A stretch of DNA of 64,000 bases, taken from the NCBI GenBank assembly GCA_017965425.1, contig JAGCPY010000003.1, forward strand, positions 1 through 64,000, given 5' to 3'. Source of the DNA: Bacteroidaceae bacterium. GTDB taxonomy: Bacteria; Bacteroidota; Bacteroidia; Bacteroidales; Bacteroidaceae. Position numbers and translations under genes: made by a program. Shown here in pieces: positions 1 to 64,000 of this stretch (positions within the stretch are counted from its first letter, which is position 1; each line of letters opens with the position of its first letter). The notes below the pieces were generated by a model. The model was not told where the DNA came from, made no database searches, and saw nothing but the letters and a program-made list of their open reading frames with translations.

Positions 1-1064
1 TACCAGGAAAGTATGCCGCTGCGATGTGCCATCAATGTCATGGCAAATTTCTGCAGCAATGGCACCTTTGAGTCCTGTGCCTGCTCTACCCAGTTCATGA
101 GTACTTGCTGCGCCTGTTCTTTCGTCACCTGCATCCATATCTCCCTGAGTGACTCCTTGAGATAGTATCCCTTCATGAGCGGTGCGTTCATCTCAAGCGC
201 ATTCTCCAGCCTGTTCCTATGGCATGAGTCATATATATCCGCTCCGTTGCAGAGTAGCAGCCATCGTGTACCTTTGAGGACCTTACGCTTCATGAGGTCA
301 GCCTCCTGGTTATAAGCCAGCCTGCGGAGTTTGTCCAGCGTGTCATTCATCAGCTTGACAACGTGGAAATGGTCAAAGACGAGCGTCGCATCTGGAGCAT
401 TCTCTCTCACGGATGATATGAAGGCCGCAGACAAGTCTGTCGCCACCGCCTTTATCGCAGCCTTTGCTTTGCGTGCCTTCTTCCAGAACTTCTCAAGTGC
501 ATCGGCACCTTTCCCGTCTCCTACGTACACAACTTGTCCTGTCAGAAGATCCGCCACGATTGTCTTATAGACATGTCCCTTGCGCACGGCGAACTCATCT
601 ATTCCTATATACTCAAGCTTGCTCAAGTCCGGATTGCCGTAATGACGCTGGAGATACCGCTTCTGGATGTCCTTGACCGTATCCCACGAGATGTTCAGGA
701 ACAGTGCAACATCCTTGATGGTGCCTATGCGGGATAAGTCAACGACGTAGCGGGCAAACTTGTTCGTGTAGCTTCGCTTGCCTGTCACAAAATGGATCTT
801 CTCCTGGCGGATGCAACCACATGACTTGCATTCTATACGCTGTACCTTCATTCGCAGAATCGTTTCTCTATGGCCAACGGGAACACTCCGTATATCCCTG
901 TATATGCTGCCAGAACGGATAATCTTACGACTTTTACATTCCGGACAGCACAATTCATCCTTCCGTGTCTGAATATAATGAATATTTTGATTACCTTTGT
1001 ACTCAGTTTTGGTACATTCTTGGTGGCGGACACCAAATGCGTGATACAGATAGCTGGGATTCAT
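1..1064 (-). CDS. ISL3-family transposase (3' end beyond window)
   Basis: Transposase of an insertion sequence; the reading frame is open on the minus strand from an ATG at 1064 to the window edge, about 354 residues, so the C-terminus is missing. The N-terminus has an ISL3-type zinc ribbon (CCPEC near residues 39-43, CKSCG near 79-83), followed by a helix-turn-helix region (about 105-140). DDE catalytic positions are visible as GIDEF (Asp about 156) and ATDLS (Asp about 210). The motif FDHFHVVKLMND near residue 230 is typical of the family. A stop lies just upstream of the chosen ATG. No frameshift is seen in the visible part, so it may be active. It borders the polysaccharide locus that starts at 1227. 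Confidence 0.85.
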   Translation of the reverse strand, partial: MNPSYLYHAFGVRHQECTKTEYKGNQNIHYIQTRKDELCCPECKSRKIIRSGSIYRDIRSVPVGHRETILRMKVQRIECKSCGCIRQEKIHFVTGKRSYTNKFARYVVDLSRIGTIKDVALFLNISWDTVKDIQKRYLQRHYGNPDLSKLEYIGIDEFAVRKGHVYKTIVADLLTGQVVYVGDGKGADALEKFWKKARKAKAAIKAVATDLSAAFISSVRENAPDATLVFDHFHVVKLMNDTLDKLRRLAYNQEADLMKRKVLKGTRWLLLCNGADIYDSCHRNRLENALEMNAPLMKGYYLKESLREIWMQVTKEQAQQVLMNWVEQAQDSKVPLLQKFAMTLMAHRSGILSW

Positions 1065-1090
1065 ATTACTATGCTTTAGTTAGGGGTAAC

Positions 1091-1098
1091 CAAAGGTA
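1091..1098 (-). promoter_or_regulatory. -7 element TACCTTTG for the ISL3 transposase
   Basis: On the minus strand this reads TACCTTTG, matching the Bacteroidota -7 consensus TAnnTTTG. It sits 27 bases upstream of the transposase ATG. I see no convincing -33 TTTG. Confidence 0.45.
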
Positions 1099-1226
1099 GT
1101 GACTTTATCTTAGCTATCTTTCTTATGGCTCATTTATTTGTTGATTACCTATGCATTTGTCGGATGAACCAAAAATAATTCTTTCACTCTATTCTATTAA
1201 TTTTTTATCAGGAAGAGTATAGTGTT

Positions 1227-2444
1227 ATGAAGAATTCTGTATTGATTGTAGGAGGTAATCATCAGAATACCCTTGGAGTCATAGAGGCGCTTGGGGAAAA
1301 AGGTGTGAGCCTTTATGTCATTATTTTGGGACATTTTCAGTCAAGTTTTGTTTTAGAGAGTAAATATGTTGAAGAAGGTTGGATCTGTCAGGATGAAGAT
1401 ACTGTTATTAAAAGTATCATGGAGCGCTTCAGGCCGGAAGATGAGAAAGTTGTTGCAATAGCTTGTTCTGACGACGCAGCCAATATCTTAGATACACATT
1501 ATGAGCAGTTAAATCAATTAATGGTTATCCCTACAGTGTTAAATGCGGGTTCACTTTTATCTTGGACTGATAAGGAAAAGATGACTGAAACGGCCAAGAT
1601 GTTAGGATTAACCATACCTGCTTCATGGGTAATTGATGATAACACTATTCCTGATGATATTTGTTACCCATGCATAATAAAGCCAATTACAAGCGTTAAA
1701 CATGGAAAGAAAGGATTTGCAAAATGTTACATTAAAGAAGAGTTGCAGAAATATTTGGATGAAAAGAACATGGAAGATTCTGTTCAAATTCAACAATTTA
1801 TAGAAAAAGACTTTGAGTTTCAATTCATAGGCTGTTCACTTAATGCGGGCGAAGAAGTCATTATCCCGGGGCGGACACATATTGAGACCACAACAGGATT
1901 CAACAATCTAGTGTTCTTGCGTTACGACCGTTACGACCCATCCTTTGAAAAGGCTGTTGAGGACAGCAAACGGTTTGTGAAAGAAACTGGTTATTCTGGA
2001 TTATTTAGCATAGAATTTATGCGTGGAAAAGACGGGATGGACTATTTCCTTGAAATGAATTTCAGAAATGACGGTAACGGTATTGCGGTCACCTCATCTG
2101 GAACTAACCTGCCTTATATTTGGTTTTTATATGCGACGGGGGGGGATTATAAAACGGAAATAGCCAATAGTGAAGTTAACACGACTTACATGATGCCTGA
2201 GGTTAGCTTCTTGATGTCGGTTTTTAATGGTGATGTCTCTATTAGAGAATGGTTGGCTGACAAAAGGAAAACGACATGTTATCTTACTCGCTTCAAGGAT
2301 GACATCGCTCCTTATAAACAAATGATGCGAGAAAATCGTAAATCATTAATACAAGGGTTCTTCCTTTTTGTTTTGAGGAAGTTGCACTTGTTTAGTTTTG
2401 TGAGAAAAGTTAAAAGATATATTGAGAGAAAAATATTATCCTAA
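1227..2444 (+). CDS. ATP-grasp ligase (carboxylate-amine ligase type)
   Basis: A 405-residue ATP-grasp enzyme, predicted to activate a carboxylate as acyl phosphate and join it to an amine. It has an N-terminal Rossmann-like lobe (VLIVGGNHQNTLGV), an ATP-binding lysine and loop (CIIKPITSVKHGKKGF, about 147-162), and a metal-binding C-terminal stretch (FLEMNFRNDGNG, about 274-285). It is the first gene of the polysaccharide locus and ends 8 bases before the next gene. Its likely role is to decorate a sugar or glycan with an amino acid, but the substrate cannot be read from sequence. It is clearly different from the two other ATP-grasp genes at 27.9 and 31.2 kb. Confidence 0.75.
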   Translation: MKNSVLIVGGNHQNTLGVIEALGEKGVSLYVIILGHFQSSFVLESKYVEEGWICQDEDTVIKSIMERFRPEDEKVVAIACSDDAANILDTHYEQLNQLMVIPTVLNAGSLLSWTDKEKMTETAKMLGLTIPASWVIDDNTIPDDICYPCIIKPITSVKHGKKGFAKCYIKEELQKYLDEKNMEDSVQIQQFIEKDFEFQFIGCSLNAGEEVIIPGRTHIETTTGFNNLVFLRYDRYDPSFEKAVEDSKRFVKETGYSGLFSIEFMRGKDGMDYFLEMNFRNDGNGIAVTSSGTNLPYIWFLYATGGDYKTEIANSEVNTTYMMPEVSFLMSVFNGDVSIREWLADKRKTTCYLTRFKDDIAPYKQMMRENRKSLIQGFFLFVLRKLHLFSFVRKVKRYIERKILS

Positions 2445-2452
2445 TTATTATC

Positions 2453-3340
2453 ATGTGGTCAAAACTATTGTATAATCAGCTTTGGAATATAGGTTTTTGC
2501 CGATTGACAACCAGTGATTTCATAGCTTCTCAGACTCTACCATCTATTAAATGGCTAAATCATTCTTATAAAGACAGATGGTTTGCGGATCCTTTTATTT
2601 ATAAGATAACAGAGGGAGAGATTGTTGTTTTTGTGGAGGAACTGCCGATAGAGAATCCTAAAGGAATCATCTGCGAACTTGTGATAGATAGGAAGACCAT
2701 GCGTCTGAAAGAACGGTATGTGATGTTGGAGTTGGATACACATCTATCGTATCCTGCAATTATAGAAGAAAACGGAAGAACATACGTTTATCCGGAAAAT
2801 GGCCAATCAGGAAAACTGAATTTGTATGAATATGATGCCGTCAATCATAAACTAATAAACCCTGTATGTATAGTTGATGAACCATTAGCGGATTCTACCA
2901 TCTTTCGTATGGGAGATTATTACTATCTGTGTGCAACAAAGTATCCTGATACTCAAGAAAAAGTATATTTATATAAATCAAACTCCTTGAAGGGCGTTTA
3001 TTTACCTTGTTCCGAATCCCCATTTAATATTAACAAAGGGTGTTCTCGGCCAGCGGGTGATTGGATATTATCAAACAATGAACTATATCGACCGGCACAA
3101 GACTGTATTAAGCGATATGGACATTCTATTTCAATGATGTCCGTAGATATTAAAGATAATACCGTCTCTGAAAATATTATGTTCTCAGTTATTCCAGTTA
3201 GCTGGAGATACAATTTAGGAATTCACACGATAAATTTTAAAGATGGTTTTTGTGTGGTTGATAGTTTTGGGTATTTACATCCCGTCATTGCACGAATTAT
3301 CTTCTTCCTTATAAACATTAAGCACAAGGTAGGTTTATAA
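2453..3340 (+). CDS. GINT1-like / GH43-fold protein of polysaccharide loci
   Basis: A 295-residue protein that resembles the N-terminal beta-propeller-like domain of glucosamine inositolphosphorylceramide transferase 1 (GINT1), a GH43/levansucrase-like fold common in bacterial polysaccharide loci. Visible marks are WFADPFIY (43-50) and repeating blades of the type ITEGEIVVFVEEL, RTYVYPENGQSGKLNLYEY and GDYYYLCATKY. There is no signal peptide, so a cytoplasmic glycan-assembly role is more likely than a secreted glycosidase. It starts 8 bases after the ATP-grasp gene and is presumably co-transcribed with it. The catalytic function is not established. Confidence 0.6.
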   Translation: MWSKLLYNQLWNIGFCRLTTSDFIASQTLPSIKWLNHSYKDRWFADPFIYKITEGEIVVFVEELPIENPKGIICELVIDRKTMRLKERYVMLELDTHLSYPAIIEENGRTYVYPENGQSGKLNLYEYDAVNHKLINPVCIVDEPLADSTIFRMGDYYYLCATKYPDTQEKVYLYKSNSLKGVYLPCSESPFNINKGCSRPAGDWILSNNELYRPAQDCIKRYGHSISMMSVDIKDNTVSENIMFSVIPVSWRYNLGIHTINFKDGFCVVDSFGYLHPVIARIIFFLINIKHKVGL

Positions 3341-3417
3341 AACGATAGTTGAGTAGAAATAATTAAGTCCTTTCAAGGAACTCGTTCATCCAATGGACTA
3401 GAATTATTGTTTTCTAT

Positions 3418-4500
3418 ATGCAGTACTATTTTATTGTTGTCATAATTATAATATTAGCCGCATTTTTTACGGCTAATGGGAAAAAAACAAGTTCAGATAG
3501 AGTTCTTCTCTTTTCTGTATTCTTACTGTTTTTATTTAGTGCGTTTAGAATTGGATTTACACCTGATTACTATAATTATGAGAATCATTTTGATAATCCC
3601 GAGTCTGTATTATTAAATGAGAGGCATGACAACGAATGGTTGTACCGAATTATTGTTACCATTTTCTCGTATAGATGGGCGTTAGTACTACAATCAACCC
3701 TATTATGCATTTGTTTGTTCTTTGCCTTAAAAATTTTTGTAAATCAACGTTTTAGGCCATATTGCTACATAATTTTTTTCTTCTATAGCTCCTTTTTTCT
3801 TGGCCTTCTATCTGGATTTAGATCCTCCTTCGTCACTATTGGGTTGTTTTTGGCCATTATGGCGAAGAATGAATTTAAAATTGGTTGGATTTATGGTCTT
3901 GCGTTTATGATAGCTGCAGCAGGAATACATCAAAGTGGGTTATTTCTGCTTCCATTATTATTTATTCCGCAAAAGCCTTTATCTAAAACTGTTTCATCTG
4001 TATTACTCATCTTTAGTATTGCTCTTATTCTAGTTTCATTGTTTGGGGCCAATCTTATAAATATGCTTGTTCTCAGCAACATCCAATACATGGAAGAATA
4101 TGAAGTTTATATGCAGGATGAGATTTCTAATATTGTTTCCATAGGCTACTTTACAATCTTAAGACTATTATTGTTGTCTTATTTGTTCTTTTATAGTTTC
4201 AGTTTCTGCAAAAAAGAAATACCAGGAAATGAAAGTATTTTTGTTAAGTTAACGGCGCTTTTTTTTCTTATAAATTTTCTTCCTGGTGTTGGGTTAATTA
4301 ATCGCTTTTACTGTTATTTTGCTTTTGTTTCGTTACCAGGATTTGCCACAATGGTAAAATATGAGACAGATAAAAGGAAAAGGATGTTATTTATAGCAGC
4401 GTTCATATTCTTTAGTCTCTGGCGCTTTTATTTGTTTTGTATATCTCCTATATACACAACGTATTATGCTCATTATGGCAATATTTTAATAGGACTATAA
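3418..4500 (+). CDS. EpsG-family polysaccharide polymerase (Wzy-like)
   Basis: A 360-residue, highly hydrophobic membrane protein with about ten predicted transmembrane segments. The motif RIGFTPDYYNYENHF (about 44-58), just after the first membrane segments, is characteristic of the EpsG family of oligosaccharide polymerases (compare GxDxxxY). Expected role: polymerising lipid-linked repeat units on the outer face of the inner membrane. It is AT-rich compared with the 44-64 kb region. Its 3' end lies 75 bases from the IS4 element. A second, unrelated polymerase is encoded at 25.5 kb. Confidence 0.75.
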   Translation: MQYYFIVVIIIILAAFFTANGKKTSSDRVLLFSVFLLFLFSAFRIGFTPDYYNYENHFDNPESVLLNERHDNEWLYRIIVTIFSYRWALVLQSTLLCICLFFALKIFVNQRFRPYCYIIFFFYSSFFLGLLSGFRSSFVTIGLFLAIMAKNEFKIGWIYGLAFMIAAAGIHQSGLFLLPLLFIPQKPLSKTVSSVLLIFSIALILVSLFGANLINMLVLSNIQYMEEYEVYMQDEISNIVSIGYFTILRLLLLSYLFFYSFSFCKKEIPGNESIFVKLTALFFLINFLPGVGLINRFYCYFAFVSLPGFATMVKYETDKRKRMLFIAAFIFFSLWRFYLFCISPIYTTYYAHYGNILIGL

Positions 4501-4574
4501 ACTGTAGAAAAAATTGCTTTCATCAGAGCTTCTTTCCAAGATTTAATTTACAGATTGAAAGCCATATCTAAATA

Positions 4575-6166
4575 ATTGAAGTTCCGGAAGTTAATAAACA
4601 CGTGAATATATAGGCGCAAAAAAGGCATTGGAATCTTGCATATGTTGCAAGAAATGAGTACCTTTATGGTGCAAAACAAAAAAATCATTATTCCAATGCC
4701 AGCGCACAAAGTTACAAGATTTCTCTCAGAGATCAGCACATTTTTCAAAAAAAGTGATTCTGACCATGCAATGTTTGCCATTATGGACGTGATCAAGGGT
4801 ATAAGAATGAATGAATAGACCCTGTTCGGTCGCAAGAGCCGCTGCAACAGCAAGTATTCGCTGCTGCAGGTCTTCCAGCTTTTGTTGGTATGTCCCTGTT
4901 TCATGATCCGTAATCCTTTCAATATCTACGGCTCGCCGTTAGGCGGCAAGCTTGGTTGTCGTAAAGACGTGTTCTATGAGTTCCTCAACGATGGCCGTAC
5001 GGACTGGCGCAGGCTGATGTACCATATCGTCCGCCAGCTCTGGACGAAGGTCATCATCCGCAGTGACCATAAGTCTGACAATACCTGCCTGATGGTTGAC
5101 GACACGGACTTCCCCAAGACGGGTCGCCGCATGGAGAACATCGGGCGTGTCCACTCTCATCTCGAGCATCGCAGCATCCTCGGCTTCAAGGGTCTCTTCC
5201 TCGGCATCACTGACGGTGTCAGCCAGATGCTGCTCGACTTCTGCATCCTTGGCGAAAAGGGCAGGAAGGGCAACTATGGGATGAGCGAGAAGGAGCTCTC
5301 CAGAAGATACAGCATAGAGCGGAATGAGGACGATGCCGTCCAGACCCGCCTTGACGAGTATTCGATGAGCAAGATTGACCTCACCATAGAGATGATACGC
5401 AGGGCTGTCAGGCAGAAGATACGCTTTCGCTATGTGCTGGCAGACAGCTGGTTCACATGCGCTCAGATTGTCAAGTTCATCCGCTCCCGTCATATCAAGT
5501 GCGACTATATCGGAATGATAAAGGTCGGTGAGGAGGGCAAGACCAGATACCGCTTCGAGTGCAAGGATATTACGGCTCCTGCCATCATCAAGAGATTGGA
5601 CAAACGGGGTGAGAAGAAGTACAGCCGTAAGCTCAGATGCTGGTACATAAGTGCCGATGTCGTCTTTGCCGACACGCATGTCAGGCTCTTCTTCATTCGT
5701 CGCAGCAAGCGGGGACCATGGAGCGGACTGCTTACAACGGATCTCTCGCTGGGATTCTTCGAGGCATACAGGTTTTATTCCAGACGCTGGTCCCAGGAGG
5801 TCATCTTCAAGGAGAGCAAGGGACTGCTGGGGCTTGGGAAATGCCAGTCGGCCAACTTCGCGGCCCAGATTGCAAGCACAACGCTTGTGGCTATCCAGTA
5901 CGACATCCTCTCTGCCGTGAAGCGATTCATGGCTTATGAGACTATCGGCGAACTCTTCAGACAAGTCAATCAGGACAGCCAAGAACTGACCATCAGCCAA
6001 AGAATCTGGCAGGCGATTCTCGAACTGGTAACAGCCATCACCAAAGTCTTCTCCATAGCAGATGAAGAGGTTATGGATGCTTTGGTTAACGAATCTGACG
6101 AGCTTGCTCATATTTGTGACTTATATCAATGCAAAATGGTGAGTTAGGAACTCCCGAAACTTAAAT
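4575..6166 (+). mobile_element. IS4-family insertion sequence with imperfect terminal inverted repeats
   Basis: An element of about 1.6 kb defined by an 18-base left end (ATTGAAGTTCCGGAAGTT, 4575-4592) and its inverted counterpart at 6149-6166 (inverted reading ATTTAAGTTTCGGGAGTT), 15 of 18 matching. It encloses a single transposase frame. I could not find a clean target-site duplication, so the exact edges are approximate. It lies between the EpsG polymerase and a truncated glycosyltransferase, and it is more GC-rich than the AT-rich genes around it. Confidence 0.75.
4636..6147 (+). pseudogene. IS4-family transposase broken by an in-frame amber stop
   Basis: The frame runs from about 4636 (or the ATG at 4666) to 6147 but has one TAG at 4816-4818, between GIRMNE and TLFGRKSRC. 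No frame change is needed to continue through it. The downstream open part from the ATG at 4882 is 421 residues. It carries the DDE residues: MVDDTDFPK (Asp 73/74), VLADSWFT (Asp about 186), and a perfect IS4 YREK signature Y-x2-R-x3-E-x6-K in YSRRWSQEVIFKESK (about 298-312). The missing N-terminal 80 or so residues would normally bind DNA, so the shortened product is probably inactive. A sequencing error or readthrough at the TAG cannot be excluded. Confidence 0.8.
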
Positions 6167-6168
6167 AA

Positions 6169-6375
6169 ATTATTATTCTTTATCGTCGCTACAACCCCAA
6201 CACAGCCATAAGCAATAGACTTTTGGCATTTGCGAGAGGTTTTCCAGAGTTGGGAATAAACATAGACGTTGTCATGTTCTCATCGAATGAGAAATCTTAC
6301 AGGATTGAATTGTCTCTGCCTAAAGTTTACCATAATCTTTGTTCGATAGTATTCTTCATCTCCTCCTTATTATAA
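6169..6375 (+). pseudogene. glycosyltransferase N-terminal remnant cut by the IS4 element
   Basis: Starting right at the IS end, an open frame without a start codon reads IIILYRRYNPNTAISNR, then continues with FPELGINIDVVMFSSNE and stops at TAA 6373-6375. This matches the N-terminus of the next, intact glycosyltransferase (YFIPGAYLPNTAATNR, EIETNVLFFSSNN). It is therefore the start of a paralogous GT4-type gene that lost its ATG to the IS and its 3' part to another event. About 68 residues remain. Confidence 0.7.
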
Positions 6376-6386
6376 TAATTTTATTT

Positions 6387-7514
6387 ATGTTATATTTTAT
6401 ACCAGGTGCTTATTTACCTAATACGGCGGCAACTAATCGCTGTTTGGCATATCTGCGTTATTTATCAGAAAAAGAAATTGAGACGAATGTGCTGTTCTTT
6501 TCATCAAATAATGATGGAATAGTAATGCCGTCTATGGTAAATATCCGTGTAGAGAATATATGGAAAAAGTATTTGTTCAAGAGAGGCGTGTTGAGATATT
6601 TGTCCATATTCTTCAATCTTTTAAGATTCAAAAAAAGGCTAAAGAGAGGAGATGTGGTTTATTGTTATGAAAATGTGAACTATTGGAAGTTGTTCTTGAA
6701 GAAAGGAGTCCGTGTTTATTCAGAATACACAGAAAATCCCGATGTTATCGGGCTGGGAGGTAAGTTTCTTTATACTTCAAAAGCTCAATTTAAGAAAGCC
6801 TGTAAAAAGCTAAGTGGACTATTTGTAATTTCTACTTCGTTAAAGGAGTATTTTGTTAAATTAGGTGTGAAGGAAAATAATATACACATCATTAATATTA
6901 TAGTGGACGGGAACAGGTTTAAGGGAATTGAAAAAAAAGTTGATGTGGAACCTTATATTGCATATTGTGGATCGGCGTACAACAATAAAGATGGCGTGGA
7001 TCAACTCATTAAAGCATTTGCGATTACTCATAAGGTACACACGGATATCAAACTATACATCATAGGTGAGAGTCCTAAAAAAGACCAGGAATGTTCAAAC
7101 ATGAAATTAGCCTACGATTTGGGAGTGAAGGATGATGTGGTGTTTACAGGGCTCGTGCCTGCAGAGAAAATACCGCAGATGCTGATGAATGCTCAAATGC
7201 TTGTGCTTGACCGGCCAAGGAATGTTCAGGCTCAATATGGTTTCCCTACAAAGCTTGGGGAATACTTGTTGACGGGCAATCCAACTGTGCTAACAAATGT
7301 TGGTGATATGCGTTTGTTCTTGGAAGATAAGGTGTCTGCAATCTTTGCAGAACCCGACAATCCGGAGGATTTCGCTGAGAAGATGAATTGGTGCATAGAG
7401 AATCCTGATGAGTCGATGCTAATTGGGCAACGCGGGAAGGTTGTGGCATTGAAGCATTTCAACTATACAACGGAGACACGAAAGATGGTTGAGATAATGT
7501 TGAAAAATCATTAA
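6387..7514 (+). CDS. GT4-family glycosyltransferase
   Basis: A retaining GT-B glycosyltransferase of about 375 residues. I chose the ATG at 6387 because it places the conserved N-terminal strand and donor loop (MLYFIPGAYLPNTAATNR) at the start, as in homologues; an upstream in-frame start at 6339 would only add a stretch derived from the neighbouring remnant. The C-terminal nucleotide-sugar domain shows AYCGSAYNNKDGVDQLI, the strand VVFTGLV, and GFPTKLGEYLLTGNP in the place of the EX7E motif. It is expected to act on the cytoplasmic face, adding one sugar to the lipid-linked repeat. Donor unknown. Confidence 0.8.
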   Translation: MLYFIPGAYLPNTAATNRCLAYLRYLSEKEIETNVLFFSSNNDGIVMPSMVNIRVENIWKKYLFKRGVLRYLSIFFNLLRFKKRLKRGDVVYCYENVNYWKLFLKKGVRVYSEYTENPDVIGLGGKFLYTSKAQFKKACKKLSGLFVISTSLKEYFVKLGVKENNIHIINIIVDGNRFKGIEKKVDVEPYIAYCGSAYNNKDGVDQLIKAFAITHKVHTDIKLYIIGESPKKDQECSNMKLAYDLGVKDDVVFTGLVPAEKIPQMLMNAQMLVLDRPRNVQAQYGFPTKLGEYLLTGNPTVLTNVGDMRLFLEDKVSAIFAEPDNPEDFAEKMNWCIENPDESMLIGQRGKVVALKHFNYTTETRKMVEIMLKNH

Positions 7515-7534
7515 TCATTAATACACACTGAATA

Positions 7535-8563
7535 ATGGATACGTTAAGGATAAAGGAAATGGTGATGTGCCTAATAAGGTGGACATTATTCCCTCGAGGG
7601 ACAGAGATTTCTGTTTCAGATATACCATTTTATAGGTTTACTAGTGATGAAGTGGTATATAACTTTAATACCACAAACAACACCATCAAAACGCCGAAGG
7701 GCTATTTCCGCATTTGTTTGGTACATTTGGTCAAAAAAGAATACTTGACACAGTTAAAGCGTCTATATGAGAGTGTACCGGAAAACCAACGCCCTGAGAG
7801 AGGATATGACTTCTTTGTAAGGAAGGGGCTTAGGGACTGGCGATTGAATGGAAGAAAATACAGGTATCAGACATATAATGCCTGCTCTTCGTTGGCGGAA
7901 GAAAAGGTGGCGGAATTACTTGGTCTTGAACGCTTGCTAACCCGTTCTCATTTCTGTAGGGTGAGCATAGATGGAGGAGAAGAATTGGTAGGAACGATGG
8001 CTTCTTTTGCTGAAGGCGTGGACGTGAGAATGCTGAAGGACACTTTTCAGGATGTCTTTACTCCGGAATTGGCCAAGGAAGTGTCTAATCTGAATATCGT
8101 TGACGCGATCTGTTATGAGAAAGACCATCGTCCAGGGAATTACCATATCATATTGAATAAAATTGGAAAGGCTGTATCAATATCCTGTTTTGACAATGAT
8201 TCACCTTGGTGTTTTTCTCCGTTCGGTAGCGTAGACTTTACTACTTACGGGGGTGCTTCTTCAATAATTGATCAATCGGGAAGGATAAATCGATGTGCAT
8301 TAGATAAGTGCGTCATTGACAAGTTGCTTGCACTCACAAAAAAGGACGTGGTTACAGCACTATCACCTTATTTGGGAAGTAACCAAGTGAATGCTTGTTG
8401 GAAACGTGTTGTAGAATTGCAACGTGCTATCCAAAAAACAGAATTCAGGTATGATAAATGGACAGAGGAAACTGTAAGGGAAGAACTATCTGGAAGGTAT
8501 GGCAGGACTTACTATGTAGTGTTATGGGAACTATGTGAAGCCATCAAAAAAGGAATAAGATAA
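7535..8563 (+). CDS. kinase-like protein (PI-kinase/HipA/Fam20-like core)
   Basis: A 342-residue protein with no family I can name with certainty. Residues 121-165 (AEEKVAELLGLERLLTRS, then LVGTMASFAEGVD) resemble the N-lobe and hinge of bacterial PI3/4-kinase-like and HipA-like proteins. Residues 187-222 look like a catalytic loop plus metal-binding Asp: CYEKDHRPGNYHI (Asp 198, Asn 202), then SCFDND (Asp 220 or 222), compare DRHPGN...D. No signal peptide is seen. It sits between two GT4 genes with spacings of 20 and 10 bases, so a role in phosphorylating a sugar, glycan intermediate or locus protein is plausible but inferred. Confidence 0.5.
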   Translation: MDTLRIKEMVMCLIRWTLFPRGTEISVSDIPFYRFTSDEVVYNFNTTNNTIKTPKGYFRICLVHLVKKEYLTQLKRLYESVPENQRPERGYDFFVRKGLRDWRLNGRKYRYQTYNACSSLAEEKVAELLGLERLLTRSHFCRVSIDGGEELVGTMASFAEGVDVRMLKDTFQDVFTPELAKEVSNLNIVDAICYEKDHRPGNYHIILNKIGKAVSISCFDNDSPWCFSPFGSVDFTTYGGASSIIDQSGRINRCALDKCVIDKLLALTKKDVVTALSPYLGSNQVNACWKRVVELQRAIQKTEFRYDKWTEETVREELSGRYGRTYYVVLWELCEAIKKGIR

Positions 8564-8573
8564 AACAAACATA

Positions 8574-9683
8574 ATGAAGATACTTTTAATAGATAACGCG
8601 GGCCTTGTCTGCAAGAATCACCGGTTTTATTGTGTAGAAGGTACGGGTAAATTTGCGGCTGAGTTGGTTGAACTTGGGGCAGATGTGACAATGTTTGGCC
8701 AAAAGGTCGTAATGGAGTCCTGTGTCTCGGTATTTGACATCGAGGCTCATGGTATTAAGACAGCGGGACTGTGGCGTAAGAAAAATAAGGTAATGAGTTA
8801 CCTTGGACTGTATTTTAACGCAATCAAGTACATTTGCAAATCAGACTTTGTCTATATCTTCTACCCTAATGCTTTCCGTTTTCTGGCTTTCATTTGTTCC
8901 TTGCTCGGGGTAAAATACGGGTTATATGTTCGTGGTGATGAGGGTATTGAAGATAGAGTGTCGAAGAGAATTTACAAGCGAGCTGCTGTGGTTTTGACTG
9001 TTTCACAGATGTTTACCAATATGGTAAATAGAGTGACTAACAGCAATGTTGCGGAGAACATTCGCCCCATGCTCAGTTATGACGACAGCGATGTCGTATA
9101 TGACCATGTATATGTGAGCAAGGACAAGTATGAATTACTTTTCTTGTGTAGAATTCAAAAAGCTAAAGGCATTTTGGAACTAATGGAAGCATTGCAGCGG
9201 ATGAAAAGTAATGATGCTCACACGTTCCATCTGACTGTAGCCGGTGACGGCGATTACCTTGATGAAGCAAAGAATGAGTGTAAGAAGATGGGGCTAGAGA
9301 ATGAAGTGACTTTTCTTGGCGGCGTATATGATAATAAGCTTAAAGCTGAGATTTATAGAAAAGCAGATCTTTACGTGTTGCCAACATACTACAACGAAGG
9401 CTTTCCTCGTACCTTGTATGAGGCAATGATATTTGGAACACCTGTACTAACTACAATGGTAGCAGGAATAGCTTCACTAATGAAAGACAAAGAAAACTGC
9501 AGAGAGTTGGCGCCTCACTCCGTAGATAGTATTGTCGAGGTGCTAACATACGCATTTAATCACTATGACGAAATGGGTAAGCTGGCTAAGAACGGAGCTA
9601 AGATGGTGGCAAAAGTTGTTGACCGGAATCGCCCGAGCCATGCCCGCCAATTATATCAAAAGATAGAACAATATGGCAAGTAG
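8574..9683 (+). CDS. GT4-family glycosyltransferase
   Basis: A 369-residue GT-B enzyme. The N-terminal acceptor domain begins MKILLIDNAGLV. The C-terminal domain has LFLCRIQKAKGILELMEAL (donor phosphate contacts), HLTVAGDGDYLDEA, VTFLGGVYD, and a complete EX7E motif in NEGFPRTLYEAM. It belongs to the polysaccharide locus and overlaps the next gene by 11 bases, so the two are probably translationally coupled. Sugar specificity cannot be read from the sequence. Confidence 0.85.
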   Translation: MKILLIDNAGLVCKNHRFYCVEGTGKFAAELVELGADVTMFGQKVVMESCVSVFDIEAHGIKTAGLWRKKNKVMSYLGLYFNAIKYICKSDFVYIFYPNAFRFLAFICSLLGVKYGLYVRGDEGIEDRVSKRIYKRAAVVLTVSQMFTNMVNRVTNSNVAENIRPMLSYDDSDVVYDHVYVSKDKYELLFLCRIQKAKGILELMEALQRMKSNDAHTFHLTVAGDGDYLDEAKNECKKMGLENEVTFLGGVYDNKLKAEIYRKADLYVLPTYYNEGFPRTLYEAMIFGTPVLTTMVAGIASLMKDKENCRELAPHSVDSIVEVLTYAFNHYDEMGKLAKNGAKMVAKVVDRNRPSHARQLYQKIEQYGK

Positions 9684-10299
9684 TATTTGGAACAAGAAGC
9701 TGACGGGGTTGCCAGGAGCCTTATGCATCATGCTTTCCACAGCATGGGCAAGACTGGCAAATTGGATAACCACGCAAACAGTGCTTGGAAACATAAAGCA
9801 TCATGGGAAAAATATTCTCGTGATGCGAGGGTGTGTTTATCGCTATCCTCAATGGATAGAACTTGAAGACAATGTGATAATTGGAAGGAATACTATTATG
9901 ACAGCAGAGATTTGCAAGGAATATAGTAATCCTAACAGGGGCGGGTATCTTCTTGTAAATAAACATGTTAGCATTGGTAATAATTGTGAGATAGATTTTT
10001 CGGGCGGTGTAAAGATAGACCAATTGGCGCACATTGCCCATCATGTTCAGATTTCGACTCACGATCACGGATACGATTACAGAAACAAACCTGTAGGCAA
10101 AGCCTTGGAGATAGGTGAGGGTGTTTTTATTGGCTCTCGCAGTGTCATTCTACACAACTGTAGCCGCATAGGCAAAAATGCAGTGATAGGAACAGGAAGT
10201 GTGGTGACAAAGGATGTTCCTGACAATGCCATTGTGGCGGGCAACCCTGCGAGAATAATAAAATATTTAAACACCTCGAAAGAGGATAATGAGCAATAG
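9673..10299 (+). CDS. hexapeptide-repeat (LbH) acyltransferase, WbbJ-like
   Basis: A 208-residue left-handed beta-helix acetyltransferase. Hexapeptide repeats run from about residue 60 to the end (IELEDNVIIGRNT, VSIGNNCEI, IGEGVFIGSRSVIL, IGKNAVIGTGSVV), closing with the usual KDVPDNAIVAGNPARIIK. The catalytic His is probably in QISTHDHGYD. It is expected to O-acetylate a sugar of the repeat unit using acetyl-CoA. Its start overlaps the end of the upstream glycosyltransferase; the ATG at 9673 is supported by the lack of a better start before the first repeats. Confidence 0.8.
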   Translation: MASSIWNKKLTGLPGALCIMLSTAWARLANWITTQTVLGNIKHHGKNILVMRGCVYRYPQWIELEDNVIIGRNTIMTAEICKEYSNPNRGGYLLVNKHVSIGNNCEIDFSGGVKIDQLAHIAHHVQISTHDHGYDYRNKPVGKALEIGEGVFIGSRSVILHNCSRIGKNAVIGTGSVVTKDVPDNAIVAGNPARIIKYLNTSKEDNEQ

Positions 10300-10310
10300 T
10301 TTTATTTCAA

Positions 10311-11417
10311 ATGAAAGTTCTTTTTCCGTTACATCTATTTTATCCTTCACGTATTGGAGGACCAGCAAACACGATTTATTGGTTGTGCAAGGCGTTGTCC
10401 CGAAATGGACATGACGTGACCGTCGTGACCACACGTGAAGGCATTGAAGAAGGTCGGGTGGATATTGGTCGATGGGTAGATGTGGACGGAATCAGGGTAA
10501 GATACTGCGATTCAAAGTCAAAATTTTCGATAGGAGTAATAAAACACGCACTCAAAGAAGTTAAGAAGGTTGATACTGTCGTATTTAGTTCGATCTGCTT
10601 TCTTCCAAATTTCTTGATTGCAATAGCAGCGCGTTTAAGAGGGAAAAAAATAATATGGTCACCAAGAGGGGAATTGTTTGACACTGCTGTACAGTGGGGA
10701 AGTAAGGGTAAGGGACTATATTTTGCAGTCTTGAATGTTCTCATGGGCAAGCAAATTCTTTTTCATGCCACTTCGGAAGCGGAAAAAGACTCTATTTTGA
10801 AATATTTTCCTAACGCGGAAGTGGTGATTATACCTAACTATATGGAGTTGCCCGAAAGAGTAGGTGTGGATTCTGACTATACTGATCTACTCTATGTGGG
10901 CAGAATCGCACCTATAAAGGCTCTCGAAAAACTCATTGATGGGTTGGCACAATCGAAACAGTTCTTGTCGTCTCGTTATAAATTTGTAATGGTAGGTGGC
11001 GTGGAAAAGCAATTTGAGGATTATTATCATGGGTTGTTAGACCAAGTTGAGAGATTGAGATTGCAAGACAAAGTACAATTTATGGGAAGTTTGACAGGTA
11101 AGTCCAAGTTTCAGGCTTACGCCTCTGCAAGGTATTCGTTTCTGGTTTCTAATTCGGAGAATTTCGGTAATGTGGTTATAGAGGCGTTATCGCAAGGTAC
11201 TCCGGTTGTAGCCTCAACTGGTACTCCGTGGTCGCAACTGCCAGAGAAGAAGGCCGGTTTTTGGATACAGAATACTCCGAAAGCAATAGCAGAAACGGTG
11301 GATTACCTTATCCAACAATCGGATGAAGATTATATGAACTATAGACAAGGAGCTTTGAATTACTCAAAGGAGTTTGATGTGTTTGAGCATGTCGATGAGT
11401 GGGAACGGATTCTGTAG
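10311..11417 (+). CDS. GT4-family glycosyltransferase
   Basis: A 368-residue GT-B enzyme. N-terminus: FYPSRIGGPANTIYWLCKAL (the glycine-rich donor loop GGPANT), then IIWSPRGELFDTAVQWG. C-terminus: LLYVGRIAPIKALEKLI, a strand with VQFMGSLTG, and a full EX7E motif in SENFGNVVIEALSQGTPVV. It starts 11 bases after the acyltransferase. It is the last gene before the truncated glycosyltransferase copy and the ATPase cassette, so it marks the left edge of that insertion. Confidence 0.85.
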   Translation: MKVLFPLHLFYPSRIGGPANTIYWLCKALSRNGHDVTVVTTREGIEEGRVDIGRWVDVDGIRVRYCDSKSKFSIGVIKHALKEVKKVDTVVFSSICFLPNFLIAIAARLRGKKIIWSPRGELFDTAVQWGSKGKGLYFAVLNVLMGKQILFHATSEAEKDSILKYFPNAEVVIIPNYMELPERVGVDSDYTDLLYVGRIAPIKALEKLIDGLAQSKQFLSSRYKFVMVGGVEKQFEDYYHGLLDQVERLRLQDKVQFMGSLTGKSKFQAYASARYSFLVSNSENFGNVVIEALSQGTPVVASTGTPWSQLPEKKAGFWIQNTPKAIAETVDYLIQQSDEDYMNYRQGALNYSKEFDVFEHVDEWERIL

Positions 11418-11500
11418 CTAATGTAAGAAACAGATGGTGATTTTATGGTTTGTCTATACTCTTTGTGGTTATTAATTGTACATTTTTTTTAGTATGATAG

Positions 11501-11605
11501 ATGAAAAGAGTTTTAATTCATACTTTGATTTTCTCCCCTGATGGGGTATCAACGGCGTACCTATATAACGATATTGCCAAACGTCTACCGATGCAAGATG
11601 GCTGA
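11501..11605 (+). pseudogene. truncated 5' copy of the WbuB-like glycosyltransferase
   Basis: The ATG at 11501 opens a 34-codon frame whose first 29 codons match the start of the intact gene at 13729. The two peptides (MKRVLIHTLIFSPDGVSTAY and onward) differ at 2 of the first 30 residues, but the DNA differs at about 12 of 90 bases, nearly all silent. So this is a diverged allele, not a fresh duplicate. Homology ends at about 11587 and the frame stops at TGA 11603. It marks one edge of the ATPase cassette. Confidence 0.8.
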
Positions 11606-11745
11606 GGGAAGAATGAAGAGGGGAGAGTAAAGAGTGAAGGGTGAAGAATGAGGAATTTGAAAGTGAAAAGTGAAAGAGTGAAAAGTGAAAAATGAAGAAT
11701 GAAAAGTGAAAGTGAAGGGTTAATGGTTAATAGTTAAAAAACAAG
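11606..11745 (+). repeat. low-complexity GTGAAGAATGAAAAGTGAA-type repeat tract
   Basis: A purine-rich stretch made of loosely repeated units such as gtgaagaatga and gtgaaaagtgaaaaatga. The 20-mer at 11676-11695 recurs exactly, in inverted orientation, at 17090-17109. Such tracts may be dispersed intergenic repeats in this genome. It separates the truncated glycosyltransferase from the ATPase promoter. Confidence 0.6.
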
Positions 11746-11786
11746 AAAAATTCACATGTGATGTGTCATAAGTAAGCGTAATTCGC

Positions 11787-11794
11787 TAGCTTTG
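11787..11794 (+). promoter_or_regulatory. -7 element TAGCTTTG upstream of the ATPase gene
   Basis: Matches TAnnTTTG, 13 bases before the ATG at 11807, which would leave a very short leader. No clear -33 TTTG is seen. It suggests the ATPase cassette has its own promoter instead of depending on the polysaccharide operon. Confidence 0.5.
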
Positions 11795-11806
11795 CATAAT
11801 AATGGT

Positions 11807-13060
11807 ATGAAGCATCTTATTATTCGAAATATTGGGCCAATTAAAGAGGCAGAATTGGAATTGAGGCGTTTCAATTTCCTCATTGGGCCTCAGAGTAGCG
11901 GTAAAAGTACTGTTGCCAAAATTCTAAGTACCTGTGAGTGGATAGAAAAGGAGGTTGAGACGACTCGTAACGAACAGGCTGTTGGCAATGGAAAAAGTTT
12001 CCGTTCCCTTGTTGAGGGCTTCCACAAGATGGAGAGCTATTTTGACAAGGATAAAGAATCGTATGTCCAATATAAAACTGATTTCATAGAGATTGTGTAT
12101 GATCATCGCGAGTTGAGTATTCATTTGAATCGCGAGGCAGAGTATAACAGACAGAAAATTTGCTATATACCATCTGAACGTAATGCGGTAACGCTGTCTG
12201 AACTTCAAGGTTTTGAGTTCGGACAGACCAATCTTAGGAGTTTCCTCTTCGACTGGTATAATGCTCGTGAGTTCTATAAGAAGGACAACAAGACTGAAAT
12301 CTTGGACTTGGGTGTAAAGTATTATTATGAACCGGACGAACTAAAGAACAAGGATCGTATTCAGCATGTGAATGGCGAAACTTATGATATTTCGTTAAGT
12401 AACTCCTCAAGTGGCTTGCAATCTGTGACACCATTGATTGTGATGCTTCAGTATTATAGCGGCCGCTATTTTGCTGAGTATGACTTTAAGAATTCCTTTA
12501 ATCAGGATAACAAGGTGAAATTGATGCGCTCTGCATTGACGAGAGAGGTCGCTTTATCTCAATACAAACCTGGATTCAAAGAGGAAGAGGTGGCGGCACT
12601 GGTGAAGCAATTTAATGATGACTTGCATAGGGGAGATCCTAGAGTACAGAAGATTTTTGAGTCATACGACCAAGCGATTGACAGGTTGTTAATTCCTAAC
12701 CGCACGACTTTTATTGTGGAAGAGCCTGAGCAGAATCTATATCCATCTACTCAATTGGCTTTGACCGATGCTATCGTAAGTCTATGCTGTGGCGAATGTG
12801 AGCATGGTTGTACTGTTACCACTCATAGCCCATTTATTTTGAACTACCTGAATGTGTTGATCGCTCGCTTTTACAAAGGTGTTGCTAACAAGGCTATGCT
12901 GAATCCGGCGGAACTGAGCGTATTTGCCGTAGGTGACGGAAGACTGGTGGACCTTATACAAAAAAACGGAAGGTCTGGCGAGTTGAGTGTGAACGCAGAG
13001 GATTTGGTAGAGACCATGCGTTATATGTACACTGAGTATCGTGAGATGAAGGATATGTAG
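11807..13060 (+). CDS. AAA_15/OLD-like ABC-type ATPase
   Basis: A 417-residue SMC/ABC-like ATPase. Walker A GPQSSGKST (27-35), ABC signature-like SNSSSGLQSVTP (about 197-208), Walker B FIVEEPEQNLYPS (about 302-314) and the His switch TTHSPF (about 337-342) are all present. The segment between Walker A and the signature is short (about 165 residues) with no long coiled coil, and no TOPRIM domain follows, so it is not a full OLD nuclease. I use the ATG at 11807; an upstream TTG lies inside the promoter element. It ends 5 bases before its partner gene. Standalone ATPases of this kind are often part of phage-defence pairs; the role here is inferred. Confidence 0.75.
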   Translation: MKHLIIRNIGPIKEAELELRRFNFLIGPQSSGKSTVAKILSTCEWIEKEVETTRNEQAVGNGKSFRSLVEGFHKMESYFDKDKESYVQYKTDFIEIVYDHRELSIHLNREAEYNRQKICYIPSERNAVTLSELQGFEFGQTNLRSFLFDWYNAREFYKKDNKTEILDLGVKYYYEPDELKNKDRIQHVNGETYDISLSNSSSGLQSVTPLIVMLQYYSGRYFAEYDFKNSFNQDNKVKLMRSALTREVALSQYKPGFKEEEVAALVKQFNDDLHRGDPRVQKIFESYDQAIDRLLIPNRTTFIVEEPEQNLYPSTQLALTDAIVSLCCGECEHGCTVTTHSPFILNYLNVLIARFYKGVANKAMLNPAELSVFAVGDGRLVDLIQKNGRSGELSVNAEDLVETMRYMYTEYREMKDM

Positions 13061-13065
13061 GGCGT

Positions 13066-13674
13066 ATGTTGAAGGAGTTGTTTGAAGCACACTTTTATGG
13101 CACTTTCTCCAAAGTGGATAAGAAGGTGGTGATGTTAGAGGAAAAATCTGCCACGGGTGATTTCTCGCTTCTTGACCCAAATGCATGTATAGGTTGTAAG
13201 TATGTGTGCAATGAGGTGCCTGAGAAAAGAGAACAATTGAAAGTGTATTGTACGCAGGATGTCAATATTATCAGCATCGATCAGGTGTTCAGCTTTGTTC
13301 GCCAGGAGGTAGGCGATATATGCGATTTTATGCTTGATGCCCCCAATACAACCGTTTTGGTGGAGACGACTTGCTCCACTTCAGAGCATGTGATAGGCAA
13401 ACGTCAAAAGGCGCGCGGCCAGTTGTATAATACCTTGTGTCAATTATATGCCAATCCTGTAGTCAGAGATCATATTGAGAATAATAACGTGCGATATGTT
13501 GTGTTCTCTTGGAAGGAAACTTTTCCAGAGGACAGAGAAATGGATAATATAGAATCAAGTATGAAAGGAATGACCGTTTTGACCGATGTTGTTTATTCGC
13601 CTGATAATGAGTCAAAATTTTACTTTGACTTTAAGCTAAAGGAGATTCGCTATCCAGATATGCTTATGGTATAG
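13066..13674 (+). CDS. unknown partner of the ATPase, possible nuclease-like effector
   Basis: A 202-residue soluble protein that I do not recognise. It has a cysteine cluster (CIGCKYVC, Cys 41, 44, 48; Cys 62) that could bind metal. The central part has a strand with VLVETTCS (Glu 100) preceded by CDFMLD (Asp 87/91) and followed by a helix with GKRQKARGQLYNTL (Lys 112-115, Gln 119). That arrangement recalls the D...E...K/Q layout of PD-(D/E)xK nucleases, but the ExK motif is not exact. It begins 5 bases after the ATPase gene, so the two are surely co-expressed. An effector role is inference. Confidence 0.4.
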   Translation: MLKELFEAHFYGTFSKVDKKVVMLEEKSATGDFSLLDPNACIGCKYVCNEVPEKREQLKVYCTQDVNIISIDQVFSFVRQEVGDICDFMLDAPNTTVLVETTCSTSEHVIGKRQKARGQLYNTLCQLYANPVVRDHIENNNVRYVVFSWKETFPEDREMDNIESSMKGMTVLTDVVYSPDNESKFYFDFKLKEIRYPDMLMV

Positions 13675-13728
13675 TTATTATGATTCATGGTTAACTGATT
13701 GTTCTTGGCTAAATCCTATAGAAGTACA

Positions 13729-14973
13729 ATGAAAAGAGTTCTTATTCATACTTTGATATTTTCACCTGATGGGGTGTCAACGGCGTATCTGTATAATGAT
13801 ATTGCAAGACGTCTACAGGAGAGAGGCTATGAGGTGGTGGTGCTGACAACGACACCGCATTTTAATATCGTGCCAGAACAGGTGGCCCTGCAACCGATGC
13901 ACTGGAAGGTGTGGGGGCTGTGTAAGGTGAGCCGTTTCCACGGGATGACCGTTCTGCATGTGCCGCAGAAGAAGTTCAAGAGCACGATGCTGAGATTGTT
14001 GGGCTTCATCTATTGGCATATCGTGTCTTTCTTCATCGGTCTGACGGTACGGCATGTGGATTTGATTCTTTCTCCGTCCCCCCCCCTGACGATAGGTCTG
14101 CTGAACCTTTGGATGGCGGCGCTGAAGGGATGTCGGGTGGTGTATAACGTGCAAGAAATATATCCGGACATTCTGAAGCTGAAGGGTGGTTTCGCGTTGA
14201 AGTTCCTGCGCTGGATGGAGCGGAAGGTGTATAACGGCTCTGATGCGGTAACGACGATCGACCAGGTGTTCTATGATACGATTGTGCCGAGGTTCAAGGA
14301 TAAGAGCAAGTTGCATATCATTCCGAACTTTGTGGATACAGAGCTGTATCGTCAGGTGGAGTGGGAGAATACGCTGGATGCAAGGCTGTTCCCGAAGAAT
14401 GATAGTATTAAATTGCTGTATGCTGGCAATATTGGTCATGCGCAGTCGTGGGAACCTCTGATAGCTTTGGCGGAGAAAACGAGGGATTTGAACGTGGAAT
14501 ATATTGTGATCGGTGAAGGGGCTAAACGGGGTTATGTGGAGGAAGAGATACAGAAACGGGGGCTGGAGAAACTGCACTTGTTGCCGTATCAGCCGCGAGA
14601 GCTGATGCCGGCAATCCTTTCATACTCTGATGCGTCATTCATCTTCATGGCTCCAGAAAAGGATGGTGACGGGTTCCCGTCAAAGGTCTATACCATTATG
14701 GCTTGTGAACGGCCTCTTCTGGTGCTGTCAGGTGAGAATACGCCTATCATTAACTTTTTGAAGAATAAGGGCTGTGCCAAGTTGGTGACAGAACAGGACT
14801 TTGAGAAGAAGGTGGATGAGATGGTGGTATGGTTACATGAAGTAACCAAGGAGGAATTACGGAGCATGGGAAAAAAGGGAGTCACGGAAATATGGAATCA
14901 TTATACGAAGGAGATTGTGACGGATAAGTACGTGGATTTGGTGGATTCTCTATTGAACACGAATGCTCATTAA
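13729..14973 (+). CDS. GT4 glycosyltransferase, WbuB-like
   Basis: A 414-residue GT-B enzyme of the WbuB-like group. The ATG at 13729 is chosen because its N-terminus (MKRVLIHTLIFSPDGVSTAY) equals that of the truncated copy at 11501; an upstream TTG is less likely. Marks include HIIPNFVDTELY, LLYAGNIGHAQSWEPLI and the C-terminal DGDGFPSKVYTIMACERP typical of WbuB. WbuB-type enzymes commonly transfer a 6-deoxy-amino sugar early in repeat-unit assembly; the actual donor here is not shown. It is followed by an epimerase, rmlA and rmlB. Confidence 0.8.
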   Translation: MKRVLIHTLIFSPDGVSTAYLYNDIARRLQERGYEVVVLTTTPHFNIVPEQVALQPMHWKVWGLCKVSRFHGMTVLHVPQKKFKSTMLRLLGFIYWHIVSFFIGLTVRHVDLILSPSPPLTIGLLNLWMAALKGCRVVYNVQEIYPDILKLKGGFALKFLRWMERKVYNGSDAVTTIDQVFYDTIVPRFKDKSKLHIIPNFVDTELYRQVEWENTLDARLFPKNDSIKLLYAGNIGHAQSWEPLIALAEKTRDLNVEYIVIGEGAKRGYVEEEIQKRGLEKLHLLPYQPRELMPAILSYSDASFIFMAPEKDGDGFPSKVYTIMACERPLLVLSGENTPIINFLKNKGCAKLVTEQDFEKKVDEMVVWLHEVTKEELRSMGKKGVTEIWNHYTKEIVTDKYVDLVDSLLNTNAH

Positions 14974-15082
14974 TTGACCATTAATTATCAAGAATTTGAG
15001 AACTCTTAGAGCAGCGAGAACCGTCAAACTTGTTTGTTTGGTCGAGTCGTGACAAGAGTCAACGAAGTTAATTAGAGAATTT

Positions 15083-16045
15083 ATGAAAATACTGATTACG
15101 GGAGTACACGGCTTTGTGGGTTCCAATTTGGTACATGCCTTGTCGGCTGAACATGAAATTTACGGATTGGATATCATCGCGCCGGAAAAAGAGGGTGTGG
15201 TCAAGACTTTTGGTTGGGATGTGTTGAGTGAAGAGTTAGGAATGAAGAATGATGAATTGCCAGAAGTGGATGCCATCATTCATTTGGCAGGAAAGGCTCA
15301 TGACACGAAGAACCAAGCGCAGGCAGATGTTTATTTTAAGGTAAATACAGATCTGACGAAGAAAATATATGACTATTTCCTGCATTCGTCGGTACGGAAG
15401 TTCATTTTCTTCAGTTCAGTGAAGGCCGCGGCAGACCGTGTGGAAGGAGATTTTGTGGATGAGACGGTGGTGCCGAAGCCGAAAGGACCATACGGTGAGA
15501 GTAAGATTGCAGCGGAACGGTATATCCTGGAAAATGAAAAAATGAGAGTGAAGAATGGCCAGGAGGTATATATTCTTCGTCCTTGTATGATTCATGGGCC
15601 AGGGAATAAGGGGAATCTAAACTTATTATATAATGTGGTAAGCAAGGGGAGCCCATGGCCGTTAGGAGCTTTTGAGAACCGGCGGACATTCATGTCGATA
15701 GATAATCTCTGCTTTGTTATCAAAGGTCTGCTAACGCAGCATGTAGAGAGTGGAATCTATCACGTAAATGATGATGAGGCGGTCTCGACCAATGAATTGA
15801 TCGAGATTATTTGTGAGGCACTTGGCAAGAAACCTCATATCTGGCATATTAACAGGGGATTGATGGAAGGTGTTGCTCGAGTTGGTGATGTGTTGCATCT
15901 CCCATTAAATAGTGAAAGGTTACGGAAACTCACAGAAAATTATATTTCAAGCAATGTAAAGATCAAAAAGGCTCTTGGAATAACGGAACTTCCGGTCAAG
16001 GCGAAAGATGGTTTATACAAGACGATAAAGTCATTTTCGAAATAA
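15083..16045 (+). CDS. NAD-dependent epimerase/dehydratase (nucleotide-sugar)
   Basis: A 320-residue extended SDR enzyme. The NAD-binding loop is TGVHGFVGSN (6-15), the catalytic region is FFSSVKAAAD and the active-site pair is YGESK (Tyr-x3-Lys). Proteins of this type in polysaccharide loci epimerise or reduce C4 of a nucleotide- or lipid-linked sugar. It follows a WbuB-like transferase, a common pairing. Two segments (LGMKNDELPE, about 53-62, and ENEKMRVKNGQE, about 150-161) look like in-frame insertions of the genome's gaatgaagaatg-type repeat. The gene is preceded by a 109-base gap without a clear promoter. Confidence 0.75.
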   Translation: MKILITGVHGFVGSNLVHALSAEHEIYGLDIIAPEKEGVVKTFGWDVLSEELGMKNDELPEVDAIIHLAGKAHDTKNQAQADVYFKVNTDLTKKIYDYFLHSSVRKFIFFSSVKAAADRVEGDFVDETVVPKPKGPYGESKIAAERYILENEKMRVKNGQEVYILRPCMIHGPGNKGNLNLLYNVVSKGSPWPLGAFENRRTFMSIDNLCFVIKGLLTQHVESGIYHVNDDEAVSTNELIEIICEALGKKPHIWHINRGLMEGVARVGDVLHLPLNSERLRKLTENYISSNVKIKKALGITELPVKAKDGLYKTIKSFSK

Positions 16046-16115
16046 TAGAGTCGATTTTTATGTGTCTCATTATCTCATGTCATAGCTATCTTCAAAAAAA
16101 AACTTTAATTATGCA

Positions 16116-16143
16116 TTGCTTTCAAAATTATTGATTACCTTTG
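16116..16143 (+). promoter_or_regulatory. promoter for rmlA (TTG, 17 bases, TACCTTTG)
   Basis: TACCTTTG at 16136-16143 matches the Bacteroidota -7 box, and a TTG at 16116-16118 could be the -33 element. It lies 21 bases before the rmlA ATG. It suggests an internal transcription start for the sugar-nucleotide and ACP part of the locus. Confidence 0.6.
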
Positions 16144-16164
16144 CACCCAAAATTTGAAGAGCGT

Positions 16165-17085
16165 ATGAAAGGAATCGTTTTGGCCGGTGGTAGTGGTACA
16201 CGGCTGTACCCTATTACCAAGGGAGTAAGTAAGCAATTGCTTCCGATATATGATAAACCCATGGTTTATTATCCTATTTCGGCATTAATGTTGGCTGGCA
16301 TCCGTGAAATCCTTATCATCTCCACACCACAGGATCTTCCAGGATTCCGTCGGCTTTTGGGGGATGGGAGTGACTATGGCGTGCGTTTTGAGTATGCAGA
16401 GCAACCATCCCCTGACGGCTTGGCACAAGCTTTCATCATCGGTGAGGATTTCATCGGCGACGATGCGGCCTGTTTGGTGCTGGGAGATAACATTTTCCAT
16501 GGTGCTGGCTTCACCGCCATGTTGGCAAAGGCTGTCAAGGATGCCGAGGAAAATGCCAAGGCTACCGTCTTCGGCTATTGGGTGAACGATCCCGAACGTT
16601 ATGGCGTGGCGGAGTTCGATAAAGAAGGGAACTGCCTCTCTATTGAGGAGAAACCGAAGGAACCCAAGAGCAACTATGCGGTTGTGGGGCTCTATTTCTA
16701 TCCTAATAAAGTGGTGGAAGTGGCTAAGCATATCAAGCCTTCGGCTCGGGGAGAACTGGAAATCACAACGGTGAACCAGCAGTTCTTGAAAGACGGTGAA
16801 TTAAAGGTGCAGTTGTTTGGCCGTGGTTTCGCTTGGTTAGATACGGGCACGCATGATTCTCTCTCCGAAGCTTCTACGTTTGTGGAGGTCATCGAAAAAC
16901 GACAGGGTTTGAAGATTGCTTGTCTGGAGGGTATCGCCTACCGTAAGGGATGGATAACAGAGGAGAGGATGCGTGAACTGGCTCAACCCATGATTAAGAA
17001 CCAATATGGCCAGTATCTCCTGCACGTCATTGATGAGATGAAGGAAGAGGTGACCTCTACCAATATCTTAGGTAAAACGCGCTGA
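16165..17085 (+). CDS. rmlA: glucose-1-phosphate thymidylyltransferase
   Basis: A 306-residue enzyme making dTDP-glucose from dTTP and glucose-1-phosphate. The signature [13 protein letters not shown] (6-18) starts the nucleotidyl-transfer loop, and the family marks [42 protein letters not shown] and [12 protein letters not shown] are all present. The ATG at 16165 is used; a TTG at 16141 overlaps the -7 promoter box. Full family length. It is followed by rmlB after a short repeat, but no rmlC or rmlD occurs in the window, so the product is probably not dTDP-rhamnose. Confidence 0.95.
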
Positions 17086-17089
17086 GAAT

Positions 17090-17109
17090 TCATTTTTCAC
17101 TTTTCACTC
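17090..17109 (-). repeat. dispersed 20-mer, inverted copy of 11676-11695
   Basis: Exact reverse complement of the 20 bases at 11676-11695, in the rmlA-rmlB gap. The neighbouring bases to 17126 continue the same tcatttttcactt pattern. It may act as a spacer or be a remnant of a dispersed intergenic repeat family. Confidence 0.7.
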
Positions 17110-17132
17110 GATCATTTTTCACTTATATTATA

Positions 17133-18266
17133 ATGCGTAGTATTATCATCACCGGTGGCGCTGGATTCATAGGATCGCATGTCGTACGTTTGTTTGTCAA
17201 TAAATACCCGGATTATCGTATCATCAACCTCGACAAGTTGACATACGCGGGCAATCTGGCCAATTTGAAGGATGTTGAAGACCGTCCCAACTACAAGTTT
17301 GTCCGCATGGACATCTGCGACTTTGAGGCGTTTTACAAGCTGATGCAGGACGAACACGTTGATGGTATCATTCATCTCGCCGCAGAGAGCCATGTGGATC
17401 GTAGCATCAAGGATCCCTTCACCTTTGCCCAGACCAATGTCATGGGAACTCTTTCCCTGTTGCAAGCAGCCAAACTTTATTGGGAAAGCTTGCCTGAGAA
17501 GTACGAGGGGAAGCGCTTCTACCATATCTCCACTGACGAGGTCTACGGAGCCTTGGAGATGACTCATCCAGAAGGCATTGAACCGCCATTCACGACCGTG
17601 GCGTCTTCTGGAAGTCATCATTTGGCATACGGTGAGAAGTTCTTCACGGAAGACTTGAAGTATCAGCCGCATAGTCCCTATAGTGCGGCCAAGGCCAGCA
17701 GCGATCACTTCGTCCGTGCGTATCACGATACGTACGGAATGCCTACCATTGTGACCAACTGCTCCAACAACTATGGTCCCTATCAGTTCCCAGAGAAGCT
17801 GATACCCCTGTTCATCAATAATATCCGTCATCGCAAACCGTTACCTGTCTATGGGAAGGGTGAGAACGTGCGTGACTGGCTCTATGTGGAGGATCATGCT
17901 CGTGCCATTGACCTCATCTTCCATGAGGGGCGTATTGCTGAGACTTATAATATCGGCGGCTTCAATGAGTGGAAGAACATCGATATCATCAAGGTCCTCA
18001 TCAAGACGGTTGACCGCATCCTTGGCCGTCCAGAAAATGCCGACCTCGACCTCATTACTTACGTCACTGACCGTGCAGGGCATGATCTCCGTTACGCCAT
18101 TGACTCCCGAAAGCTCCAGCGTGAACTCGGTTGGGAACCTTCCCTCCAGTTCGAGGAGGGCATTGAGAAGACCGTCCGCTGGTATCTTGACAATGAGGCT
18201 TGGATGGATAATGTCACCTCTGGCGACTACCAGAAATATTACGACGAGATGTATCAAGGGCGTTGA
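17133..18266 (+). CDS. rmlB: dTDP-glucose 4,6-dehydratase
   Basis: A 377-residue SDR dehydratase converting dTDP-glucose to dTDP-4-keto-6-deoxyglucose. It has the NAD loop TGGAGFIGSH (7-16), the catalytic STDEVYG (about 133-139, with Asp and Glu for dehydration) and YSAAK (about 177-181). Other RmlB marks are HLAAESHVDRSI, NCSNNYGPYQFPEKLIPL and RDWLYVEDHARA. It supplies the 4-keto sugar that the VioA-like aminotransferase at 26.7 kb could aminate. It is longer than the typical 350 residues because of an insertion after DEVYG (about 140-165), as in other Bacteroidota homologues. Confidence 0.95.
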   Translation: MRSIIITGGAGFIGSHVVRLFVNKYPDYRIINLDKLTYAGNLANLKDVEDRPNYKFVRMDICDFEAFYKLMQDEHVDGIIHLAAESHVDRSIKDPFTFAQTNVMGTLSLLQAAKLYWESLPEKYEGKRFYHISTDEVYGALEMTHPEGIEPPFTTVASSGSHHLAYGEKFFTEDLKYQPHSPYSAAKASSDHFVRAYHDTYGMPTIVTNCSNNYGPYQFPEKLIPLFINNIRHRKPLPVYGKGENVRDWLYVEDHARAIDLIFHEGRIAETYNIGGFNEWKNIDIIKVLIKTVDRILGRPENADLDLITYVTDRAGHDLRYAIDSRKLQRELGWEPSLQFEEGIEKTVRWYLDNEAWMDNVTSGDYQKYYDEMYQGR

Positions 18267-18339
18267 GCTGTACATCTGACTCTAAATTTAGAATATGGCT
18301 TTATAATCAAAAATAGTAAATCGTTAAAATATTATTGTC

Positions 18340-18570
18340 ATGGAACTTAAAGAATTTATTGAAGTGATTGCCGAACAATATGAGGATGTTGAATTGCAAG
18401 ATTTCACCCCAGAGACTCATTTTAAGGAATTCGATGAATGGTCTTCACTCACTTCTCTTTCCATCATCGCTACAGTTGATGATGAATTTGGTATTACGCT
18501 GAAGGGTGACGACATCCGCAAAGCGACGACTATACAGGAACTTTTTGACATAGCCAAAAGCAAAGAATAG
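18340..18570 (+). CDS. acyl carrier protein, module A, type alpha
   Basis: A 76-residue four-helix carrier protein, acidic, with the phosphopantetheine serine in EWSSLTSLS (Ser 36, in the place of the usual DSL). It would carry an acyl intermediate as a thioester in the cytoplasm. It closely resembles the ACP at 35943 (same spacing, DWSSLTALS), which defines a type alpha present once in each acyl module. The next gene's ATG is 9 bases downstream. Confidence 0.85.
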   Translation: MELKEFIEVIAEQYEDVELQDFTPETHFKEFDEWSSLTSLSIIATVDDEFGITLKGDDIRKATTIQELFDIAKSKE

Positions 18571-18579
18571 TTGGTCGAT

Positions 18580-19314
18580 ATGCAGGGCAAGAACGTCATC
18601 ATTACTGGCAGCAATCGTGGTATCGGCCGTGCGTTGGTGGAAACTTTCGTTGCGGCGGGAGCCAATGTTTGGGCTTGTGCACGTAGAGCTACGTCAGAAC
18701 ATGAATCATGGTTGCAGGAATTGTCCTCAAGTCATGGCGTATGGGTGAAACCTGTCTATTTTGATATGGCAGATGCCGATGCTGTCAATGCGGGCATACA
18801 GTCGATATTGGATGAGGGTAAGCCTGTGGATGTGCTTGTGAATAATGCAGGCGTTTCAACTGTGGGCTTACTGAGTATGAGCAAGGTGGATGACATTAAG
18901 GCTCTTTTTGAAGTCAACTTTTTCACCATGCTTCGTATTATCCAGAAGGTATCGAAGAAAATGGTCAGACAGCGCTGTGGAGCCATTGTCAATATGGGCT
19001 CGATTGCGGGCATAGAACCACAACCAGGCAAGATCGCATACGGCAGTTCAAAGGCAGCCGTGATGATGATGACCAAATGTCTTGCCAAGGAACTCGGACC
19101 GATGGGTGTCCGTGTGAACGCTATTGCCCCTGGACCTATAGAGACTGAAATGATTCACCAATATACGGATGATGTGTTGAAGAACCTTGCCGCAGAATCA
19201 GCTCTGCGTCGTCTGGGTAAAAGGGAAGAAATTGCTCAGGTAGCGCTTTTCCTGGCTTCTGACAAGGCATCTTATATTAATGGTGAGATTATCAAGGTTG
19301 ATGGAGGTCGTTGA
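18580..19314 (+). CDS. short-chain dehydrogenase, FabG-like
   Basis: A 244-residue classical SDR. Cofactor loop TGSNRGIGRA (about 9-18), NNAGVSTVG, and the catalytic S...YGSSK (Ser in NMGSIAG, Tyr/Lys in YGSSKAA). The C-terminal YINGEIIKVDGGR is typical of FabG-like 3-oxoacyl-ACP reductases. The ATG at 18580 is used instead of a TTG at 18571. Directly behind an ACP gene, it most likely reduces a 3-oxoacyl (or other keto) group bound to that ACP. A role on a keto sugar is the alternative. Confidence 0.8.
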   Translation: MQGKNVIITGSNRGIGRALVETFVAAGANVWACARRATSEHESWLQELSSSHGVWVKPVYFDMADADAVNAGIQSILDEGKPVDVLVNNAGVSTVGLLSMSKVDDIKALFEVNFFTMLRIIQKVSKKMVRQRCGAIVNMGSIAGIEPQPGKIAYGSSKAAVMMMTKCLAKELGPMGVRVNAIAPGPIETEMIHQYTDDVLKNLAAESALRRLGKREEIAQVALFLASDKASYINGEIIKVDGGR

Positions 19315-19336
19315 ATATTGAAAGTTGAGTTATCAC

Positions 19337-20164
19337 ATGAATAGAAAAATACTATCAGAAGAGGAAATCAAGGCATTGTGCAAACGGATGCGGCTTCATG
19401 CAATGGATATGGCATTGGCGGCTGGCAACCGGGGTGCTCATGTCAGTGGTAGCCTCTCTTGCATAGAAATATACGCGGTGCTCTATGGTGCCATTCTCAA
19501 CTACGATTTGGATAACCCGCTTTGGCAAGACCGTGATCGCTTTATTGCAGGCAAGGAACATGCCCGTCTTGCTGAATATCCAGCCCGTGCCGAGATGGGC
19601 TTCTACCCAGTGGATGTCCTCCATACTTATGAGGAGAACGACGGTTTGCTCGTCGGTCATCAGTTGCGCCGGGAATTAGGTGTGGAATATGCCTCCATGA
19701 GTTTGGGGATGGAGATGTCTTTTGTCGTTGGCAAGGCTATTCTTGCCAAGCAGACGCAACAGAAGTATCACATCTATTGTCTTTTGGGAGATGCCGAGTG
19801 TGAGGAGGGACCTGTCTGGGAAGCCTTTATTCCCGCTGCTCACTATAAATTGGACAACCTGACGGTTATCATTGACCGTAACTATATGTCTGTGGACGGT
19901 AACACGGAGGAACTGATGGCCCAGTTGGATATGCAACGTAAGATGGAGGCATTCGGATGGGAATCCGTGACGATTGATGGACACGATATTCACCAACTGA
20001 TGGAAGCCCTATCCCACAAGCCCGAAGGGCGTCCATACGCTGTCATTGCACAAACAACCAAAGGAAAAGGGGTATCTTTCATTGAAAATAAAAAGGCTTG
20101 GCATCAGGCCATCATGGGGGAGCAACTTTATCATCAGGCTATAGAAGAACTTCAGAACGCATAA
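19337..20164 (+). CDS. transketolase-like N-terminal subunit (ThDP-binding)
   Basis: A 275-residue protein matching the N-terminal third of transketolase. Marks are RGAHVSGSLSCIEIYAVLY (compare GHxxGSLSxxEI), and a ThDP/Mg motif LLGDAECEEGPVWEA...VIIDRN, where the usual GDG is GDA. The C-terminus TTKGKGVSFIE is standard. Together with the next gene it makes a split transketolase that would move a two-carbon ketol unit. Lying between an ACP/SDR pair and an ACP/ligase/KAS III set, it is probably a pathway-specific enzyme, not the pentose-phosphate one. I use the ATG at 19337. Confidence 0.85.
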   Translation: MNRKILSEEEIKALCKRMRLHAMDMALAAGNRGAHVSGSLSCIEIYAVLYGAILNYDLDNPLWQDRDRFIAGKEHARLAEYPARAEMGFYPVDVLHTYEENDGLLVGHQLRRELGVEYASMSLGMEMSFVVGKAILAKQTQQKYHIYCLLGDAECEEGPVWEAFIPAAHYKLDNLTVIIDRNYMSVDGNTEELMAQLDMQRKMEAFGWESVTIDGHDIHQLMEALSHKPEGRPYAVIAQTTKGKGVSFIENKKAWHQAIMGEQLYHQAIEELQNA

Positions 20165-20168
20165 AGTT

Positions 20169-21140
20169 ATGGCTATCAATCCCGCTTTAATCAAGGCATA
20201 CGCCAAAATGGGCCAGAAAGGTGCTGCTGCAGGCATTGGCATGATGGAGTTGGCCAAGCGTGACCCCGACATGCGGGTTGTTGTGGCTGACAGTGTGGCC
20301 ATTGCCAGTTTGGACCGTTTCTATAATAGCTATCCAGACCGCGTCATCAATGCCGGTATCGCCGAGCAAAGTATGATTGGCATAGCAGCTGGTCTCAGTT
20401 CTGAGGACGGACGGGTTGTCTATGCTTGTACTTATGCAGAGTTTGTGCTGACAAAAGCATTGGAATTTGTCCGCCATAATCTGGCCTATCATCGTTTCAA
20501 TGTCAAATTGGTAGGTAACTCTGCAGGTTTTGCGATGGAAACCCTTTCCATCTCTCATTGGGCGACGGAAGACATCTCATACGCCCGTGCTTTGCCTGGA
20601 ATGACGATACTGTCTGCTGCCGATAGTCTTGAGGCCATCAAGATGGTGGTTGCTGCACATGATATGCAGGGACCTGTATATATCCGACTATCAGGACTCT
20701 TAAATTGTCCGATGGTATATGAAAAGGATTTTGACTATCAGATTGGCAAGGCAAATACATTACGCGAAGGTGAGGATGTGACCATTATTGCGACCGGCAT
20801 GATGGTGAGAGAAGCCTTGGATGCTGCTGACTTATTGGCAAATCAAGGTGTTCATTGTCGTGTGGTGGATATGCATACCATAAAGCCGCTTGATACGGCG
20901 CTGCTTGACAACGTGATGGCTTCTTCCCGCATGATTGTGTCTGTGGAAGAACATGCAATGATTGGTGGTTTGGGAGGAGCCATTGCAGAATACATGGCAG
21001 AAAAGAATGGACGGCCTCGTCTGGTCAGAATCGGAGTCGGTGACTTCTTCTGCAAGTTGGGTGACCTTCGATTCTGTTGGGAACAACATGGCCTGACCGC
21101 ACCGCAAATAGCCGAGAGAATCAATAAAGAATTACAATAA
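20169..21140 (+). CDS. transketolase-like C-terminal subunit
   Basis: A 323-residue protein with the pyrimidine-binding and C-terminal domains of transketolase. The catalytic Glu that activates ThDP is in NAGIAEQSMIGIAAGLS. Further marks are VYACTYAEFVL, GPVYIRLSG, and a C-terminal regulatory domain starting GEDVTIIATGMMVREAL. It starts 4 bases after the N-terminal subunit, so the two should be made together. The pair could form an acyloin or ketol, or pass a two-carbon unit to an ACP; the substrate is unknown. Confidence 0.85.
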   Translation: MAINPALIKAYAKMGQKGAAAGIGMMELAKRDPDMRVVVADSVAIASLDRFYNSYPDRVINAGIAEQSMIGIAAGLSSEDGRVVYACTYAEFVLTKALEFVRHNLAYHRFNVKLVGNSAGFAMETLSISHWATEDISYARALPGMTILSAADSLEAIKMVVAAHDMQGPVYIRLSGLLNCPMVYEKDFDYQIGKANTLREGEDVTIIATGMMVREALDAADLLANQGVHCRVVDMHTIKPLDTALLDNVMASSRMIVSVEEHAMIGGLGGAIAEYMAEKNGRPRLVRIGVGDFFCKLGDLRFCWEQHGLTAPQIAERINKELQ

Positions 21141-21160
21141 TAATGTTTATACATACTATT

Positions 21161-21397
21161 ATGACAAACATCGAAAAATACAACAATGCCTTTGTTGAGG
21201 GTCTGGAGATTCCTGTAGAACAGGTGGAAGGATTGACGATGGAAGGGTGTGACAAGTGGGACAGCATCGGACAGATGAGCCTTATTGCTGTTCTGGAAGA
21301 TGCATTCGGCATTGAACTTGCCCCTGACGAGGTGATGGCTTTTACCAGCTATGCGGCTGGCCTTGATATTCTCAAGAATCATCAGATTGACCTATAA
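21161..21397 (+). CDS. acyl carrier protein, module A, type beta
   Basis: A 78-residue acidic carrier protein with the modified serine in KWDSIGQMSL (Ser 35). I choose the ATG at 21161, because MTNIEKYNNAF then lines up with MSNTLNTYNAVF of the beta-type ACP at 36170; an ATG at 21143 would add six residues. Its stop codon overlaps the start of the ligase gene (TAATG), which suggests that the ligase loads this ACP. Confidence 0.85.
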   Translation: MTNIEKYNNAFVEGLEIPVEQVEGLTMEGCDKWDSIGQMSLIAVLEDAFGIELAPDEVMAFTSYAAGLDILKNHQIDL

Positions 21398-22791
21398 TGC
21401 TTTTAGATTTCGACCTGAAGCCTTCAGATAAGCTTGCAGCTATTGATGATGCAGGTGCACAACTGACGTACGGCGACCTTGTCGCATTACGTGGGCAGTT
21501 GTCATCTGTGTTGCCTCCTCGTGAATTGGTATTCTGCCTCTGCGAGAACAGGGTAGGAGCCTTGGCTGGCTTCCTTGCATTGTATGATTGCAAGGATGTC
21601 TGTCTCTTGCTTAGTGCACATATCGATTCAGGGCTATTAGCTGCCTTATGCGAGACGTATCATCCCTCTTATTTCTGGATGCCAGAATCGAAAGCACCAG
21701 AATTCAACTACGACATTGTCCATAGGTTCCATGGTTATGTCCTTTGCAAGACTGGGCAGCAGGCACCTGCTATGCATGTTGATTTGTCTATGCTGATGAC
21801 GACATCTGGCACAACGGGTAGTCCCAAACTCGTCCGCCATAAGTATGGCAATATCGAGTCCAATGCCCGCAACGTGGCATCTGTTTTTGGGTGGACAGAG
21901 GACGAACGTGGCATTATTGACCTCCCCATGCAATACACGATGGGGCTGAATGTTATTTTGAGCCACCTCTATGCCGGGGCAATGGTGCTTTTGGCTGAAG
22001 CGAATCTGATGAGTCCGAAGTTATGGCAATTCATCAAAGAGAAAAAAGGCACGAACCTGACAGGCGTACCTTTCAGTTATGAGATACTTCAGCGGTTGCG
22101 CTTTACCCGGATGGATTTACCCTATCTGACAACTCTGGCAGAGGGAGGTGGAAAATTGCCTGATAGTCTGTTCAAGACCTTCGCAGAATATGCGGAAGTC
22201 TCAGGGAAGCGTTTCTTTGCCACATTCGGCACGACAGAGACATCGGCACGATTGGCCTATCTGCCGCCCAAGGATGCCGCAACACATATCGGAAGTATAG
22301 GACAGGCCATACCCGAAGGTAAATTATTGTTGGTCGACGATGATGGCTGTGAAATCACTCAGTCAGACCAAGAGGGTGAACTTCTTTACGAAGGACCCAA
22401 TGTTACTATGGGTTACGGTACATGCATTGAAGACTTGCAGAAGGGCGATGAATTCTGTGGCGTATATGCTACCGGTGATATTGCTCGTCGTGACGATGAT
22501 GGCTACTTTTATATAGTTGGCCGCAAGAAGCGTTTTCTCAAACTCTATGGGCTGCGTGTAAGTCTTGACCAAAGTGAGAAGATTATCTCTGAGCACTTTG
22601 GCGTTGAGTGTGCTTGTACTGGGGACGATACTCAAATGCGCATTTATGTGACAGATGCTCATTTGGTGGAAGATGTACAGAACCTGATGGTGGAGAAGAC
22701 AGGACTTAAGGCAAAGTCCTTTGAGGTCAAGGCAATAGATGCCATCCCCCGTTTTGAGTCTGGTAAAGTCAACTACCGTCTTCTCTCCTAA
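21397..22791 (+). CDS. adenylate-forming acyl-ACP ligase (ANL superfamily)
   Basis: A 464-residue ANL enzyme, expected to activate a carboxylic acid as acyl-AMP and load it onto an ACP. The phosphate loop is TTSGTTGSPKLVRH (about 132-145), the adenine motif TFGTTETSAR, the ribose/hinge motif YATGDIARRDDDGYFYIVGR, and the C-terminal catalytic Lys probably in ESGKVNYRLL. It is shorter than acyl-CoA synthetases (about 550), as are many small-acid ANL enzymes. It overlaps the beta ACP by one base. It is a paralogue of the ligase at 36.4 kb. Confidence 0.8.
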   Translation: MLLDFDLKPSDKLAAIDDAGAQLTYGDLVALRGQLSSVLPPRELVFCLCENRVGALAGFLALYDCKDVCLLLSAHIDSGLLAALCETYHPSYFWMPESKAPEFNYDIVHRFHGYVLCKTGQQAPAMHVDLSMLMTTSGTTGSPKLVRHKYGNIESNARNVASVFGWTEDERGIIDLPMQYTMGLNVILSHLYAGAMVLLAEANLMSPKLWQFIKEKKGTNLTGVPFSYEILQRLRFTRMDLPYLTTLAEGGGKLPDSLFKTFAEYAEVSGKRFFATFGTTETSARLAYLPPKDAATHIGSIGQAIPEGKLLLVDDDGCEITQSDQEGELLYEGPNVTMGYGTCIEDLQKGDEFCGVYATGDIARRDDDGYFYIVGRKKRFLKLYGLRVSLDQSEKIISEHFGVECACTGDDTQMRIYVTDAHLVEDVQNLMVEKTGLKAKSFEVKAIDAIPRFESGKVNYRLLS

Positions 22792-22851
22792 TGGCTAAGG
22801 ATTATAAACTTACAAATTGCTTAATTTCTCTATAAATCAACATATCAAAGC

Positions 22852-23916
22852 ATGGCTTTCTTTAAGGTAGATAATGTCAACATCGCGGGTATTGCAGCCT
22901 GTGTGCCGCCTAAGATGGTGGAGAATATGGATTCTGATCTCATCGAGGATAAGGACGAACTGCGTAAGTATATTGAAACCACAGGCGTTCAACGTCGCTA
23001 CATTGCAGAGGACGGAATATGCTCTTCTGACTTGTGCTTGTGCGCAGCAGAGAAACTTATCGCAGAAATCGGATGGGACAAGCAGGACATAGAATGCCTT
23101 ATATTGGTGACCCAGACCCCTGATTACATTTTCCCCGCTACAGCTTGCGTCCTGCAGAACCGTCTGGGACTGTCTACGAACTGTCTCAGTTTTGACATCA
23201 CCATGAGTTGTCCTGGATGGATATACGGCCTCTCCGTCATGTCTTCCATGCTCAGTGCGGGTAGGATGAAGAAGGGACTGTTGTTGGTAGGCGAGACCTC
23301 CACCAAGGCCAAGTCCCCTTATGACCGTGTGAATCTTCTGGCTGGAGATGCAGGCACGGCAACGCTTTTGGAATTCAAGGAAGGTGCAAATCCTCTGTAT
23401 TTCAGTATGCACTCCGACGGCAGCAACTTCAAGTCGCTCATCATCCCAGATGGTGGCTATCGGAATCCGACTACGAAGGAGTCGTTTGACTATTATATGT
23501 GTAAGGATGGGATTCAGCGTAACCGTCTACAGTCCAATATGGAAGGGGAAGATATATTGTCCTTTGCCATGCACACCGCTCCGAAATGTATCAAAGGGTT
23601 GCTTGAGCACTACGAGATTCCGAAAGAGGAAATAGACTACTTCCTCATTCATCAGGCCAACCAGATGATTAACAAACTCATACAAAAACGTCTGAGAGTG
23701 GATGATGCCCATTGTCCTTACAACATCGCCGACTTCGGTAACACTTCTTCCACAACTATTCCCCTGATGATAGTCAATAAGCTTCAAGCAGAAATCGGCG
23801 GAAAGAAAGTCGTCGCTTGTGGTTTCGGAACAGGATTGGCATGGGGAGCAATTGCAACACAGTTGGCTGAGGATGTCAAGGTAATAGATTTGGTTCATTA
23901 TTCGTCTGCTGAATAA
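22852..23916 (+). CDS. 3-oxoacyl-ACP synthase III family (KAS III)
   Basis: A 354-residue thiolase-fold enzyme with the complete KAS III triad: Cys 120 in FDITMSCPGWIYG, His about 267 in LIHQANQM, and Asn about 297 in DFGNTSSTTIP. It is expected to condense an acyl primer with malonyl-ACP, or to act as an acyl transferase as some pathway-specific KAS III enzymes do. It closes module A, 60 bases after the ligase. It is paralogous to the protein at 37818 (the same CVP start and the same sequence frame around the Cys). Confidence 0.85.
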   Translation: MAFFKVDNVNIAGIAACVPPKMVENMDSDLIEDKDELRKYIETTGVQRRYIAEDGICSSDLCLCAAEKLIAEIGWDKQDIECLILVTQTPDYIFPATACVLQNRLGLSTNCLSFDITMSCPGWIYGLSVMSSMLSAGRMKKGLLLVGETSTKAKSPYDRVNLLAGDAGTATLLEFKEGANPLYFSMHSDGSNFKSLIIPDGGYRNPTTKESFDYYMCKDGIQRNRLQSNMEGEDILSFAMHTAPKCIKGLLEHYEIPKEEIDYFLIHQANQMINKLIQKRLRVDDAHCPYNIADFGNTSSTTIPLMIVNKLQAEIGGKKVVACGFGTGLAWGAIATQLAEDVKVIDLVHYSSAE

Positions 23917-23921
23917 ATTAT

Positions 23922-25457
23922 ATGGCAGGATATAAGCAGAATACAAAGTTGATGGCGAAGAACTCGGCCTATCTGTATGTACAGATGGCCGTGAGGATGA
24001 TCATCGGTCTTTATACGGTTCGTGTCATCCTTCACGCGCTTGGTGCAGAGGACTATGGTATCTACAATGTGGTAGCGGGTTTCGTGACAATGTTCACGTT
24101 CGTCACCAGCACGTTGGTCTCTGCCTCACAGCGTTTTTTCGCATACGCGCTAGGACGTGGCGAACATGAATTGCTGAATCGTTATTTCAATGTATCACTA
24201 CTCTGTTACATTATCCTCAGTATAATCCTTTTTGTGGTTATCGAAGCTTTTGGATGGTGGTTTGTCAACTATAAAATGGTGATACCACCTGAGCGCCTAT
24301 ATGCTGCTAATTGGGTATTGCAGATTTCCATTGTTGCCTTTATCATTCGTATTCTGGCGGTTCCTTCTTCTGCCATGTTAGTGGCGAACGAAAAGATGAT
24401 AGTCTATGCTTTTGTACATGTGCTTGATGCTTTTCTTCTACTTGGTATTGCCTTTTTACTTCAGGTCGTCACTTCTGATCGTTTGATAGTATATGCATGG
24501 TGTATGCTTGGCATCTCATTGGTGAGTAGCATCATCTTTATAGGAATGTGCCGAAGTAGTTACAATGAAGCTTCGCGTATACGATTACGTTGGGATGTAG
24601 GACTGCTCAAAGAACTGTTGAGCTATTGTGGGTGGTATATGTTTGGGACGATGGCTACGGTCGTGCGTGAGCAAGGGCTCAATATACTTCTTAATGTGTT
24701 TTTCAACCCAATTGTGAATGCCGCCCGGGCTATAGCCTATCAGATTAACAATGCCATCAATCAGTTTGTAAATAGCTTCTATCAAGCCGTACGTCCTCAA
24801 ATCACCAAACTTACTGCGGCAGAGGAGAATGAGAAGATGTTGTCTTTGGTTTCTTCATCGTCCGTTATTAGTTTCCTGTTGATGTGCTTAGTGTCTATTC
24901 CGATGCTTGTGGAGATGCCATTCGTGTTATCAGTGTGGTTGCATGACTATCCTGAATATACAGTCATATTTGCTCGACTTGTCATCATAACGGCTATGAT
25001 AGATACGCTTGGTATGCCTTTAACGACGGCTGTTTGTTCGTTGGGGCGTATTCGAAACTATCAGGTTATTACAGGAAGTATACTTATCCTCAATCTGCCT
25101 GTTTCTTATGTGTTGCTACGACTGTGCGCTACACCATATATTGTATTCTATGTTTCCATTGTTCTCTCATGTGTGACACAAGTTGTTCGGGTTTTATTTA
25201 TGAAGAAAATGTTCCGAATGTCAATCTTGCGCTATACCCGTGAAGTCATATTTCGTACTTTTTTAATCTCAATAGTCTCTTTTACTGCTACATATTTCTT
25301 GAGTCAGGCCGTTGCCAATGACTTTTGGTCACATTTGATTGTCATAATGCTGTCCATCTTATTTATTGTTCTATTATCATTCTATGGTGGTTTTACAAGA
25401 GTACAACGTGAAGCAATGGTTGCTATGGCACGCAAGAAACTAAATCGTCACAAATGA
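23922..25457 (+). CDS. wzx: Wzx-type polysaccharide flippase (MATE/MOP superfamily)
   Basis: A 511-residue integral membrane protein with about 14 hydrophobic segments and the O-antigen flippase pattern: an N-terminus with KNSAYLYVQMAVRMIIGLYT, then ALGAEDYGIYNVVAGFV. It should move undecaprenyl-linked repeat units from the cytoplasmic to the periplasmic face. It starts 5 bases after the KAS III gene, which ties the acyl module to polysaccharide assembly at the operon level. Confidence 0.85.
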   Translation: MAGYKQNTKLMAKNSAYLYVQMAVRMIIGLYTVRVILHALGAEDYGIYNVVAGFVTMFTFVTSTLVSASQRFFAYALGRGEHELLNRYFNVSLLCYIILSIILFVVIEAFGWWFVNYKMVIPPERLYAANWVLQISIVAFIIRILAVPSSAMLVANEKMIVYAFVHVLDAFLLLGIAFLLQVVTSDRLIVYAWCMLGISLVSSIIFIGMCRSSYNEASRIRLRWDVGLLKELLSYCGWYMFGTMATVVREQGLNILLNVFFNPIVNAARAIAYQINNAINQFVNSFYQAVRPQITKLTAAEENEKMLSLVSSSSVISFLLMCLVSIPMLVEMPFVLSVWLHDYPEYTVIFARLVIITAMIDTLGMPLTTAVCSLGRIRNYQVITGSILILNLPVSYVLLRLCATPYIVFYVSIVLSCVTQVVRVLFMKKMFRMSILRYTREVIFRTFLISIVSFTATYFLSQAVANDFWSHLIVIMLSILFIVLLSFYGGFTRVQREAMVAMARKKLNRHK

Positions 25458-25464
25458 GCAGGAC

Positions 25465-26694
25465 ATGGAAAAGATAAATACCCTCAATTCATTTCAATAT
25501 CTGTGGGCTTATAGCGTAAGCATATATGCTCTTCTGATAGCAAACATCTCATGGGGATGGTCTATTCCACAAGGAATGCTCATAGCCTATATCGGCATCA
25601 TATCTCTTTTGAAGTTGACGAGTGGAAGTTTATGGCTTCCGAGAAAAACTGCGGTGCTTATACTCATCCTCATGGTGTATGTCCTATTGAACATTTTCGT
25701 ATGGGAAAATGGACAGTTTATTAAAATGGTGACATATACAATATATTTGATGCTCATGTCTGCAATATTGTTATCATCGAAAGAAGAAAAAGAACTCCTT
25801 CTGGACTCGATAAATAATTGCTTTATTGTCATTCTGTTGATTTCAGTGCCAGCATGGATCTTGTTTTTGATGGGATTCCCTTTTTCACATAGTGGTGAGA
25901 TTAGGCCAGATGATTTCCATGTTCTTTATGACTATAAGTTTTTTCTGGTATCCGTAAACTCCAGTAGCATCTTTCCGCGTTTCCAAAGTGTTTTCACCGA
26001 ACCAGGACAATTTGCTACTCCATGTGCTTTCCTCTATTTCCTTAATGGAGCCAATTTCAGTCGCAAAAACATTCTTCTGATTATTGGTATTCTTCTCTCA
26101 TTTTCCCTCGTCTCATACGGTTTGCTTATTGCTGCTTTCATTTCAAGCAGGATGTTTCAATCGCAGAAATATCGCTTTCTGAAGACAATGCTATCAGTTG
26201 CCGTTGTAGCAGGCATATCATTCTATTTCGCCAATAGTGAAAACGAGGATGATCCCGTCACTGCACTTATTGTCAACCGCCTGCAATATGATGAGGAAAA
26301 GGGTATTTCAGGATATAACCGTACTGGATCTTATTTCGATTCAAAATACGAGCAACTAAAGACATCTGAAGATTGGTATTGGGGAATACAGGATGAATTA
26401 AAAGAGGGAGAAGACTGGACATATAACGCATCGGGGTACAAGAAAGCGATTGTTCATAGGGGAATCATTGGTTTTGGATTTACAATTCTTATTATATTTC
26501 TCCTGTTCTACTATAATCGTAATCTTGCGACGTTCTCTTTCTTTATGATTGTGCTCACTGCATATTTAGTTCGTGATTTGGTTATGTCTGCTTTATGGCT
26601 ATCCATTTCTATCGTAGGTTTTTATCTTCTGAAAGAACTTGATGAGCAGGAAACAGATGAATTGGAAACAAGTGAATTGGAAATCGTGGAATAG
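25465..26694 (+). CDS. O-antigen polymerase/ligase-like membrane protein (Wzy-like)
   Basis: A 409-residue protein with about 10-11 hydrophobic segments and one larger loop (about 145-180, then 250-325, with RTGSYFDSKYEQLK) typical of Wzy polymerases. The sequence VFTEPGQFATPCAFLYF in the middle matches the pattern of O-antigen polymerase families. It follows wzx by 7 bases. This is the second polymerase candidate of the window; the first, at 3.4 kb, is of the EpsG type. The acidic C-terminal tail (DEQETDELETSELE) is encoded by a small internal repeat. Confidence 0.7.
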   Translation: MEKINTLNSFQYLWAYSVSIYALLIANISWGWSIPQGMLIAYIGIISLLKLTSGSLWLPRKTAVLILILMVYVLLNIFVWENGQFIKMVTYTIYLMLMSAILLSSKEEKELLLDSINNCFIVILLISVPAWILFLMGFPFSHSGEIRPDDFHVLYDYKFFLVSVNSSSIFPRFQSVFTEPGQFATPCAFLYFLNGANFSRKNILLIIGILLSFSLVSYGLLIAAFISSRMFQSQKYRFLKTMLSVAVVAGISFYFANSENEDDPVTALIVNRLQYDEEKGISGYNRTGSYFDSKYEQLKTSEDWYWGIQDELKEGEDWTYNASGYKKAIVHRGIIGFGFTILIIFLLFYYNRNLATFSFFMIVLTAYLVRDLVMSALWLSISIVGFYLLKELDEQETDELETSELEIVE

Positions 26695-26734
26695 GGTAGC
26701 AATGGAAATGCTGTTGAAAAATGAATATATATAT

Positions 26735-27847
26735 ATGAATACTTCTACAATGATTACAGTTACATCACCTCTCCTTCCTGATATTGAAGAGTTCCATGAG
26801 CTTTTGAAAGAAGTATGGAACAATAAATGGATTACCAATAATGGAAGCTTCCATAGACGTTTGGAAGCTGCATTGGCAGAATACCTCAAAGTGCCCTATG
26901 TGAGTCTTTTCACCAATGGTACACTTCCTTTGCTGACAGCACTTCAGGCATTGCGAATTACTGGCGAAGTTATAACGACTCCTTATAGTTTCGTTGCCAC
27001 TACCCATAGTATTTGGTGGAATGGATGCCGTCCAGTTTTCGTGGATATTGATCCAGCTACTGGAGGCATCGACCCTGATTGCATTGAGGCAGCTATCACG
27101 CCAAAAACAACGGCCATCATGCCCGTGCATGTCTATGGAAAACCTTGTAAGACCAAAGAGATACAGGCTATCGCCGATAAATATGGCTTGAAAGTCATCT
27201 ACGATGCAGCCCATGCTTTTGGCGTGGAAGTTGAGGGCGAAAGCATTCTAAATGCAGGTGATATGTCGACGCTGTCTTTCCATGCGACAAAGGTATATAA
27301 TACGGTGGAAGGCGGTGCTTTAGTCATGCATGATGAAAAGACAAAACAACGCATAGATAATCTGAAAAACTTTGGCTTTACGGGAGAAACCACCGTCATC
27401 GCTCCGGGTATCAACGGTAAGATGGATGAGATTCGTTCTGCTTATGGTCTCTTGAACCTTCGTCAAGTGGATGCTGCCATTGAGGCTCGTCATCAAGTGG
27501 CTATTCGCTATCGTGAAGCCTTGCGTCCCGTCAAAGGCATTTCCTTCTGGGATGATATGCCGGGTGTGCGACACAACTATTCCTACTTCCCTATTTTTGT
27601 CAATGCAGAGGAGTATGGTATGACTCGTGACGAGCTCTATTTCCACATGAAAGAGCAAGGTGTGTTGGGTCGTCGCTACTTCTATCCTCTCATTTCGGAA
27701 TTCTCTACTTATCGTGGACTTCCTTCTTCCACTCGTGAGAACCTTCCTAATGCATACAAAATGGCTGACACCGTTATCTGCCTGCCCATGCATCATGTGT
27801 TGTCTGACGTTGATATCAAACGCATTCTTGATTGTGTTGTCAAATAA
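26735..27847 (+). CDS. DegT/DnrJ aminotransferase, VioA-like (dTDP-4-amino-4,6-dideoxyhexose)
   Basis: A PLP enzyme of about 370 residues. The N-terminus ITVTSPLLPDIEEF and the following WITNNGSFHRRLEAALAEYL, LFTNGTLPLLTALQAL and VITTPYSFVATTHSIWWNG match VioA of E. coli O7, which aminates dTDP-4-keto-6-deoxyglucose to dTDP-viosamine. The PLP lysine is in SFHATKVYNTVEGG (Lys 186), and the Asp that pairs with the pyridine nitrogen is in VIYDAAHAFG. The start is 26735 or 26750; a longer frame overlapping the polymerase is unlikely. With rmlA and rmlB upstream, a Qui4N- or Fuc4N-type sugar is the likely product. Confidence 0.8.
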   Translation: MNTSTMITVTSPLLPDIEEFHELLKEVWNNKWITNNGSFHRRLEAALAEYLKVPYVSLFTNGTLPLLTALQALRITGEVITTPYSFVATTHSIWWNGCRPVFVDIDPATGGIDPDCIEAAITPKTTAIMPVHVYGKPCKTKEIQAIADKYGLKVIYDAAHAFGVEVEGESILNAGDMSTLSFHATKVYNTVEGGALVMHDEKTKQRIDNLKNFGFTGETTVIAPGINGKMDEIRSAYGLLNLRQVDAAIEARHQVAIRYREALRPVKGISFWDDMPGVRHNYSYFPIFVNAEEYGMTRDELYFHMKEQGVLGRRYFYPLISEFSTYRGLPSSTRENLPNAYKMADTVICLPMHHVLSDVDIKRILDCVVK

Positions 27848-27905
27848 TAAAGCTGCTAATTTAGTTAGTCAAAAAATCTGTCTATTAAAGTTCGGATAAT
27901 AATCT

Positions 27906-29108
27906 ATGAAAAAGAAAATAATGCTTCTGGGAGGATTACGATATCTTTTACCTGTAATCAAGGCCGCGCACGAACAGGGTTATTATGTTATTACTTGTGA
28001 TTATCTTCCAGATAATATTGCACACAAGTATTCCGATGAATATGTAAACGTGAGCATTGTAGATAAGGAGGCCGTTTTGCGTGTTGCTCGTGAGAAAGGA
28101 ATAGATGGTATCATGTCCTTTGCATGTGATCCTGGGGTAATAGCAGCCTCTTACGTCCAGAACAAAATGGGTCTACCTTCTTTTGGGCCTTTTGAGTCGG
28201 TGGAAATCCTGCAAAACAAGGATAAGTTTAGGGCTTTCCTTAAAGAAAATGGGTTCAATGTACCGCAGGCAAAGGGCTATGATAACATAGAAGAAGCCAT
28301 GTCGGACAGCGCTTGGTTCCCTTGGCCGGTTATTGTGAAACCGACAGATTCGGCAGGTAGCAAAGGTTGCACTCGTGTGGATCGGATTGAGGATCTGCGT
28401 CCAGCCCTTGAGGAGGCTATGCAGCATAGTATTTCAGGACATATCATTGTGGAGGAATTCATTGAAAAACAAGGGTGTTCGTCTGATACAGATAGTTTCT
28501 CTTTGGATGGCAAGCTGACTTTTGTGAGTTTCAGTGCCCAGCGTTTTGATGAAGTTGCCAGCAATCCCTACACTCCAGCGGCCTACTCATGGCCTTCCAC
28601 CTTTACGGCGGAGCAGGAAGCCTATCTGACTTCTGAGATTCAACGTCTGATTACGTTATTGGGCATGAAGACGAGTGTGTTTAACATTGAGACGCGTATA
28701 GATACTCATGGCAAAGCATTTATTATGGAAGTAACACCTCGTGGGGGGGGGAACCGTCTTTGTGAGATGCTTCGTTATGCCACGGGGGTAGATATGATAA
28801 CTGCTATCACACGTGCCATGGTCGGGGACCCAATAAAACCCGTCTGTCAAAAACCTTATAATGGTCATTGGGCGGAAATCATCCTTCATGCTGATCAAAA
28901 TGGAGCCTTTGACCATCTGGAAATCAGTAAGGATTTGCAAGCCAAGATTGTTGAGGAGGATTTATGGATAAAACAAGGTGATAAGGTGGAAGCCTTTGAA
29001 GGGGCAAACAATGCAATAGGCACTTTGGTGCTGGAATTCGCTACGGCTGAAGATTTAGAACAGGCCATTACACATCAGCGGGAATGGCTTAAAATTGTGA
29101 TAAAATGA
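27906..29108 (+). CDS. ATP-grasp ligase (CarB/PurK-like)
   Basis: A 400-residue ATP-grasp enzyme. ATP-binding loop VIVKPTDSAGSKGCTRV (about 142-158), HIIVEEFIEKQG (adenine contact), and metal ligands in FIMEVTPRGGGNRL (about 274-287). It probably links a carboxylate to an amine through an acyl phosphate. Directly behind the 4-amino-sugar aminotransferase, attachment of an amino acid to the sugar amine is an attractive reading but not shown. Its stop overlaps the start of the next gene by four bases (ATGA). Confidence 0.75.
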   Translation: MKKKIMLLGGLRYLLPVIKAAHEQGYYVITCDYLPDNIAHKYSDEYVNVSIVDKEAVLRVAREKGIDGIMSFACDPGVIAASYVQNKMGLPSFGPFESVEILQNKDKFRAFLKENGFNVPQAKGYDNIEEAMSDSAWFPWPVIVKPTDSAGSKGCTRVDRIEDLRPALEEAMQHSISGHIIVEEFIEKQGCSSDTDSFSLDGKLTFVSFSAQRFDEVASNPYTPAAYSWPSTFTAEQEAYLTSEIQRLITLLGMKTSVFNIETRIDTHGKAFIMEVTPRGGGNRLCEMLRYATGVDMITAITRAMVGDPIKPVCQKPYNGHWAEIILHADQNGAFDHLEISKDLQAKIVEEDLWIKQGDKVEAFEGANNAIGTLVLEFATAEDLEQAITHQREWLKIVIK

Positions 29109-30061
29109 TGGATGCCATAGGAGGATATTTTAGTCTTGAGCTTCCTTGTCATGAGGAATATCACAAGGATGCCTTGCGCTTGAACACCGGACGCAACTGC
29201 TTGGAATACATCCTTCTCGCTCGTCAATATACTAAGGTGTATATTCCCTATTACACCTGTGAAGTCATTCTTGAGCCTTTCAAGAAGCTTGGTGTCGCAT
29301 ACACTTTTTATTCAATCAATCAGGACTTTGAGATTGCGGACACAATTCGGCTGAAAACAGATGAAGCTATATTATACACCAACTATTATGGCTTGAAATC
29401 GCAGTATGTTCAGAAACTTGCTGCTCAATATGGGAATCAACTGATTGTGGACAGCACGCAGGCGTTTTTTGCCCTTCCTGTTGTTGGAGTAGATACTTTT
29501 TACACATGTCGGAAATACTTCGGTGTGCCGGATGGGGCATATCTTTATTCAGATGTGGTCCTATCAGACGACATGGAGCAAGATGTGTCTTTCAATCATC
29601 TTTCTTTTTTGGCAAAGCGTATAGATGTTGGAGCAGAAGAGGGATATGCAGACTTCAATGAACATGAAGAAAAATTAAATGGCCAGCCCATAAGAACAAT
29701 GTCCAGGCTAACAGGGCGATTGATGCGAAGTATTGATTATGGGGCTGTCGCATTACAACGTCGTACAAACTTTATACAACTTCATTCTGCATTAGCGTCA
29801 TCTAATGAACTCTGTGTAGAATTGGAACCAGACAATGTCCCCATGGTTTATCCTTACCTTACAAAACGCAGTGGACTCCGAGAGTTCCTGATTGAGAATA
29901 GAGTGTATGTTGCAAAATATTGGCCAAATGTGTTAGCATGGGTACACGAGGATAGTTTGGAACATCGGTTCGCAACTTACATGCTCCCTCTGCCTATTGA
30001 CCAGCGATATGGGTATGAGCAGTTGGATTTTATGCTCCATCTCCTGCTCAAGAATAATTAA
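29105..30061 (+). CDS. divergent DegT-like PLP protein, first of a pair
   Basis: A 318-residue protein, shorter than usual DegT aminotransferases (about 370-400), but with the core kept: NTGRNCLEYILL in the place of the cofactor-phosphate segment, KVYIPYYTCEVILEPF, Asp 116 in LIVDSTQAFF, and a candidate PLP lysine, Lys 137 in CRKYFGVPDGAYLY. The C-terminus LPIDQRYGYEQLDFML is typical of DegT-like proteins. It is start-stop coupled to the ATP-grasp gene before it. The substrate is unknown and it could have lost aminotransferase activity. Confidence 0.6.
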   Translation: MMDAIGGYFSLELPCHEEYHKDALRLNTGRNCLEYILLARQYTKVYIPYYTCEVILEPFKKLGVAYTFYSINQDFEIADTIRLKTDEAILYTNYYGLKSQYVQKLAAQYGNQLIVDSTQAFFALPVVGVDTFYTCRKYFGVPDGAYLYSDVVLSDDMEQDVSFNHLSFLAKRIDVGAEEGYADFNEHEEKLNGQPIRTMSRLTGRLMRSIDYGAVALQRRTNFIQLHSALASSNELCVELEPDNVPMVYPYLTKRSGLREFLIENRVYVAKYWPNVLAWVHEDSLEHRFATYMLPLPIDQRYGYEQLDFMLHLLLKNN

Positions 30062-30107
30062 GAAATAAGATCGTCTATTGTCAACCATTGAGTAATATTT
30101 AAGAGAT

Positions 30108-31199
30108 ATGGCCTTTGTGACCCACACAAACGATATAGGTAGTATTTTTTCTTTGTCTGAAGAACAAATAGAACAAGGGATGGATAGGGTGGTGCCACTA
30201 TGCGATGGCAACCGCGCATTATATTCCCTTTGTAGGGAAGCATTATATGAGATAGCTCTTCTCCACTCGTCATCCAATAAGACTGTTTTGCTGCCTGCAT
30301 ATACGTGTATGACCGTTGCTCAACCGTTCTTGGAACTTGGTTGGCGTTGTGTCTACTACTCCATAGATAAACAGTTGCGCATTGTCGGGGATTCCATCAT
30401 GTCTCTTTTTACACAGCATCGTCCTGCTGTCATCGTTGCCCATCCTTTTTTCGGGATGGATTTCTCATCAGCGGAGTGGAGTCTTTTGGAAGACATGAAG
30501 ACAAAAGGCTGTACAATGGTAATTGACTTGACGCAATGTGTTTTTTCCACGCAACGTCGTTCATTTGTGGACTATTATGTAGGAAGCCTTAGGAAGTGGT
30601 TGGAAATTCCTGATGGGGGCTTCTTGGAGACAACCCAAGACAGGTTGTTCAGTTTCAATCATGAAAGAGAGTACAATTTACCATTTGCTTCAAGACAGAC
30701 AGATGCCATGTATTTGAGGGGACTTTATTTTTCCACAGGCAAACAAATGGTTAAGGAGATTTCGCGACGGTTGAATCAAGAGGCTGTCAATACAACAGAT
30801 GAGAAGGTTTCACCTCACAGGATGGACAGTCTTTCTTATTCCGTTTGGAAAGGGGCAGACCTCCGTGAGATCGAAAAAAAACGTCATAGTAATTTTAGAA
30901 TATTGTTTGAAGCATTAAAAGGCAATGAGCATTATCGGCCAGTTTGCCAAGACATCTCCGATGTAACAACAGCTCCATTGTATTTTACTATATATGTTAG
31001 CAAACGTACAGAGCTCCAGAGGACACTGGCCGCATCACAAATATATGCTCCTCTTATCTGGCCTTTGGAAAATGAAAAGATGTGCGTATCAGACGATGTA
31101 GCATATATATATCAACATATTTTGGCTATTCCTTGCGACCAACGATACGGGAAAGAGGATATGTTGCGAATCATTGACATAATAGAAAAATTCAAATGA
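30108..31199 (+). CDS. divergent DegT-like PLP protein, second of a pair
   Basis: A 363-residue paralogue-like neighbour of the previous protein. The same landmarks occur: NRALYSLCREALYEIAL, VLLPAYTCMTVAQPFLELGW, Asp 140 in MVIDLTQCVF, Lys 163 in GSLRKWLEIPDGGFL, and the C-terminal LAIPCDQRYGKEDMLRIIDI. The Lys-x2-x2-PDG environment is shared by both proteins and differs from the GEGG-type loop of common DegT enzymes. The two may form a heteromer or act in sequence. Its stop overlaps the start of the second ATP-grasp gene by four bases. Confidence 0.6.
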   Translation: MAFVTHTNDIGSIFSLSEEQIEQGMDRVVPLCDGNRALYSLCREALYEIALLHSSSNKTVLLPAYTCMTVAQPFLELGWRCVYYSIDKQLRIVGDSIMSLFTQHRPAVIVAHPFFGMDFSSAEWSLLEDMKTKGCTMVIDLTQCVFSTQRRSFVDYYVGSLRKWLEIPDGGFLETTQDRLFSFNHEREYNLPFASRQTDAMYLRGLYFSTGKQMVKEISRRLNQEAVNTTDEKVSPHRMDSLSYSVWKGADLREIEKKRHSNFRILFEALKGNEHYRPVCQDISDVTTAPLYFTIYVSKRTELQRTLAASQIYAPLIWPLENEKMCVSDDVAYIYQHILAIPCDQRYGKEDMLRIIDIIEKFK

Positions 31200-32323
31200 A
31201 AAAGATTGCAGTACTAGGCGCAGATGATAATTTGCGTCCGTTCTATCGTCAGGCAAAAGCGCTTGGATATTCCATTGTTGGAATTGCATGGGCAGAAGGT
31301 GCAACGTGCAAAGATTTTTGCGATACTTTTTATCCTGTCAATTTCGCGCAAAAAGAAGAGGTTCTGGAAATCTGTAAAAAGGAGCAGATCAACGGGATTA
31401 TATCCTTCTGCTTAGAATCTGCCCTTCCAACGTTGACCTATGTTGTACAGGAAATGGGGTTGGTGGGTAATTCTTATGAGTGTCTGCATCTGACTCAGAC
31501 GAAGTTCGCCCAACGAGAGGCGTTGGAACATGCGGGTATTCCTGTTCCAGGCTACTACTTGGTGAAGAACGAGGAACAACTTTCAGACATCCATCTTCGC
31601 TATCCCATTATTGTGAAGCCTGTAGATGCCGGAGGAAGTCAGGGAATCTGCAAGGTCGAAGCCCCCGAGCAGCTATTAGAGGCTTTTCATATTGCAGCAC
31701 AGCGTTCTCATTGTGGTGATGTCATTGTAGAGGAATTTGTTGATGGACGAGAATTCAGTGTCGAATTTATCAGCCATCAAGGCAAGCATTATCTCCTTCA
31801 AATTACAGATAAAGAGACTAGTGGCGCACCCCGATTCGTGGAGGTTGCCCATCATCAGCCTGCCGAGTTGTCCGATGACGTATGGGAGCGAATTCGCGAT
31901 ATGGTGTCTAAGGCTTTGACCGCTTTGCATGTTGAGAATTCCGCCAGTCACACCGAAATCAAGCTCAATAGCCGAGGTGAGCTTTTCATTATAGAAACTG
32001 GAGCTCGTATGGGAGGGGATTACATCACATCTGATTTGGTCCGGCTTTCAACGGGTTATGATTTTGTCAAAGGTGCCATTGACCTGGCAGTAGGTGACTT
32101 TACAGAACCTGTTCTTGATAAGAAATTCCACTCTGGTATCTATTTCTATAGCATGTTGCACCCTGAAGTCCGCCCAGTTATTGAACAGCATGAGCAATAC
32201 CCAGAAATAGTAGAGTGGGAGCTTTCCACTCATCCTCTCACTGAGGTTCGTAGCAATGCAGATCGAGGTGGCTATTTTATATATCAAACAAAAAACGAAC
32301 GATTCAATCCTTTTGGAAAATGA
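31196..32323 (+). CDS. ATP-grasp ligase, second of the coupled set
   Basis: A 375-residue ATP-grasp enzyme. IIVKPVDAGGSQGICKV (about 138-154) is the ATP loop, DVIVEEFVDGREFSVEF the adenine and substrate part, and LFIIETGARMGGDY (about 262-275) the metal-ligand part. The ETGAR form is that of PurT/LysX-like ligases more than the EVTPR form of the enzyme at 27906, so the two probably use different substrates. It overlaps its neighbours by four bases on both sides, within a five-gene coupled block (27906-32922). Confidence 0.75.
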   Translation: MKKIAVLGADDNLRPFYRQAKALGYSIVGIAWAEGATCKDFCDTFYPVNFAQKEEVLEICKKEQINGIISFCLESALPTLTYVVQEMGLVGNSYECLHLTQTKFAQREALEHAGIPVPGYYLVKNEEQLSDIHLRYPIIVKPVDAGGSQGICKVEAPEQLLEAFHIAAQRSHCGDVIVEEFVDGREFSVEFISHQGKHYLLQITDKETSGAPRFVEVAHHQPAELSDDVWERIRDMVSKALTALHVENSASHTEIKLNSRGELFIIETGARMGGDYITSDLVRLSTGYDFVKGAIDLAVGDFTEPVLDKKFHSGIYFYSMLHPEVRPVIEQHEQYPEIVEWELSTHPLTEVRSNADRGGYFIYQTKNERFNPFGK

Positions 32324-32922
32324 GCAATATTTGTTTCCGCACCTTTGAAGAGTGCGATATTGATGCTATCTATCGATGGAAAAATGACGACGAGTTGAAC
32401 CGACTCGCTGTGGGACTGAATAAACGTGTAAGCCGTGACGATGTTGCCAAATGGGTACGTAGCAAGATGCCCCATAATCCGTATGAGGTTTTCTGGGCGA
32501 TATGCACCAACGATGAGGAACAGCGTATTATCGGCTACGCCTGCCTGACAAATATACACTATATCAACAGTTCTGCTTACTTCTCTGGTATCATGATTGG
32601 TGACCCGGCATTTCACGATGGTATCACGTGGATAGAGGTCAACAAGTTTGTTCTGGAATATGTGTTTGAGCGATTGGGCTTGAACCGCATGTATGGCAGT
32701 GCTATGATGGAACAGGAGCAGTCTAACGCTATGGGGCGCGCATTGTTCCTTCAGACCGAAGGTGTGGAGCGTCAGGCGGTTTACAAGAACGGGCGATTTT
32801 ATGATGTGGAGTTACATTCTATACTCAAGAGCGAATATTTTGAACACAAAGCTAAAGGCGAGTATGAGACGGCCTGTATCCTAAAACGTCTTGTGCGTCT
32901 GAAGAAAGATAACAAAAAATAA
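32320..32922 (+). CDS. GNAT N-acetyltransferase (RimJ/L- or PseH-like)
   Basis: A 200-residue GNAT protein of the Acetyltransf_3 type: ICFRTFEECDIDAIYRWKND at the start, RIIGYACLTNIHYINSSAYF in the central strands, and YVFERLGLNRMYGSAM before the last part. Proteins like this in sugar loci acetylate an amino sugar (PseH is the model). It is coupled to the ATP-grasp gene by a four-base overlap, so its substrate is probably the product of that pathway. The acyl donor might be acetyl-CoA or, given the surroundings, an acyl-ACP. Confidence 0.75.
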   Translation: MSNICFRTFEECDIDAIYRWKNDDELNRLAVGLNKRVSRDDVAKWVRSKMPHNPYEVFWAICTNDEEQRIIGYACLTNIHYINSSAYFSGIMIGDPAFHDGITWIEVNKFVLEYVFERLGLNRMYGSAMMEQEQSNAMGRALFLQTEGVERQAVYKNGRFYDVELHSILKSEYFEHKAKGEYETACILKRLVRLKKDNKK

Positions 32923-32928
32923 GAAATT

Positions 32929-34068
32929 ATGGGAAATATTCTCCATCTTTGTTTCGACGGTAATTTCATTGATAATACGAGTGCCGTCTTTGAGCATTTC
33001 TATCCAGGCCGTAACACGTTCTGTATGCTCCGACGAAAAACAATCAAGGGGCAGATGCAAGATATGAAGAATGCCGTTTGGCTGGATTCATCCCGTCCAG
33101 ATCCGACGTTGCTGGAGCGCATCTGTCAGGAACATCAAGTGGATACGATTATGATGCATGGATTACATCCCCATTACAGCAAGGCTTTGCCCTTACTTAG
33201 TGCGGGTCATAGTCGTCGTATTTTCTGGATTTTCCACGGCTACGAGCTATACTATGCTTTAGGCGAGAAGGGATGGTGGAAGCCTAATGATAATGATAGT
33301 ATTTTTTCCCGAAAGAATTGGATTTCACCCACCCGCTATAACTATTATCTGCGCAAACTGATGGGCGAAAAAATCTACTATGATCATCTCGTCGAGGCAT
33401 TGCCTTATATTGATTATTTCTGCTTTTGGCTACGTGAAGACTACGAATTATTCCAACGTTATTTCCCCTCAGAAATCAAATTTCGGCAGTTCCAATATAA
33501 GGCGCGCTATCGTGAAGAGGAACATGGTACAGACCCTGTGGATTTCAATAAAGATGCAACCACGATTCGTGTCAACCATTCTGCATCCAAGACGGCCAAT
33601 CACGACACCTTGATGCGACTTCTAGCGCAAATAGACCGTGACAATGTCCTACGCAAGGAATTTCCCCTATCTTATGGCAGCACATACATACGCAAAGACG
33701 TTATAAAGATGGGACAACGTCTCTTTGGTAAGCAGTTTGTCCCATTGTTGGACTATGTTAGCTTCGATGACTATCTTCATTCTTTATCTAAGGTGGGCAT
33801 CGCAATCTTCGGTCATCGACGCCAGGAGGCTACGGGGAATATATCACTTCTGCTGAAATTGGGTGCCAAGGTTTTCCTCCGTGAATGCAATCCTGTATTG
33901 TCTTACTATCGTCGGATGGGTTACCACATTTATTCTGTGGAGAATGATTTGAAAGGTATGGATGACCTTCGTCCGTTGACACCCGAACAGATGCAACATA
34001 ATGCTGATACAGCCACCCGGAATCGTGTCTATTATGAAGATTTTATGCCCCAGTTGTTGGATGCCTGA
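32929..34068 (+). CDS. GT56-like transferase (WecF type, 4-amino-4,6-dideoxyhexose)
   Basis: A 379-residue protein resembling WecF, the TDP-Fuc4NAc:lipid II transferase of enterobacterial common antigen (GT56). Marks are VNHSASKTANHDTLMRLLAQ (about 215-234; compare GNSGDxSNxHIxAL), YIRKDVIKMGQRLFG, PLLDYVSFDDYLHSLSKVGI and IFGHRRQEATGNISLLLKLG. Because GT56 enzymes use a dTDP-linked 4-amino-4,6-dideoxyhexose, this supports the assignment of the rmlA-rmlB-VioA products as donor. No signal peptide is seen; it should act at the inner membrane. It follows the GNAT gene by 6 bases. Confidence 0.75.
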   Translation: MGNILHLCFDGNFIDNTSAVFEHFYPGRNTFCMLRRKTIKGQMQDMKNAVWLDSSRPDPTLLERICQEHQVDTIMMHGLHPHYSKALPLLSAGHSRRIFWIFHGYELYYALGEKGWWKPNDNDSIFSRKNWISPTRYNYYLRKLMGEKIYYDHLVEALPYIDYFCFWLREDYELFQRYFPSEIKFRQFQYKARYREEEHGTDPVDFNKDATTIRVNHSASKTANHDTLMRLLAQIDRDNVLRKEFPLSYGSTYIRKDVIKMGQRLFGKQFVPLLDYVSFDDYLHSLSKVGIAIFGHRRQEATGNISLLLKLGAKVFLRECNPVLSYYRRMGYHIYSVENDLKGMDDLRPLTPEQMQHNADTATRNRVYYEDFMPQLLDA

Positions 34069-35218
34069 CGTATGGAATAGGATGGCTCTTGTCATCTTCC
34101 TATGGTTTGTTACGGTATGCGGTCATCCCGTCATACCGGCCTTGGACTATTCAGGACGTTTAGACTCAGCTGTGACGGCATTGATGACTCGCTATGAAGC
34201 AGTCGGTCTCAGTGTGGCTGTGGTGAAATCCAATAGAATTTTTTATCATCATTCTTGGGGTGTTCGCGACAAGGAGAAAATGATACCACTTCAGGATGAT
34301 GACGTGTTCCGCCTCTTTTCTATTTCCAAATCCTTTATTTCCACGGCCATTATGCAACTGGTGGAGCAGAAACGCTTGGCTTTGGACGATGACATACGAC
34401 GATATTTGCCGTGGGTGAACCGCAATCCTCGCTTCCCAGATATTCCCATAACCATAGAAATGCTCCTTTGCCACCGTTCCAGTATCAATGATTCTCAGGG
34501 CTATTTGAGTGATTTTGATATGCTGCGACCAGAACGTAATATGTCTTATGGCCAATGTTATAATCAGGAGCGCCCAGGTAGCGCATATTATTACAGTAAT
34601 GTCAACTATAATCTTTTGGGTGCGGTCATAGAGAAGGTGACGCAAATGCGCTTCGACGAATACATCATTGCAAACATCTTGCACCCTCTTGGTTTGCATG
34701 GCTTCTATGATATGTCTCAGATGGGTAAACGTCATTTTGCTCAAGCCTATCAGTATAGTACGCCGAAGCAAGGTTACCAGCGAAATGCGTCTGCTTATGC
34801 TCCTCTATCTAAAGAATTGTCCTCATACGTTTTGGGTGAAACTACACCTTTGCTATCACCATGTGGCGGTCTAAAATTGAATGCTGCAGAGTTGGCAGAG
34901 TACATGATGATGCACATGAACAAAGGGAAGCTTAGAGGACATCGGATAGTAAAGAAAAAAAGTGAACGGCAAATGTGGAAAGTCCGTTCTACAGAGAGTA
35001 ATTATGGTTTGGCTTTAATCCACTATTATGATATCATTGACGGTGAAGAGTTAATCGGTCATAGAGGTGCAGGATATGGCATCAATACATCCATGTTTTT
35101 CAATCCCAAAAAGAAATACGGTTTTGTCATTCTATGTAATGGTGTCAATACATCACTTATTGACCATTATCCTTTCCATCGGACATTGGTTAGAATACTA
35201 TATGAGAATATAATATAA
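34061..35218 (+). CDS. serine hydrolase, beta-lactamase/DD-peptidase fold (class C-like)
   Basis: A protein of about 385 residues with an N-terminal signal peptide or anchor (MALVIFLWFVTVCG), so probably periplasmic. The active-site set is complete: S-x-x-K in FRLFSISKSF (Ser 87, Lys 90), YSN in YYYSNVNYN (about 176), and GHRGAG (about 333) in the place of KTG. The start could be 34061 (overlapping the GT56-like gene by 8 bases) or 34082. The family holds peptidases, esterases and acyltransferases such as LovD. Within an acyl-sugar locus, an esterase or transacylase acting on the exported glycan is possible. Confidence 0.75.
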   Translation: MPDVWNRMALVIFLWFVTVCGHPVIPALDYSGRLDSAVTALMTRYEAVGLSVAVVKSNRIFYHHSWGVRDKEKMIPLQDDDVFRLFSISKSFISTAIMQLVEQKRLALDDDIRRYLPWVNRNPRFPDIPITIEMLLCHRSSINDSQGYLSDFDMLRPERNMSYGQCYNQERPGSAYYYSNVNYNLLGAVIEKVTQMRFDEYIIANILHPLGLHGFYDMSQMGKRHFAQAYQYSTPKQGYQRNASAYAPLSKELSSYVLGETTPLLSPCGGLKLNAAELAEYMMMHMNKGKLRGHRIVKKKSERQMWKVRSTESNYGLALIHYYDIIDGEELIGHRGAGYGINTSMFFNPKKKYGFVILCNGVNTSLIDHYPFHRTLVRILYENII

Positions 35219-35260
35219 TCTGGTTGAATATAATCTTTCATGTTTTTCCTTTTCTGATAT

Positions 35261-35920
35261 ATGGATATGGTATCCCCTATTGTTATAGTTGGTGCAGGCG
35301 GTTTCGGTCGCGAGGTGGCCTCCCTGCTTAAACGTATCAACCGACAAAGTCCTACTTGGGAGTTGTTGGGATTCTATGATGACGATACTCGGACGAAGCC
35401 TCGTGGTAGTCGCAATGAGTATGGCGATATCCTTGGAACCGTGGATGATCTCAATCAGGTCACTACACCAGTGGCTGCCATTCTGGCCATTGGTTTCCCC
35501 AATATGCTGAAATCTGTTAAAGACAGACTCACGAACCCGCTTATTTCTTTTCCCAACATTATCGCGCCAGAGGCAAGCATCCTCGATCCAGAGAATTACC
35601 AAATGGGACAGGGAAATATCCTGAGCAGTTTTGCATCCATCAGTTGCAATGTTCGGTTAGGTAATTTCAACGTAATTAACAACCGCACTTCTTTCGGACA
35701 TGATGCGGTGGTTGGCGACTTCAATACTTTTATGACCGCATGTCGTATCAGCGGTGGTACTGTTATTGGAAACCAGAATCGTTTTGGCGTGGGGGCTATT
35801 GTTATTCCCGGCGTGAAGATTGGCACGGGCGTGACGGTATCACCGGGCAGCGTCATCATGCGTAAACCAAAAGATAATTCTACTTATATTGGCAATCCTG
35901 CCAAACAGTTCAAAATTTGA
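35261..35920 (+). CDS. NeuD/PglD-family sugar acyltransferase (VioB-like candidate)
   Basis: A 219-residue protein with the two-part NeuD/PglD build: an N-terminal Rossmann-like domain (IVIVGAGGFGREVASLL, 7-23) and a C-terminal left-handed beta helix (LGNFNVINNRTSFGHDAVVG, then VIGNQNRFGVGAIVIPGVKI). His in SFGHD is the likely base. PglD, VioB and WeiG-type enzymes acylate the C4 amine of dideoxy-amino sugars, which fits the VioA-like and GT56-like genes. It lies 22 bases before two ACP genes, so it may use an acyl-ACP as donor instead of acetyl-CoA; that is inference. Confidence 0.75.
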   Translation: MDMVSPIVIVGAGGFGREVASLLKRINRQSPTWELLGFYDDDTRTKPRGSRNEYGDILGTVDDLNQVTTPVAAILAIGFPNMLKSVKDRLTNPLISFPNIIAPEASILDPENYQMGQGNILSSFASISCNVRLGNFNVINNRTSFGHDAVVGDFNTFMTACRISGGTVIGNQNRFGVGAIVIPGVKIGTGVTVSPGSVIMRKPKDNSTYIGNPAKQFKI

Positions 35921-35942
35921 TAAACCCTTTTAATAAGTAACT

Positions 35943-36167
35943 ATGACACTTAATGAATTTATGGATGTCCTTGCAGAACAATTTGAGGACACGGAAAGAG
36001 AAGCATTTACCCCTCAGACCCGTTTTAAGGAATTGGATGACTGGTCGTCGCTGACCGCCCTCTCAGTTATTGCTATGGCTGATGAGGAGTGCGGCGTGAG
36101 CATCAACAGCGATGTCGTCAACAACGCCCAGACGGTGGAGGATTTGTACAACCTTATATTTGCGTAA
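35943..36167 (+). CDS. acyl carrier protein, module B, type alpha
   Basis: A 74-residue carrier protein very like the ACP at 18340: MTLNEFMDVLAEQFED against MELKEFIEVIAEQYED, with the modified serine in DWSSLTALS (Ser 36). It is followed after 2 bases by a beta-type ACP. It presumably holds an acyl group for the KAS III or SDR of module B. Confidence 0.85.
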   Translation: MTLNEFMDVLAEQFEDTEREAFTPQTRFKELDDWSSLTALSVIAMADEECGVSINSDVVNNAQTVEDLYNLIFA

Positions 36168-36169
36168 GT

Positions 36170-36412
36170 ATGAGTAATACATTGAATACTTACAATGCTG
36201 TCTTCCGAAAAACTTTTGGTTTGTCGGAAGAGCAGTTGTCCCAATTGGAGTATAAGGTATACCCAGAATGGAACTCCATGGCACACCTTGCACTGATCTC
36301 GGCTTTGGAAGAGGAACTGGACATCAATTTTGAAGCAGATGACATTTTCGCCTTTAAGTCCTATGATCAGGGTAAGGACTTGTTACACGAACGTTTCGGA
36401 CTAAACTTCTGA
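36170..36412 (+). CDS. acyl carrier protein, module B, type beta
   Basis: An 80-residue carrier protein with the serine in EWNSMAHLAL (Ser 36). The ATG at 36170 is chosen because it aligns with the beta-type ACP of module A and follows the alpha ACP stop; a longer frame upstream runs through the alpha gene in another phase. One base separates its stop from the ligase ATG. Its serine surroundings (WNSM) differ from the alpha type (WSSL), so the two ACPs of a module probably have different partners. Confidence 0.85.
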   Translation: MSNTLNTYNAVFRKTFGLSEEQLSQLEYKVYPEWNSMAHLALISALEEELDINFEADDIFAFKSYDQGKDLLHERFGLNF

Positions 36413-36413
36413 T

Positions 36414-37814
36414 ATGTTTAATCTCCAATCTTTCGCGGACCACATTGTTTCCGTCCATCCTGATGGCACCCATCATACATATGGTGAATTAGCTCAAGAT
36501 ACACAAGAGCTAAATGGTCACTTGCAGGCTCATGCACTTGTTTTTTGCTTGTGCGAGAACAACTACGAGTCGCTTGTCGGCTACGTGGCTATGGTTAATC
36601 ATGGCAATGTAGCCCTGATGTTGGATGCTCACATTGAGGAATCTGCATTTGACACGTTGTGCCGTACTTATCGTCCTCCATATATTTGGAGACCTGTAAA
36701 TGGAATCAGGGAAGATAAAGATGGCAAGGTCGTTTACAGGTTGGGAAGTTATGCGCTGATATCCACTGGCGAGGTGCAGAACAAGCCTCTGCCAGATGAA
36801 TTGTCCGTGCTGTTGACCACATCGGGAAGTACAGGTTCACCTAAGTTGGTACGTCTTTCGAAGAAAAATTTATTGAGTAATGCCCAATCTATTGTCGAGT
36901 ATTTGCACATTACAGCAGACGAACGGCCTATCACGGGACTACCTATGTACTATTCGTTCGGATTATCGATCATCAATTCACATCTGCTGGTAGGTGCCAC
37001 GTTACTCATGACATCAGACTCTTACGTCCAACGAGAGTTTTGGGTGTTTGCTAATGAACAGGGATTCACCTCTTTCTCCGGTATACCATACACCTTCGAG
37101 ATCCTGAAGAAACTGAGATTTTGGTCGATGAAGTGTCCCACCCTAAAAACGCTGACTCAGGCAGGAGGAAAGCTGAACAACGAATTATTACAGTTTTTTA
37201 TTGAGAATGGGCGTGAGAAAGGTGTTACCTTCTATCTCATGTACGGACAGACTGAGGCCACGGCGCGTATGAGCTATTTGCCACCAGAACAGTCTCTCTC
37301 CAAATTAGGCAGCATCGGCAAAGGCATTCCTGGCGGACACTTCTATTTGCAGGACGATGATGGTAGCATCATAGATGTTCCGAACGTCGTAGGCGAGTTG
37401 GTTTACGAAGGAGACAACGTGAGTCTTGGATATGCAGAAAATCCAGAAGACCTCTACAAGCAGGATGAGAACCATGGGATTTTACATACTGGCGATTTGG
37501 CCTACAGGGATGATGACGGATTCTATTACATCGCAGGGCGGAAAAAGAGATTCCTCAAGCTGTTCGGAAACCGCGTTAGTCTGGACTACATAGAGACACT
37601 GTTAAAGGCATACCTTAAGGAGTGCGTTTGTGTGGGCAATGATTCCCAACTCATTGTATATACGACAGACGATGAATTTAATGCTGACATGATTATTGAC
37701 TTCCTTGTCAATAGAACAAAAATCTTGCGCTCTGTATTCAGCGTTAGGCATATCAACCAGATCCCACGCTCAGATACAGGAAAAATCCTTTATAAAGAAT
37801 TACCTATAGAATAA
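36414..37814 (+). CDS. adenylate-forming acyl-ACP ligase, module B
   Basis: A 466-residue ANL enzyme, paralogue of the one at 21397. Phosphate loop TTSGSTGSPKLVRL (about 137-150), MYGQTEATARM, HTGDLAYRDDDGFYYIAGR, then KKRFLKLFGNRVSLDYIE, with a C-terminal Lys in RSDTGKILYKEL. Both ligases share the unusual start in which a short N-terminal domain holds ALVFCLCENNYESLVG. Differences in the pocket (for example MYYSFGLSIINSHLL against MQYTMGLNVILSHLY) allow different acids. Substrate not known. Confidence 0.8.
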   Translation: MFNLQSFADHIVSVHPDGTHHTYGELAQDTQELNGHLQAHALVFCLCENNYESLVGYVAMVNHGNVALMLDAHIEESAFDTLCRTYRPPYIWRPVNGIREDKDGKVVYRLGSYALISTGEVQNKPLPDELSVLLTTSGSTGSPKLVRLSKKNLLSNAQSIVEYLHITADERPITGLPMYYSFGLSIINSHLLVGATLLMTSDSYVQREFWVFANEQGFTSFSGIPYTFEILKKLRFWSMKCPTLKTLTQAGGKLNNELLQFFIENGREKGVTFYLMYGQTEATARMSYLPPEQSLSKLGSIGKGIPGGHFYLQDDDGSIIDVPNVVGELVYEGDNVSLGYAENPEDLYKQDENHGILHTGDLAYRDDDGFYYIAGRKKRFLKLFGNRVSLDYIETLLKAYLKECVCVGNDSQLIVYTTDDEFNADMIIDFLVNRTKILRSVFSVRHINQIPRSDTGKILYKELPIE

Positions 37815-37817
37815 AAT

Positions 37818-38888
37818 ATGGCACATCAAATCATTCGAAATGTGGCAACCGTTGGTATCACGACGTGCGTGCCATCTGCTATTGAGGAGAACATCAGCCA
37901 GCCTTTCTTCAAGGAAGGGGAGGCAGAAAAAGTCATCGCTTCCACGGGTATTGAAAGACGTCGTATCGCTCCCCCTAACGTTACAGCAAGTGATCTTTGT
38001 TTCAAGGCTGCAGAAAAACTCCTTGAGGAAATAGGATGGGCACGCGAAGATATCGACGGCCTCATTTTTGTTAGTCAGTCGCAGGATTATCTGATGCCTG
38101 CTACCTCATGTATCCTCCAGCATCGGTTGGGCTTGCCCGTGAGTTGTTGTACCTTTGACATCTCTTATGGTTGCTCAGGATGGGTATACGGTATGAGCGT
38201 CGCCTCCTCTATGTTGGCTGCAGGAACGATGAAAAAAGTGTTGCTGCTGGTAGGAGACACGCCTTCCAAGTTCAAGTCACGCAAGGACAAGACAGCTTGG
38301 CCGCTCTTTGGAGATGCTGGTACGGCAACAGCATTGGAATACCAACAGGGAGCACCTGAGATGTTTTTCTCTCTCTTTGTTGATGGTTCAAAATTTGATT
38401 CCATCATTATCCGTGATGGAGGATGTCGTCATCCGTTTTCTACCAGTTCGTTGGAGGAAAAAGAGATAGAAGAAGGAGTCGTCCGACGTCCGCTTGACTC
38501 CGTGATGAATGGCATGAATGTTTTTTCTTTCGGCTTAAAACGTGCTCCAGAAGTGGTTAACGATGTCTTAGCTCTTTCGCAGCATCAAGTTGACGATCCC
38601 GACTATTACATCTTCCATCAAGCCAATATGTTCATGAATGAGAAAATACGCAAAAAGTTGGGCATCCCCGCAGAGAAAGTTCCATACTCGATGAAAGACT
38701 ATGGCAATACCAGCTGTGCAACCATTCCTCTCACCATCAATACGACCTTTGGTACGGCAGACATGCTACGTGGGAAAACTGTTGTTGGCACAGCTTTTGG
38801 CGTAGGACTGTCATGGGGTAGTGTGTTACTTACATTGGATAACTTAAAACACTTATCACTCATAGAATACAATGAAGAATCCATTTAG
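37818..38888 (+). CDS. 3-oxoacyl-ACP synthase III family, module B
   Basis: A 356-residue KAS III protein. The triad is complete: Cys 119 in FDISYGCSGWVYG, His in YIFHQANMFMN, Asn in MKDYGNTSCATIP. It is clearly related to the module A enzyme but divergent, so both are retained and probably not redundant. It starts 3 bases after the ligase, and its 3' end overlaps the SDR gene by 17 bases, which points to tight co-expression. Confidence 0.85.
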   Translation: MAHQIIRNVATVGITTCVPSAIEENISQPFFKEGEAEKVIASTGIERRRIAPPNVTASDLCFKAAEKLLEEIGWAREDIDGLIFVSQSQDYLMPATSCILQHRLGLPVSCCTFDISYGCSGWVYGMSVASSMLAAGTMKKVLLLVGDTPSKFKSRKDKTAWPLFGDAGTATALEYQQGAPEMFFSLFVDGSKFDSIIIRDGGCRHPFSTSSLEEKEIEEGVVRRPLDSVMNGMNVFSFGLKRAPEVVNDVLALSQHQVDDPDYYIFHQANMFMNEKIRKKLGIPAEKVPYSMKDYGNTSCATIPLTINTTFGTADMLRGKTVVGTAFGVGLSWGSVLLTLDNLKHLSLIEYNEESI

Positions 38889-39621
38889 CCTTGAAGGCAA
38901 GAGAATATTAGTCACCGGCGCTGCATCAGGCATCGGACGGTGTACAGCCATTAAAGCATCCGAAATGGGAGCAACCCTTGTCCTTGTGGATCTTAATGAA
39001 GAGCGAATGCAAGAAACGTTGGGAATGTTGGCTTCTGGCGACCATAGCATGTTCGCAGCCGATCTCACACAGACAGAAAACTTGGAAAAACTGGCCGCCA
39101 GTATAGAACCCTTGGACGGGTTGGTCAACTGTGCGGGCATCGGATTGACCCTTCCTTTCAAGTTTTGTGGGGAGGACGAACTGAAGCGTATCATGGCTAT
39201 CAACTTTTTCGCTCCTGTACTGCTCACACAGACGCTCGTCAAGAAGAAAAAGATAAACAAGGGAGCTTCCATCGTTTACATGGCTTCCATTGACGGAACC
39301 GTCACAGGTCATATTGGGAATTCCATGTACTCTGCTACAAAGGGAGCCATTCTTGGATCCGTTCGTTCGCAAGCGCTGGAGATGGCCGCTCGTGGCATAC
39401 GTGTCAACTGTGTGTCACCTGCCCGAGTCAATACTCCTCTTATCCAAAATCGCAACAACATCTCTGCCGAGCAGGTAAAAGCCAATATGGAACTCTACCC
39501 CATGAAACGCTATGCTGAACCGGAAGAGATCGCTTACTATATTATCTATCTACTCTCAGACACCAGTACGTATACGACAGGTTCCAACCTCGTCATAGAC
39601 GGAGGCTTCACGATAGCTTGA
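38872..39621 (+). CDS. short-chain dehydrogenase, module B
   Basis: A 249-residue classical SDR with TGAASGIGRCTA (about 15-26), VNCAGIG and the catalytic S...YSATK (Ser in YMASIDG). The end TTGSNLVIDGGFTIA is FabG-like. It should be the 3-oxoacyl-ACP reductase of module B. It overlaps the KAS III gene by 17 bases. It is only distantly like the SDR of module A at 18580, so the two modules acquired or diverged their reductases separately. Confidence 0.8.
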   Translation: MKNPFSLEGKRILVTGAASGIGRCTAIKASEMGATLVLVDLNEERMQETLGMLASGDHSMFAADLTQTENLEKLAASIEPLDGLVNCAGIGLTLPFKFCGEDELKRIMAINFFAPVLLTQTLVKKKKINKGASIVYMASIDGTVTGHIGNSMYSATKGAILGSVRSQALEMAARGIRVNCVSPARVNTPLIQNRNNISAEQVKANMELYPMKRYAEPEEIAYYIIYLLSDTSTYTTGSNLVIDGGFTIA

Positions 39622-39684
39622 TATACTTCGCACTAATTGCAAATGATAATAAAACATTAATAATCATCTAAATAGTTTCTTCGT

Positions 39685-40140
39685 ATGAAAAGGACACTAC
39701 GTCAACACATTAGTAGATTTGTAAGAGGTTTCTATACCTATGGATATTTGAAATACTTGAAAGGTATGGATATCGGTAAAAATGTATCTGTCTCAAAATC
39801 CGCCACGATGGAGAGGGCTTATCCAAAATCTGTACATATAGGTGATAACACCCGTATTTCAATAGAGGCAATGGTCTTGGGGCATGACTATTTTCGTGGT
39901 AAGGAGCAATCTGATACCTATATTGGACATAACACTTCCATTGGGGGCAGAGCAATCATTCTACCTGGTCTAAAAATTGGGAATCATTGTTTTGTTGGCG
40001 CAGGATCTGTTGTAACAAAAGATGTTCCTGATCATTGTCTTGTGGCTGGAAATCCTGCAAAGATAGTTCGTGTAGGCATAGAACTTAATGACCACTATCA
40101 AATAATTAATCACGGACATAAGCCAGAGATAGATAAATAA
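39685..40140 (+). CDS. hexapeptide-repeat O-acetyltransferase
   Basis: A 151-residue left-handed beta-helix protein of the maltose/galactoside O-acetyltransferase type. Repeats include VHIGDNTRIS, YIGHNTSIGGRAIIL, KIGNHCFVGAGSVV and the closing KDVPDHCLVAGNPAKIVR; the catalytic His is probably in MVLGHDYF. It is the last gene before the long non-coding element, 63 bases after the SDR gene. It is likely to O-acetylate a sugar of the polysaccharide. Confidence 0.8.
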   Translation: MKRTLRQHISRFVRGFYTYGYLKYLKGMDIGKNVSVSKSATMERAYPKSVHIGDNTRISIEAMVLGHDYFRGKEQSDTYIGHNTSIGGRAIILPGLKIGNHCFVGAGSVVTKDVPDHCLVAGNPAKIVRVGIELNDHYQIINHGHKPEIDK

Positions 40141-40221
40141 TTCAACTTCTCCTGTAATGGAAGTGGAAGAAGTTAAGGGGTTAAATAGTTAAGGAAGCTG
40201 TGCTTGTGAAACTTGGGCTCT

Positions 40222-40886
40222 GCGTCAATTCTATCGGTAAGTAGCCAAGCAATATGATTGAAAGATTGACGAATAGATTGACGTAGGTTCTTGAAGTGTC
40301 AGGCGTCGCAAGCGCCGAGCGGGCGTCTAATATAAACATAGGAAAGAGTATGGTTTAGACTTCAATCCCTGTCAATCGGCACGTCAATCTTCTGGAATCA
40401 GTCATTTGCAGGGGGCGAACGTATATGCGTGTTGCGAGATAGGGATATACGTGTTGGCTGATAGGGATATAGGCTCGAGGGAACAGGGATATAGGTCTTG
40501 GCTTTTGCTCCTATGTCATACGCTCTCGCACGCGCGTGAGAGTTTTGTGAGCTCTCCTACACTGTTTTCTCCTTTCTGCTTGATAACTAACGGATAAGCT
40601 TGGAATAAATACCGAATAAATGCCGCTTTTCGGGTCTTTTTATGCTCCTAAATGCCCATATTTCCGTTTAAATGCCCCTCTTTTAACACTTTTTATGCCC
40701 TTTTTTGCCACCTTTCTGCCTTTTTCAGGTAAAAACGAGGCTATTTTTGAACAAAAAGAGGGTTCTGCATCAATTTAATAGTGATAAAAGACGTCCGCTC
40801 GGCGCTTGATACTTCAAGAAGCTACGTCAATCTAATCGTCAATCTTTAACTCATATTGTCCGGCTGCTTACCACCCTAATTGAAGC
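40222..40886. repeat. 665-bp palindromic element with about 100-bp inverted arms
   Basis: The left arm 40222-40328 and right arm 40789-40886 are imperfect inverted repeats. About 82 of 98 aligned bases match, with 9 extra bases in the left arm; the inner 59 bases match at 55 positions. The 9-mer agattgacg, or its complement, occurs twice in each arm and once more at about 40380. The 460-base centre is non-coding. It holds a 22-bp-period array (40419-40506), a short hairpin with a T-run (40523-40546) and several aaatgcc repeats (40617-40700). It could be a non-autonomous mobile element or an invertible segment. The following 40887-41079 shows nothing I can name. Confidence 0.75.
40419..40506 (+). 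repeat. 22-bp-period array inside the palindromic element
   Basis: Four consecutive 22-base units begin at 40419, 40441, 40463 and 40485. The last three all begin agggatata; the first (acgtatatgcgtgttgcgagat) is closest to the second (agggatatacgtgttggctgat). There are no spacers, so it is not a CRISPR. Confidence 0.7.
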
Positions 40887-41079
40887 TGAACTGATAATTG
40901 AGTGAAAATTGCCGGTTTCGTCACTCTTTATGGCGATGCATCAAAGGCTGAAATGGAGAGTGATGGTGTTGAAGGAAAAAGATGATGGTTGTGGAGCCGG
41001 TGAATAGGATATGGCACCTTTTCACTCGAAAAAAGAGCAGAATTTCGGTAAAATTCTTGGATATTAAGATTCCAATCAC

Positions 41080-41087
41080 TACCTTTG
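41080..41087 (+). promoter_or_regulatory. -7 element TACCTTTG for the MNT-HEPN pair
   Basis: Exact TAnnTTTG match 31 bases upstream of the ATG at 41118. No obvious -33 TTTG at the right distance. Confidence 0.55.
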
Positions 41088-41117
41088 CAAGGCGAAACTC
41101 TGAAAAAACTGTCGGGT

Positions 41118-41435
41118 ATGAGAAAAAAAGGAACGTTGGAAAGCATAAAGCGAACAGCAAAGGCTGTCGTTCCCAAAGGAGCCACCATCTATCTTTTTGG
41201 TTCACGTGCACGTGGTGATGAGCGAAGTGATTCAGACTGGGATATTTTGATTATATTACCAAAGGAACGATTGAACCAATCAGACTACGATCAGGTGAGC
41301 TATCCTTTTGTGGAATTAGGCTGGATGTTAGGTGAGAGGATTAATCCTATTGTATATACAAATCAGGAATGGGAGGCAAATAGCATTACCCCATTCTACG
41401 ATAATGTCCGTCGTGATGCGGTTAGTCTCCTTTAG
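41118..41435 (+). CDS. MNT-domain nucleotidyltransferase (antitoxin, MntA-like)
   Basis: A 105-residue minimal nucleotidyltransferase with the signature IYLFGSRARGDERSDSDWDI (about 26-45), where GS and the two Asp residues form the active site. Paired with a HEPN protein, such enzymes act as antitoxins that modify and silence the toxin (type VII toxin-antitoxin systems). The ATG at 41118 is chosen because the upstream TTG lies in the -7 promoter box. The HEPN gene starts 3 bases after its stop. Confidence 0.85.
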   Translation: MRKKGTLESIKRTAKAVVPKGATIYLFGSRARGDERSDSDWDILIILPKERLNQSDYDQVSYPFVELGWMLGERINPIVYTNQEWEANSITPFYDNVRRDAVSLL

Positions 41436-41437
41436 AT

Positions 41438-41815
41438 ATGGATATTGAATTGTTAGTAAAACTCCAGAAGGAGAAGGCATACCGTTTCCTTCAAGAGGCT
41501 GACGATATGGTAGAACAAGGCAGGTGGAATCTCGCTTCCAATCGCTATTATTATGCTTGTTATCATATCATTCAAGCAGCTTTCATCAAAAATGGTGTGT
41601 CAGCAAAGAGTCATGATGGCACTCTGACAGAACTTGGCAGACATTTCATATTGAGAGGACTGATAGACAAGAAATATGGACGTTTCTTTGCGCGAATTAT
41701 TCAACTTCGTCTTAAAGCCGATTACAATAGTATTGCCGAAGTCTCTGAGTCTGAAGTCTTGGAGATGTCACCACTCTCTCATGATTTCGTGAAATGCATA
41801 GCTGCTATGCAGTAA
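41438..41815 (+). CDS. HEPN-domain protein (toxin partner)
   Basis: A 125-residue all-helical HEPN protein. The R-x6-H form of the HEPN RNase motif is in SNRYYYACYHIIQAAF (Arg to His over seven positions), with the neighbouring tyrosines that MNT partners adenylylate in known pairs. It probably cleaves RNA when free. It sits between the non-coding palindrome and the initiating glycosyltransferase of the locus, where it may stabilise the island. Confidence 0.8.
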   Translation: MDIELLVKLQKEKAYRFLQEADDMVEQGRWNLASNRYYYACYHIIQAAFIKNGVSAKSHDGTLTELGRHFILRGLIDKKYGRFFARIIQLRLKADYNSIAEVSESEVLEMSPLSHDFVKCIAAMQ

Positions 41816-41866
41816 CAAGAGATGGGGTGAATAGAATTATAGGGAAATTACTATAAACGATATTAA

Positions 41867-42475
41867 ATGTATAAGCTTTTTTTCAAGCGCTTTCTGGATT
41901 TTTGGATTGCGCTCATTGCGTTGATATGCATCAGTCCCATCCTGTTGGTGGTGACTGTGTGGTTGCATTTCGCGAACAAGGGGGCGGGTGCTTTCTTTTT
42001 TCAGGAGCGCCCTGGTAAGGATGCCAAGGTCTTCCGTGTTATTAAGTTTAAGACGATGACGGATGAACGGGGGGCGGATGGCGAGTTGTTGCCAGACGCT
42101 GAACGTCTGACGAAAGTCGGGCAATTGGTTCGTTCGTTGAGTATCGACGAGTTGCCGCAGCTCATCAATGTGTTGAAGGGTGATATGGCACTCATTGGCC
42201 CCCGTCCTTTGCTGGTGAAGTACCTTCCGCTGTATAGTCCAGAACAAATGCGGCGGCACGAAGTGCGTCCAGGTATTAGTGGTTGGGCCCAGTGTCATGG
42301 ACGCAACGCTATTTCTTGGACGGAAAAGTTCAAGCTGGACGTATGGTATGTCGATCATTGTACCTTATGGACAGATCTTCAGGTCATTTGGATTACAGTT
42401 TTGAAGGTTTTGAAACGTGCAGATATTTCTGAAGAAGGACAGGCGACAATGGAGCCTTTCACAGGAAATAATTAG
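41867..42475 (+). CDS. initiating sugar-phosphate transferase (PglC-like monotopic PGT)
   Basis: A 202-residue monotopic phosphoglycosyl transferase: one N-terminal re-entrant hydrophobic helix (FWIALIALICISPILLVV), then the core FFQERPGKDAKVFRVIKFKT, the catalytic-core SIDELPQLINVLKGDMALIG, and PRPLLVKYLPLY. It transfers a sugar-1-phosphate from a UDP-sugar to undecaprenyl phosphate, starting the repeat unit. The short length matches PglC, without the extra domain of WcaJ. A second initiating enzyme of the WecA type follows at 43956. Confidence 0.9.
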   Translation: MYKLFFKRFLDFWIALIALICISPILLVVTVWLHFANKGAGAFFFQERPGKDAKVFRVIKFKTMTDERGADGELLPDAERLTKVGQLVRSLSIDELPQLINVLKGDMALIGPRPLLVKYLPLYSPEQMRRHEVRPGISGWAQCHGRNAISWTEKFKLDVWYVDHCTLWTDLQVIWITVLKVLKRADISEEGQATMEPFTGNN

Positions 42476-42614
42476 TATGGAAAATGTGTTTGAGGCCAGG
42501 CGGCTTATTTTCCAGATAAAAGGTTTTCAGAAAAAAGGCTTTCTGTGAACATGTGTTTATTGGACGATTTTGCAAAAAAGTGAAAAAAGGTGAGACAGTT
42601 CGGAGGAAAAGTGT

Positions 42615-42622
42615 TACCTTTG
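42615..42622 (+). promoter_or_regulatory. -7 element TACCTTTG upstream of the aminotransferase
   Basis: Exact TAnnTTTG match in the 222-base gap between 42475 and 42698, leaving a leader of about 70 bases. It suggests a new transcription unit from 42698 to 46836. No firm -33 element seen. Confidence 0.5.
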
Positions 42623-42697
42623 CAGCCGAAAATGAAAATAATTAACCGTTGGCATGAAAAAAATGCCCGACAGTTATAAAGATATTCCTAAACGATA

Positions 42698-43945
42698 ATG
42701 TCTAAACGTATCTATTTATGTCTGGCCCACATGAGTGAAGAGGGCTGGGAACAGAAGTACATCAAAGAAGCCTTCGATACCAATTGGGTGGTGCCCTTGG
42801 GACCGAACGTGAATGCCTTTGAAAAGGAATTGGAAATGTATGTTGGTCACAACAAAAGAGTTGTGGCGCTTAGTTCCGGTACGGCGGCGGTGCATCTGTC
42901 GTTGATCGCGAGTGGTGTGGGTCCTGGTGACGAGGTGATGGTGCAGAGCTTTACGTTCTGTGCATCAAGCCACCCGATTACTTATGTAGGTGCTACGCCA
43001 GTCTTCGTGGATTCGGAGCGCGACACGTGGAATATGGATCCCGAATTGTTGGACAAGGCTATTCAAGATCGCATCAACAAGACAGGTAAGAAGCCCAAGG
43101 CCATCATGACCGTTTACCTCTATGGAATGCCCGCTAAGATAGACGAGTTGATGGCTGTGGCTGAAAAGTATGACATTCCCGTGATTGAGGATGCCGCCGA
43201 GGGCTTCGGTTCGAAATACAAGGGTGAAATTGTCGGAACAAGAGGAGTCTTTGGCATCCTTTCGTTCAATGGCAACAAGCTTATCACGACCTCTGGAGGC
43301 GGAGCCTTGATTTGCCCCAATGAGGAGATGCGTAACCGCATCATGTGGTATGCCACACAGGCACGCGAGGCTTATCCTTACTATCAGCATGAAGCAATCG
43401 GATACAACTATCGCATGTCGAACATCTGCGCGGGAATTGGTCGTGGTCAGATGACGGTCGTGGCAGACCATTTGGCTCATCACCGTCACATCCGTGACAT
43501 GTACCGCGATGCTTTCCGCGATGTGGAGGGTATCACTTTCCATGACGAGCTACCGGAAATGGAAAGCAACTTCTGGCTGAATACCATCACGCTTGATCCC
43601 AAGCTGAAGGTAAAGGGCGAGGAGAATGCTTACAAGGAAGCCGTGCAGGGTGCCATCGGTGGTGCGGCAGGCGTCGTTCACGGTGGCGGCAGTATCCATA
43701 CCGACTGTGAACCTCATGTGAATGTGGAAGCTATGCGCCTTGCGTTGGATGCAGCAGACATAGAGAGTCGTCCGCTTTGGAAACCGATGCACTTGCAACC
43801 TGTGTACAAGAACGCGCCTGCTTACGTGAACGGCGTGAGCGAGGAACTCTTCAAGTGTGGCCTGTGCCTGCCCAGTGGTCCGATGGTGACCGACGACGAT
43901 GTCAAGCGCATCATCGCAACTATTCTTGAAAATATTGTCAGATAA
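42698..43945 (+). CDS. DegT/DnrJ aminotransferase (PglE/ArnB type)
   Basis: A 415-residue PLP aminotransferase acting on a nucleotide-linked keto sugar. VALSSGTAAVHLSLIASGVG binds the cofactor phosphate, VIEDAAEGFGSKYKG has the pyridine-contacting Asp, and the PLP lysine is in FNGNKLITTSGGG (about 192). C-terminal marks are SRPLWKPMHLQPVY and CLCLPSGPMVTDDDV. Placed after a PglC-like enzyme, a 2,4-diamino sugar such as bacillosamine is possible, but the matching 4,6-dehydratase (PglF) is not in the window. Confidence 0.85.
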   Translation: MSKRIYLCLAHMSEEGWEQKYIKEAFDTNWVVPLGPNVNAFEKELEMYVGHNKRVVALSSGTAAVHLSLIASGVGPGDEVMVQSFTFCASSHPITYVGATPVFVDSERDTWNMDPELLDKAIQDRINKTGKKPKAIMTVYLYGMPAKIDELMAVAEKYDIPVIEDAAEGFGSKYKGEIVGTRGVFGILSFNGNKLITTSGGGALICPNEEMRNRIMWYATQAREAYPYYQHEAIGYNYRMSNICAGIGRGQMTVVADHLAHHRHIRDMYRDAFRDVEGITFHDELPEMESNFWLNTITLDPKLKVKGEENAYKEAVQGAIGGAAGVVHGGGSIHTDCEPHVNVEAMRLALDAADIESRPLWKPMHLQPVYKNAPAYVNGVSEELFKCGLCLPSGPMVTDDDVKRIIATILENIVR

Positions 43946-43955
43946 AATCTTCTAA

Positions 43956-44963
43956 ATGCGTATGATTACCTATTTGGCAATCTTTGCATTATTGTTTGTC
44001 CTGGAGCTGATCTACATGAGGCTTGCCCTGCGTCTTCATATCGTGGACAGGCCGAATGAGCGAAGCTCCCACTCCCATATTGTGCTGCGTGGAGGCGGAA
44101 TTGTCTTTCTGCTTGGCGTCTGGTTGTGGGCTGCTTTCTTTGGCTTTCACTATCCGTGGTTCCTGGCGGGTATGGCGCTCATAGCAGTGGTCAGCTTCGT
44201 GGATGACGTCCACAGCCTGCCCGATTCATGGCGACTGGTCGTTCAGTTTGCCTCCATGATATTGGCATTCGTCGATTTGGCTCCAATGGGGCTGGATTGG
44301 TGGTGGGAAGTGGCGGCTCTTATCGTCTGCGTAGGCATTCTCAATGCCTATAACTTTATGGACGGCATCAACGGCATCACGGGCGGCTATTCCTTGGCGG
44401 TACTGCTGCCGTTGTTGTACTTGGACACTTGTGGCCTTGAACGTCTGGGGCTGTCGGCTCCTTTCATAGAGCCCTCGTTCCTGCTTGTTGCCACGTTGTC
44501 TGCCCTCGTCCTCTGCTTCTTCAACTTCCGGACGAAGGCCAAATGTTTTGCGGGCGACGTGGGCAGCATTGGCGTGGCGTTCATCATCGTCTTTGCGCTG
44601 GCACGCCTGATGGTGGCCACGCAGGATGTCAGCTACATTGCCTTCCTGTTGCTCTATGGTGTGGATTCCGTCCTGACGATTTGCCATCGCATCCTGTTGC
44701 ATGAGAATTTGGGCGTAGCGCACAGAAAGCACGCCTTCCAACTGATGACCAATGAGCTGAAGATGCCACACCTGGTGGTGTCTTCCATCTATATGAGCCT
44801 GCAACTTGTGGTGTCCTTCGGGATGATTTTCCTGTCGGTGAACAATTACGTGTATTGCCTCATCGTCGGATTGATAGTTGCTGCCGCCTATCTGTTGTTC
44901 ATGAAGAAGTACTATCATCTGCACGAAGAATACCTGGCCTCTTTGCCGGGGAACGAAAAGTGA
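43956..44963 (+). CDS. WecA/WbpL-like undecaprenyl-phosphate sugar-1-phosphate transferase
   Basis: A 335-residue polytopic enzyme of the MraY/WecA family with about 10 membrane segments. Motifs are RSSHSH (about 36-41), VDDVHSLPDSW (metal-binding Asp pair, about 82-92), NAYNFMDGINGITGG (about 130-144), CFAGDVGSIG and HRKHAFQLM. Like WecA it would start a lipid-linked glycan with a HexNAc-1-phosphate. Together with the rmlA, rmlB, VioA-like and WecF-like genes this recalls enterobacterial common antigen assembly. Its stop overlaps the next ATG (TGATG). Confidence 0.85.
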   Translation: MRMITYLAIFALLFVLELIYMRLALRLHIVDRPNERSSHSHIVLRGGGIVFLLGVWLWAAFFGFHYPWFLAGMALIAVVSFVDDVHSLPDSWRLVVQFASMILAFVDLAPMGLDWWWEVAALIVCVGILNAYNFMDGINGITGGYSLAVLLPLLYLDTCGLERLGLSAPFIEPSFLLVATLSALVLCFFNFRTKAKCFAGDVGSIGVAFIIVFALARLMVATQDVSYIAFLLLYGVDSVLTICHRILLHENLGVAHRKHAFQLMTNELKMPHLVVSSIYMSLQLVVSFGMIFLSVNNYVYCLIVGLIVAAAYLLFMKKYYHLHEEYLASLPGNEK

Positions 44964-46090
44964 TGACCAAACCCGTAGAACATCTATTATCTCTCTTGCG
45001 CTCCTCTTTATGGGGAGCGCCTTTTGATTTACGTGGACAGGTGTGGACGCACGCCCAGTACCTCCCTGTCATGCAGCTTGCCAAGCAGCAGGCGGTGGCA
45101 GGACTGGTGGCACAAGCACTCATGGCCTCTGGCGTGAAGCTGGAGCGGCAGGATGCGCTGGAAGTGTACACCTTGACGAGGAATATCCGCCAGCGTAACG
45201 AGCAGATGGATGATGCTGTCGTTCAGCTCTGTCAGCTGTTAGAGGGTCAGGGCATCCGCTTCCTCGTCTTCAAGGGCCAGACGCTTTCCGCACTCTATCC
45301 CGACGGTGGTCTTCGCCAGAGCGGCGACATCGATTTCATCTGCCACCCCGACGACTGGTCGCGTGCTGCGGCATTCTTTTGCCAGAAGTGGGGCGTGACT
45401 CTCGACGATTCGACGACCGAGAAGGACGTGCAGTTCCAATATGAAGGCGTCGTGTATGAGTTGCACAAAAAGCTGACCGTCTTCACCTATCCGTCCCACC
45501 AGCGCTATTGGGACGAGGTGGTGATGCCCGAAATTTGGTCGAACCCCTATTCCTTGACCATCAAGGGGCAGGACGTTCCCACGCTGTCGCCCACCTATAA
45601 TATTCTCTACGTTTTTGTCCACATCTTCCACCACTTGATATCAGACGGCATCGGGTTGCGGCAGTTCTGTGACTGGGCCATCCTGTTGACGAGTTGTGTG
45701 GGATGGCCTCACGATAAGAAACTGAACGGCTTTGCTCCGACGCTGCTGCAGAAGCACTTGGAGGGCATCGGACTGACGCGGGCTTACACAGGGTTGGGGG
45801 CCATCCTGACCCTGTATTTGCAAGTGCCGTCGTTCGTCTTGAAAGTGACCGATGACGACTGCCGCCGCGCTCCGTCATTGTTTCAGAACATGCTGGAGAT
45901 GGGCAATTTCGGACACAATAAGAGCTACAGCCAGGAGCGGGGCGTTCTTCATGGTGTGCAGCATTTGCGCAGAATCACCCTTCAGGCTCGCCGCTTCTAC
46001 CACTATGCGCCGGCGGAGGCGTTGTGGCATGTTCCCTACATGTTCCGCTGGTGGTGCAAGAAGTTGTGGAAGCTAATTTCAAGACGATGA
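44963..46090 (+). CDS. nucleotidyltransferase-fold protein (NTP_transf_5)
   Basis: A 375-residue protein of the NTP_transf_5 group. The nucleotidyltransferase motif is LVFKGQTLSALYPDGGLR followed by SGDIDF (about 100-125). The ATG at 44963 overlaps the stop of the WecA-like gene, which fixes the start; a longer frame runs antiparallel to good coding sequence and is rejected. Members are frequent in Bacteroidota and cyanobacterial polysaccharide operons, but their substrate is not known to me. It overlaps the YjbH-like gene by four bases. Confidence 0.7.
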   Translation: MTKPVEHLLSLLRSSLWGAPFDLRGQVWTHAQYLPVMQLAKQQAVAGLVAQALMASGVKLERQDALEVYTLTRNIRQRNEQMDDAVVQLCQLLEGQGIRFLVFKGQTLSALYPDGGLRQSGDIDFICHPDDWSRAAAFFCQKWGVTLDDSTTEKDVQFQYEGVVYELHKKLTVFTYPSHQRYWDEVVMPEIWSNPYSLTIKGQDVPTLSPTYNILYVFVHIFHHLISDGIGLRQFCDWAILLTSCVGWPHDKKLNGFAPTLLQKHLEGIGLTRAYTGLGAILTLYLQVPSFVLKVTDDDCRRAPSLFQNMLEMGNFGHNKSYSQERGVLHGVQHLRRITLQARRFYHYAPAEALWHVPYMFRWWCKKLWKLISRR

Positions 46091-46836
46091 GAGTCTGGTG
46101 GGTGGCGTTGCTGTGTTGTTGGGCAGTCTCAGTCAGCGCTCAGGAATATACGGGTACGACGGGTTTGTTGCAGGTTCCGTCGGCAGAAATGGACAGTGCA
46201 GGAGCTTTCCGCGTTGGTGGATGGTTCCTGCACCGTCGTTTTCTGCCCGAGACGCTGCACGGCACCCGAGAGCCGTACAATAGTTTCGGCTATACGGCTG
46301 GACTGACGGTGTTCCGTTGGCTGGAGATTTCCTATTCAGGTGTGCTGCTGAAGATGCACCCGAACAGAGACCCCTCCCGTCCGCTTCGATACTGCAACGA
46401 GGACCGGCACGTCAGCCTGAAGGTTCGTCCCTTGAAGGAGGGCCGTTGGTGGCCGTCGGTGGCGGTGGGCATCGACGATGTGGGCGACTTCTCGCTCTTC
46501 CGCGAGGCGGACGCGCAGGAATACAACAACTACTTCGAGTCTTACTATATCGCCGCTTCCAAGCACGTGGAGACAGATTGGGGACTGTTGGGCCTGCATC
46601 TGACGTATCGCCATTATCCCTATGCCGCCAACCGCAACCGCGAGGGGCTGGCAGGCGGTATCACGTTGCGCCCCAGATTCTTCCGTCCCTTGCGCTTCAT
46701 CCTTGAGTGGGACGGGGCATACTCCAGCGTGGGAGCTGACGTCCTGCTGTGGCGTCACCTCTTCGCACAAGTGTGTCTGACCGACGGCTATTGGCCAACG
46801 GTCGGATTGTCCTATCATTATCAGATTCCTTTGTAA
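46087..46836 (+). CDS. YjbH-like exopolysaccharide outer-membrane protein
   Basis: A 249-residue protein with a clear signal peptide (MRVWWVALLCCWAVSVSAQ, cut before EY). The mature part starts EYTGTTGLLQVPSAEM, the usual opening of YjbH-domain proteins, and continues with alternating aromatic beta strands (FGYTAGLTVFRWLEISYS, WPSVAVGIDD, GLAGGITLRP), consistent with a small beta barrel. It probably helps glycan export or attachment at the outer membrane. It is the last gene of the rightward polysaccharide locus. Confidence 0.75.
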   Translation: MRVWWVALLCCWAVSVSAQEYTGTTGLLQVPSAEMDSAGAFRVGGWFLHRRFLPETLHGTREPYNSFGYTAGLTVFRWLEISYSGVLLKMHPNRDPSRPLRYCNEDRHVSLKVRPLKEGRWWPSVAVGIDDVGDFSLFREADAQEYNNYFESYYIAASKHVETDWGLLGLHLTYRHYPYAANRNREGLAGGITLRPRFFRPLRFILEWDGAYSSVGADVLLWRHLFAQVCLTDGYWPTVGLSYHYQIPL

Positions 46837-46977
46837 GGCTGTCGCTCGTTTTTTTCTTTGGCCTCAGCTGTTTGACGGTGTTGGTGTTCGCGTCAGCCCG
46901 TTGCTCCCCTGCGCGCTGTCGGCTTGCATCTCCAGGCGTTGCTGCCGTTGCCGTCGTGGATTCGGTCCGGGCGGTTC

Positions 46978-47592
46978 TTACTTGACCCTTGTCAGTTTGA
47001 ACTTTTGCTTTTCGTCCAGTTTCCCGCTGAGGAACCTGCCGTCGTTCGAGAGCGTCATGGTGTCTTTCTCTTCACCATCGTCCATGATGATGCGGTTGCC
47101 TTGGACGACATAGGTGCTCTTTTGCGATTTGGGCGCTATGGCCAAGGCCGCTTTTATGGCTTTGCGCTTGAGCCAACTGACGCCGGCGGCTTTCAGAGCG
47201 TCTTCGCTGATCTTCATGTCCGCTTGCATCACCAGGTTCTTTTCGTCTTTGAATTCCACGATCACGGCTGTCTTCATGCCCGTCTTCATGGCTTGCGCCA
47301 TCTGGACAGCTTCTTCCAGATGCTTGTCCAGCTCTTTTAGTTCCTTCTCGTTCAGCTTGCGGCCTTTCTTCTTTTCTGCCTTGCTGATGGCTTCCTGGCG
47401 TGCATCTTTTATCTTTTTGTCAACTTCCTTCAGCTGCTCGTTCAGTTCGTCGGCGAGGATGTTGTCATGCTTGTAGATGCGTCCGGCCATATTTGTCTGT
47501 GCGTTCGCCAAGAGGGCCGCAAAGAACAAGATGCATACGGCCGTTGCGCGGTGAAGGTGCGCGGAGCGAGAGGTAAATGTGTTTGTTTTCAT
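46978..47592 (-). CDS. secreted protein of unknown function
   Basis: A 204-residue protein with a signal peptide (VCILFFAALLANAQ). The mature part has a lysine/glutamate-rich helical stretch likely to form a coiled coil (LNEQLKEVDKKIKDARQEAI and onward, about 48-95), then a beta-rich C-terminal half ending in RFLSGKLDEKQKFKLTRVK, which resembles lipocalin-like DUF ends in Bacteroidota. It has its own -7 box upstream (47627-47634). It is convergent with the polysaccharide locus. I do not recognise a function. Confidence 0.6.
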   Translation of the reverse strand: MKTNTFTSRSAHLHRATAVCILFFAALLANAQTNMAGRIYKHDNILADELNEQLKEVDKKIKDARQEAISKAEKKKGRKLNEKELKELDKHLEEAVQMAQAMKTGMKTAVIVEFKDEKNLVMQADMKISEDALKAAGVSWLKRKAIKAALAIAPKSQKSTYVVQGNRIIMDDGEEKDTMTLSNDGRFLSGKLDEKQKFKLTRVK

Positions 47593-47626
47593 CGTGTTGA
47601 TGTTGTTATGGGTTTGAATTTGGACG

Positions 47627-47634
47627 CAAAGTTA
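47627..47634 (-). promoter_or_regulatory. -7 element TAACTTTG for the secreted protein gene
   Basis: Minus-strand TAACTTTG, 35 bases before the ATG at 47592. Good -7 match; -33 not evident. Confidence 0.5.
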
Positions 47635-47732
47635 CGGATTCCTTCGTGAAATGCCATCGATTTATATGGGATAATTCACTCGTTCCTTCGTTTCCCCTCT
47701 TTTTTGAGACAGTTTTTTGCTGAAAGACAAAA

Positions 47733-47770
47733 CCAGAAGCCCTGCAAGTTCACGCTTGCAGGGCTTCTGG
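47733..47770 (-). terminator. intrinsic terminator of the dxs-trkA-TonB receptor operon
   Basis: A perfect 16-base stem (CCAGAAGCCCTGCAAG) with a six-base loop, followed on the minus strand by a T-rich run (TTTTGTCTTTC). It lies about 100 bases after the TonB receptor stop. Confidence 0.8.
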
Positions 47771-47788
47771 CGTTTTGCAGGGTGGCAT

Positions 47789-47856
47789 CGCGTGTACACC
47801 TTCGGCTCGGAAGGTGTACACTTTCGGCCTGGAACGTGTACACCTTCTGTCAGGAA
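47789..47856 (+). repeat. 22-bp-period array after the TonB receptor gene
   Basis: Three contiguous 22-base units with the pattern (a/c)(a/g)sGTGTACACsTTCnnncnGG begin at about 47789, 47811 and 47833. A fourth, degenerate unit (47855-47877) runs across the stop codon of the TonB receptor gene. There are no spacers, so it is not a CRISPR. The same pattern recurs at 62754. Confidence 0.75.
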
Positions 47857-47867
47857 CGTACGGACGT

Positions 47868-50087
47868 TCAGAGGCGGACGCGCACACCTGCGAGGACGAA
47901 GATGCCGGGCTGGGGGATGTTGCCGAGGTCGAAGTAGCGCTTGTTGAAAAGGTTGGTGGCTTCGGCCCACAGTTCGTAGCGGCGTGCCGTCCAGCGGAGT
48001 TTCAGGTCGAGGGTGGCGTAGGGGTCGTAGGGGACCAGACGTCCAGTGGATTGCGCGTTCTCGTAGAGGAGGTAGGCGCCCATGCGGTCCTGCCAGCGCA
48101 GCGTCCATGCGGCGGAGAGGCGGCTGACGATGGGGTGGGAGAGGGTGGCCACGAGCTTGTGGCGTAAATACTCCATCGCGTAGTTCGACTTATAGATGAC
48201 GACTTCGTCGTGGCGCTGTTGGTGGATGAAGGCGTAGGCGAGGTCGAGGGCGATTGGCGATGGCTTGTGCGAGGTCAAAGCGCGGGGGCAGACAGGCGAA
48301 ATCTGGAAATGGGCCTGGGCCTGAAAGCCCATGTTGTCGAGATTGAAGTTGGCGCTGTGGAAGACGTCGTCGGCGCTGTACATGACCCAGTCTATCATGT
48401 TGTTCCCGCGATGGTAGAAGGCTTTGAGGGTGAGCGAGAGGGCAGAGCTCGGTTCCGGCATCGAGCTGAGCCGTCGGGCGCAGTGGAGGGTTGTCCCAAG
48501 CTGCACGCTGTGACTCTCTTCGGCTTGCATCCCCTGGTTGCCTTCGTGGGTGGGCGATTTGTAATAGAGGTCGGTGAAGGTGGGCAGACGAAAGCCTTTG
48601 TTGTAGCTGGCAAAGAGCCGCCAATGGGCGTTGGGCGTGTAGGCGATGTCAATGCCTGGATAGAGTCGGAAGTGGTGGTCGAAGCGCGAGTTTCTGTTGG
48701 CCAGCAGGCCAGCGCTCACTGTCCAGTGTGTCAGGGTGAGCGTGTGCTCGGCGTTGAAACTGAGGTTGGTGCGCGAGTCGGCTTTGGTGTAGGTGCCTCC
48801 CATGTATCCGTCTCGGGGTTGCAGGGTTGCCCGTCCGAGGCTTGAGCTGTGTATGTTCTCCTCCCTCACTTCGGTGCCGATGGCAGTGCGGCCTGCAGCC
48901 CAGGCGAGGCTGGCGCTGACGCGGGCTCCGTGGACGTCGCTCTGGTGGAAGTTCTCGCCTGTGGCGGTGTGGCGGATGAGCTGGAAATTGTCGAGGAGGC
49001 GGTTCCAGTAAATCTCCGGACGCACACGCACGCGTCCCTTGGTCTCTGCCCCTGCGCTGAGAATGAACCGACGGTTGTGCTCCCACTGATTCGGGTAGGC
49101 GGCGGAATAGAAAGTGTTGGCGCCGTAGGCCTTTTCGCTGTAACCTGCTTGCAGGTCGAGGCGGAAGTCCGTGGCGTCGTACTCGCCGTACAGGAAGACT
49201 TGCCCTTTCCGGAAGTCGCTGTTCGCCGTGGCACCGTCGGAACGGAGGTAGGAGGCAGACAGTGAAGACGAAAACACCTCGGAAGACCCTCCCCCCGCCC
49301 TCTCCGTCAAGGAACGGGCGGTGTGTGCCAGACTGGTTGAAAGGCGTATGTCTGCCCCGAAGGTGGCGTAGCTGCCTCCTTGCGCTCCGCCTTCAACAGA
49401 CAAAAGCCTTGAAGGGATTTTGGAATTTGCTCCCTCCCTAAAAGAGAGGGCGGGGGGAGGGTCTTCCGAAGGGCTGCTCGTGCTTTGTCTGTTTCTTGTC
49501 ACGATATTGATGGCTCCTCCGAAAGCCGAGGCTCCGTAAACGCGCGAGGCTGCGCCTTCGAGGATTTCGATGCGCTCGATGTCTGCAAGGCCGACAGGGA
49601 AGTCGGCGGCAAGGTGTCCGGTGTGTGGGGAAGAGATGTTGACGCCGTTCAGGAGGATGATGATCTGGTCGAACGTGCCGCCATTGATGCTGATGTCCGA
49701 TTGAATACCAAAGCCGCCACGTTGTCGGACGTCCACGCCGACGGCTGTTTTCAGGAGGTCAGTGACGCTTTGCGCCGCCGATGCCTCGATTTGCTGGCGG
49801 GAGATGATGCCCACGATGCGTGCCGATTGCAGCGCCGTGAGCGGCGACATGGTTCCCGAGACGGTCACTTCGGAAAGTTCGGTCTCGTCGTCCTCGTCGT
49901 CAATGCTGCGGTTGACGGTCGGCTGCATGGCCTCTACCTTGGGGATGATCATGCTGGCCATCATTCCAACAGTGAGGACGCCAATGCGCACTTCCCGGTG
50001 CAGGCTCGCGAAGACGGCATAGCCTTTGCGGCAAAACCGACGGAAGGTGACCGGCGCGTTTGCGCGTGAAAAGTGTTTACGTTTCAT
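47868..50087 (-). CDS. TonB-dependent outer-membrane receptor
   Basis: A 739-residue receptor. After a basic N-terminus and hydrophobic segment (VGMMASMIIP) comes a TonB-box-like start (ELSEVTVSGT), the plug domain (QQIEASAAQSVTDLL, GGFGIQSDISINGG, RIEILEGAASRVYGASAFGG), and a 22-strand-type barrel ending in the C-terminal signature FVLAGVRVRL. It imports a metal complex, cofactor or glycan using TonB energy; the BtuB-like plug hints at corrinoid or siderophore, but no B12 riboswitch precedes it. Two barrel loops carry in-frame copies of a dispersed repeat (see 49279 and 49444). It starts 55 bases after trkA. Confidence 0.85.
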   Translation of the reverse strand: MKRKHFSRANAPVTFRRFCRKGYAVFASLHREVRIGVLTVGMMASMIIPKVEAMQPTVNRSIDDEDDETELSEVTVSGTMSPLTALQSARIVGIISRQQIEASAAQSVTDLLKTAVGVDVRQRGGFGIQSDISINGGTFDQIIILLNGVNISSPHTGHLAADFPVGLADIERIEILEGAASRVYGASAFGGAINIVTRNRQSTSSPSEDPPPALSFREGANSKIPSRLLSVEGGAQGGSYATFGADIRLSTSLAHTARSLTERAGGGSSEVFSSSLSASYLRSDGATANSDFRKGQVFLYGEYDATDFRLDLQAGYSEKAYGANTFYSAAYPNQWEHNRRFILSAGAETKGRVRVRPEIYWNRLLDNFQLIRHTATGENFHQSDVHGARVSASLAWAAGRTAIGTEVREENIHSSSLGRATLQPRDGYMGGTYTKADSRTNLSFNAEHTLTLTHWTVSAGLLANRNSRFDHHFRLYPGIDIAYTPNAHWRLFASYNKGFRLPTFTDLYYKSPTHEGNQGMQAEESHSVQLGTTLHCARRLSSMPEPSSALSLTLKAFYHRGNNMIDWVMYSADDVFHSANFNLDNMGFQAQAHFQISPVCPRALTSHKPSPIALDLAYAFIHQQRHDEVVIYKSNYAMEYLRHKLVATLSHPIVSRLSAAWTLRWQDRMGAYLLYENAQSTGRLVPYDPYATLDLKLRWTARRYELWAEATNLFNKRYFDLGNIPQPGIFVLAGVRVRL
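49279..49469. repeat. perfect 26-bp inverted repeat inside the TonB receptor gene
   Basis: 49279-49304 and 49444-49469 are exact inverted copies (start TCGGAAGACCCTCC). On the gene strand one reads SEDPPPALS and the other ERAGGGSSE. They lie in predicted barrel loops and look like a dispersed GC-rich repeat captured in frame. Confidence 0.75.
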
Positions 50088-50142
50088 CGATAAGGAATCA
50101 AAAGAGTTAAGAAAAGGTATAAAAGAAAGAGGCGTTTCTTTC

Positions 50143-51522
50143 TTAGTGGAACATGCTGAAGAGTCCGCCTTGCGGCTTCTTGAAGAAGTGGTCGAGCTGT
50201 TTGAACAAGGCCGTTCGCGAGAAGACGACTACAAGGTCGCCGGGCAAGATTTGTGTGTGGCCGTTCACGAGCTGGCCGACACCGTCGCGAACTATGCCGC
50301 CGATGGTGATGCCCTTTGGCAGTCCGAGCTTCATCACGGGTGCCTTCGTGACGGGTGAGCCTTCCACGGCCACGAACTCGGCCACGTCGGCGTCGGCGAT
50401 GGTGAGGCTCTTCACGCTGGTGACGTCGGCGTCGAGCATCATCTGGTAGATGTGGCTGGCGGCGATGGCCTTCTTGTTGATGATGGTGCCGATGTCCAGC
50501 TTCTCGGCCATCGTAATATATTCCATGTTCTCCACCAAGGCGACGGTCTTTCGGATGCCCATGCGCTTGGCAGCCAGGCACGCCAGTATGTTGGTCTCGG
50601 TCTCTGCGGTGAGGGCGCAGAAGGCTTGCGTCTGGCGGATGCCCTCTTCCTGCAAGAGCTGCGTGTCCCTGCCGTCGCCATTGATGATGAGCACATCGTC
50701 GTTGTCCAGGATGTCCGTCAGCTGCTGACAGCGCACAGGATCCTGCTCGATGACCTTGGCTTCCATGTAGTCGGGTAAGAGGTGGCAGGTCTGCACGGCA
50801 ATACGTCCGCCGCCCATGATGATGAGCTTGCGCACGTCGGGGTAGCCGTCCTTGCCCACCAGCTTCCGAATGGTCGGCACGAACTTCTTGGTGGTCATGA
50901 AGTAGGCGATGTCGTTGAGCTTCAGTTCGTCAAAACCGCCGGGGATGATGGTGTCGTCGTCGCGCTTGATGGCCACGATGTGGTAGGGCGAAGCGGGTGG
51001 ACACAGGTCCTTCAGCTGTTGACCGAAGAGGGCGGTGGCTTCTTCGCGGAGCTTGATGCCGAGAATCGTCAGGGCGCCATTGTGCACATCCCACCACAGG
51101 CGGGCCCACGAGCGGCGCACGCCCTCGACAATCTCCTGGGCGGCAAGGACTTCAGGATAGATCAGCGACTCGATGCCCATCGAGGTGAAAAATTCACGGT
51201 TGCGCTCCTGCAGGTATTCTGCATTGTCGATGCGGGCGACGGTCTTGCGGGCGCCAAGGCTATGGGCCAGCATACAACACGTCATGTTCTTTGTCTCGGA
51301 AGGTGTGACGGCGATGAAGAGGTCGGCCTGCGGAGTTCCAGCCTCCTTGAGGCCGCTGATGCTGGTGGGCGAAACGCAGAGGGTCATCAGGTCCAGACCG
51401 TCGGTGGCTCGCGCCAGCTTGTCGCCATCGGGGTCGATGAGCACGATGTCGTGGTTCTCTTTTGAGAGGAGTCCTGCCAAGTGGCTGCCTACGGCGCCGG
51501 CGCCGGCGATGATGATTTTCAT
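50143..51522 (-). CDS. trkA: Trk potassium uptake regulatory protein TrkA
   Basis: A 459-residue peripheral membrane protein made of two RCK halves. First NAD-binding loop GAGAVGSHLAGLL (7-19) with the acidic end IVLIDPD; second, partly changed loop MGGGRIAVQTCHLL (about 235-248) with KVIEQD. Each is followed by a TrkA-C domain; the second ends QILPGDLVVVFSR. It gates the TrkH/TrkG potassium channel in response to nucleotides. The gene is in the middle of a minus-strand operon: dxs upstream (75 bases), TonB receptor downstream (55 bases). No trkH follows here. Confidence 0.9.
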   Translation of the reverse strand: MKIIIAGAGAVGSHLAGLLSKENHDIVLIDPDGDKLARATDGLDLMTLCVSPTSISGLKEAGTPQADLFIAVTPSETKNMTCCMLAHSLGARKTVARIDNAEYLQERNREFFTSMGIESLIYPEVLAAQEIVEGVRRSWARLWWDVHNGALTILGIKLREEATALFGQQLKDLCPPASPYHIVAIKRDDDTIIPGGFDELKLNDIAYFMTTKKFVPTIRKLVGKDGYPDVRKLIIMGGGRIAVQTCHLLPDYMEAKVIEQDPVRCQQLTDILDNDDVLIINGDGRDTQLLQEEGIRQTQAFCALTAETETNILACLAAKRMGIRKTVALVENMEYITMAEKLDIGTIINKKAIAASHIYQMMLDADVTSVKSLTIADADVAEFVAVEGSPVTKAPVMKLGLPKGITIGGIVRDGVGQLVNGHTQILPGDLVVVFSRTALFKQLDHFFKKPQGGLFSMFH

Positions 51523-51597
51523 GTCTTGAGGGTGAGTGTTTGGGGCTTTTACGGCTCACGGGACGCTGGCGTCTCATGAGTGTCAAAGGTATTCAGG

Positions 51598-53499
51598 TTA
51601 GCAGAGTGCTTTCTTGATGCCTTCCACGTCGATGCCACAGAGATGGTGGAGTTCTTTGAGCGAACCGTGTTCCACGAACTGATCTGGCAGGCCGAGGCGG
51701 ATGACGCGTGGCGTGGCACCGTGGTCGGCCATCCACTCCAGCACCGCACTTCCGAGGCCGCCCGTGCGGACGCCGTCTTCGAGGGTGACGATGCGGCGGA
51801 ACTTGGCGGCCACTTCTGTCAGCAGCCGCTCGTCAAGGGGCTTGAGGAAACGCATGTCGTAGTGGGCGATGGAGAGTCCGGGATGCTCGGCTTCGGCTTG
51901 CCGGATGGCCTCTGCGGCAGCGGTGCCGAGGGGGCCAATGGACAGCAGGGCCACGTCGCTCCCGTCCTTGAGGCGGCGTCCGCGTCCAATCGGAATCTCC
52001 TGCATCGGGCAACGCCAGTTCACTTGGGAACCTCGTCCGCGTGGGTAGCGGATGACGAAGGGACCCGTGTCGCGCAACTGGGCCGTGTACATCAGGTGGC
52101 GCAGCTCGTGCTCGTCCATGGGGGAGGCAATGGTCAGGTTGGGAATGGGGCGCAGGTAGGCCAGGTCGAAAGCTCCATGATGCGTGGGGCCGTCCTCGCC
52201 GACGAGTCCGGCACGATCCAGGCACAGGATGATGTGGAGGCGTGAGATGCAGACGTCGTGGATGAGATTGTCATAGGCGCGCTGCGCAAAGCTTGAATAG
52301 ATGTTGCAGAAGGGCAACAGGCCGTCCTTGGCCATGCCAGCCGAGAAGGTCACGGCGTGTCCCTCTGCGATGCCAACGTCATAGGCGCGGTGGGGTAACG
52401 CCTGCATCATAATGTTCATCGAACAGCCCGTAGGCATGGCAGGCGTGACGCCCACGATGCGTTCGTTTTCGCGTGCCAGCTCAAGCAACGTATGTCCGAA
52501 GACATCCTGGAACTTGGGGGCAAGGCCGGTTTCGTCGGTGTGCTGAATCTCCCCTGTCTGTGGGTCGAACTTCCCAGGTGCGTGCCAGATGGCACCGCCG
52601 TTCTCGGCTGGTTCGAAGCCTTTTCCCTTGATGGTGTGGATGTGCAGCAGTTTGGGGCCGCGCATGTCCTTGATGGTCCGTAGTGTACGCACCAGCTCGA
52701 TGACGTCATGACCATCGGTGGGGCCGAAGTAGCGGATATTCATTCCCTCGAAGATGTTCTGCTGGCGGTTGATAAGGCTCTTGACGGAATTGTTAAAGCG
52801 CAGGATGACCTGCTTGCGTCCCTCGGTGAGCCATCCCAAAGAGAACATCTTCCGGGCTGTGCGGTCGCGGAGGCGATTGTATGTCGAACTCGTCTGCAAG
52901 CGGTGCAGCAAGTGTTTCATGCCGCCAACGCTTCGGTCGATTGACATATTATTGTCGTTCAGGATGATGAGCACGTCGTTGGGCGTGTTGGCGGCGTTGT
53001 TGAGTCCTTCGTAAGCCAGTCCGCCGCTCATCGAACCGTCGCCGATGACGGCCACAACATGCCTCCGCGTTTCCTTCTTTGCTTTCGCGGCCAGTGCCAT
53101 GCCCAGGGCAGCCGAGATGCTGTTGGACGCGTGGCCGGAGGTGAACGCGTCATACTCGCTTTCCTCGGGCGAGGGGAAGGGCTTGATGCCGTGGAAGTGG
53201 CGGTTGGTGGAAAAAGCTTCGCGGCGACCCGTGAGGATCTTGTGGCCGTAGGCTTGATGCCCTACGTCCCAGAGGATGCGGTCGTAGGGCGTATTGTAAA
53301 CATAATGCAAGGCCACGGTCAGCTCCACGACGCCGAGGCTCGAAGCGAAGTGCCCGGGATTGCCAGCCACCTCGTCAATGATGTCCTGTCGCAACTCGCG
53401 GCAAACTTCGGGCAGTTGCTCGATGGGCAGTTTGCGCAAGTCCTCCGGCAGATTGATTTGTTTCAGTAGAGGATAGTCTGTGTGCTTGGTTTCGCTCAT
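51598..53499 (-). CDS. dxs: 1-deoxy-D-xylulose-5-phosphate synthase
   Basis: A 633-residue ThDP enzyme making DXP from pyruvate and glyceraldehyde-3-phosphate, the first step of the MEP isoprenoid pathway. The ThDP motif is [20 protein letters not shown]...NDNN, the catalytic Glu is in [17 protein letters not shown], and further marks are [16 protein letters not shown] and [14 protein letters not shown]. The start is the ATG at 53499 ([15 protein letters not shown]), 17 bases after a -7 box. The open frame continues upstream to 54633, but that part is antisense to the GSCFA gene and is not coding. Full family length. Confidence 0.95.
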
Positions 53500-53516
53500 G
53501 ACAATAAATTTCGGGG

Positions 53517-53524
53517 CAAAGATA
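53517..53524 (-). promoter_or_regulatory. -7 element TATCTTTG for dxs
   Basis: Minus-strand TATCTTTG, 17 bases before the dxs ATG. It probably drives the dxs-trkA-TonB receptor operon. Confidence 0.6.
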
Positions 53525-53631
53525 AGGAAAAATAGAACGCAACGTCTCAAAGAAGGCGGGTTTTTATGCAAAGAAGCCATGAAATGATGATTTTTCGCCT
53601 CTCCCGTGTACCTTCGCGTGTAAGAATTGTG

Positions 53632-53639
53632 TAACTTTG
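53632..53639 (+). promoter_or_regulatory. -7 element TAACTTTG for the GSCFA/murF-alr operon
   Basis: TAACTTTG four bases before the ATG at 53644, so the transcript would be nearly leaderless or start just inside. Typical spacing for this phylum. Confidence 0.55.
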
Positions 53640-53643
53640 CCCC

Positions 53644-54594
53644 ATGAAACTGCAAACAACCATCGAAATTACACAGCCTAACCGGCTCATCGGCATACGC
53701 AGCCGCGTAGCATTCATCGGTTCCTGCTTTGCCGCATACATCGGTACGCGGATGCGTCAAAGCGGACTTCCCGCACTGGTCAATCCCTTCGGTGTCCTCT
53801 ATAACCCGCTCAGCATCCTGCAAGTGATGATGCAGAACCCCATGCAAGAGCATCTCTACTTCGAGGACAACGACCATCGCTGGCATTGCTGGCTCACTGA
53901 CAGTTCGAAGAACGCCTCTTCCCTCGAAGCCTGCCAGGCGGGAGTGCTCTCGGCAAGAGGCCGACTCTTCGAATGGAACCCCGACACCCTGGTCCTCACC
54001 TTGGGCACCAACCGCTACTACGCCAGACCTAACCCCGCCGACATCAAGGGGTTGAAGGGCGAAGCAACGTTGGTGGTCGGCAACTGTCATAAGCAACCCC
54101 AGGCCGAATTTGTGGAGAAAGAGCTCTCCGTGGCCGAGGCTGTGGAGGCGCTGGACAGCGTGTGCCGCCTCTTCCCAAAAGCGCAAATCATTCTCACGGT
54201 TTCGCCCTACCGCTATGCCAAGTATGGCTTCCACGAGAGCCGCCTCAGCAAAGCCGTCCTCTTGCTGGCCGTGGACGAGGTCATCCGCAAGCGTCCCGAA
54301 CAGGTCTGCTATTTCCCCGCCTACGAGATTCAACTCGACGAGCTGCGCGACTATAGATTCTACGCCCCCGACATGTTGCATCCTTCCGAGCAAGCGATTG
54401 ACTACATCTGGGAACGCTTCGTCGAACGATGGCTCGACTCCGAGACCCACCGCTACCTGATGGATTACGAACCCATCCGACGCGCACTCCAGCATCGGCC
54501 CGAAGACCCAGACTCGCCGGCCAGCATCCGTTTCCGTGAGAAAACACAGGAGCAACTGAACCTGCTCCTTGCAAAATACAATATCGAACCCTAA
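53644..54594 (+). CDS. GSCFA-domain protein
   Basis: A 316-residue GSCFA protein, an SGNH-hydrolase-like family common in Bacteroidota. The name-giving motif is [11 protein letters not shown] (24-34); further marks are [12 protein letters not shown] (about 57-68), [11 protein letters not shown] and the C-terminal [16 protein letters not shown], where Asp and His of the catalytic set would lie. Function in the cell is not established. It is 52 bases before murF-alr, a neighbourhood often kept in Bacteroidota, so it may act in envelope metabolism. Confidence 0.85.
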
Positions 54595-54646
54595 TCTTTC
54601 CGTAAGCTGAGGCACCGCCTCAGCTTCCTTCATCCATCACCCTTCC

Positions 54647-57028
54647 ATGACTTATTCCATCGAAACCATCACCACCCTCATCGGTGCTCATCGCACGGGC
54701 ACCGTCAACACCCTCATAGACTGGCTGCTGACCGACAGCCGTTCCCTTGTTTTCCCCGAGACGACCCTCTTCTTCGCCATCCGCACCCAAAAGAACGACG
54801 GACACCGCTATATCCCTGAACTCTACCGCCGTGGCGTCCGCGCCTTTGTCGTCAGCCAACTGCCCGAACATCCCCAGCCCGATGCCAACTATCTCCTGGT
54901 GCCTTCGCCCATGAAGGCTCTTCAGCGCCTGGCCGAGCGGCATCGCGAAGAGTTCGACATCCCCGTCATTGGCATCACTGGCAGCAACGGAAAGACCATC
55001 GTCAAGGAATGGCTCTACCAGTTGCTCTCGCCCGACTTCAACATCACCCGTTCACCGAGGTCTTGGAACTCACAGATTGGCGTTCCTCTCTCGGTTTGGC
55101 GACTCACGGGGCAGACACAGGTCGGCATCTTCGAGGCCGGCATCAGCGAGCCGGGAGAGATGGATGCTCTGGAGGCCATCATCCAACCCACCATCGGCGT
55201 GCTCACTCACCTCGGTTCCGCACACGACGAGAATTTTGGCAACAGACGCGAAAAGTGTATGGAAAAGCTGAGACTCTTCAGACACGCGCGCGTTCTTATA
55301 TTTAATGCAGACGACGAACTGACTTGCGAGTGCATCGAAGCCAGTGGCTTCAAGGGGCAACGCATCGGTTGGAAAGCTGGCGAAGGCTTGGAGGAGAACA
55401 TCCAGTCGTGTGTCGCTGTCTGCCGCTACCTGGGTCTCTCAGACGACATCATACAGGAGCGCATCGCCCGACTGGAACCCGTGGCCATGCGCCTGGAAGT
55501 AAAAGAAGGCCGCAACGGCTGCACCCTCATCACCGACACCTGCAACAGCGACCTCGGTTCTCTGGAGATTGCCCTCGATTTCATGCGCCGCCGACCCGAC
55601 ACGCAAGGACGTCGCCGCACGCTCATCCTCTCAGACATCAAGCAGACGGGACTCACGCTGACCGAGCTCTACGCACAGGTGGCCACCCTCGTCAGCCAGT
55701 ATGGCGTGGACGAGTTCATCGGCATCGGGCAAGAGGTCAGTGCAGGAATGGCCAACGTGGAGACCACGTCCTCTTCTTGTTTTCCCACCGTCGATGCCTT
55801 CCTCGCCTCTTCTGCCTTTGCCCAACTCAGCGACCGCGTCATTCTCATTAAGGGCGCCCGCATGGCGCGTTTCGACCGCATCGCCGACGCCCTCATCCAG
55901 AAAGTCCACGAGACGGTGCTGGAGGTGAACCTCTCTGCCGTCGTCCAGAACCTCAACTACTACCGCTCCTTCATGCGTCCAGAGACGAAGATGATTTGCA
56001 TGGTCAAGGCATCGGCCTACGGCGCCGGTGCCGTGGAAATTGCCAAGACGTTGCAGGATCACCGTGTAGATTATCTGGCCGTGGCCGTGGCCGATGAAGG
56101 CGTGGAGCTCAGACGTGCTGGCATCACCGCCAACATCATGGTCATGAATCCCGAGATGTCGTCCTTCCGCACGCTTTTCGAGTACCAGCTCGAACCAGAA
56201 GTCTATAGCTTCCGACTTTTGGACGCGCTCATCCACGCCGCTGAACGCGAGGGCATCACGGCCTTCCCCATCCACGTGAAGCTCGATACGGGAATGCACC
56301 GCCTCGGATTCGATGCCTGCGGACGGCCAAACGACAACGGTGCCTTGCCTGAAGTCGGCGAGCTCATCCGCCGCCTCTCGGCTCAGAAGGCGCTCATCGC
56401 ACGTTCCGTCTTCTCGCACTTCGTGGGTTCAGACAGCGATGAATTCGACCAGTTCTCGCTTCTCCAATGGCAACGCTTCACAGCCGCTGCCGACCTGTTG
56501 CAAGCCGCTTTCCCCCACCACATCCTCAGACACATCTGCAACTCGGCTGGCATCGTGCACTTCCCGGAAAGACATTGCGACATGGTGCGGCTGGGATTGG
56601 GACTCTACGGAGTGGATCCCTGTGGCGGAACCGCTCTCTCTGTCATCTCCACCCTCAAGACCACCATCTTGCAGATTCATGACGTGCCCGCCTCCGACAC
56701 CGTAGGCTACTCGCGCCGCGGTCGCCTCACACGCGACAGTCGCATTGCCGCCCTGCCCATCGGCTATGCCGACGGACTCGACCGCCATCTCGGCAACGGA
56801 CATGCCTATTGTCTCGTCAATGGCCAGCGGGCTCCCTACATCGGCAACATCTGTATGGATGTCTGCATGATTGACGTCACGGACATCCCCTGCCGCGAAG
56901 GCGACACCGCCGTCATCTTCGGCCCCGAGCTGCCACCCACCTTGCTCTCCGACGTCATCGGCACCATCCCCTACGAGATCCTCACCTCCGTCTCGCCCCG
57001 TGTCCGCCGCATCTACTACGTTGACTGA
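54647..57028 (+). CDS. bifunctional MurF ligase / alanine racemase
   Basis: A 793-residue fusion found across Bacteroidota. Residues 1 to about 420 are MurF, which adds D-Ala-D-Ala to UDP-MurNAc-tripeptide: ATP loop GITGSNGKT (109-117), then RSPRSWNSQIGVPLS and SEPGEMDALE. Residues from about 424 are alanine racemase, which makes D-Ala with PLP: lysine in MVKASAYGAG (about 455), the GMHRLGF loop, and the catalytic Tyr in VGYSRRGRL. The two activities supply and use D-Ala in peptidoglycan precursor synthesis. It is complete, with no frameshift. Confidence 0.95.
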   Translation: MTYSIETITTLIGAHRTGTVNTLIDWLLTDSRSLVFPETTLFFAIRTQKNDGHRYIPELYRRGVRAFVVSQLPEHPQPDANYLLVPSPMKALQRLAERHREEFDIPVIGITGSNGKTIVKEWLYQLLSPDFNITRSPRSWNSQIGVPLSVWRLTGQTQVGIFEAGISEPGEMDALEAIIQPTIGVLTHLGSAHDENFGNRREKCMEKLRLFRHARVLIFNADDELTCECIEASGFKGQRIGWKAGEGLEENIQSCVAVCRYLGLSDDIIQERIARLEPVAMRLEVKEGRNGCTLITDTCNSDLGSLEIALDFMRRRPDTQGRRRTLILSDIKQTGLTLTELYAQVATLVSQYGVDEFIGIGQEVSAGMANVETTSSSCFPTVDAFLASSAFAQLSDRVILIKGARMARFDRIADALIQKVHETVLEVNLSAVVQNLNYYRSFMRPETKMICMVKASAYGAGAVEIAKTLQDHRVDYLAVAVADEGVELRRAGITANIMVMNPEMSSFRTLFEYQLEPEVYSFRLLDALIHAAEREGITAFPIHVKLDTGMHRLGFDACGRPNDNGALPEVGELIRRLSAQKALIARSVFSHFVGSDSDEFDQFSLLQWQRFTAAADLLQAAFPHHILRHICNSAGIVHFPERHCDMVRLGLGLYGVDPCGGTALSVISTLKTTILQIHDVPASDTVGYSRRGRLTRDSRIAALPIGYADGLDRHLGNGHAYCLVNGQRAPYIGNICMDVCMIDVTDIPCREGDTAVIFGPELPPTLLSDVIGTIPYEILTSVSPRVRRIYYVD

Positions 57029-57199
57029 GCTTGCTGCGGGAAACTGTCATTCAAAAAGAACGGCGTTCAAATCAACCACTAACGGGCTGGCTCCCTGGCC
57101 ATGCTGCTGTTTGACATTGTTGGTCATCGGGAATACCAGCAATGATATACGGAATCACCGTTATGGGTAATCGGCTTCGCGTCTTTACGTCACACAAGT

Positions 57200-57257
57200 A
57201 AGGAACGTCGGCGAAGGGTTGAAGGTATTGACCTTCCAGCCTTCGCCGACGTTCCTT
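57200..57257. terminator. long hairpin between convergent murF-alr and kbl
   Basis: A perfect 18-base stem (AAGGAACGTCGGCGAAGG and complement, 57200-57217/57240-57257), then a 3x3 internal loop, a further 6-base stem and a 4-base loop. T-runs are weak, so it may act as a bidirectional terminator or an RNA-stabilising structure. The rest of 57029-57312 shows no gene. Confidence 0.6.
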
Positions 57258-57312
57258 CAGCGGTTCACGTATTGACCCGTCTTGGTGACGATGTGTACGT
57301 GTTTGGGCCGAC

Positions 57313-58500
57313 TTATTTCAGCACGCCGAGTTCCTTGCCGACCTTGATGAAGGCAGCGATGCACTTGTCGAGGTGTGCGCGTTCGTGTCCGGCGGAAATC
57401 TGAACACGGATGCGGGCTTGTCCCTTGGGCACGACGGGGTAGTAGAAGCCGGTGACATAGATGCCTTCTTCCTGCAAGCGGGCGGCGAAGCGCTGGCTGA
57501 GGGGAGCATCGTAAAGCATGACGGCGCAGATGGCACTTTGTGTGGGCTTGATGTCGAATCCGCTGGCCATCATCTTGTCGCGGAAGTAGTTGACGTTCTC
57601 CACGAGACGGTCGTGTAGGTCATTGCTCTCGTCGAGCATCTTGAAGACCTCGAGGGCGGCACCGACGATGCCGGGAGCGAGGCTGTTTGAGAACAGATAG
57701 GGGCGAGAACGCTGGCGCAGCAGGTCGATGATTTCCTTGCGGCCAGTGGTGAATCCTCCCATGGCACCGCCGAAGGCTTTGCCGAGGGTGCCGGTGTAAA
57801 TATCCACGCGGCCGTAGGTCTGGAAGAATTCGCTGACGCCACGACCTGTTGGGCCGACCACGCCTGCACTGTGACTCTCATCGACCATGACGAGGGCATC
57901 GTATTTCTCGGCCAGGTCACAGATCTTGTCCATGGGTGCGACGTTGCCGTCCATGGAGAAGACGCCGTCGGTGACGACGATGCGGAAGCGTTGCTCTTGT
58001 GCTGCCTGCAGCTGGCGCTCCAGGTCTTCCATGTCGGCATTGGCGTAGCGGTAGCGTTTGGCTTTACAGAGCCGCACTCCGTCAATGATGCTGGCGTGGT
58101 TGAGGGCGTCGGAGATGATAGCATCGTCTTCGGTGAGCAGCGGCTCGAACACACCTCCGTTGGCATCGAAGCAGGCGGCATAGAGGATGGTGTCTTCGGT
58201 CTTGAAGAAACGGCTAATGGCTTCCTCCAGTTCCTTGTGGACGTCCTGTGTGCCACAGATGAAGCGAACGCTGGACATGCCATAGCCTCGGCGGTCCATC
58301 ATTTTCTTTGCGCCTTCGATGAGGCGGGGATGGTTGCTGAGTCCGAGATAGTTGTTGGCGCAGAAGTTAAGAACTTCCTTGCCTGCCACCTGAATGGCGG
58401 CGGCCTGCGGACTCTGGATGAGGCGTTCCTCTTTGTAGAGGCCGGCCTCGCGGATTTCCTTCAGCGTCTGCTGGAGGTGTTCTTTCATTTTTCCGTACAT
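57313..58500 (-). CDS. kbl: glycine C-acetyltransferase (2-amino-3-ketobutyrate CoA ligase)
   Basis: A 395-residue PLP enzyme of the alpha-oxoamine synthase family. It splits 2-amino-3-ketobutyrate with CoA into glycine and acetyl-CoA. Marks are [45 protein letters not shown], and the PLP lysine in [15 protein letters not shown] (about 240). Full length. It is divergent from the threonine dehydrogenase at 58745, and the two make the threonine-to-glycine route; each has its own -7 box in the 244-base gap. Confidence 0.95.
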
Positions 58501-58551
58501 GGATCTTGGTTTTGAGGTGAGTGTATAAGGTTTAAAGATTCATTTCGGGTA

Positions 58552-58559
58552 CAAAGGTA
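58552..58559 (-). promoter_or_regulatory. -7 element TACCTTTG for kbl
   Basis: Minus-strand TACCTTTG, 51 bases before the kbl ATG. Good -7 match. Confidence 0.55.
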
Positions 58560-58665
58560 ATGCTTTTTGCCGCTCGAGCGCACAAAGTAGAGGGGAAAAT
58601 GAAAGTTTTTGCACCTTTTAAGTAAAAAAGTTGGCGATGAACGTCTCAGGGAATAAACTTTTCCC

Positions 58666-58673
58666 TATCTTTG
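58666..58673 (+). promoter_or_regulatory. -7 element TATCTTTG for the threonine dehydrogenase
   Basis: TATCTTTG 71 bases before the ATG at 58745. The gap to kbl could hold a shared regulator site, but I see no clear operator. Confidence 0.55.
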
Positions 58674-58744
58674 CACCCACATAGAGGTGAAAACCTCTTA
58701 ACTAACCTAATCCAGTCATCAAGTATTAACACATTATTTTCCAA

Positions 58745-59701
58745 ATGAAGAACATCCTGGTTATTGGTTCAACGGGCCAGATCGGCTCGGAACTCACTAC
58801 CGCTCTGCGTGCGTGCTATGGCGGCGATCATGTCGTTGCAGGTTACATCCCTGGTGCTGAGCCCAAAGGCGAACTGGCCGAAAGCGGTCCCTCGGCAATC
58901 GCCGACGTGACGAACGGCGAACAGCTGGCATCCATCGTGCGCGAACATCAGATAGATACTATTTACAATCTGGCTGCATTGCTGAGCGTGGTGGCCGAAC
59001 AGAAACCACGTCTGGCGTGGAAGATAGGCATTGACGGCCTCTGGAATGTGCTTGAGGTGGCCCGCGAGAACAAATGTGCCGTCTTCACGCCTTCAAGCAT
59101 CGGCAGTTTCGGACCCAGCACACCGCACGAACTGACGCCGCAGGACACCATTCAGCGTCCAAAAACCATCTATGGCGTCTCTAAGGTGGCGACCGAACTT
59201 CTGTCCGATTACTACTACACTAAATACGGCGTGGACACGCGCTCCGTACGTTTCCCGGGTCTCATCAGTTACGTGACACCTCCGGGTGGAGGCACGACGG
59301 ACTATGCTGTTGACATCTTCTACGCTGCGGTCAGGGGCGAGAAGTTCCACTGCCCCATCGCCAAGGGAACGCGCATGGACATGATGTACATGCCCGACGG
59401 ACTGCGCGCCGCCATGGATTTGATGGAAGCCAATCCCGACAAGCTCATCCACCGCAACGGTTTTAACGTGACGGCCATGAGCTTCCCGCCCGAGAAAATC
59501 TACGCAGAAATCCGCAAGCGTGTTCCTGAATTTGAAATGGACTATCAGGTGGATCCGCTGAAACAGTCGATTGCCGAAAGCTGGCCCGACAGCCTCGACG
59601 ATACTGCTGCACGTGAAGAGTGGGGCTGGCATCCGAACTTCGGCCTGGCCAGCATGACGCGCGACATGCTGGAGAAACTGAGCCAGAAACTCCTGGGCTG
59701 A
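58745..59701 (+). CDS. L-threonine 3-dehydrogenase, short-chain (epimerase-like) type
   Basis: A 318-residue extended SDR. The NAD loop is VIGSTGQIGSEL (6-17), AALLSVVAEQKP and FTPSSIGSFGPSTP hold the catalytic Ser/Thr, and YGVSK is the Tyr-Lys pair. The RFPGLISY and PPGGGTTDYAVDIFY blocks are typical of SDR-type threonine dehydrogenases of Bacteroidota, as opposed to zinc-dependent Tdh. It oxidises threonine to 2-amino-3-ketobutyrate, the substrate of the divergent kbl product. Family assignment is strong; the pairing with kbl supports the substrate. Confidence 0.9.
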   Translation: MKNILVIGSTGQIGSELTTALRACYGGDHVVAGYIPGAEPKGELAESGPSAIADVTNGEQLASIVREHQIDTIYNLAALLSVVAEQKPRLAWKIGIDGLWNVLEVARENKCAVFTPSSIGSFGPSTPHELTPQDTIQRPKTIYGVSKVATELLSDYYYTKYGVDTRSVRFPGLISYVTPPGGGTTDYAVDIFYAAVRGEKFHCPIAKGTRMDMMYMPDGLRAAMDLMEANPDKLIHRNGFNVTAMSFPPEKIYAEIRKRVPEFEMDYQVDPLKQSIAESWPDSLDDTAAREEWGWHPNFGLASMTRDMLEKLSQKLLG

Positions 59702-59752
59702 CCAGACGTGGCGGCGGTCGCCGTCAAGGGACGTGCCGCACATCAAAAGACA

Positions 59753-59797
59753 GGGAGCACATGATGCACTTAGCGTGTGTCATGTGCTCCCTTTTTT
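59753..59797. terminator. bidirectional intrinsic terminator
   Basis: A 12-base stem GGGAGCACATGA/TCATGTGCTCCC around a 15-base loop, followed by TTTTTT on the plus strand and, on the minus strand, by a weaker T-run. It lies between the convergent threonine dehydrogenase and nitroreductase genes. Confidence 0.85.
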
Positions 59798-59817
59798 GAT
59801 GCCTTTCAGGAATGCTG

Positions 59818-60348
59818 TTAGTGGAAGGTGGCGATTTCGGCCAGCTCCTTGCGGGGTGGACGCTGGGCGTCTTCGATGCGGTGGCCGACGGCGATGACGG
59901 CGCCGATGGTCTCGTCGTCGGGAATGGCGAGCAGATGCCGGAGCTGGTCGGCATGGCGGATGCCGATGACGAGGGTGTCGATGTCGAGTTCAGCTGCCTT
60001 GAGCAAGAGATAGGCGTTTTGGAGTCCGAGGTCATACCATCCCCATCCGTTGCCTGCCTCGTTGTCGGGTTGTCCGTGGGTGTGGCCGACGATGTCGTGC
60101 TTGAAGGAAGTTACGATGATGGCGCCCACGCCTTCCGTCTTCTGTGGGTTGCTGCCTCCGAGGCAGGCGCGTGTGGCGGCAAGGGTGTCGGGCCGTGTGA
60201 CGACGTGATAGCGCGATGTCTGTTGGTTCTTCCACGAAGGCGCTTCTTGTGCAAAGCGGATGAGCGTGAGGAGTTCATCCTGGGTCACAGGCTGCCCGTT
60301 GTAGCGGCGGATGCTGCGTCGATGCAGCGCGATGTCATTGAGTGTCAT
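59818..60348 (-). CDS. nitroreductase-family flavoprotein
   Basis: A 176-residue FMN oxidoreductase. The start LHRRSIRRYNGQPVTQDELL is the usual FMN-phosphate-binding RRSxRxY segment, followed by EAPSWKNQQTSRYHVV; the C-terminal part has LGLQNAYLLLKAAELDIDTL and AVIAVGHR. It is on the short side for the family (180-220). The physiological substrate cannot be told. It is 41 bases downstream of the GH43 gene on the same strand. Confidence 0.85.
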   Translation of the reverse strand: MTLNDIALHRRSIRRYNGQPVTQDELLTLIRFAQEAPSWKNQQTSRYHVVTRPDTLAATRACLGGSNPQKTEGVGAIIVTSFKHDIVGHTHGQPDNEAGNGWGWYDLGLQNAYLLLKAAELDIDTLVIGIRHADQLRHLLAIPDDETIGAVIAVGHRIEDAQRPPRKELAEIATFH

Positions 60349-60389
60349 GGCAGGGGGGCTTTGATGTATCGGTTTTTAGTTTTTCAGTT

Positions 60390-62477
60390 TCAGGGTTCCA
60401 CCTCTTCCCATTGCATCACGGAGCCGTTGCGGCGTGCAGGGTCGGGTCCGGCAAAGTCCATGCTGTAGGGGCTTCCCGTCGTGGGCGACTTGCCGATGTA
60501 GCGGTGGTTGCGTAAGGAGAGGAGCATGAAGTCGTGTTCGAGATAATCTTGCCAGAGGAAGACCTCGGCTTCCTGCGGGTCGGTGGTGAAGCGGACGTCG
60601 CCTGGCAGTCCGTCGCCGTAGGTCTTGACGTAGCGGCCATCGACGCATTGCAGTACCACGCGTCCCGAGTTGCGGTCGATGATGCGGAACTGTGTAAGTT
60701 TGCTGCGATCGGCGGGATGGCTGTCATGCAGGAGTCCATGGGGCAGTGCGATGGCGGGTCGTCCTGTGGCCTTGTTGATGAGGCGGATGGTCTTGCCGTA
60801 GGGGATGTTGTGGCTGCGGTCGGCCATAGGCTCCTCGACGGAGAAGTTGTCGAACTCGGCATAGCCGCCGTTCTTCCCCTTGACGTTGAACGCAAAGAGG
60901 GCGTGTCGCGAGCCTTGGAAGCTGATGAGCTGGTAGGAGAGGGGCATCATGCGGCCCAGCGTCTGGAAGGTGGTTCCGTTGGTGCTGTAGGCATATTGTG
61001 CTTGGTCGTGGTCGTAGTCGCCAATGCAACGGAGGTAGATTTTCCCGTCGGGTAAACCGACGGGCACGGTGATGGTGTCGTTGGTCAGCTGTTCGAAGCA
61101 GCGGAGGGTGAAGGCGTTGCCTTCCTTGACGATGCCGATCCACGAGCAGGGGACGTTGATGTTGCCCAGACCGGCCACGTCGCCGTCTTTCATTCCCTTG
61201 ACGTAGAGCTCGACGGTGGCGACGGACTGGGGTCCGATGACGCGCTGGGTGAGGGTGTTGCGAGCCCACATCAGCTGCTCGGCGGGCTGTGCTTGCAGGC
61301 GCAGGCGACCGCCCTTGAGGCTCCAGAGCTTGTCGTCGGGGTTGTGGTTCCATTGCCATACGCGGCCCAGCTGTTTGGCGTCGAAGGTCTCGGAGCGCAG
61401 GTAGGGAGCGTGGGCGCTTTCCCCTTGCGGGGTCGCGTCTGGTTTGTACCACGTCCTCGGTGCACGGCCAAGGTTGCCGGGCAAGCCCACCATAGGCCAG
61501 CCGTCCACCCATGTCATGGGCATCAGGCAGACGGTGCGGCCAATGCTGTGGAAGTCCTGCATGAACAGCGCCCACCACGAGCCGTTCTTGGCCTGTACGA
61601 TGCCGCCCTGATGGGCATTGGAGCAGGCGGTGGCGTCCTTGTCGAGCGGACCGAGGCCGAATTTGGTGCCGTCCTCGCCAATGCGGTATTTGGTGCCTCG
61701 GGGCACCTGTGTCAGCGAGGCGGCGTGGTAGCCGTAGGTCTCGTCGGCGGTGATGACGCGTGTCTCGTAGGGTCCCCAGATGCTCTTCGAGCGTGAGCAG
61801 AGCGTGCGTCCGTTGGGCATGTAGTCGGTGGAGATGAGGTAGTACATGCCGTTGATTTTGTACATGTGGTGTCCCTCGCCCACGCCGTTGCCTTCGGGGA
61901 TGATGACGCGTTCGGTGCCTTCGACGGGCCCGCTCATGTCGGGCTTCAGCTCTGTGCACTTGACTGTGCCGTAGCCGTGGATGGCATATATTTTGCCGTC
62001 GTCGTCGAAGTGTACGCCCAGGTCGTAGATGTTGCCCTGCATGTTATGGTGTTGCCAAGGGCCTCGGATGTCCTTGGCCGTGTAGCATTGCAGCCCCTTC
62101 CCGTTGACATTGGAGAAGACATAGAACGTGCCGTTGTGGTGGCGAATGCAGGGTGCCCAGATGCCTTGGCCGTAGATTTCCTGATGGTTGCGGAGGGCGA
62201 AGCGGTCATCTTGGAAGTCGAAGCGGTCGAAGCAGTAGCTGACGTTCTCCCAGTTGACCAGGTCGCGGGAATGGAGTATGACCAAGCCCGGTACGGCGTG
62301 CATGGTGGTTCCGGCGAGGTAATAGTCGTCGCCCACACGTAAGACGTCGGGGTCGGAAAACTCATCGTAGAAGAGGGGGTTGGTGAAGGTGCCGTTGCCG
62401 TTGTCGGCGGTCCAAGACTGTGCTTGCGTTGCACCCATGAATAAGAAGGTGCAGAGGAGGGTGAAGAGCCGTTGCAT
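60390..62477 (-). CDS. secreted GH43-family glycoside hydrolase
   Basis: A 695-residue secreted protein; the signal peptide is MQRLFTLLCTFLFMGATQAQ, which fixes the start at 62477 instead of 62573. Residues about 30-330 form the GH43 propeller: the Asp base in EFSDPDVLRVGDDYYLAGTT, the pKa-modulating Asp in DLGVHFDDDGKIYAI, the Glu acid in GVGEGHHMYKI. Next comes a beta-sandwich like the C-terminal domain of beta-xylosidases (GRVWQWNHNPDDKLWSL), then a C-terminal trefoil-like part (about 580-695). Likely substrates are xylan or arabinan side chains. It is not linked to a SusC/D pair here. Confidence 0.85.
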   Translation of the reverse strand: MQRLFTLLCTFLFMGATQAQSWTADNGNGTFTNPLFYDEFSDPDVLRVGDDYYLAGTTMHAVPGLVILHSRDLVNWENVSYCFDRFDFQDDRFALRNHQEIYGQGIWAPCIRHHNGTFYVFSNVNGKGLQCYTAKDIRGPWQHHNMQGNIYDLGVHFDDDGKIYAIHGYGTVKCTELKPDMSGPVEGTERVIIPEGNGVGEGHHMYKINGMYYLISTDYMPNGRTLCSRSKSIWGPYETRVITADETYGYHAASLTQVPRGTKYRIGEDGTKFGLGPLDKDATACSNAHQGGIVQAKNGSWWALFMQDFHSIGRTVCLMPMTWVDGWPMVGLPGNLGRAPRTWYKPDATPQGESAHAPYLRSETFDAKQLGRVWQWNHNPDDKLWSLKGGRLRLQAQPAEQLMWARNTLTQRVIGPQSVATVELYVKGMKDGDVAGLGNINVPCSWIGIVKEGNAFTLRCFEQLTNDTITVPVGLPDGKIYLRCIGDYDHDQAQYAYSTNGTTFQTLGRMMPLSYQLISFQGSRHALFAFNVKGKNGGYAEFDNFSVEEPMADRSHNIPYGKTIRLINKATGRPAIALPHGLLHDSHPADRSKLTQFRIIDRNSGRVVLQCVDGRYVKTYGDGLPGDVRFTTDPQEAEVFLWQDYLEHDFMLLSLRNHRYIGKSPTTGSPYSMDFAGPDPARRNGSVMQWEEVEP

Positions 62478-62529
62478 GTGGGACGTGGAAAGGTTGAAAC
62501 GTGAAAGGGTTAAGGTGTTGAAAACACTG

Positions 62530-62578
62530 AAAGGTTGAACTGGAAAGCCTGTTTCAACATTTCGACCGTTCAACCTTT
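62530..62578 (-). terminator. hairpin downstream of tRNA-Arg
   Basis: Eleven-base inverted arms (AAAGGTTGAAC at 62530-62540 and its complement at 62568-62578), 10 bases after the tRNA end on the minus strand. The T-run is poor, so termination is only likely. It also forms the 5' flank of the GH43 gene. Confidence 0.4.
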
Positions 62579-62587
62579 TCTTCTGCC

Positions 62588-62664
62588 TGGTGACTCCGGC
62601 GGGATTCTAACCCGCGACCTTCGGAACCGGAATCCGACGCTCTATACAGCTAAGCTACGGAGCC
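62588..62664 (-). tRNA. tRNA-Arg (anticodon CCG)
   Basis: Seventy-seven bases including an encoded CCA. The acceptor stem GGCTCCG/CGGAGTC pairs with one G-T. The anticodon arm is TCGGA-TTCCGGT-TCCGA, with CCG at loop positions 3-5, reading CGG (Arg). The T arm GCGGG-TTAGAAT-CCCGC is perfect. Confidence 0.95.
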
Positions 62665-62753
62665 TTTAGCGGGCACAAAGGTACGCTTTTCCGTGGACGC
62701 GGCCAAGTTTTTCGGCGAAAAAAACTGCGTGAAGGCCAGAAGAGAGGCGAAAT

Positions 62754-62841
62754 AAGGTGCAGACGCGATGTGCGGAAGGTGCAGACGTTCGGGGCGGAAG
62801 GTGTTTACGTTCCGACGGGAAGGTGTTTACGTTCTGTAGGG
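62754..62841 (+). repeat. 22-bp-period array between tRNA-Arg and asnA
   Basis: Four contiguous 22-base units begin aaggtg at 62754, 62776, 62798 and 62820 (pattern aaggtgtttacgttcnnnnggg). A fifth degenerate unit reaches 62863. Apart from this array, 62665-62900 shows no gene. The pattern is related to the array at 47789. Confidence 0.8.
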
Positions 62842-62910
62842 AAGGGCTGTCGGTGGGAACGTGGACGGCTGCGGGTTCTTGTGATTATGACAATAAAAAT
62901 CGCACTTTTT

Positions 62911-62941
62911 TTGTCAATGTGAAAGAAAAGGCGTACCTTTG
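62911..62941 (+). promoter_or_regulatory. promoter of asnA (TTG-N20-TACCTTTG)
   Basis: TTG at 62911-62913 (within TTTTTG) and TACCTTTG at 62934-62941 are separated by 20 bases, the best -33/-7 pair in the window. It lies 31 bases before the ATG. Confidence 0.75.
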
Positions 62942-62972
62942 CGCCGCAAAAAGACAATAAACGCGCTAATCT

Positions 62973-64000
62973 ATGAGCAAACTTCTTAAGCCCGAGGGCT
63001 ATCAACCTGCGCTCGACCTTCAGCAGACCGAGCTTGCCATCAAGAAAATAAAGGACTTCTTCCTCAGTTCACTCAGTAGCGAACTGCGCTTGCGCCGCGT
63101 CACGGCACCCTTGTTCGTGCTGAAGGGTCTCGGCTTGAACGATGACCTCAACGGTGTGGAGCGTGCCGTCACCTTCCCAATAAAAGACATGGGCGACGCG
63201 CCCGCGGAGATCGTGCATTCTCTGGCCAAGTGGAAGCGCAACACTTTGGCCGAGTACCATGTCCAACCCGGCTTCGGCGTCATCACCGATATGAATGCCG
63301 TGCGCGCGGACGAAGAGCTGGACAATATTCACAGCATCTATGTGGACCAATGGGATTGGGAACGGACGATGACGCGTGAGGACCGCACGCTGAAGTACCT
63401 GCGTCGGACGGTCAACCGCATTTACGGTTGCATCCTGCGCACCGAATATTACCTCAGCGAGATGTATCCTCAGCTGAAGCCATTCTTGCCGGAGGAGGTG
63501 CATTTCATCCACTCGGAGGAGCTGCGCCGTCAATATCCCGACCTGACGCCGAAACAGCGTGAGGATGCCATCTGCAAGGCCTACGGCGCGGTGTTCATTA
63601 TCGGCATCGGCGGCAAGCTTGGCGACGGACACGAACACGACATGCGCGCTCCCGACTACGATGACTGGTCAACGCCCAACGAGGACGGCTTCTGTGGCCT
63701 GAACGGCGACCTGCTCGTGTGGTATCCGCTGTTGAACCGCTCCATCGAGCTTTCATCGATGGGCATCCGCGTGGACAAGGATGCGCTGGAGCGCCAGCTG
63801 GCCCTGCAAGGCAAGGAAGAGCGCAAACAGCTCTTCTTCCACCAGCGACTGCTCAAGGGCGAACTGCCGCTGAGCATCGGCGGCGGATTGGGTCAGAGCC
63901 GTCTCTGTATGATCCTGCTCCACAAGGCACACATCGGCGAGACTCAGTCAAGCATTTGGCCCGACACGATGCGGGCCGAATGCCGTGCAGCGGGAATCCC
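62973..64000 (+). CDS. asnA: aspartate-ammonia ligase (3' end just beyond window)
   Basis: Aspartate-ammonia ligase, which makes asparagine from aspartate, ammonia and ATP. The 342 visible residues are close to the family length of about 330-350, so only the last few are missing. Class II synthetase-like marks are RVTAPLFVLKGLGLNDDLNG, KDMGDAPAEIVHSLAKWKR, VDQWDWER, and the C-terminal LSIGGGLGQSRLCMILL (motif 3). The ATG at 62973 (MSKLLKPEGYQPALDLQQTE) follows an excellent promoter. Confidence 0.95.
   Translation, partial: MSKLLKPEGYQPALDLQQTELAIKKIKDFFLSSLSSELRLRRVTAPLFVLKGLGLNDDLNGVERAVTFPIKDMGDAPAEIVHSLAKWKRNTLAEYHVQPGFGVITDMNAVRADEELDNIHSIYVDQWDWERTMTREDRTLKYLRRTVNRIYGCILRTEYYLSEMYPQLKPFLPEEVHFIHSEELRRQYPDLTPKQREDAICKAYGAVFIIGIGGKLGDGHEHDMRAPDYDDWSTPNEDGFCGLNGDLLVWYPLLNRSIELSSMGIRVDKDALERQLALQGKEERKQLFFHQRLLKGELPLSIGGGLGQSRLCMILLHKAHIGETQSSIWPDTMRAECRAAGI

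Follow-up and report, generated by a model that had tools for sequence, protein, structure and literature searches.

The DNA examined here is a stretch of 64,000 nucleotides from a Bacteroidaceae bacterium (GenBank assembly GCA_017965425.1, contig JAGCPY010000003.1, positions 1 to 64,000; hereafter the window). It carries what is probably (at a probability of about 0.68) a Wzx/Wzy-type surface glycan locus, in which a dTDP-4-amino-4,6-dideoxyhexose would be N-acylated with a short hydroxylated acyl group from dedicated ACPs. The most unusual part of this locus, touched on only in passing by the original prediction, is the transketolase encoded within the first of two ACP/ligase/KAS III/SDR modules. 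Tentatively, and at well under even odds for the reading as a whole, we consider it a split-transketolase derivative recruited to ACP chemistry, which would transfer two carbons, probably as a ketol, onto an ACP-tethered acyl group or aldehyde to give a sugar-like polyhydroxylated chain for a surface-glycan amino sugar, all within a mobile cassette.

In the pathway that we propose, RmlA, RmlB and a DesI/VioA-type aminotransferase would produce the dTDP-4-amino-4,6-dideoxyhexose, an ANL ligase would charge ACPbeta with a small acid, KAS III would condense this ACPbeta-bound acid with malonyl-ACPalpha, FabG-like SDRs would reduce the keto groups, and a NeuD/VioB-like enzyme would hand the acyl chain on to the 4-amino sugar. 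Within module 1, the thiamine-dependent TKN/TKC pair would act together with SDR1 on the ACPbeta-bound group: the acceptor for its two-carbon unit, which may be a ketol, would be ACP-tethered rather than a sugar phosphate. We infer from sequence all of these reactions, their order, the use of one common sugar by both modules and the placing of the amino group at position 4. Taken alone, the action of the transketolase on an ACP is plausible, if somewhat short of an even chance; the identity of the transferred unit is less sure than that, since enzymes of the window's type have a replacement at a glycine on the donor side as well.

Gene content of the locus

All genes described here lie on the + strand. 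Those coding for an RmlA-like glucose-1-phosphate thymidylyltransferase (16165..17085; NTP_transferase, 5e-77) and an RmlB-like dTDP-glucose 4,6-dehydratase (17133..18266; GDP_Man_Dehyd, 2.7e-91; Epimerase, 3.7e-66) precede module 1 (18340-23916). This module comprises ACPalpha1 (18340..18570; motif EWSSL, PP-binding 25.2 bits), the FabG-like reductase SDR1 (18580..19314; adh_short_C2, 5e-57; its top NCBIfam match, 3oxo_ACP_reduc, is below the family cut-off), the split transketolase-like N-subunit TKN (19337..20164; Transketolase_N, 7.8e-32; PDB 6yak, 6e-56) and C-subunit TKC (20169..21140; Transketolase_C, 1.2e-29; Transket_pyr, 2e-23; PDB 6yaj, 1e-62), ACPbeta1 (21161..21397; KWDSI, PP-binding 24.4 bits), the ANL ligase LIG1 (21397..22791; AMP-binding, 2.1e-36) and the KAS III enzyme KAS1 (22852..23916; ACP_syn_III_C, 9e-20). 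Module 2 (35943-39621) consists of ACPalpha2 (35943..36167; DWSSL, PP-binding 25.5 bits), ACPbeta2 (36170..36412; EWNSM), LIG2 (36414..37814; AMP-binding, 2.4e-40), KAS2 (37818..38888; ACP_syn_III_C, 2e-26) and the reductase SDR2 (38872..39621; adh_short_C2, 8.6e-53), and is followed by a hexapeptide (LbH) acetyltransferase (39685..40140; Hexapep, 6e-12). Every gene that the original prediction had assigned to these two sets was thus recovered in place and on the + strand, with Pfam matches above the curated cut-offs except for ACPbeta2, which has no Pfam match and was recognised by its similarity to ACPbeta1 (7e-11).

The catalytic motifs of both modules are intact. All four ACPs carry the motif serine (PF00550 is above cut-off in three), the P-loop and C-terminal GK motif are present in the two ligases and Y-x-x-x-K in the two SDRs, and the complete Cys-His-Asn triad predicted for the KAS III enzymes is present in KAS1 and KAS2 alike (CxGW, HQAN, GNTS). 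The view of the modules as two copies of one unit does not hold: LIG1 and LIG2 are 42% identical and KAS1 and KAS2 44%, whereas KAS1 shares 72-86% identity with homologues of nine other Bacteroidales genomes. Since KAS1 is nearer to these than to KAS2, and LIG1 likewise is closer to ligases of other genomes than to LIG2, we reject a local or tandem duplication; in the KAS and ligase trees, KAS2 and LIG2 form long branches whose own placement is unsure. Module 1 has no second SDR of its own, and a second SDR was present in the same cluster for the cassettes of all nine genomes. The closest solved relatives of the ligase, an oxalate-CoA ligase (9.5e-26) and a malonyl-CoA ligase (9.8e-22), were distrusted as guides to the substrate, being distant matches to the middle of the protein.

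The genes said to be bracketed by the modules are there as regards the Wzx-like flippase (23922..25457; MatE 25.6 bits against a cut-off of 24.9, 11 hydrophobic segments, with Polysacc_synt marginally below cut-off), the DesI/VioA-type DegT aminotransferase (26732..27847; PF01041, 1e-95; 2po3, at 1e-66, is its sole PDB match at E<=1e-60) and the GT56-like glycosyltransferase (32929..34068; PF07429, 4.7e-8, 33 bits against a cut-off of 25). The fourth, a probable Wzy polymerase (25465..26694), is assigned by its 8 hydrophobic segments and its position, sequence searches of Pfam, NCBIfam and the PDB having given no match; homologues lie downstream of KAS or Wzx in six relatives. A NeuD/VioB-like N-acyltransferase (35261..35920; PglD_N, 1.2e-9) has VioB (7txp, 1.7e-22) as its top PDB match and matches NCBIfam NeuD_NnaD at 3.5e-43, below the family cut-off.

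Also between the modules, and unmentioned in the original prediction, are two ATP-grasp ligases (27906..29108, ATP-grasp_4, 1.3e-12; 31196..32323, ATP-grasp_4, 3e-24), two divergent DegT-like proteins (29105..30061, with no family match but homologous to the other at 5.6e-17; 30108..31199, PF01041, 1.7e-4, 21.3 bits against a cut-off of 19.8), a GNAT acetyltransferase (32320..32922; Acetyltransf_3, 4e-11) and a beta-lactamase-family serine hydrolase of uncertain start codon (34082..35218; PF00144, 1.6e-57; SxxK, YxN and HxG motifs, hydrophobic N-terminal segment). The two ATP-grasp proteins could provide an alternative amide-forming route. Sequence comparison of the DegT-like proteins with solved structures gave no credible match.

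A transketolase with an altered sugar-phosphate pocket

The window enzyme keeps all eight of the residues H26, H66, H100, D155, N185, H261, E411 and H473. The catalytic E411 and H473 are kept in all 16 transketolases of the cassette type and in all 24 ordinary split transketolases compared; H66, D155, N185 and H261 are kept in 16/16 cassette enzymes and H100 in 15. In contrast, every cassette enzyme has other residues in place of S385, H461 and D469 and lacks R358 (unaligned), while all four are kept in the 24 ordinary ones (R358 as Lys in 7). R520, present in 24/24 ordinary enzymes, is absent from 13 cassette copies, from two more and from L124. A profile built from ordinary transketolases aligned the window enzyme identically and placed an Ala at the R358 position. 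We take R358, S385, H461 and R520 to form the sugar-phosphate site of transketolase, and presume a role for D469 likewise. A transketolase relative without this usual pocket hints at what may be an undescribed carbon-joining step. The closest solved sequence, the split transketolase of Carboxydothermus hydrogenoformans (6yak/6yaj), has the same two-subunit layout and catalytic residues; it has ordinary transketolase activity (PMC7661550, in excerpt) and, by alignment, retains the stretch with His461/Asp469, which is missing from the window enzyme.

The donor side is altered as well. G114, a donor-binding glycine of transketolase according to the same excerpt (PMC7661550), is Gly in 12/12 ordinary enzymes; among the 16 cassette TKN it is Met in 10, including that of the window, Leu in one and Gly in five. 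G119 is Glu in 11/16, and both glycines are replaced in the window. The donor may therefore differ from that of an ordinary transketolase, and the replacements, found in 11/16, lower the probability of ketol transfer onto an ACP. Clues to the donor point two ways: the kept His100 argues against pyruvate, and the replaced G114 leaves room for it.

Recurrence of the cassette and alternative readings

A search for the same gene set elsewhere, as had been suggested, found SDR1-TKN-TKC-ACPbeta-ligase-KAS in nine of the ten loci retrieved with KAS1, contiguous in each of the nine named Bacteroidales genomes. Across the 16 loci with a window-type transketolase, the cluster always includes a loader (ANL ligase in 15, FkbH in one); in 15 it also has an ACP and a homologue of SDR1, and in the last (G663) the sequence begins inside TKN. 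The transketolase type, sought in 395 genomes of the phylum (E<=1e-88), matched only the window's own genome. Its genome co-occurrence with the ligase among the matches listed (P=1e-6) is indicative only, three of the four shared genomes having come via the ligase and been part of the transketolase profile.

The predicted link to 4-amino-sugar genes broadens on this comparison, the cassette adjoining several kinds of amino-sugar genes: pseudaminate-type (G820, G824), FdtA (G765) and, in others, Rml genes. A NeuD homologue lies in 11/34 short KAS loci of about 4 kb each (10 genomes, the window's own excluded) and adjoins ACP genes in the window and in G808, G822 and G539; among the nine transketolase cassettes it was found in G822 alone (20-40 kb examined per locus). 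The NeuD homologues of the short loci, with the 2po3 and VioB matches and the published relatives, favour the general reading of acyl groups made for an amino sugar. As part of our tentative overall reading, the cassette would be mobile and common to Bacteroidales, many of them from the rumen, and set beside Rml-, pseudaminate- and FdtA-type loci. A FabD-type protein encoded upstream of the ACPalpha genes in G818 fits malonyl extension. Transketolase units occur without KAS III (G765, G522, G663, G780:C4), and ligase/SDR1/ACPbeta sets without transketolase (G774, G539, G808), so the order of steps is not forced.

At least two KAS III genes occur together in G818, G823, G825, G780:C9 and G485, and wfpC and wfpE of Flavobacterium psychrophilum are two KAS genes for a dihydroxyhexanoyl group (PMC6519341, in excerpt). 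Both observations would suit a known hydroxyacyl pathway in which malonyl extension takes place in two rounds, through modules 1 and 2, as has been proposed for 3,5-dihydroxyhexanoyl, with the transketolase a bystander or precursor supplier. We regard this as unlikely: the transketolase genes sit between SDR1 and ACPbeta in 9/9 cassettes, and the altered active site is conserved, which would be superfluous in a bystander.

Less likely still, TKN/TKC and SDR1 would attach a branch of two carbons to a 4-keto sugar bound to a nucleotide, much as pairs of PDH-E1-like enzymes do for paulomycose and related sugars, and the ACP genes would serve a separate acylation. Thiamine enzymes do form two-carbon branches of deoxysugars (PMC4802897, in excerpt), a split transketolase is reported to accompany DegT genes in an Actinoplanes polysaccharide cluster (PMC13390465, in excerpt), RmlB would supply a 4-keto sugar in the locus, and the altered donor-side glycine would permit a donor such as pyruvate. 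However, the ACP and loader accompany this transketolase irrespective of sugar genes, no sugar-nucleotide gene was recognised by queries and by eye in the 20 kb examined of G780:C4, and the His100 position, His in 15/16, is Phe in DXPS (PMC7661550, in excerpt).

Equally improbable is an amino acid as the N-acyl group, attached via the ATP-grasp and DegT-like proteins, with the ACP modules producing some O-linked or lipid-like decoration. The ATP-grasp genes and the additional DegT-like genes, two of each, do lie between the modules, aminotransferase and ATP-grasp ligase 1 homologues are paired in that order upstream of acyl cassettes in G774 and G826, and a liposugar was suggested for ACP/ligase/LuxE/LuxC genes (PMC7874193, PMC4875605, in excerpt), but only 22 bases separate the end of the NeuD-like gene from ACPalpha2, and the 30 window proteins scanned include no KAS I/II or fatty-acid-synthesis dehydratase, which makes a long lipid chain produced here alone unlikely.

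We retain N-acylation from the ACPs as the preferred reading.

Comparison with known systems

In Vibrio cholerae O1, wbeL encodes an acyl ligase and the tetronate genes include a LuxC-like reductase, absent from the window; no transketolase is known among them, and the sugar, unlike that proposed for the window, is perosamine. The window has the ligase and ACP of a tetronate-type pathway and lacks its LuxC-type reductase (none in the 30 window proteins scanned). In V. cholerae a 4-amino-4,6-dideoxyhexose is acylated with tetronate, and wbeL, predicted to act in tetronate synthesis, is needed for normal O antigen (PMC3441752, in excerpt). Closer in content is the Pseudomonas syringae viosamine island (vioA, vioS, acp, vioR, vioB), which likewise has a 4-aminotransferase, KAS III, ACP, reductase and VioB acyltransferase and leads to N-(3-hydroxybutyryl) viosamine for flagellin; the seven genes listed in the excerpted text include no ANL ligase, second ACP or transketolase, all of which the window has (PMC3927599). 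The O-antigen R-group genes wfpC-wfpG of F. psychrophilum, also in the Bacteroidota, likewise comprise two KAS, an ACP, a reductase and a PglD-like acyltransferase, with a predicted 3,5-dihydroxyhexanoyl on a 4-amino sugar; that sugar is UDP-QuiNAc4N, and the excerpt names no ligase or transketolase (PMC6519341). By its sequence, the window appears to hold the counterparts of both pathways: ACP serine, KAS III triad with FabG-like reductase, and 4-aminotransferase with a VioB/PglD-family acyltransferase. Because these relatives make hydroxyacyl groups for amino sugars, the general reading of the original prediction fits.

Flagellin glycosylation islands of Aeromonas Group II and enterobacteria also group ACP, 3-oxoacyl-ACP reductase and AMP ligase but carry LuxE and LuxC, unlike the window (PMC7874193, PMC4875605, in excerpt); the word "transketolase" is absent from the main texts. 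Four of the 16 transketolase loci (G522, G663, G780:C9, G485) also carry LuxE/LuxC and look like a bridge to these islands. Compared with known hydroxyacyl-for-amino-sugar systems, the transketolase relative is the new element. Among the matches listed, the titles and abstract openings of open-licence papers gave no transketolase joined to ACPs in glycan biosynthesis, which is weak evidence of absence.

One carrier genome is catalogued under the name of a cultured strain, Bacteroides oleiciplenus YIT 12058, so the cassette is directly testable. Work on F. psychrophilum and V. cholerae indicates that the acyl groups carried by amino sugars of the cell surface can determine serotype and recognition by phage or antibody. 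If our reading is true, a portable acyl cassette with a re-adapted transketolase would bring a step that forms carbon-carbon bonds into glycan biosynthesis and would help to predict glycan structure from the genome.

Two modules of apparently different origin in one locus

The genes between positions 16165 and 40140 all lie on the plus strand and are tightly packed. The original prediction of two sets of ACP, ANL ligase, KAS III and SDR was borne out by Pfam, with a split transketolase-like enzyme (TK) in one of them. Module 1 comprises ACPalpha1 (18340-18570), SDR1, the TK subunits TKN (19337-20164) and TKC (20169-21140), ACPbeta1, LIG1 and KAS1 (ending at 23916), and module 2 comprises ACPalpha2 (35943-36167), ACPbeta2, LIG2, KAS2 and SDR2 (ending at 39621). 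Catalytic motifs are unbroken in both KAS III enzymes, both ligases and both SDRs; ACPbeta2 has no Pfam match, yet is homologous to ACPbeta1. Since two of the five PP-binding matches in the assembly (3.7 Mb, 96 contigs, the window being on contig 22) fall outside the window, its ACPs are additional ones, and the assembly holds one PPTase-family match. D-S-L is the usual ACP attachment motif; both ACPalpha proteins carry S-S-L, and the 14 relatives listed have S-S-L or S-S-I (11), G-S-L (2) or N-S-L (1).

Identity between the modules is 47% for ACPalpha, 31% for ACPbeta, 42% for the ligases, 44% for KAS and 27.5% for the SDRs, while KAS1 has closer kin in nine named TK-bearing loci of other genomes (79-86% in eight, 72% in Bacteroides oleiciplenus). 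LIG1 and KAS1 fall within the TK-cassette clade in trees of 20 ligases and 23 KAS sequences, and LIG2 and KAS2 fall outside it, on long branches. These identities and tree positions argue that the locus joins two sets of different origin. KAS2-like proteins (E ≤ 1e-40) were found in none of 36 other same-genus genomes, kinship labels being the search tool's own, versus 8 of the 61 genomes searched in all; at E ≤ 1e-70 they occur in 21 of 395 genomes of the phylum, so sets of ACP, KAS and SDR genes are in themselves widespread.

The sugar side of the window encodes RmlA, RmlB, a DegT aminotransferase and a NeuD-family protein, for which VioB was nearest in a PDB comparison. At E ≤ 1e-60 the aminotransferase matches a single PDB entry, 2po3, described there as a "4-dehydrase" and taken here to be DesI, the dTDP-4-keto-6-deoxyglucose 4-aminotransferase. 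The polymerase is a probable assignment, made purely from topology and position. Two divergent DegT-like proteins flanked by two ATP-grasp proteins (27906-32323) may serve to form an amino acid or to attach one; homologues of the first ATP-grasp protein sit behind an aminotransferase homologue and ahead of acyl cassettes in two genomes (G774, G826). The gene at 34082-35218 encodes a protein of the beta-lactamase family whose N-terminus holds a hydrophobic segment, and its homologue in locus L050 follows the first DegT-like gene and precedes a GNAT gene and the cassette. Visual inspection suggests a pair of small nucleotidyltransferase/HEPN-like genes downstream (41085-41815) and, upstream at positions 1-15000, a second glycan gene set and a transposase-like ORF. 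G+C is 0.41 at 1-15000 versus 0.58 in the right flank.

A transketolase cassette recurs beside variable sugar genes

A KAS1 scan of GTDB genomes, which reaches close relatives only, returned 10 loci, nine with transketolase genes and one, from Balneolaceae, without. Many of the genomes compared are metagenome assemblies. Once the loci were extended, the order SDR1-TKN-TKC-ACPbeta-LIG-KAS was unbroken in all nine named genomes. ACPalpha-SDR2 lies immediately upstream in five of these, three (G818, G823, G825) carry a further KAS and SDR2, and in one (G822) ACPalpha-SDR2 is separated from the cassette by about 5 kb carrying sugar genes. Module 1 lacks SDR2, the only one in the window being that of module 2. 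LIG1-like ligases (E ≤ 1e-50) were found in 8 of 393 genomes of the order, with two copies only in the window's genome (at most four candidates per genome scored); the nine named genomes have one each in the 20-40 kb covered.

The amino-sugar genes beside the cassettes differ from genome to genome. RmlA or RmlB homologues lie near TK loci in the window and in G819, G820, G821, G825, G826, G765 and G780 (locus C9). G820 has a pseudaminate-type set (PF02719, DegT, CTP_transf_3, GNAT, NeuB), where genes for a DUF4910 protein and a member of the aminoglycoside acetyltransferase family (PF02522) lie between NeuB and the cassette; B. oleiciplenus (G824) has NeuB by Pfam and PseB/C/F/G/H-like neighbours by eye, of which the PseG-like one, the sole one checked, gave no Pfam match. 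G765 has a double FdtA, and G818 a FabD-type protein (PF00698) ahead of its ACPalpha genes. Such varied neighbours, the PF02522 and FabD-type proteins included, fit an acyl-donor cassette that can be transferred between loci, uses malonyl units for extension and works with different acyltransferases. Counting against this reading, a NeuD homologue was found near only one of the nine named cassettes (G822; 20-40 kb each).

The cassette transketolase has an altered active site

Of the solved structures, that of the split Carboxydothermus transketolase matches the window TK best in sequence. A profile built from ten TKCs of the cassette matched 204 of 393 genomes of the order at E ≤ 1e-60, reaching E ≤ 1e-150 in four and 1e-104 to 1e-119 in two more (three copies); the next best was 2.6e-89. 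Aligned to the host's own transketolase (transketolase numbering), all 16 cassette TKCs keep E411 and H473, have substitutions at S385, H461 and D469, and show a gap at R358; R520 is missing too. The ordinary split transketolases whose loci were retrieved (n = 24) all retain E411, H473, S385, H461, D469 and R358, the last as Lys in seven. A profile of these 24 aligns the window enzyme likewise, with Ala at R358, this end of the alignment being its least certain part, with a Lys nearby. In transketolases, the TKC residues missing here contact the sugar phosphate and a hydroxyl group.

Cassette TKNs keep H66, D155, N185 and H261 (16/16), H100 (15/16) and H26 (all 15 covering that stretch). A second change, beyond the phosphate site, affects the thiamine-site glycines: G114 is Met in ten copies and Leu in one, and G119 is Glu in 11, including the window (Met and Glu) and ten close relatives; both glycines are retained in 12/12 ordinary TKNs. 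One study assigns donor binding to H66, H100, G114 and H473 and reports Phe in DXPS at the position of H100 (PMC7661550). Taken together, the retained ThDP and catalytic residues, the lost phosphate-site residues and the altered G114/G119 predict a cassette TK that continues to depend on ThDP, does not bind phosphorylated sugars in the normal way and may take a different donor.

Partners of the altered transketolase

Sixteen TK-type loci were compared (the window, the nine named genomes, G765, G522, G663, two loci of G780, and G485). An SDR1 homologue and an ACP are clustered with TK in 15, the exception (G663) starting within TKN. Fifteen loci have an ANL ligase as loader, and one (G780, locus C4) has FkbH (PF21211), which makes glyceryl-ACP elsewhere. 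KAS III was found near TK in 12 of the 16, and LuxE and LuxC downstream in four, LuxC of G663 by phmmer match only. The recurring unit is SDR1, TK, ACP and a loader, of which the simplest reading is that the TK acceptor would be ACP-tethered.

The FkbH-type cluster (L123:6396-11363) reads TKN-TKC-SDR1-FkbH-ACP-MaoC-MBOAT, and the same genome, G780, also carries a full cassette. In G780 and G485, a single fusion protein of about 800 aa combines LuxE and LuxC (L124:5811-8282, L125:11528-13936). Among ligase loci without TK, three (G774, G539, G808) have SDR1 and ACPbeta homologues and one (G501) has ACPbeta with LuxE/LuxC. The TK type (6 genomes) and the LIG1-like ligase (8) co-occur in 4 of 393 genomes (P = 1e-6), an overlap to be read as indicative only, since sequences from three of the four shared genomes, found via the ligase, had gone into the TK profile; in the two TK-type genomes outside the overlap, more distant ligases adjoin the TK genes.

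Related sets are known: as far as the available portions of the papers go, KAS/ACP/reductase/VioB-or-PglD sets serve hydroxyacyl amino sugars (PMC3927599, PMC6519341), wbeL is required for a normal tetronate-bearing O antigen (PMC3441752), and flagellin islands combine ACP, reductase, ligase, LuxE and LuxC, for which the authors suggest a liposugar (PMC7874193, PMC4875605). Those portions report no transketolase within such sets. The locus as a whole appears to be a variation on known sets, and the TK step is the part of it that could be new chemistry.
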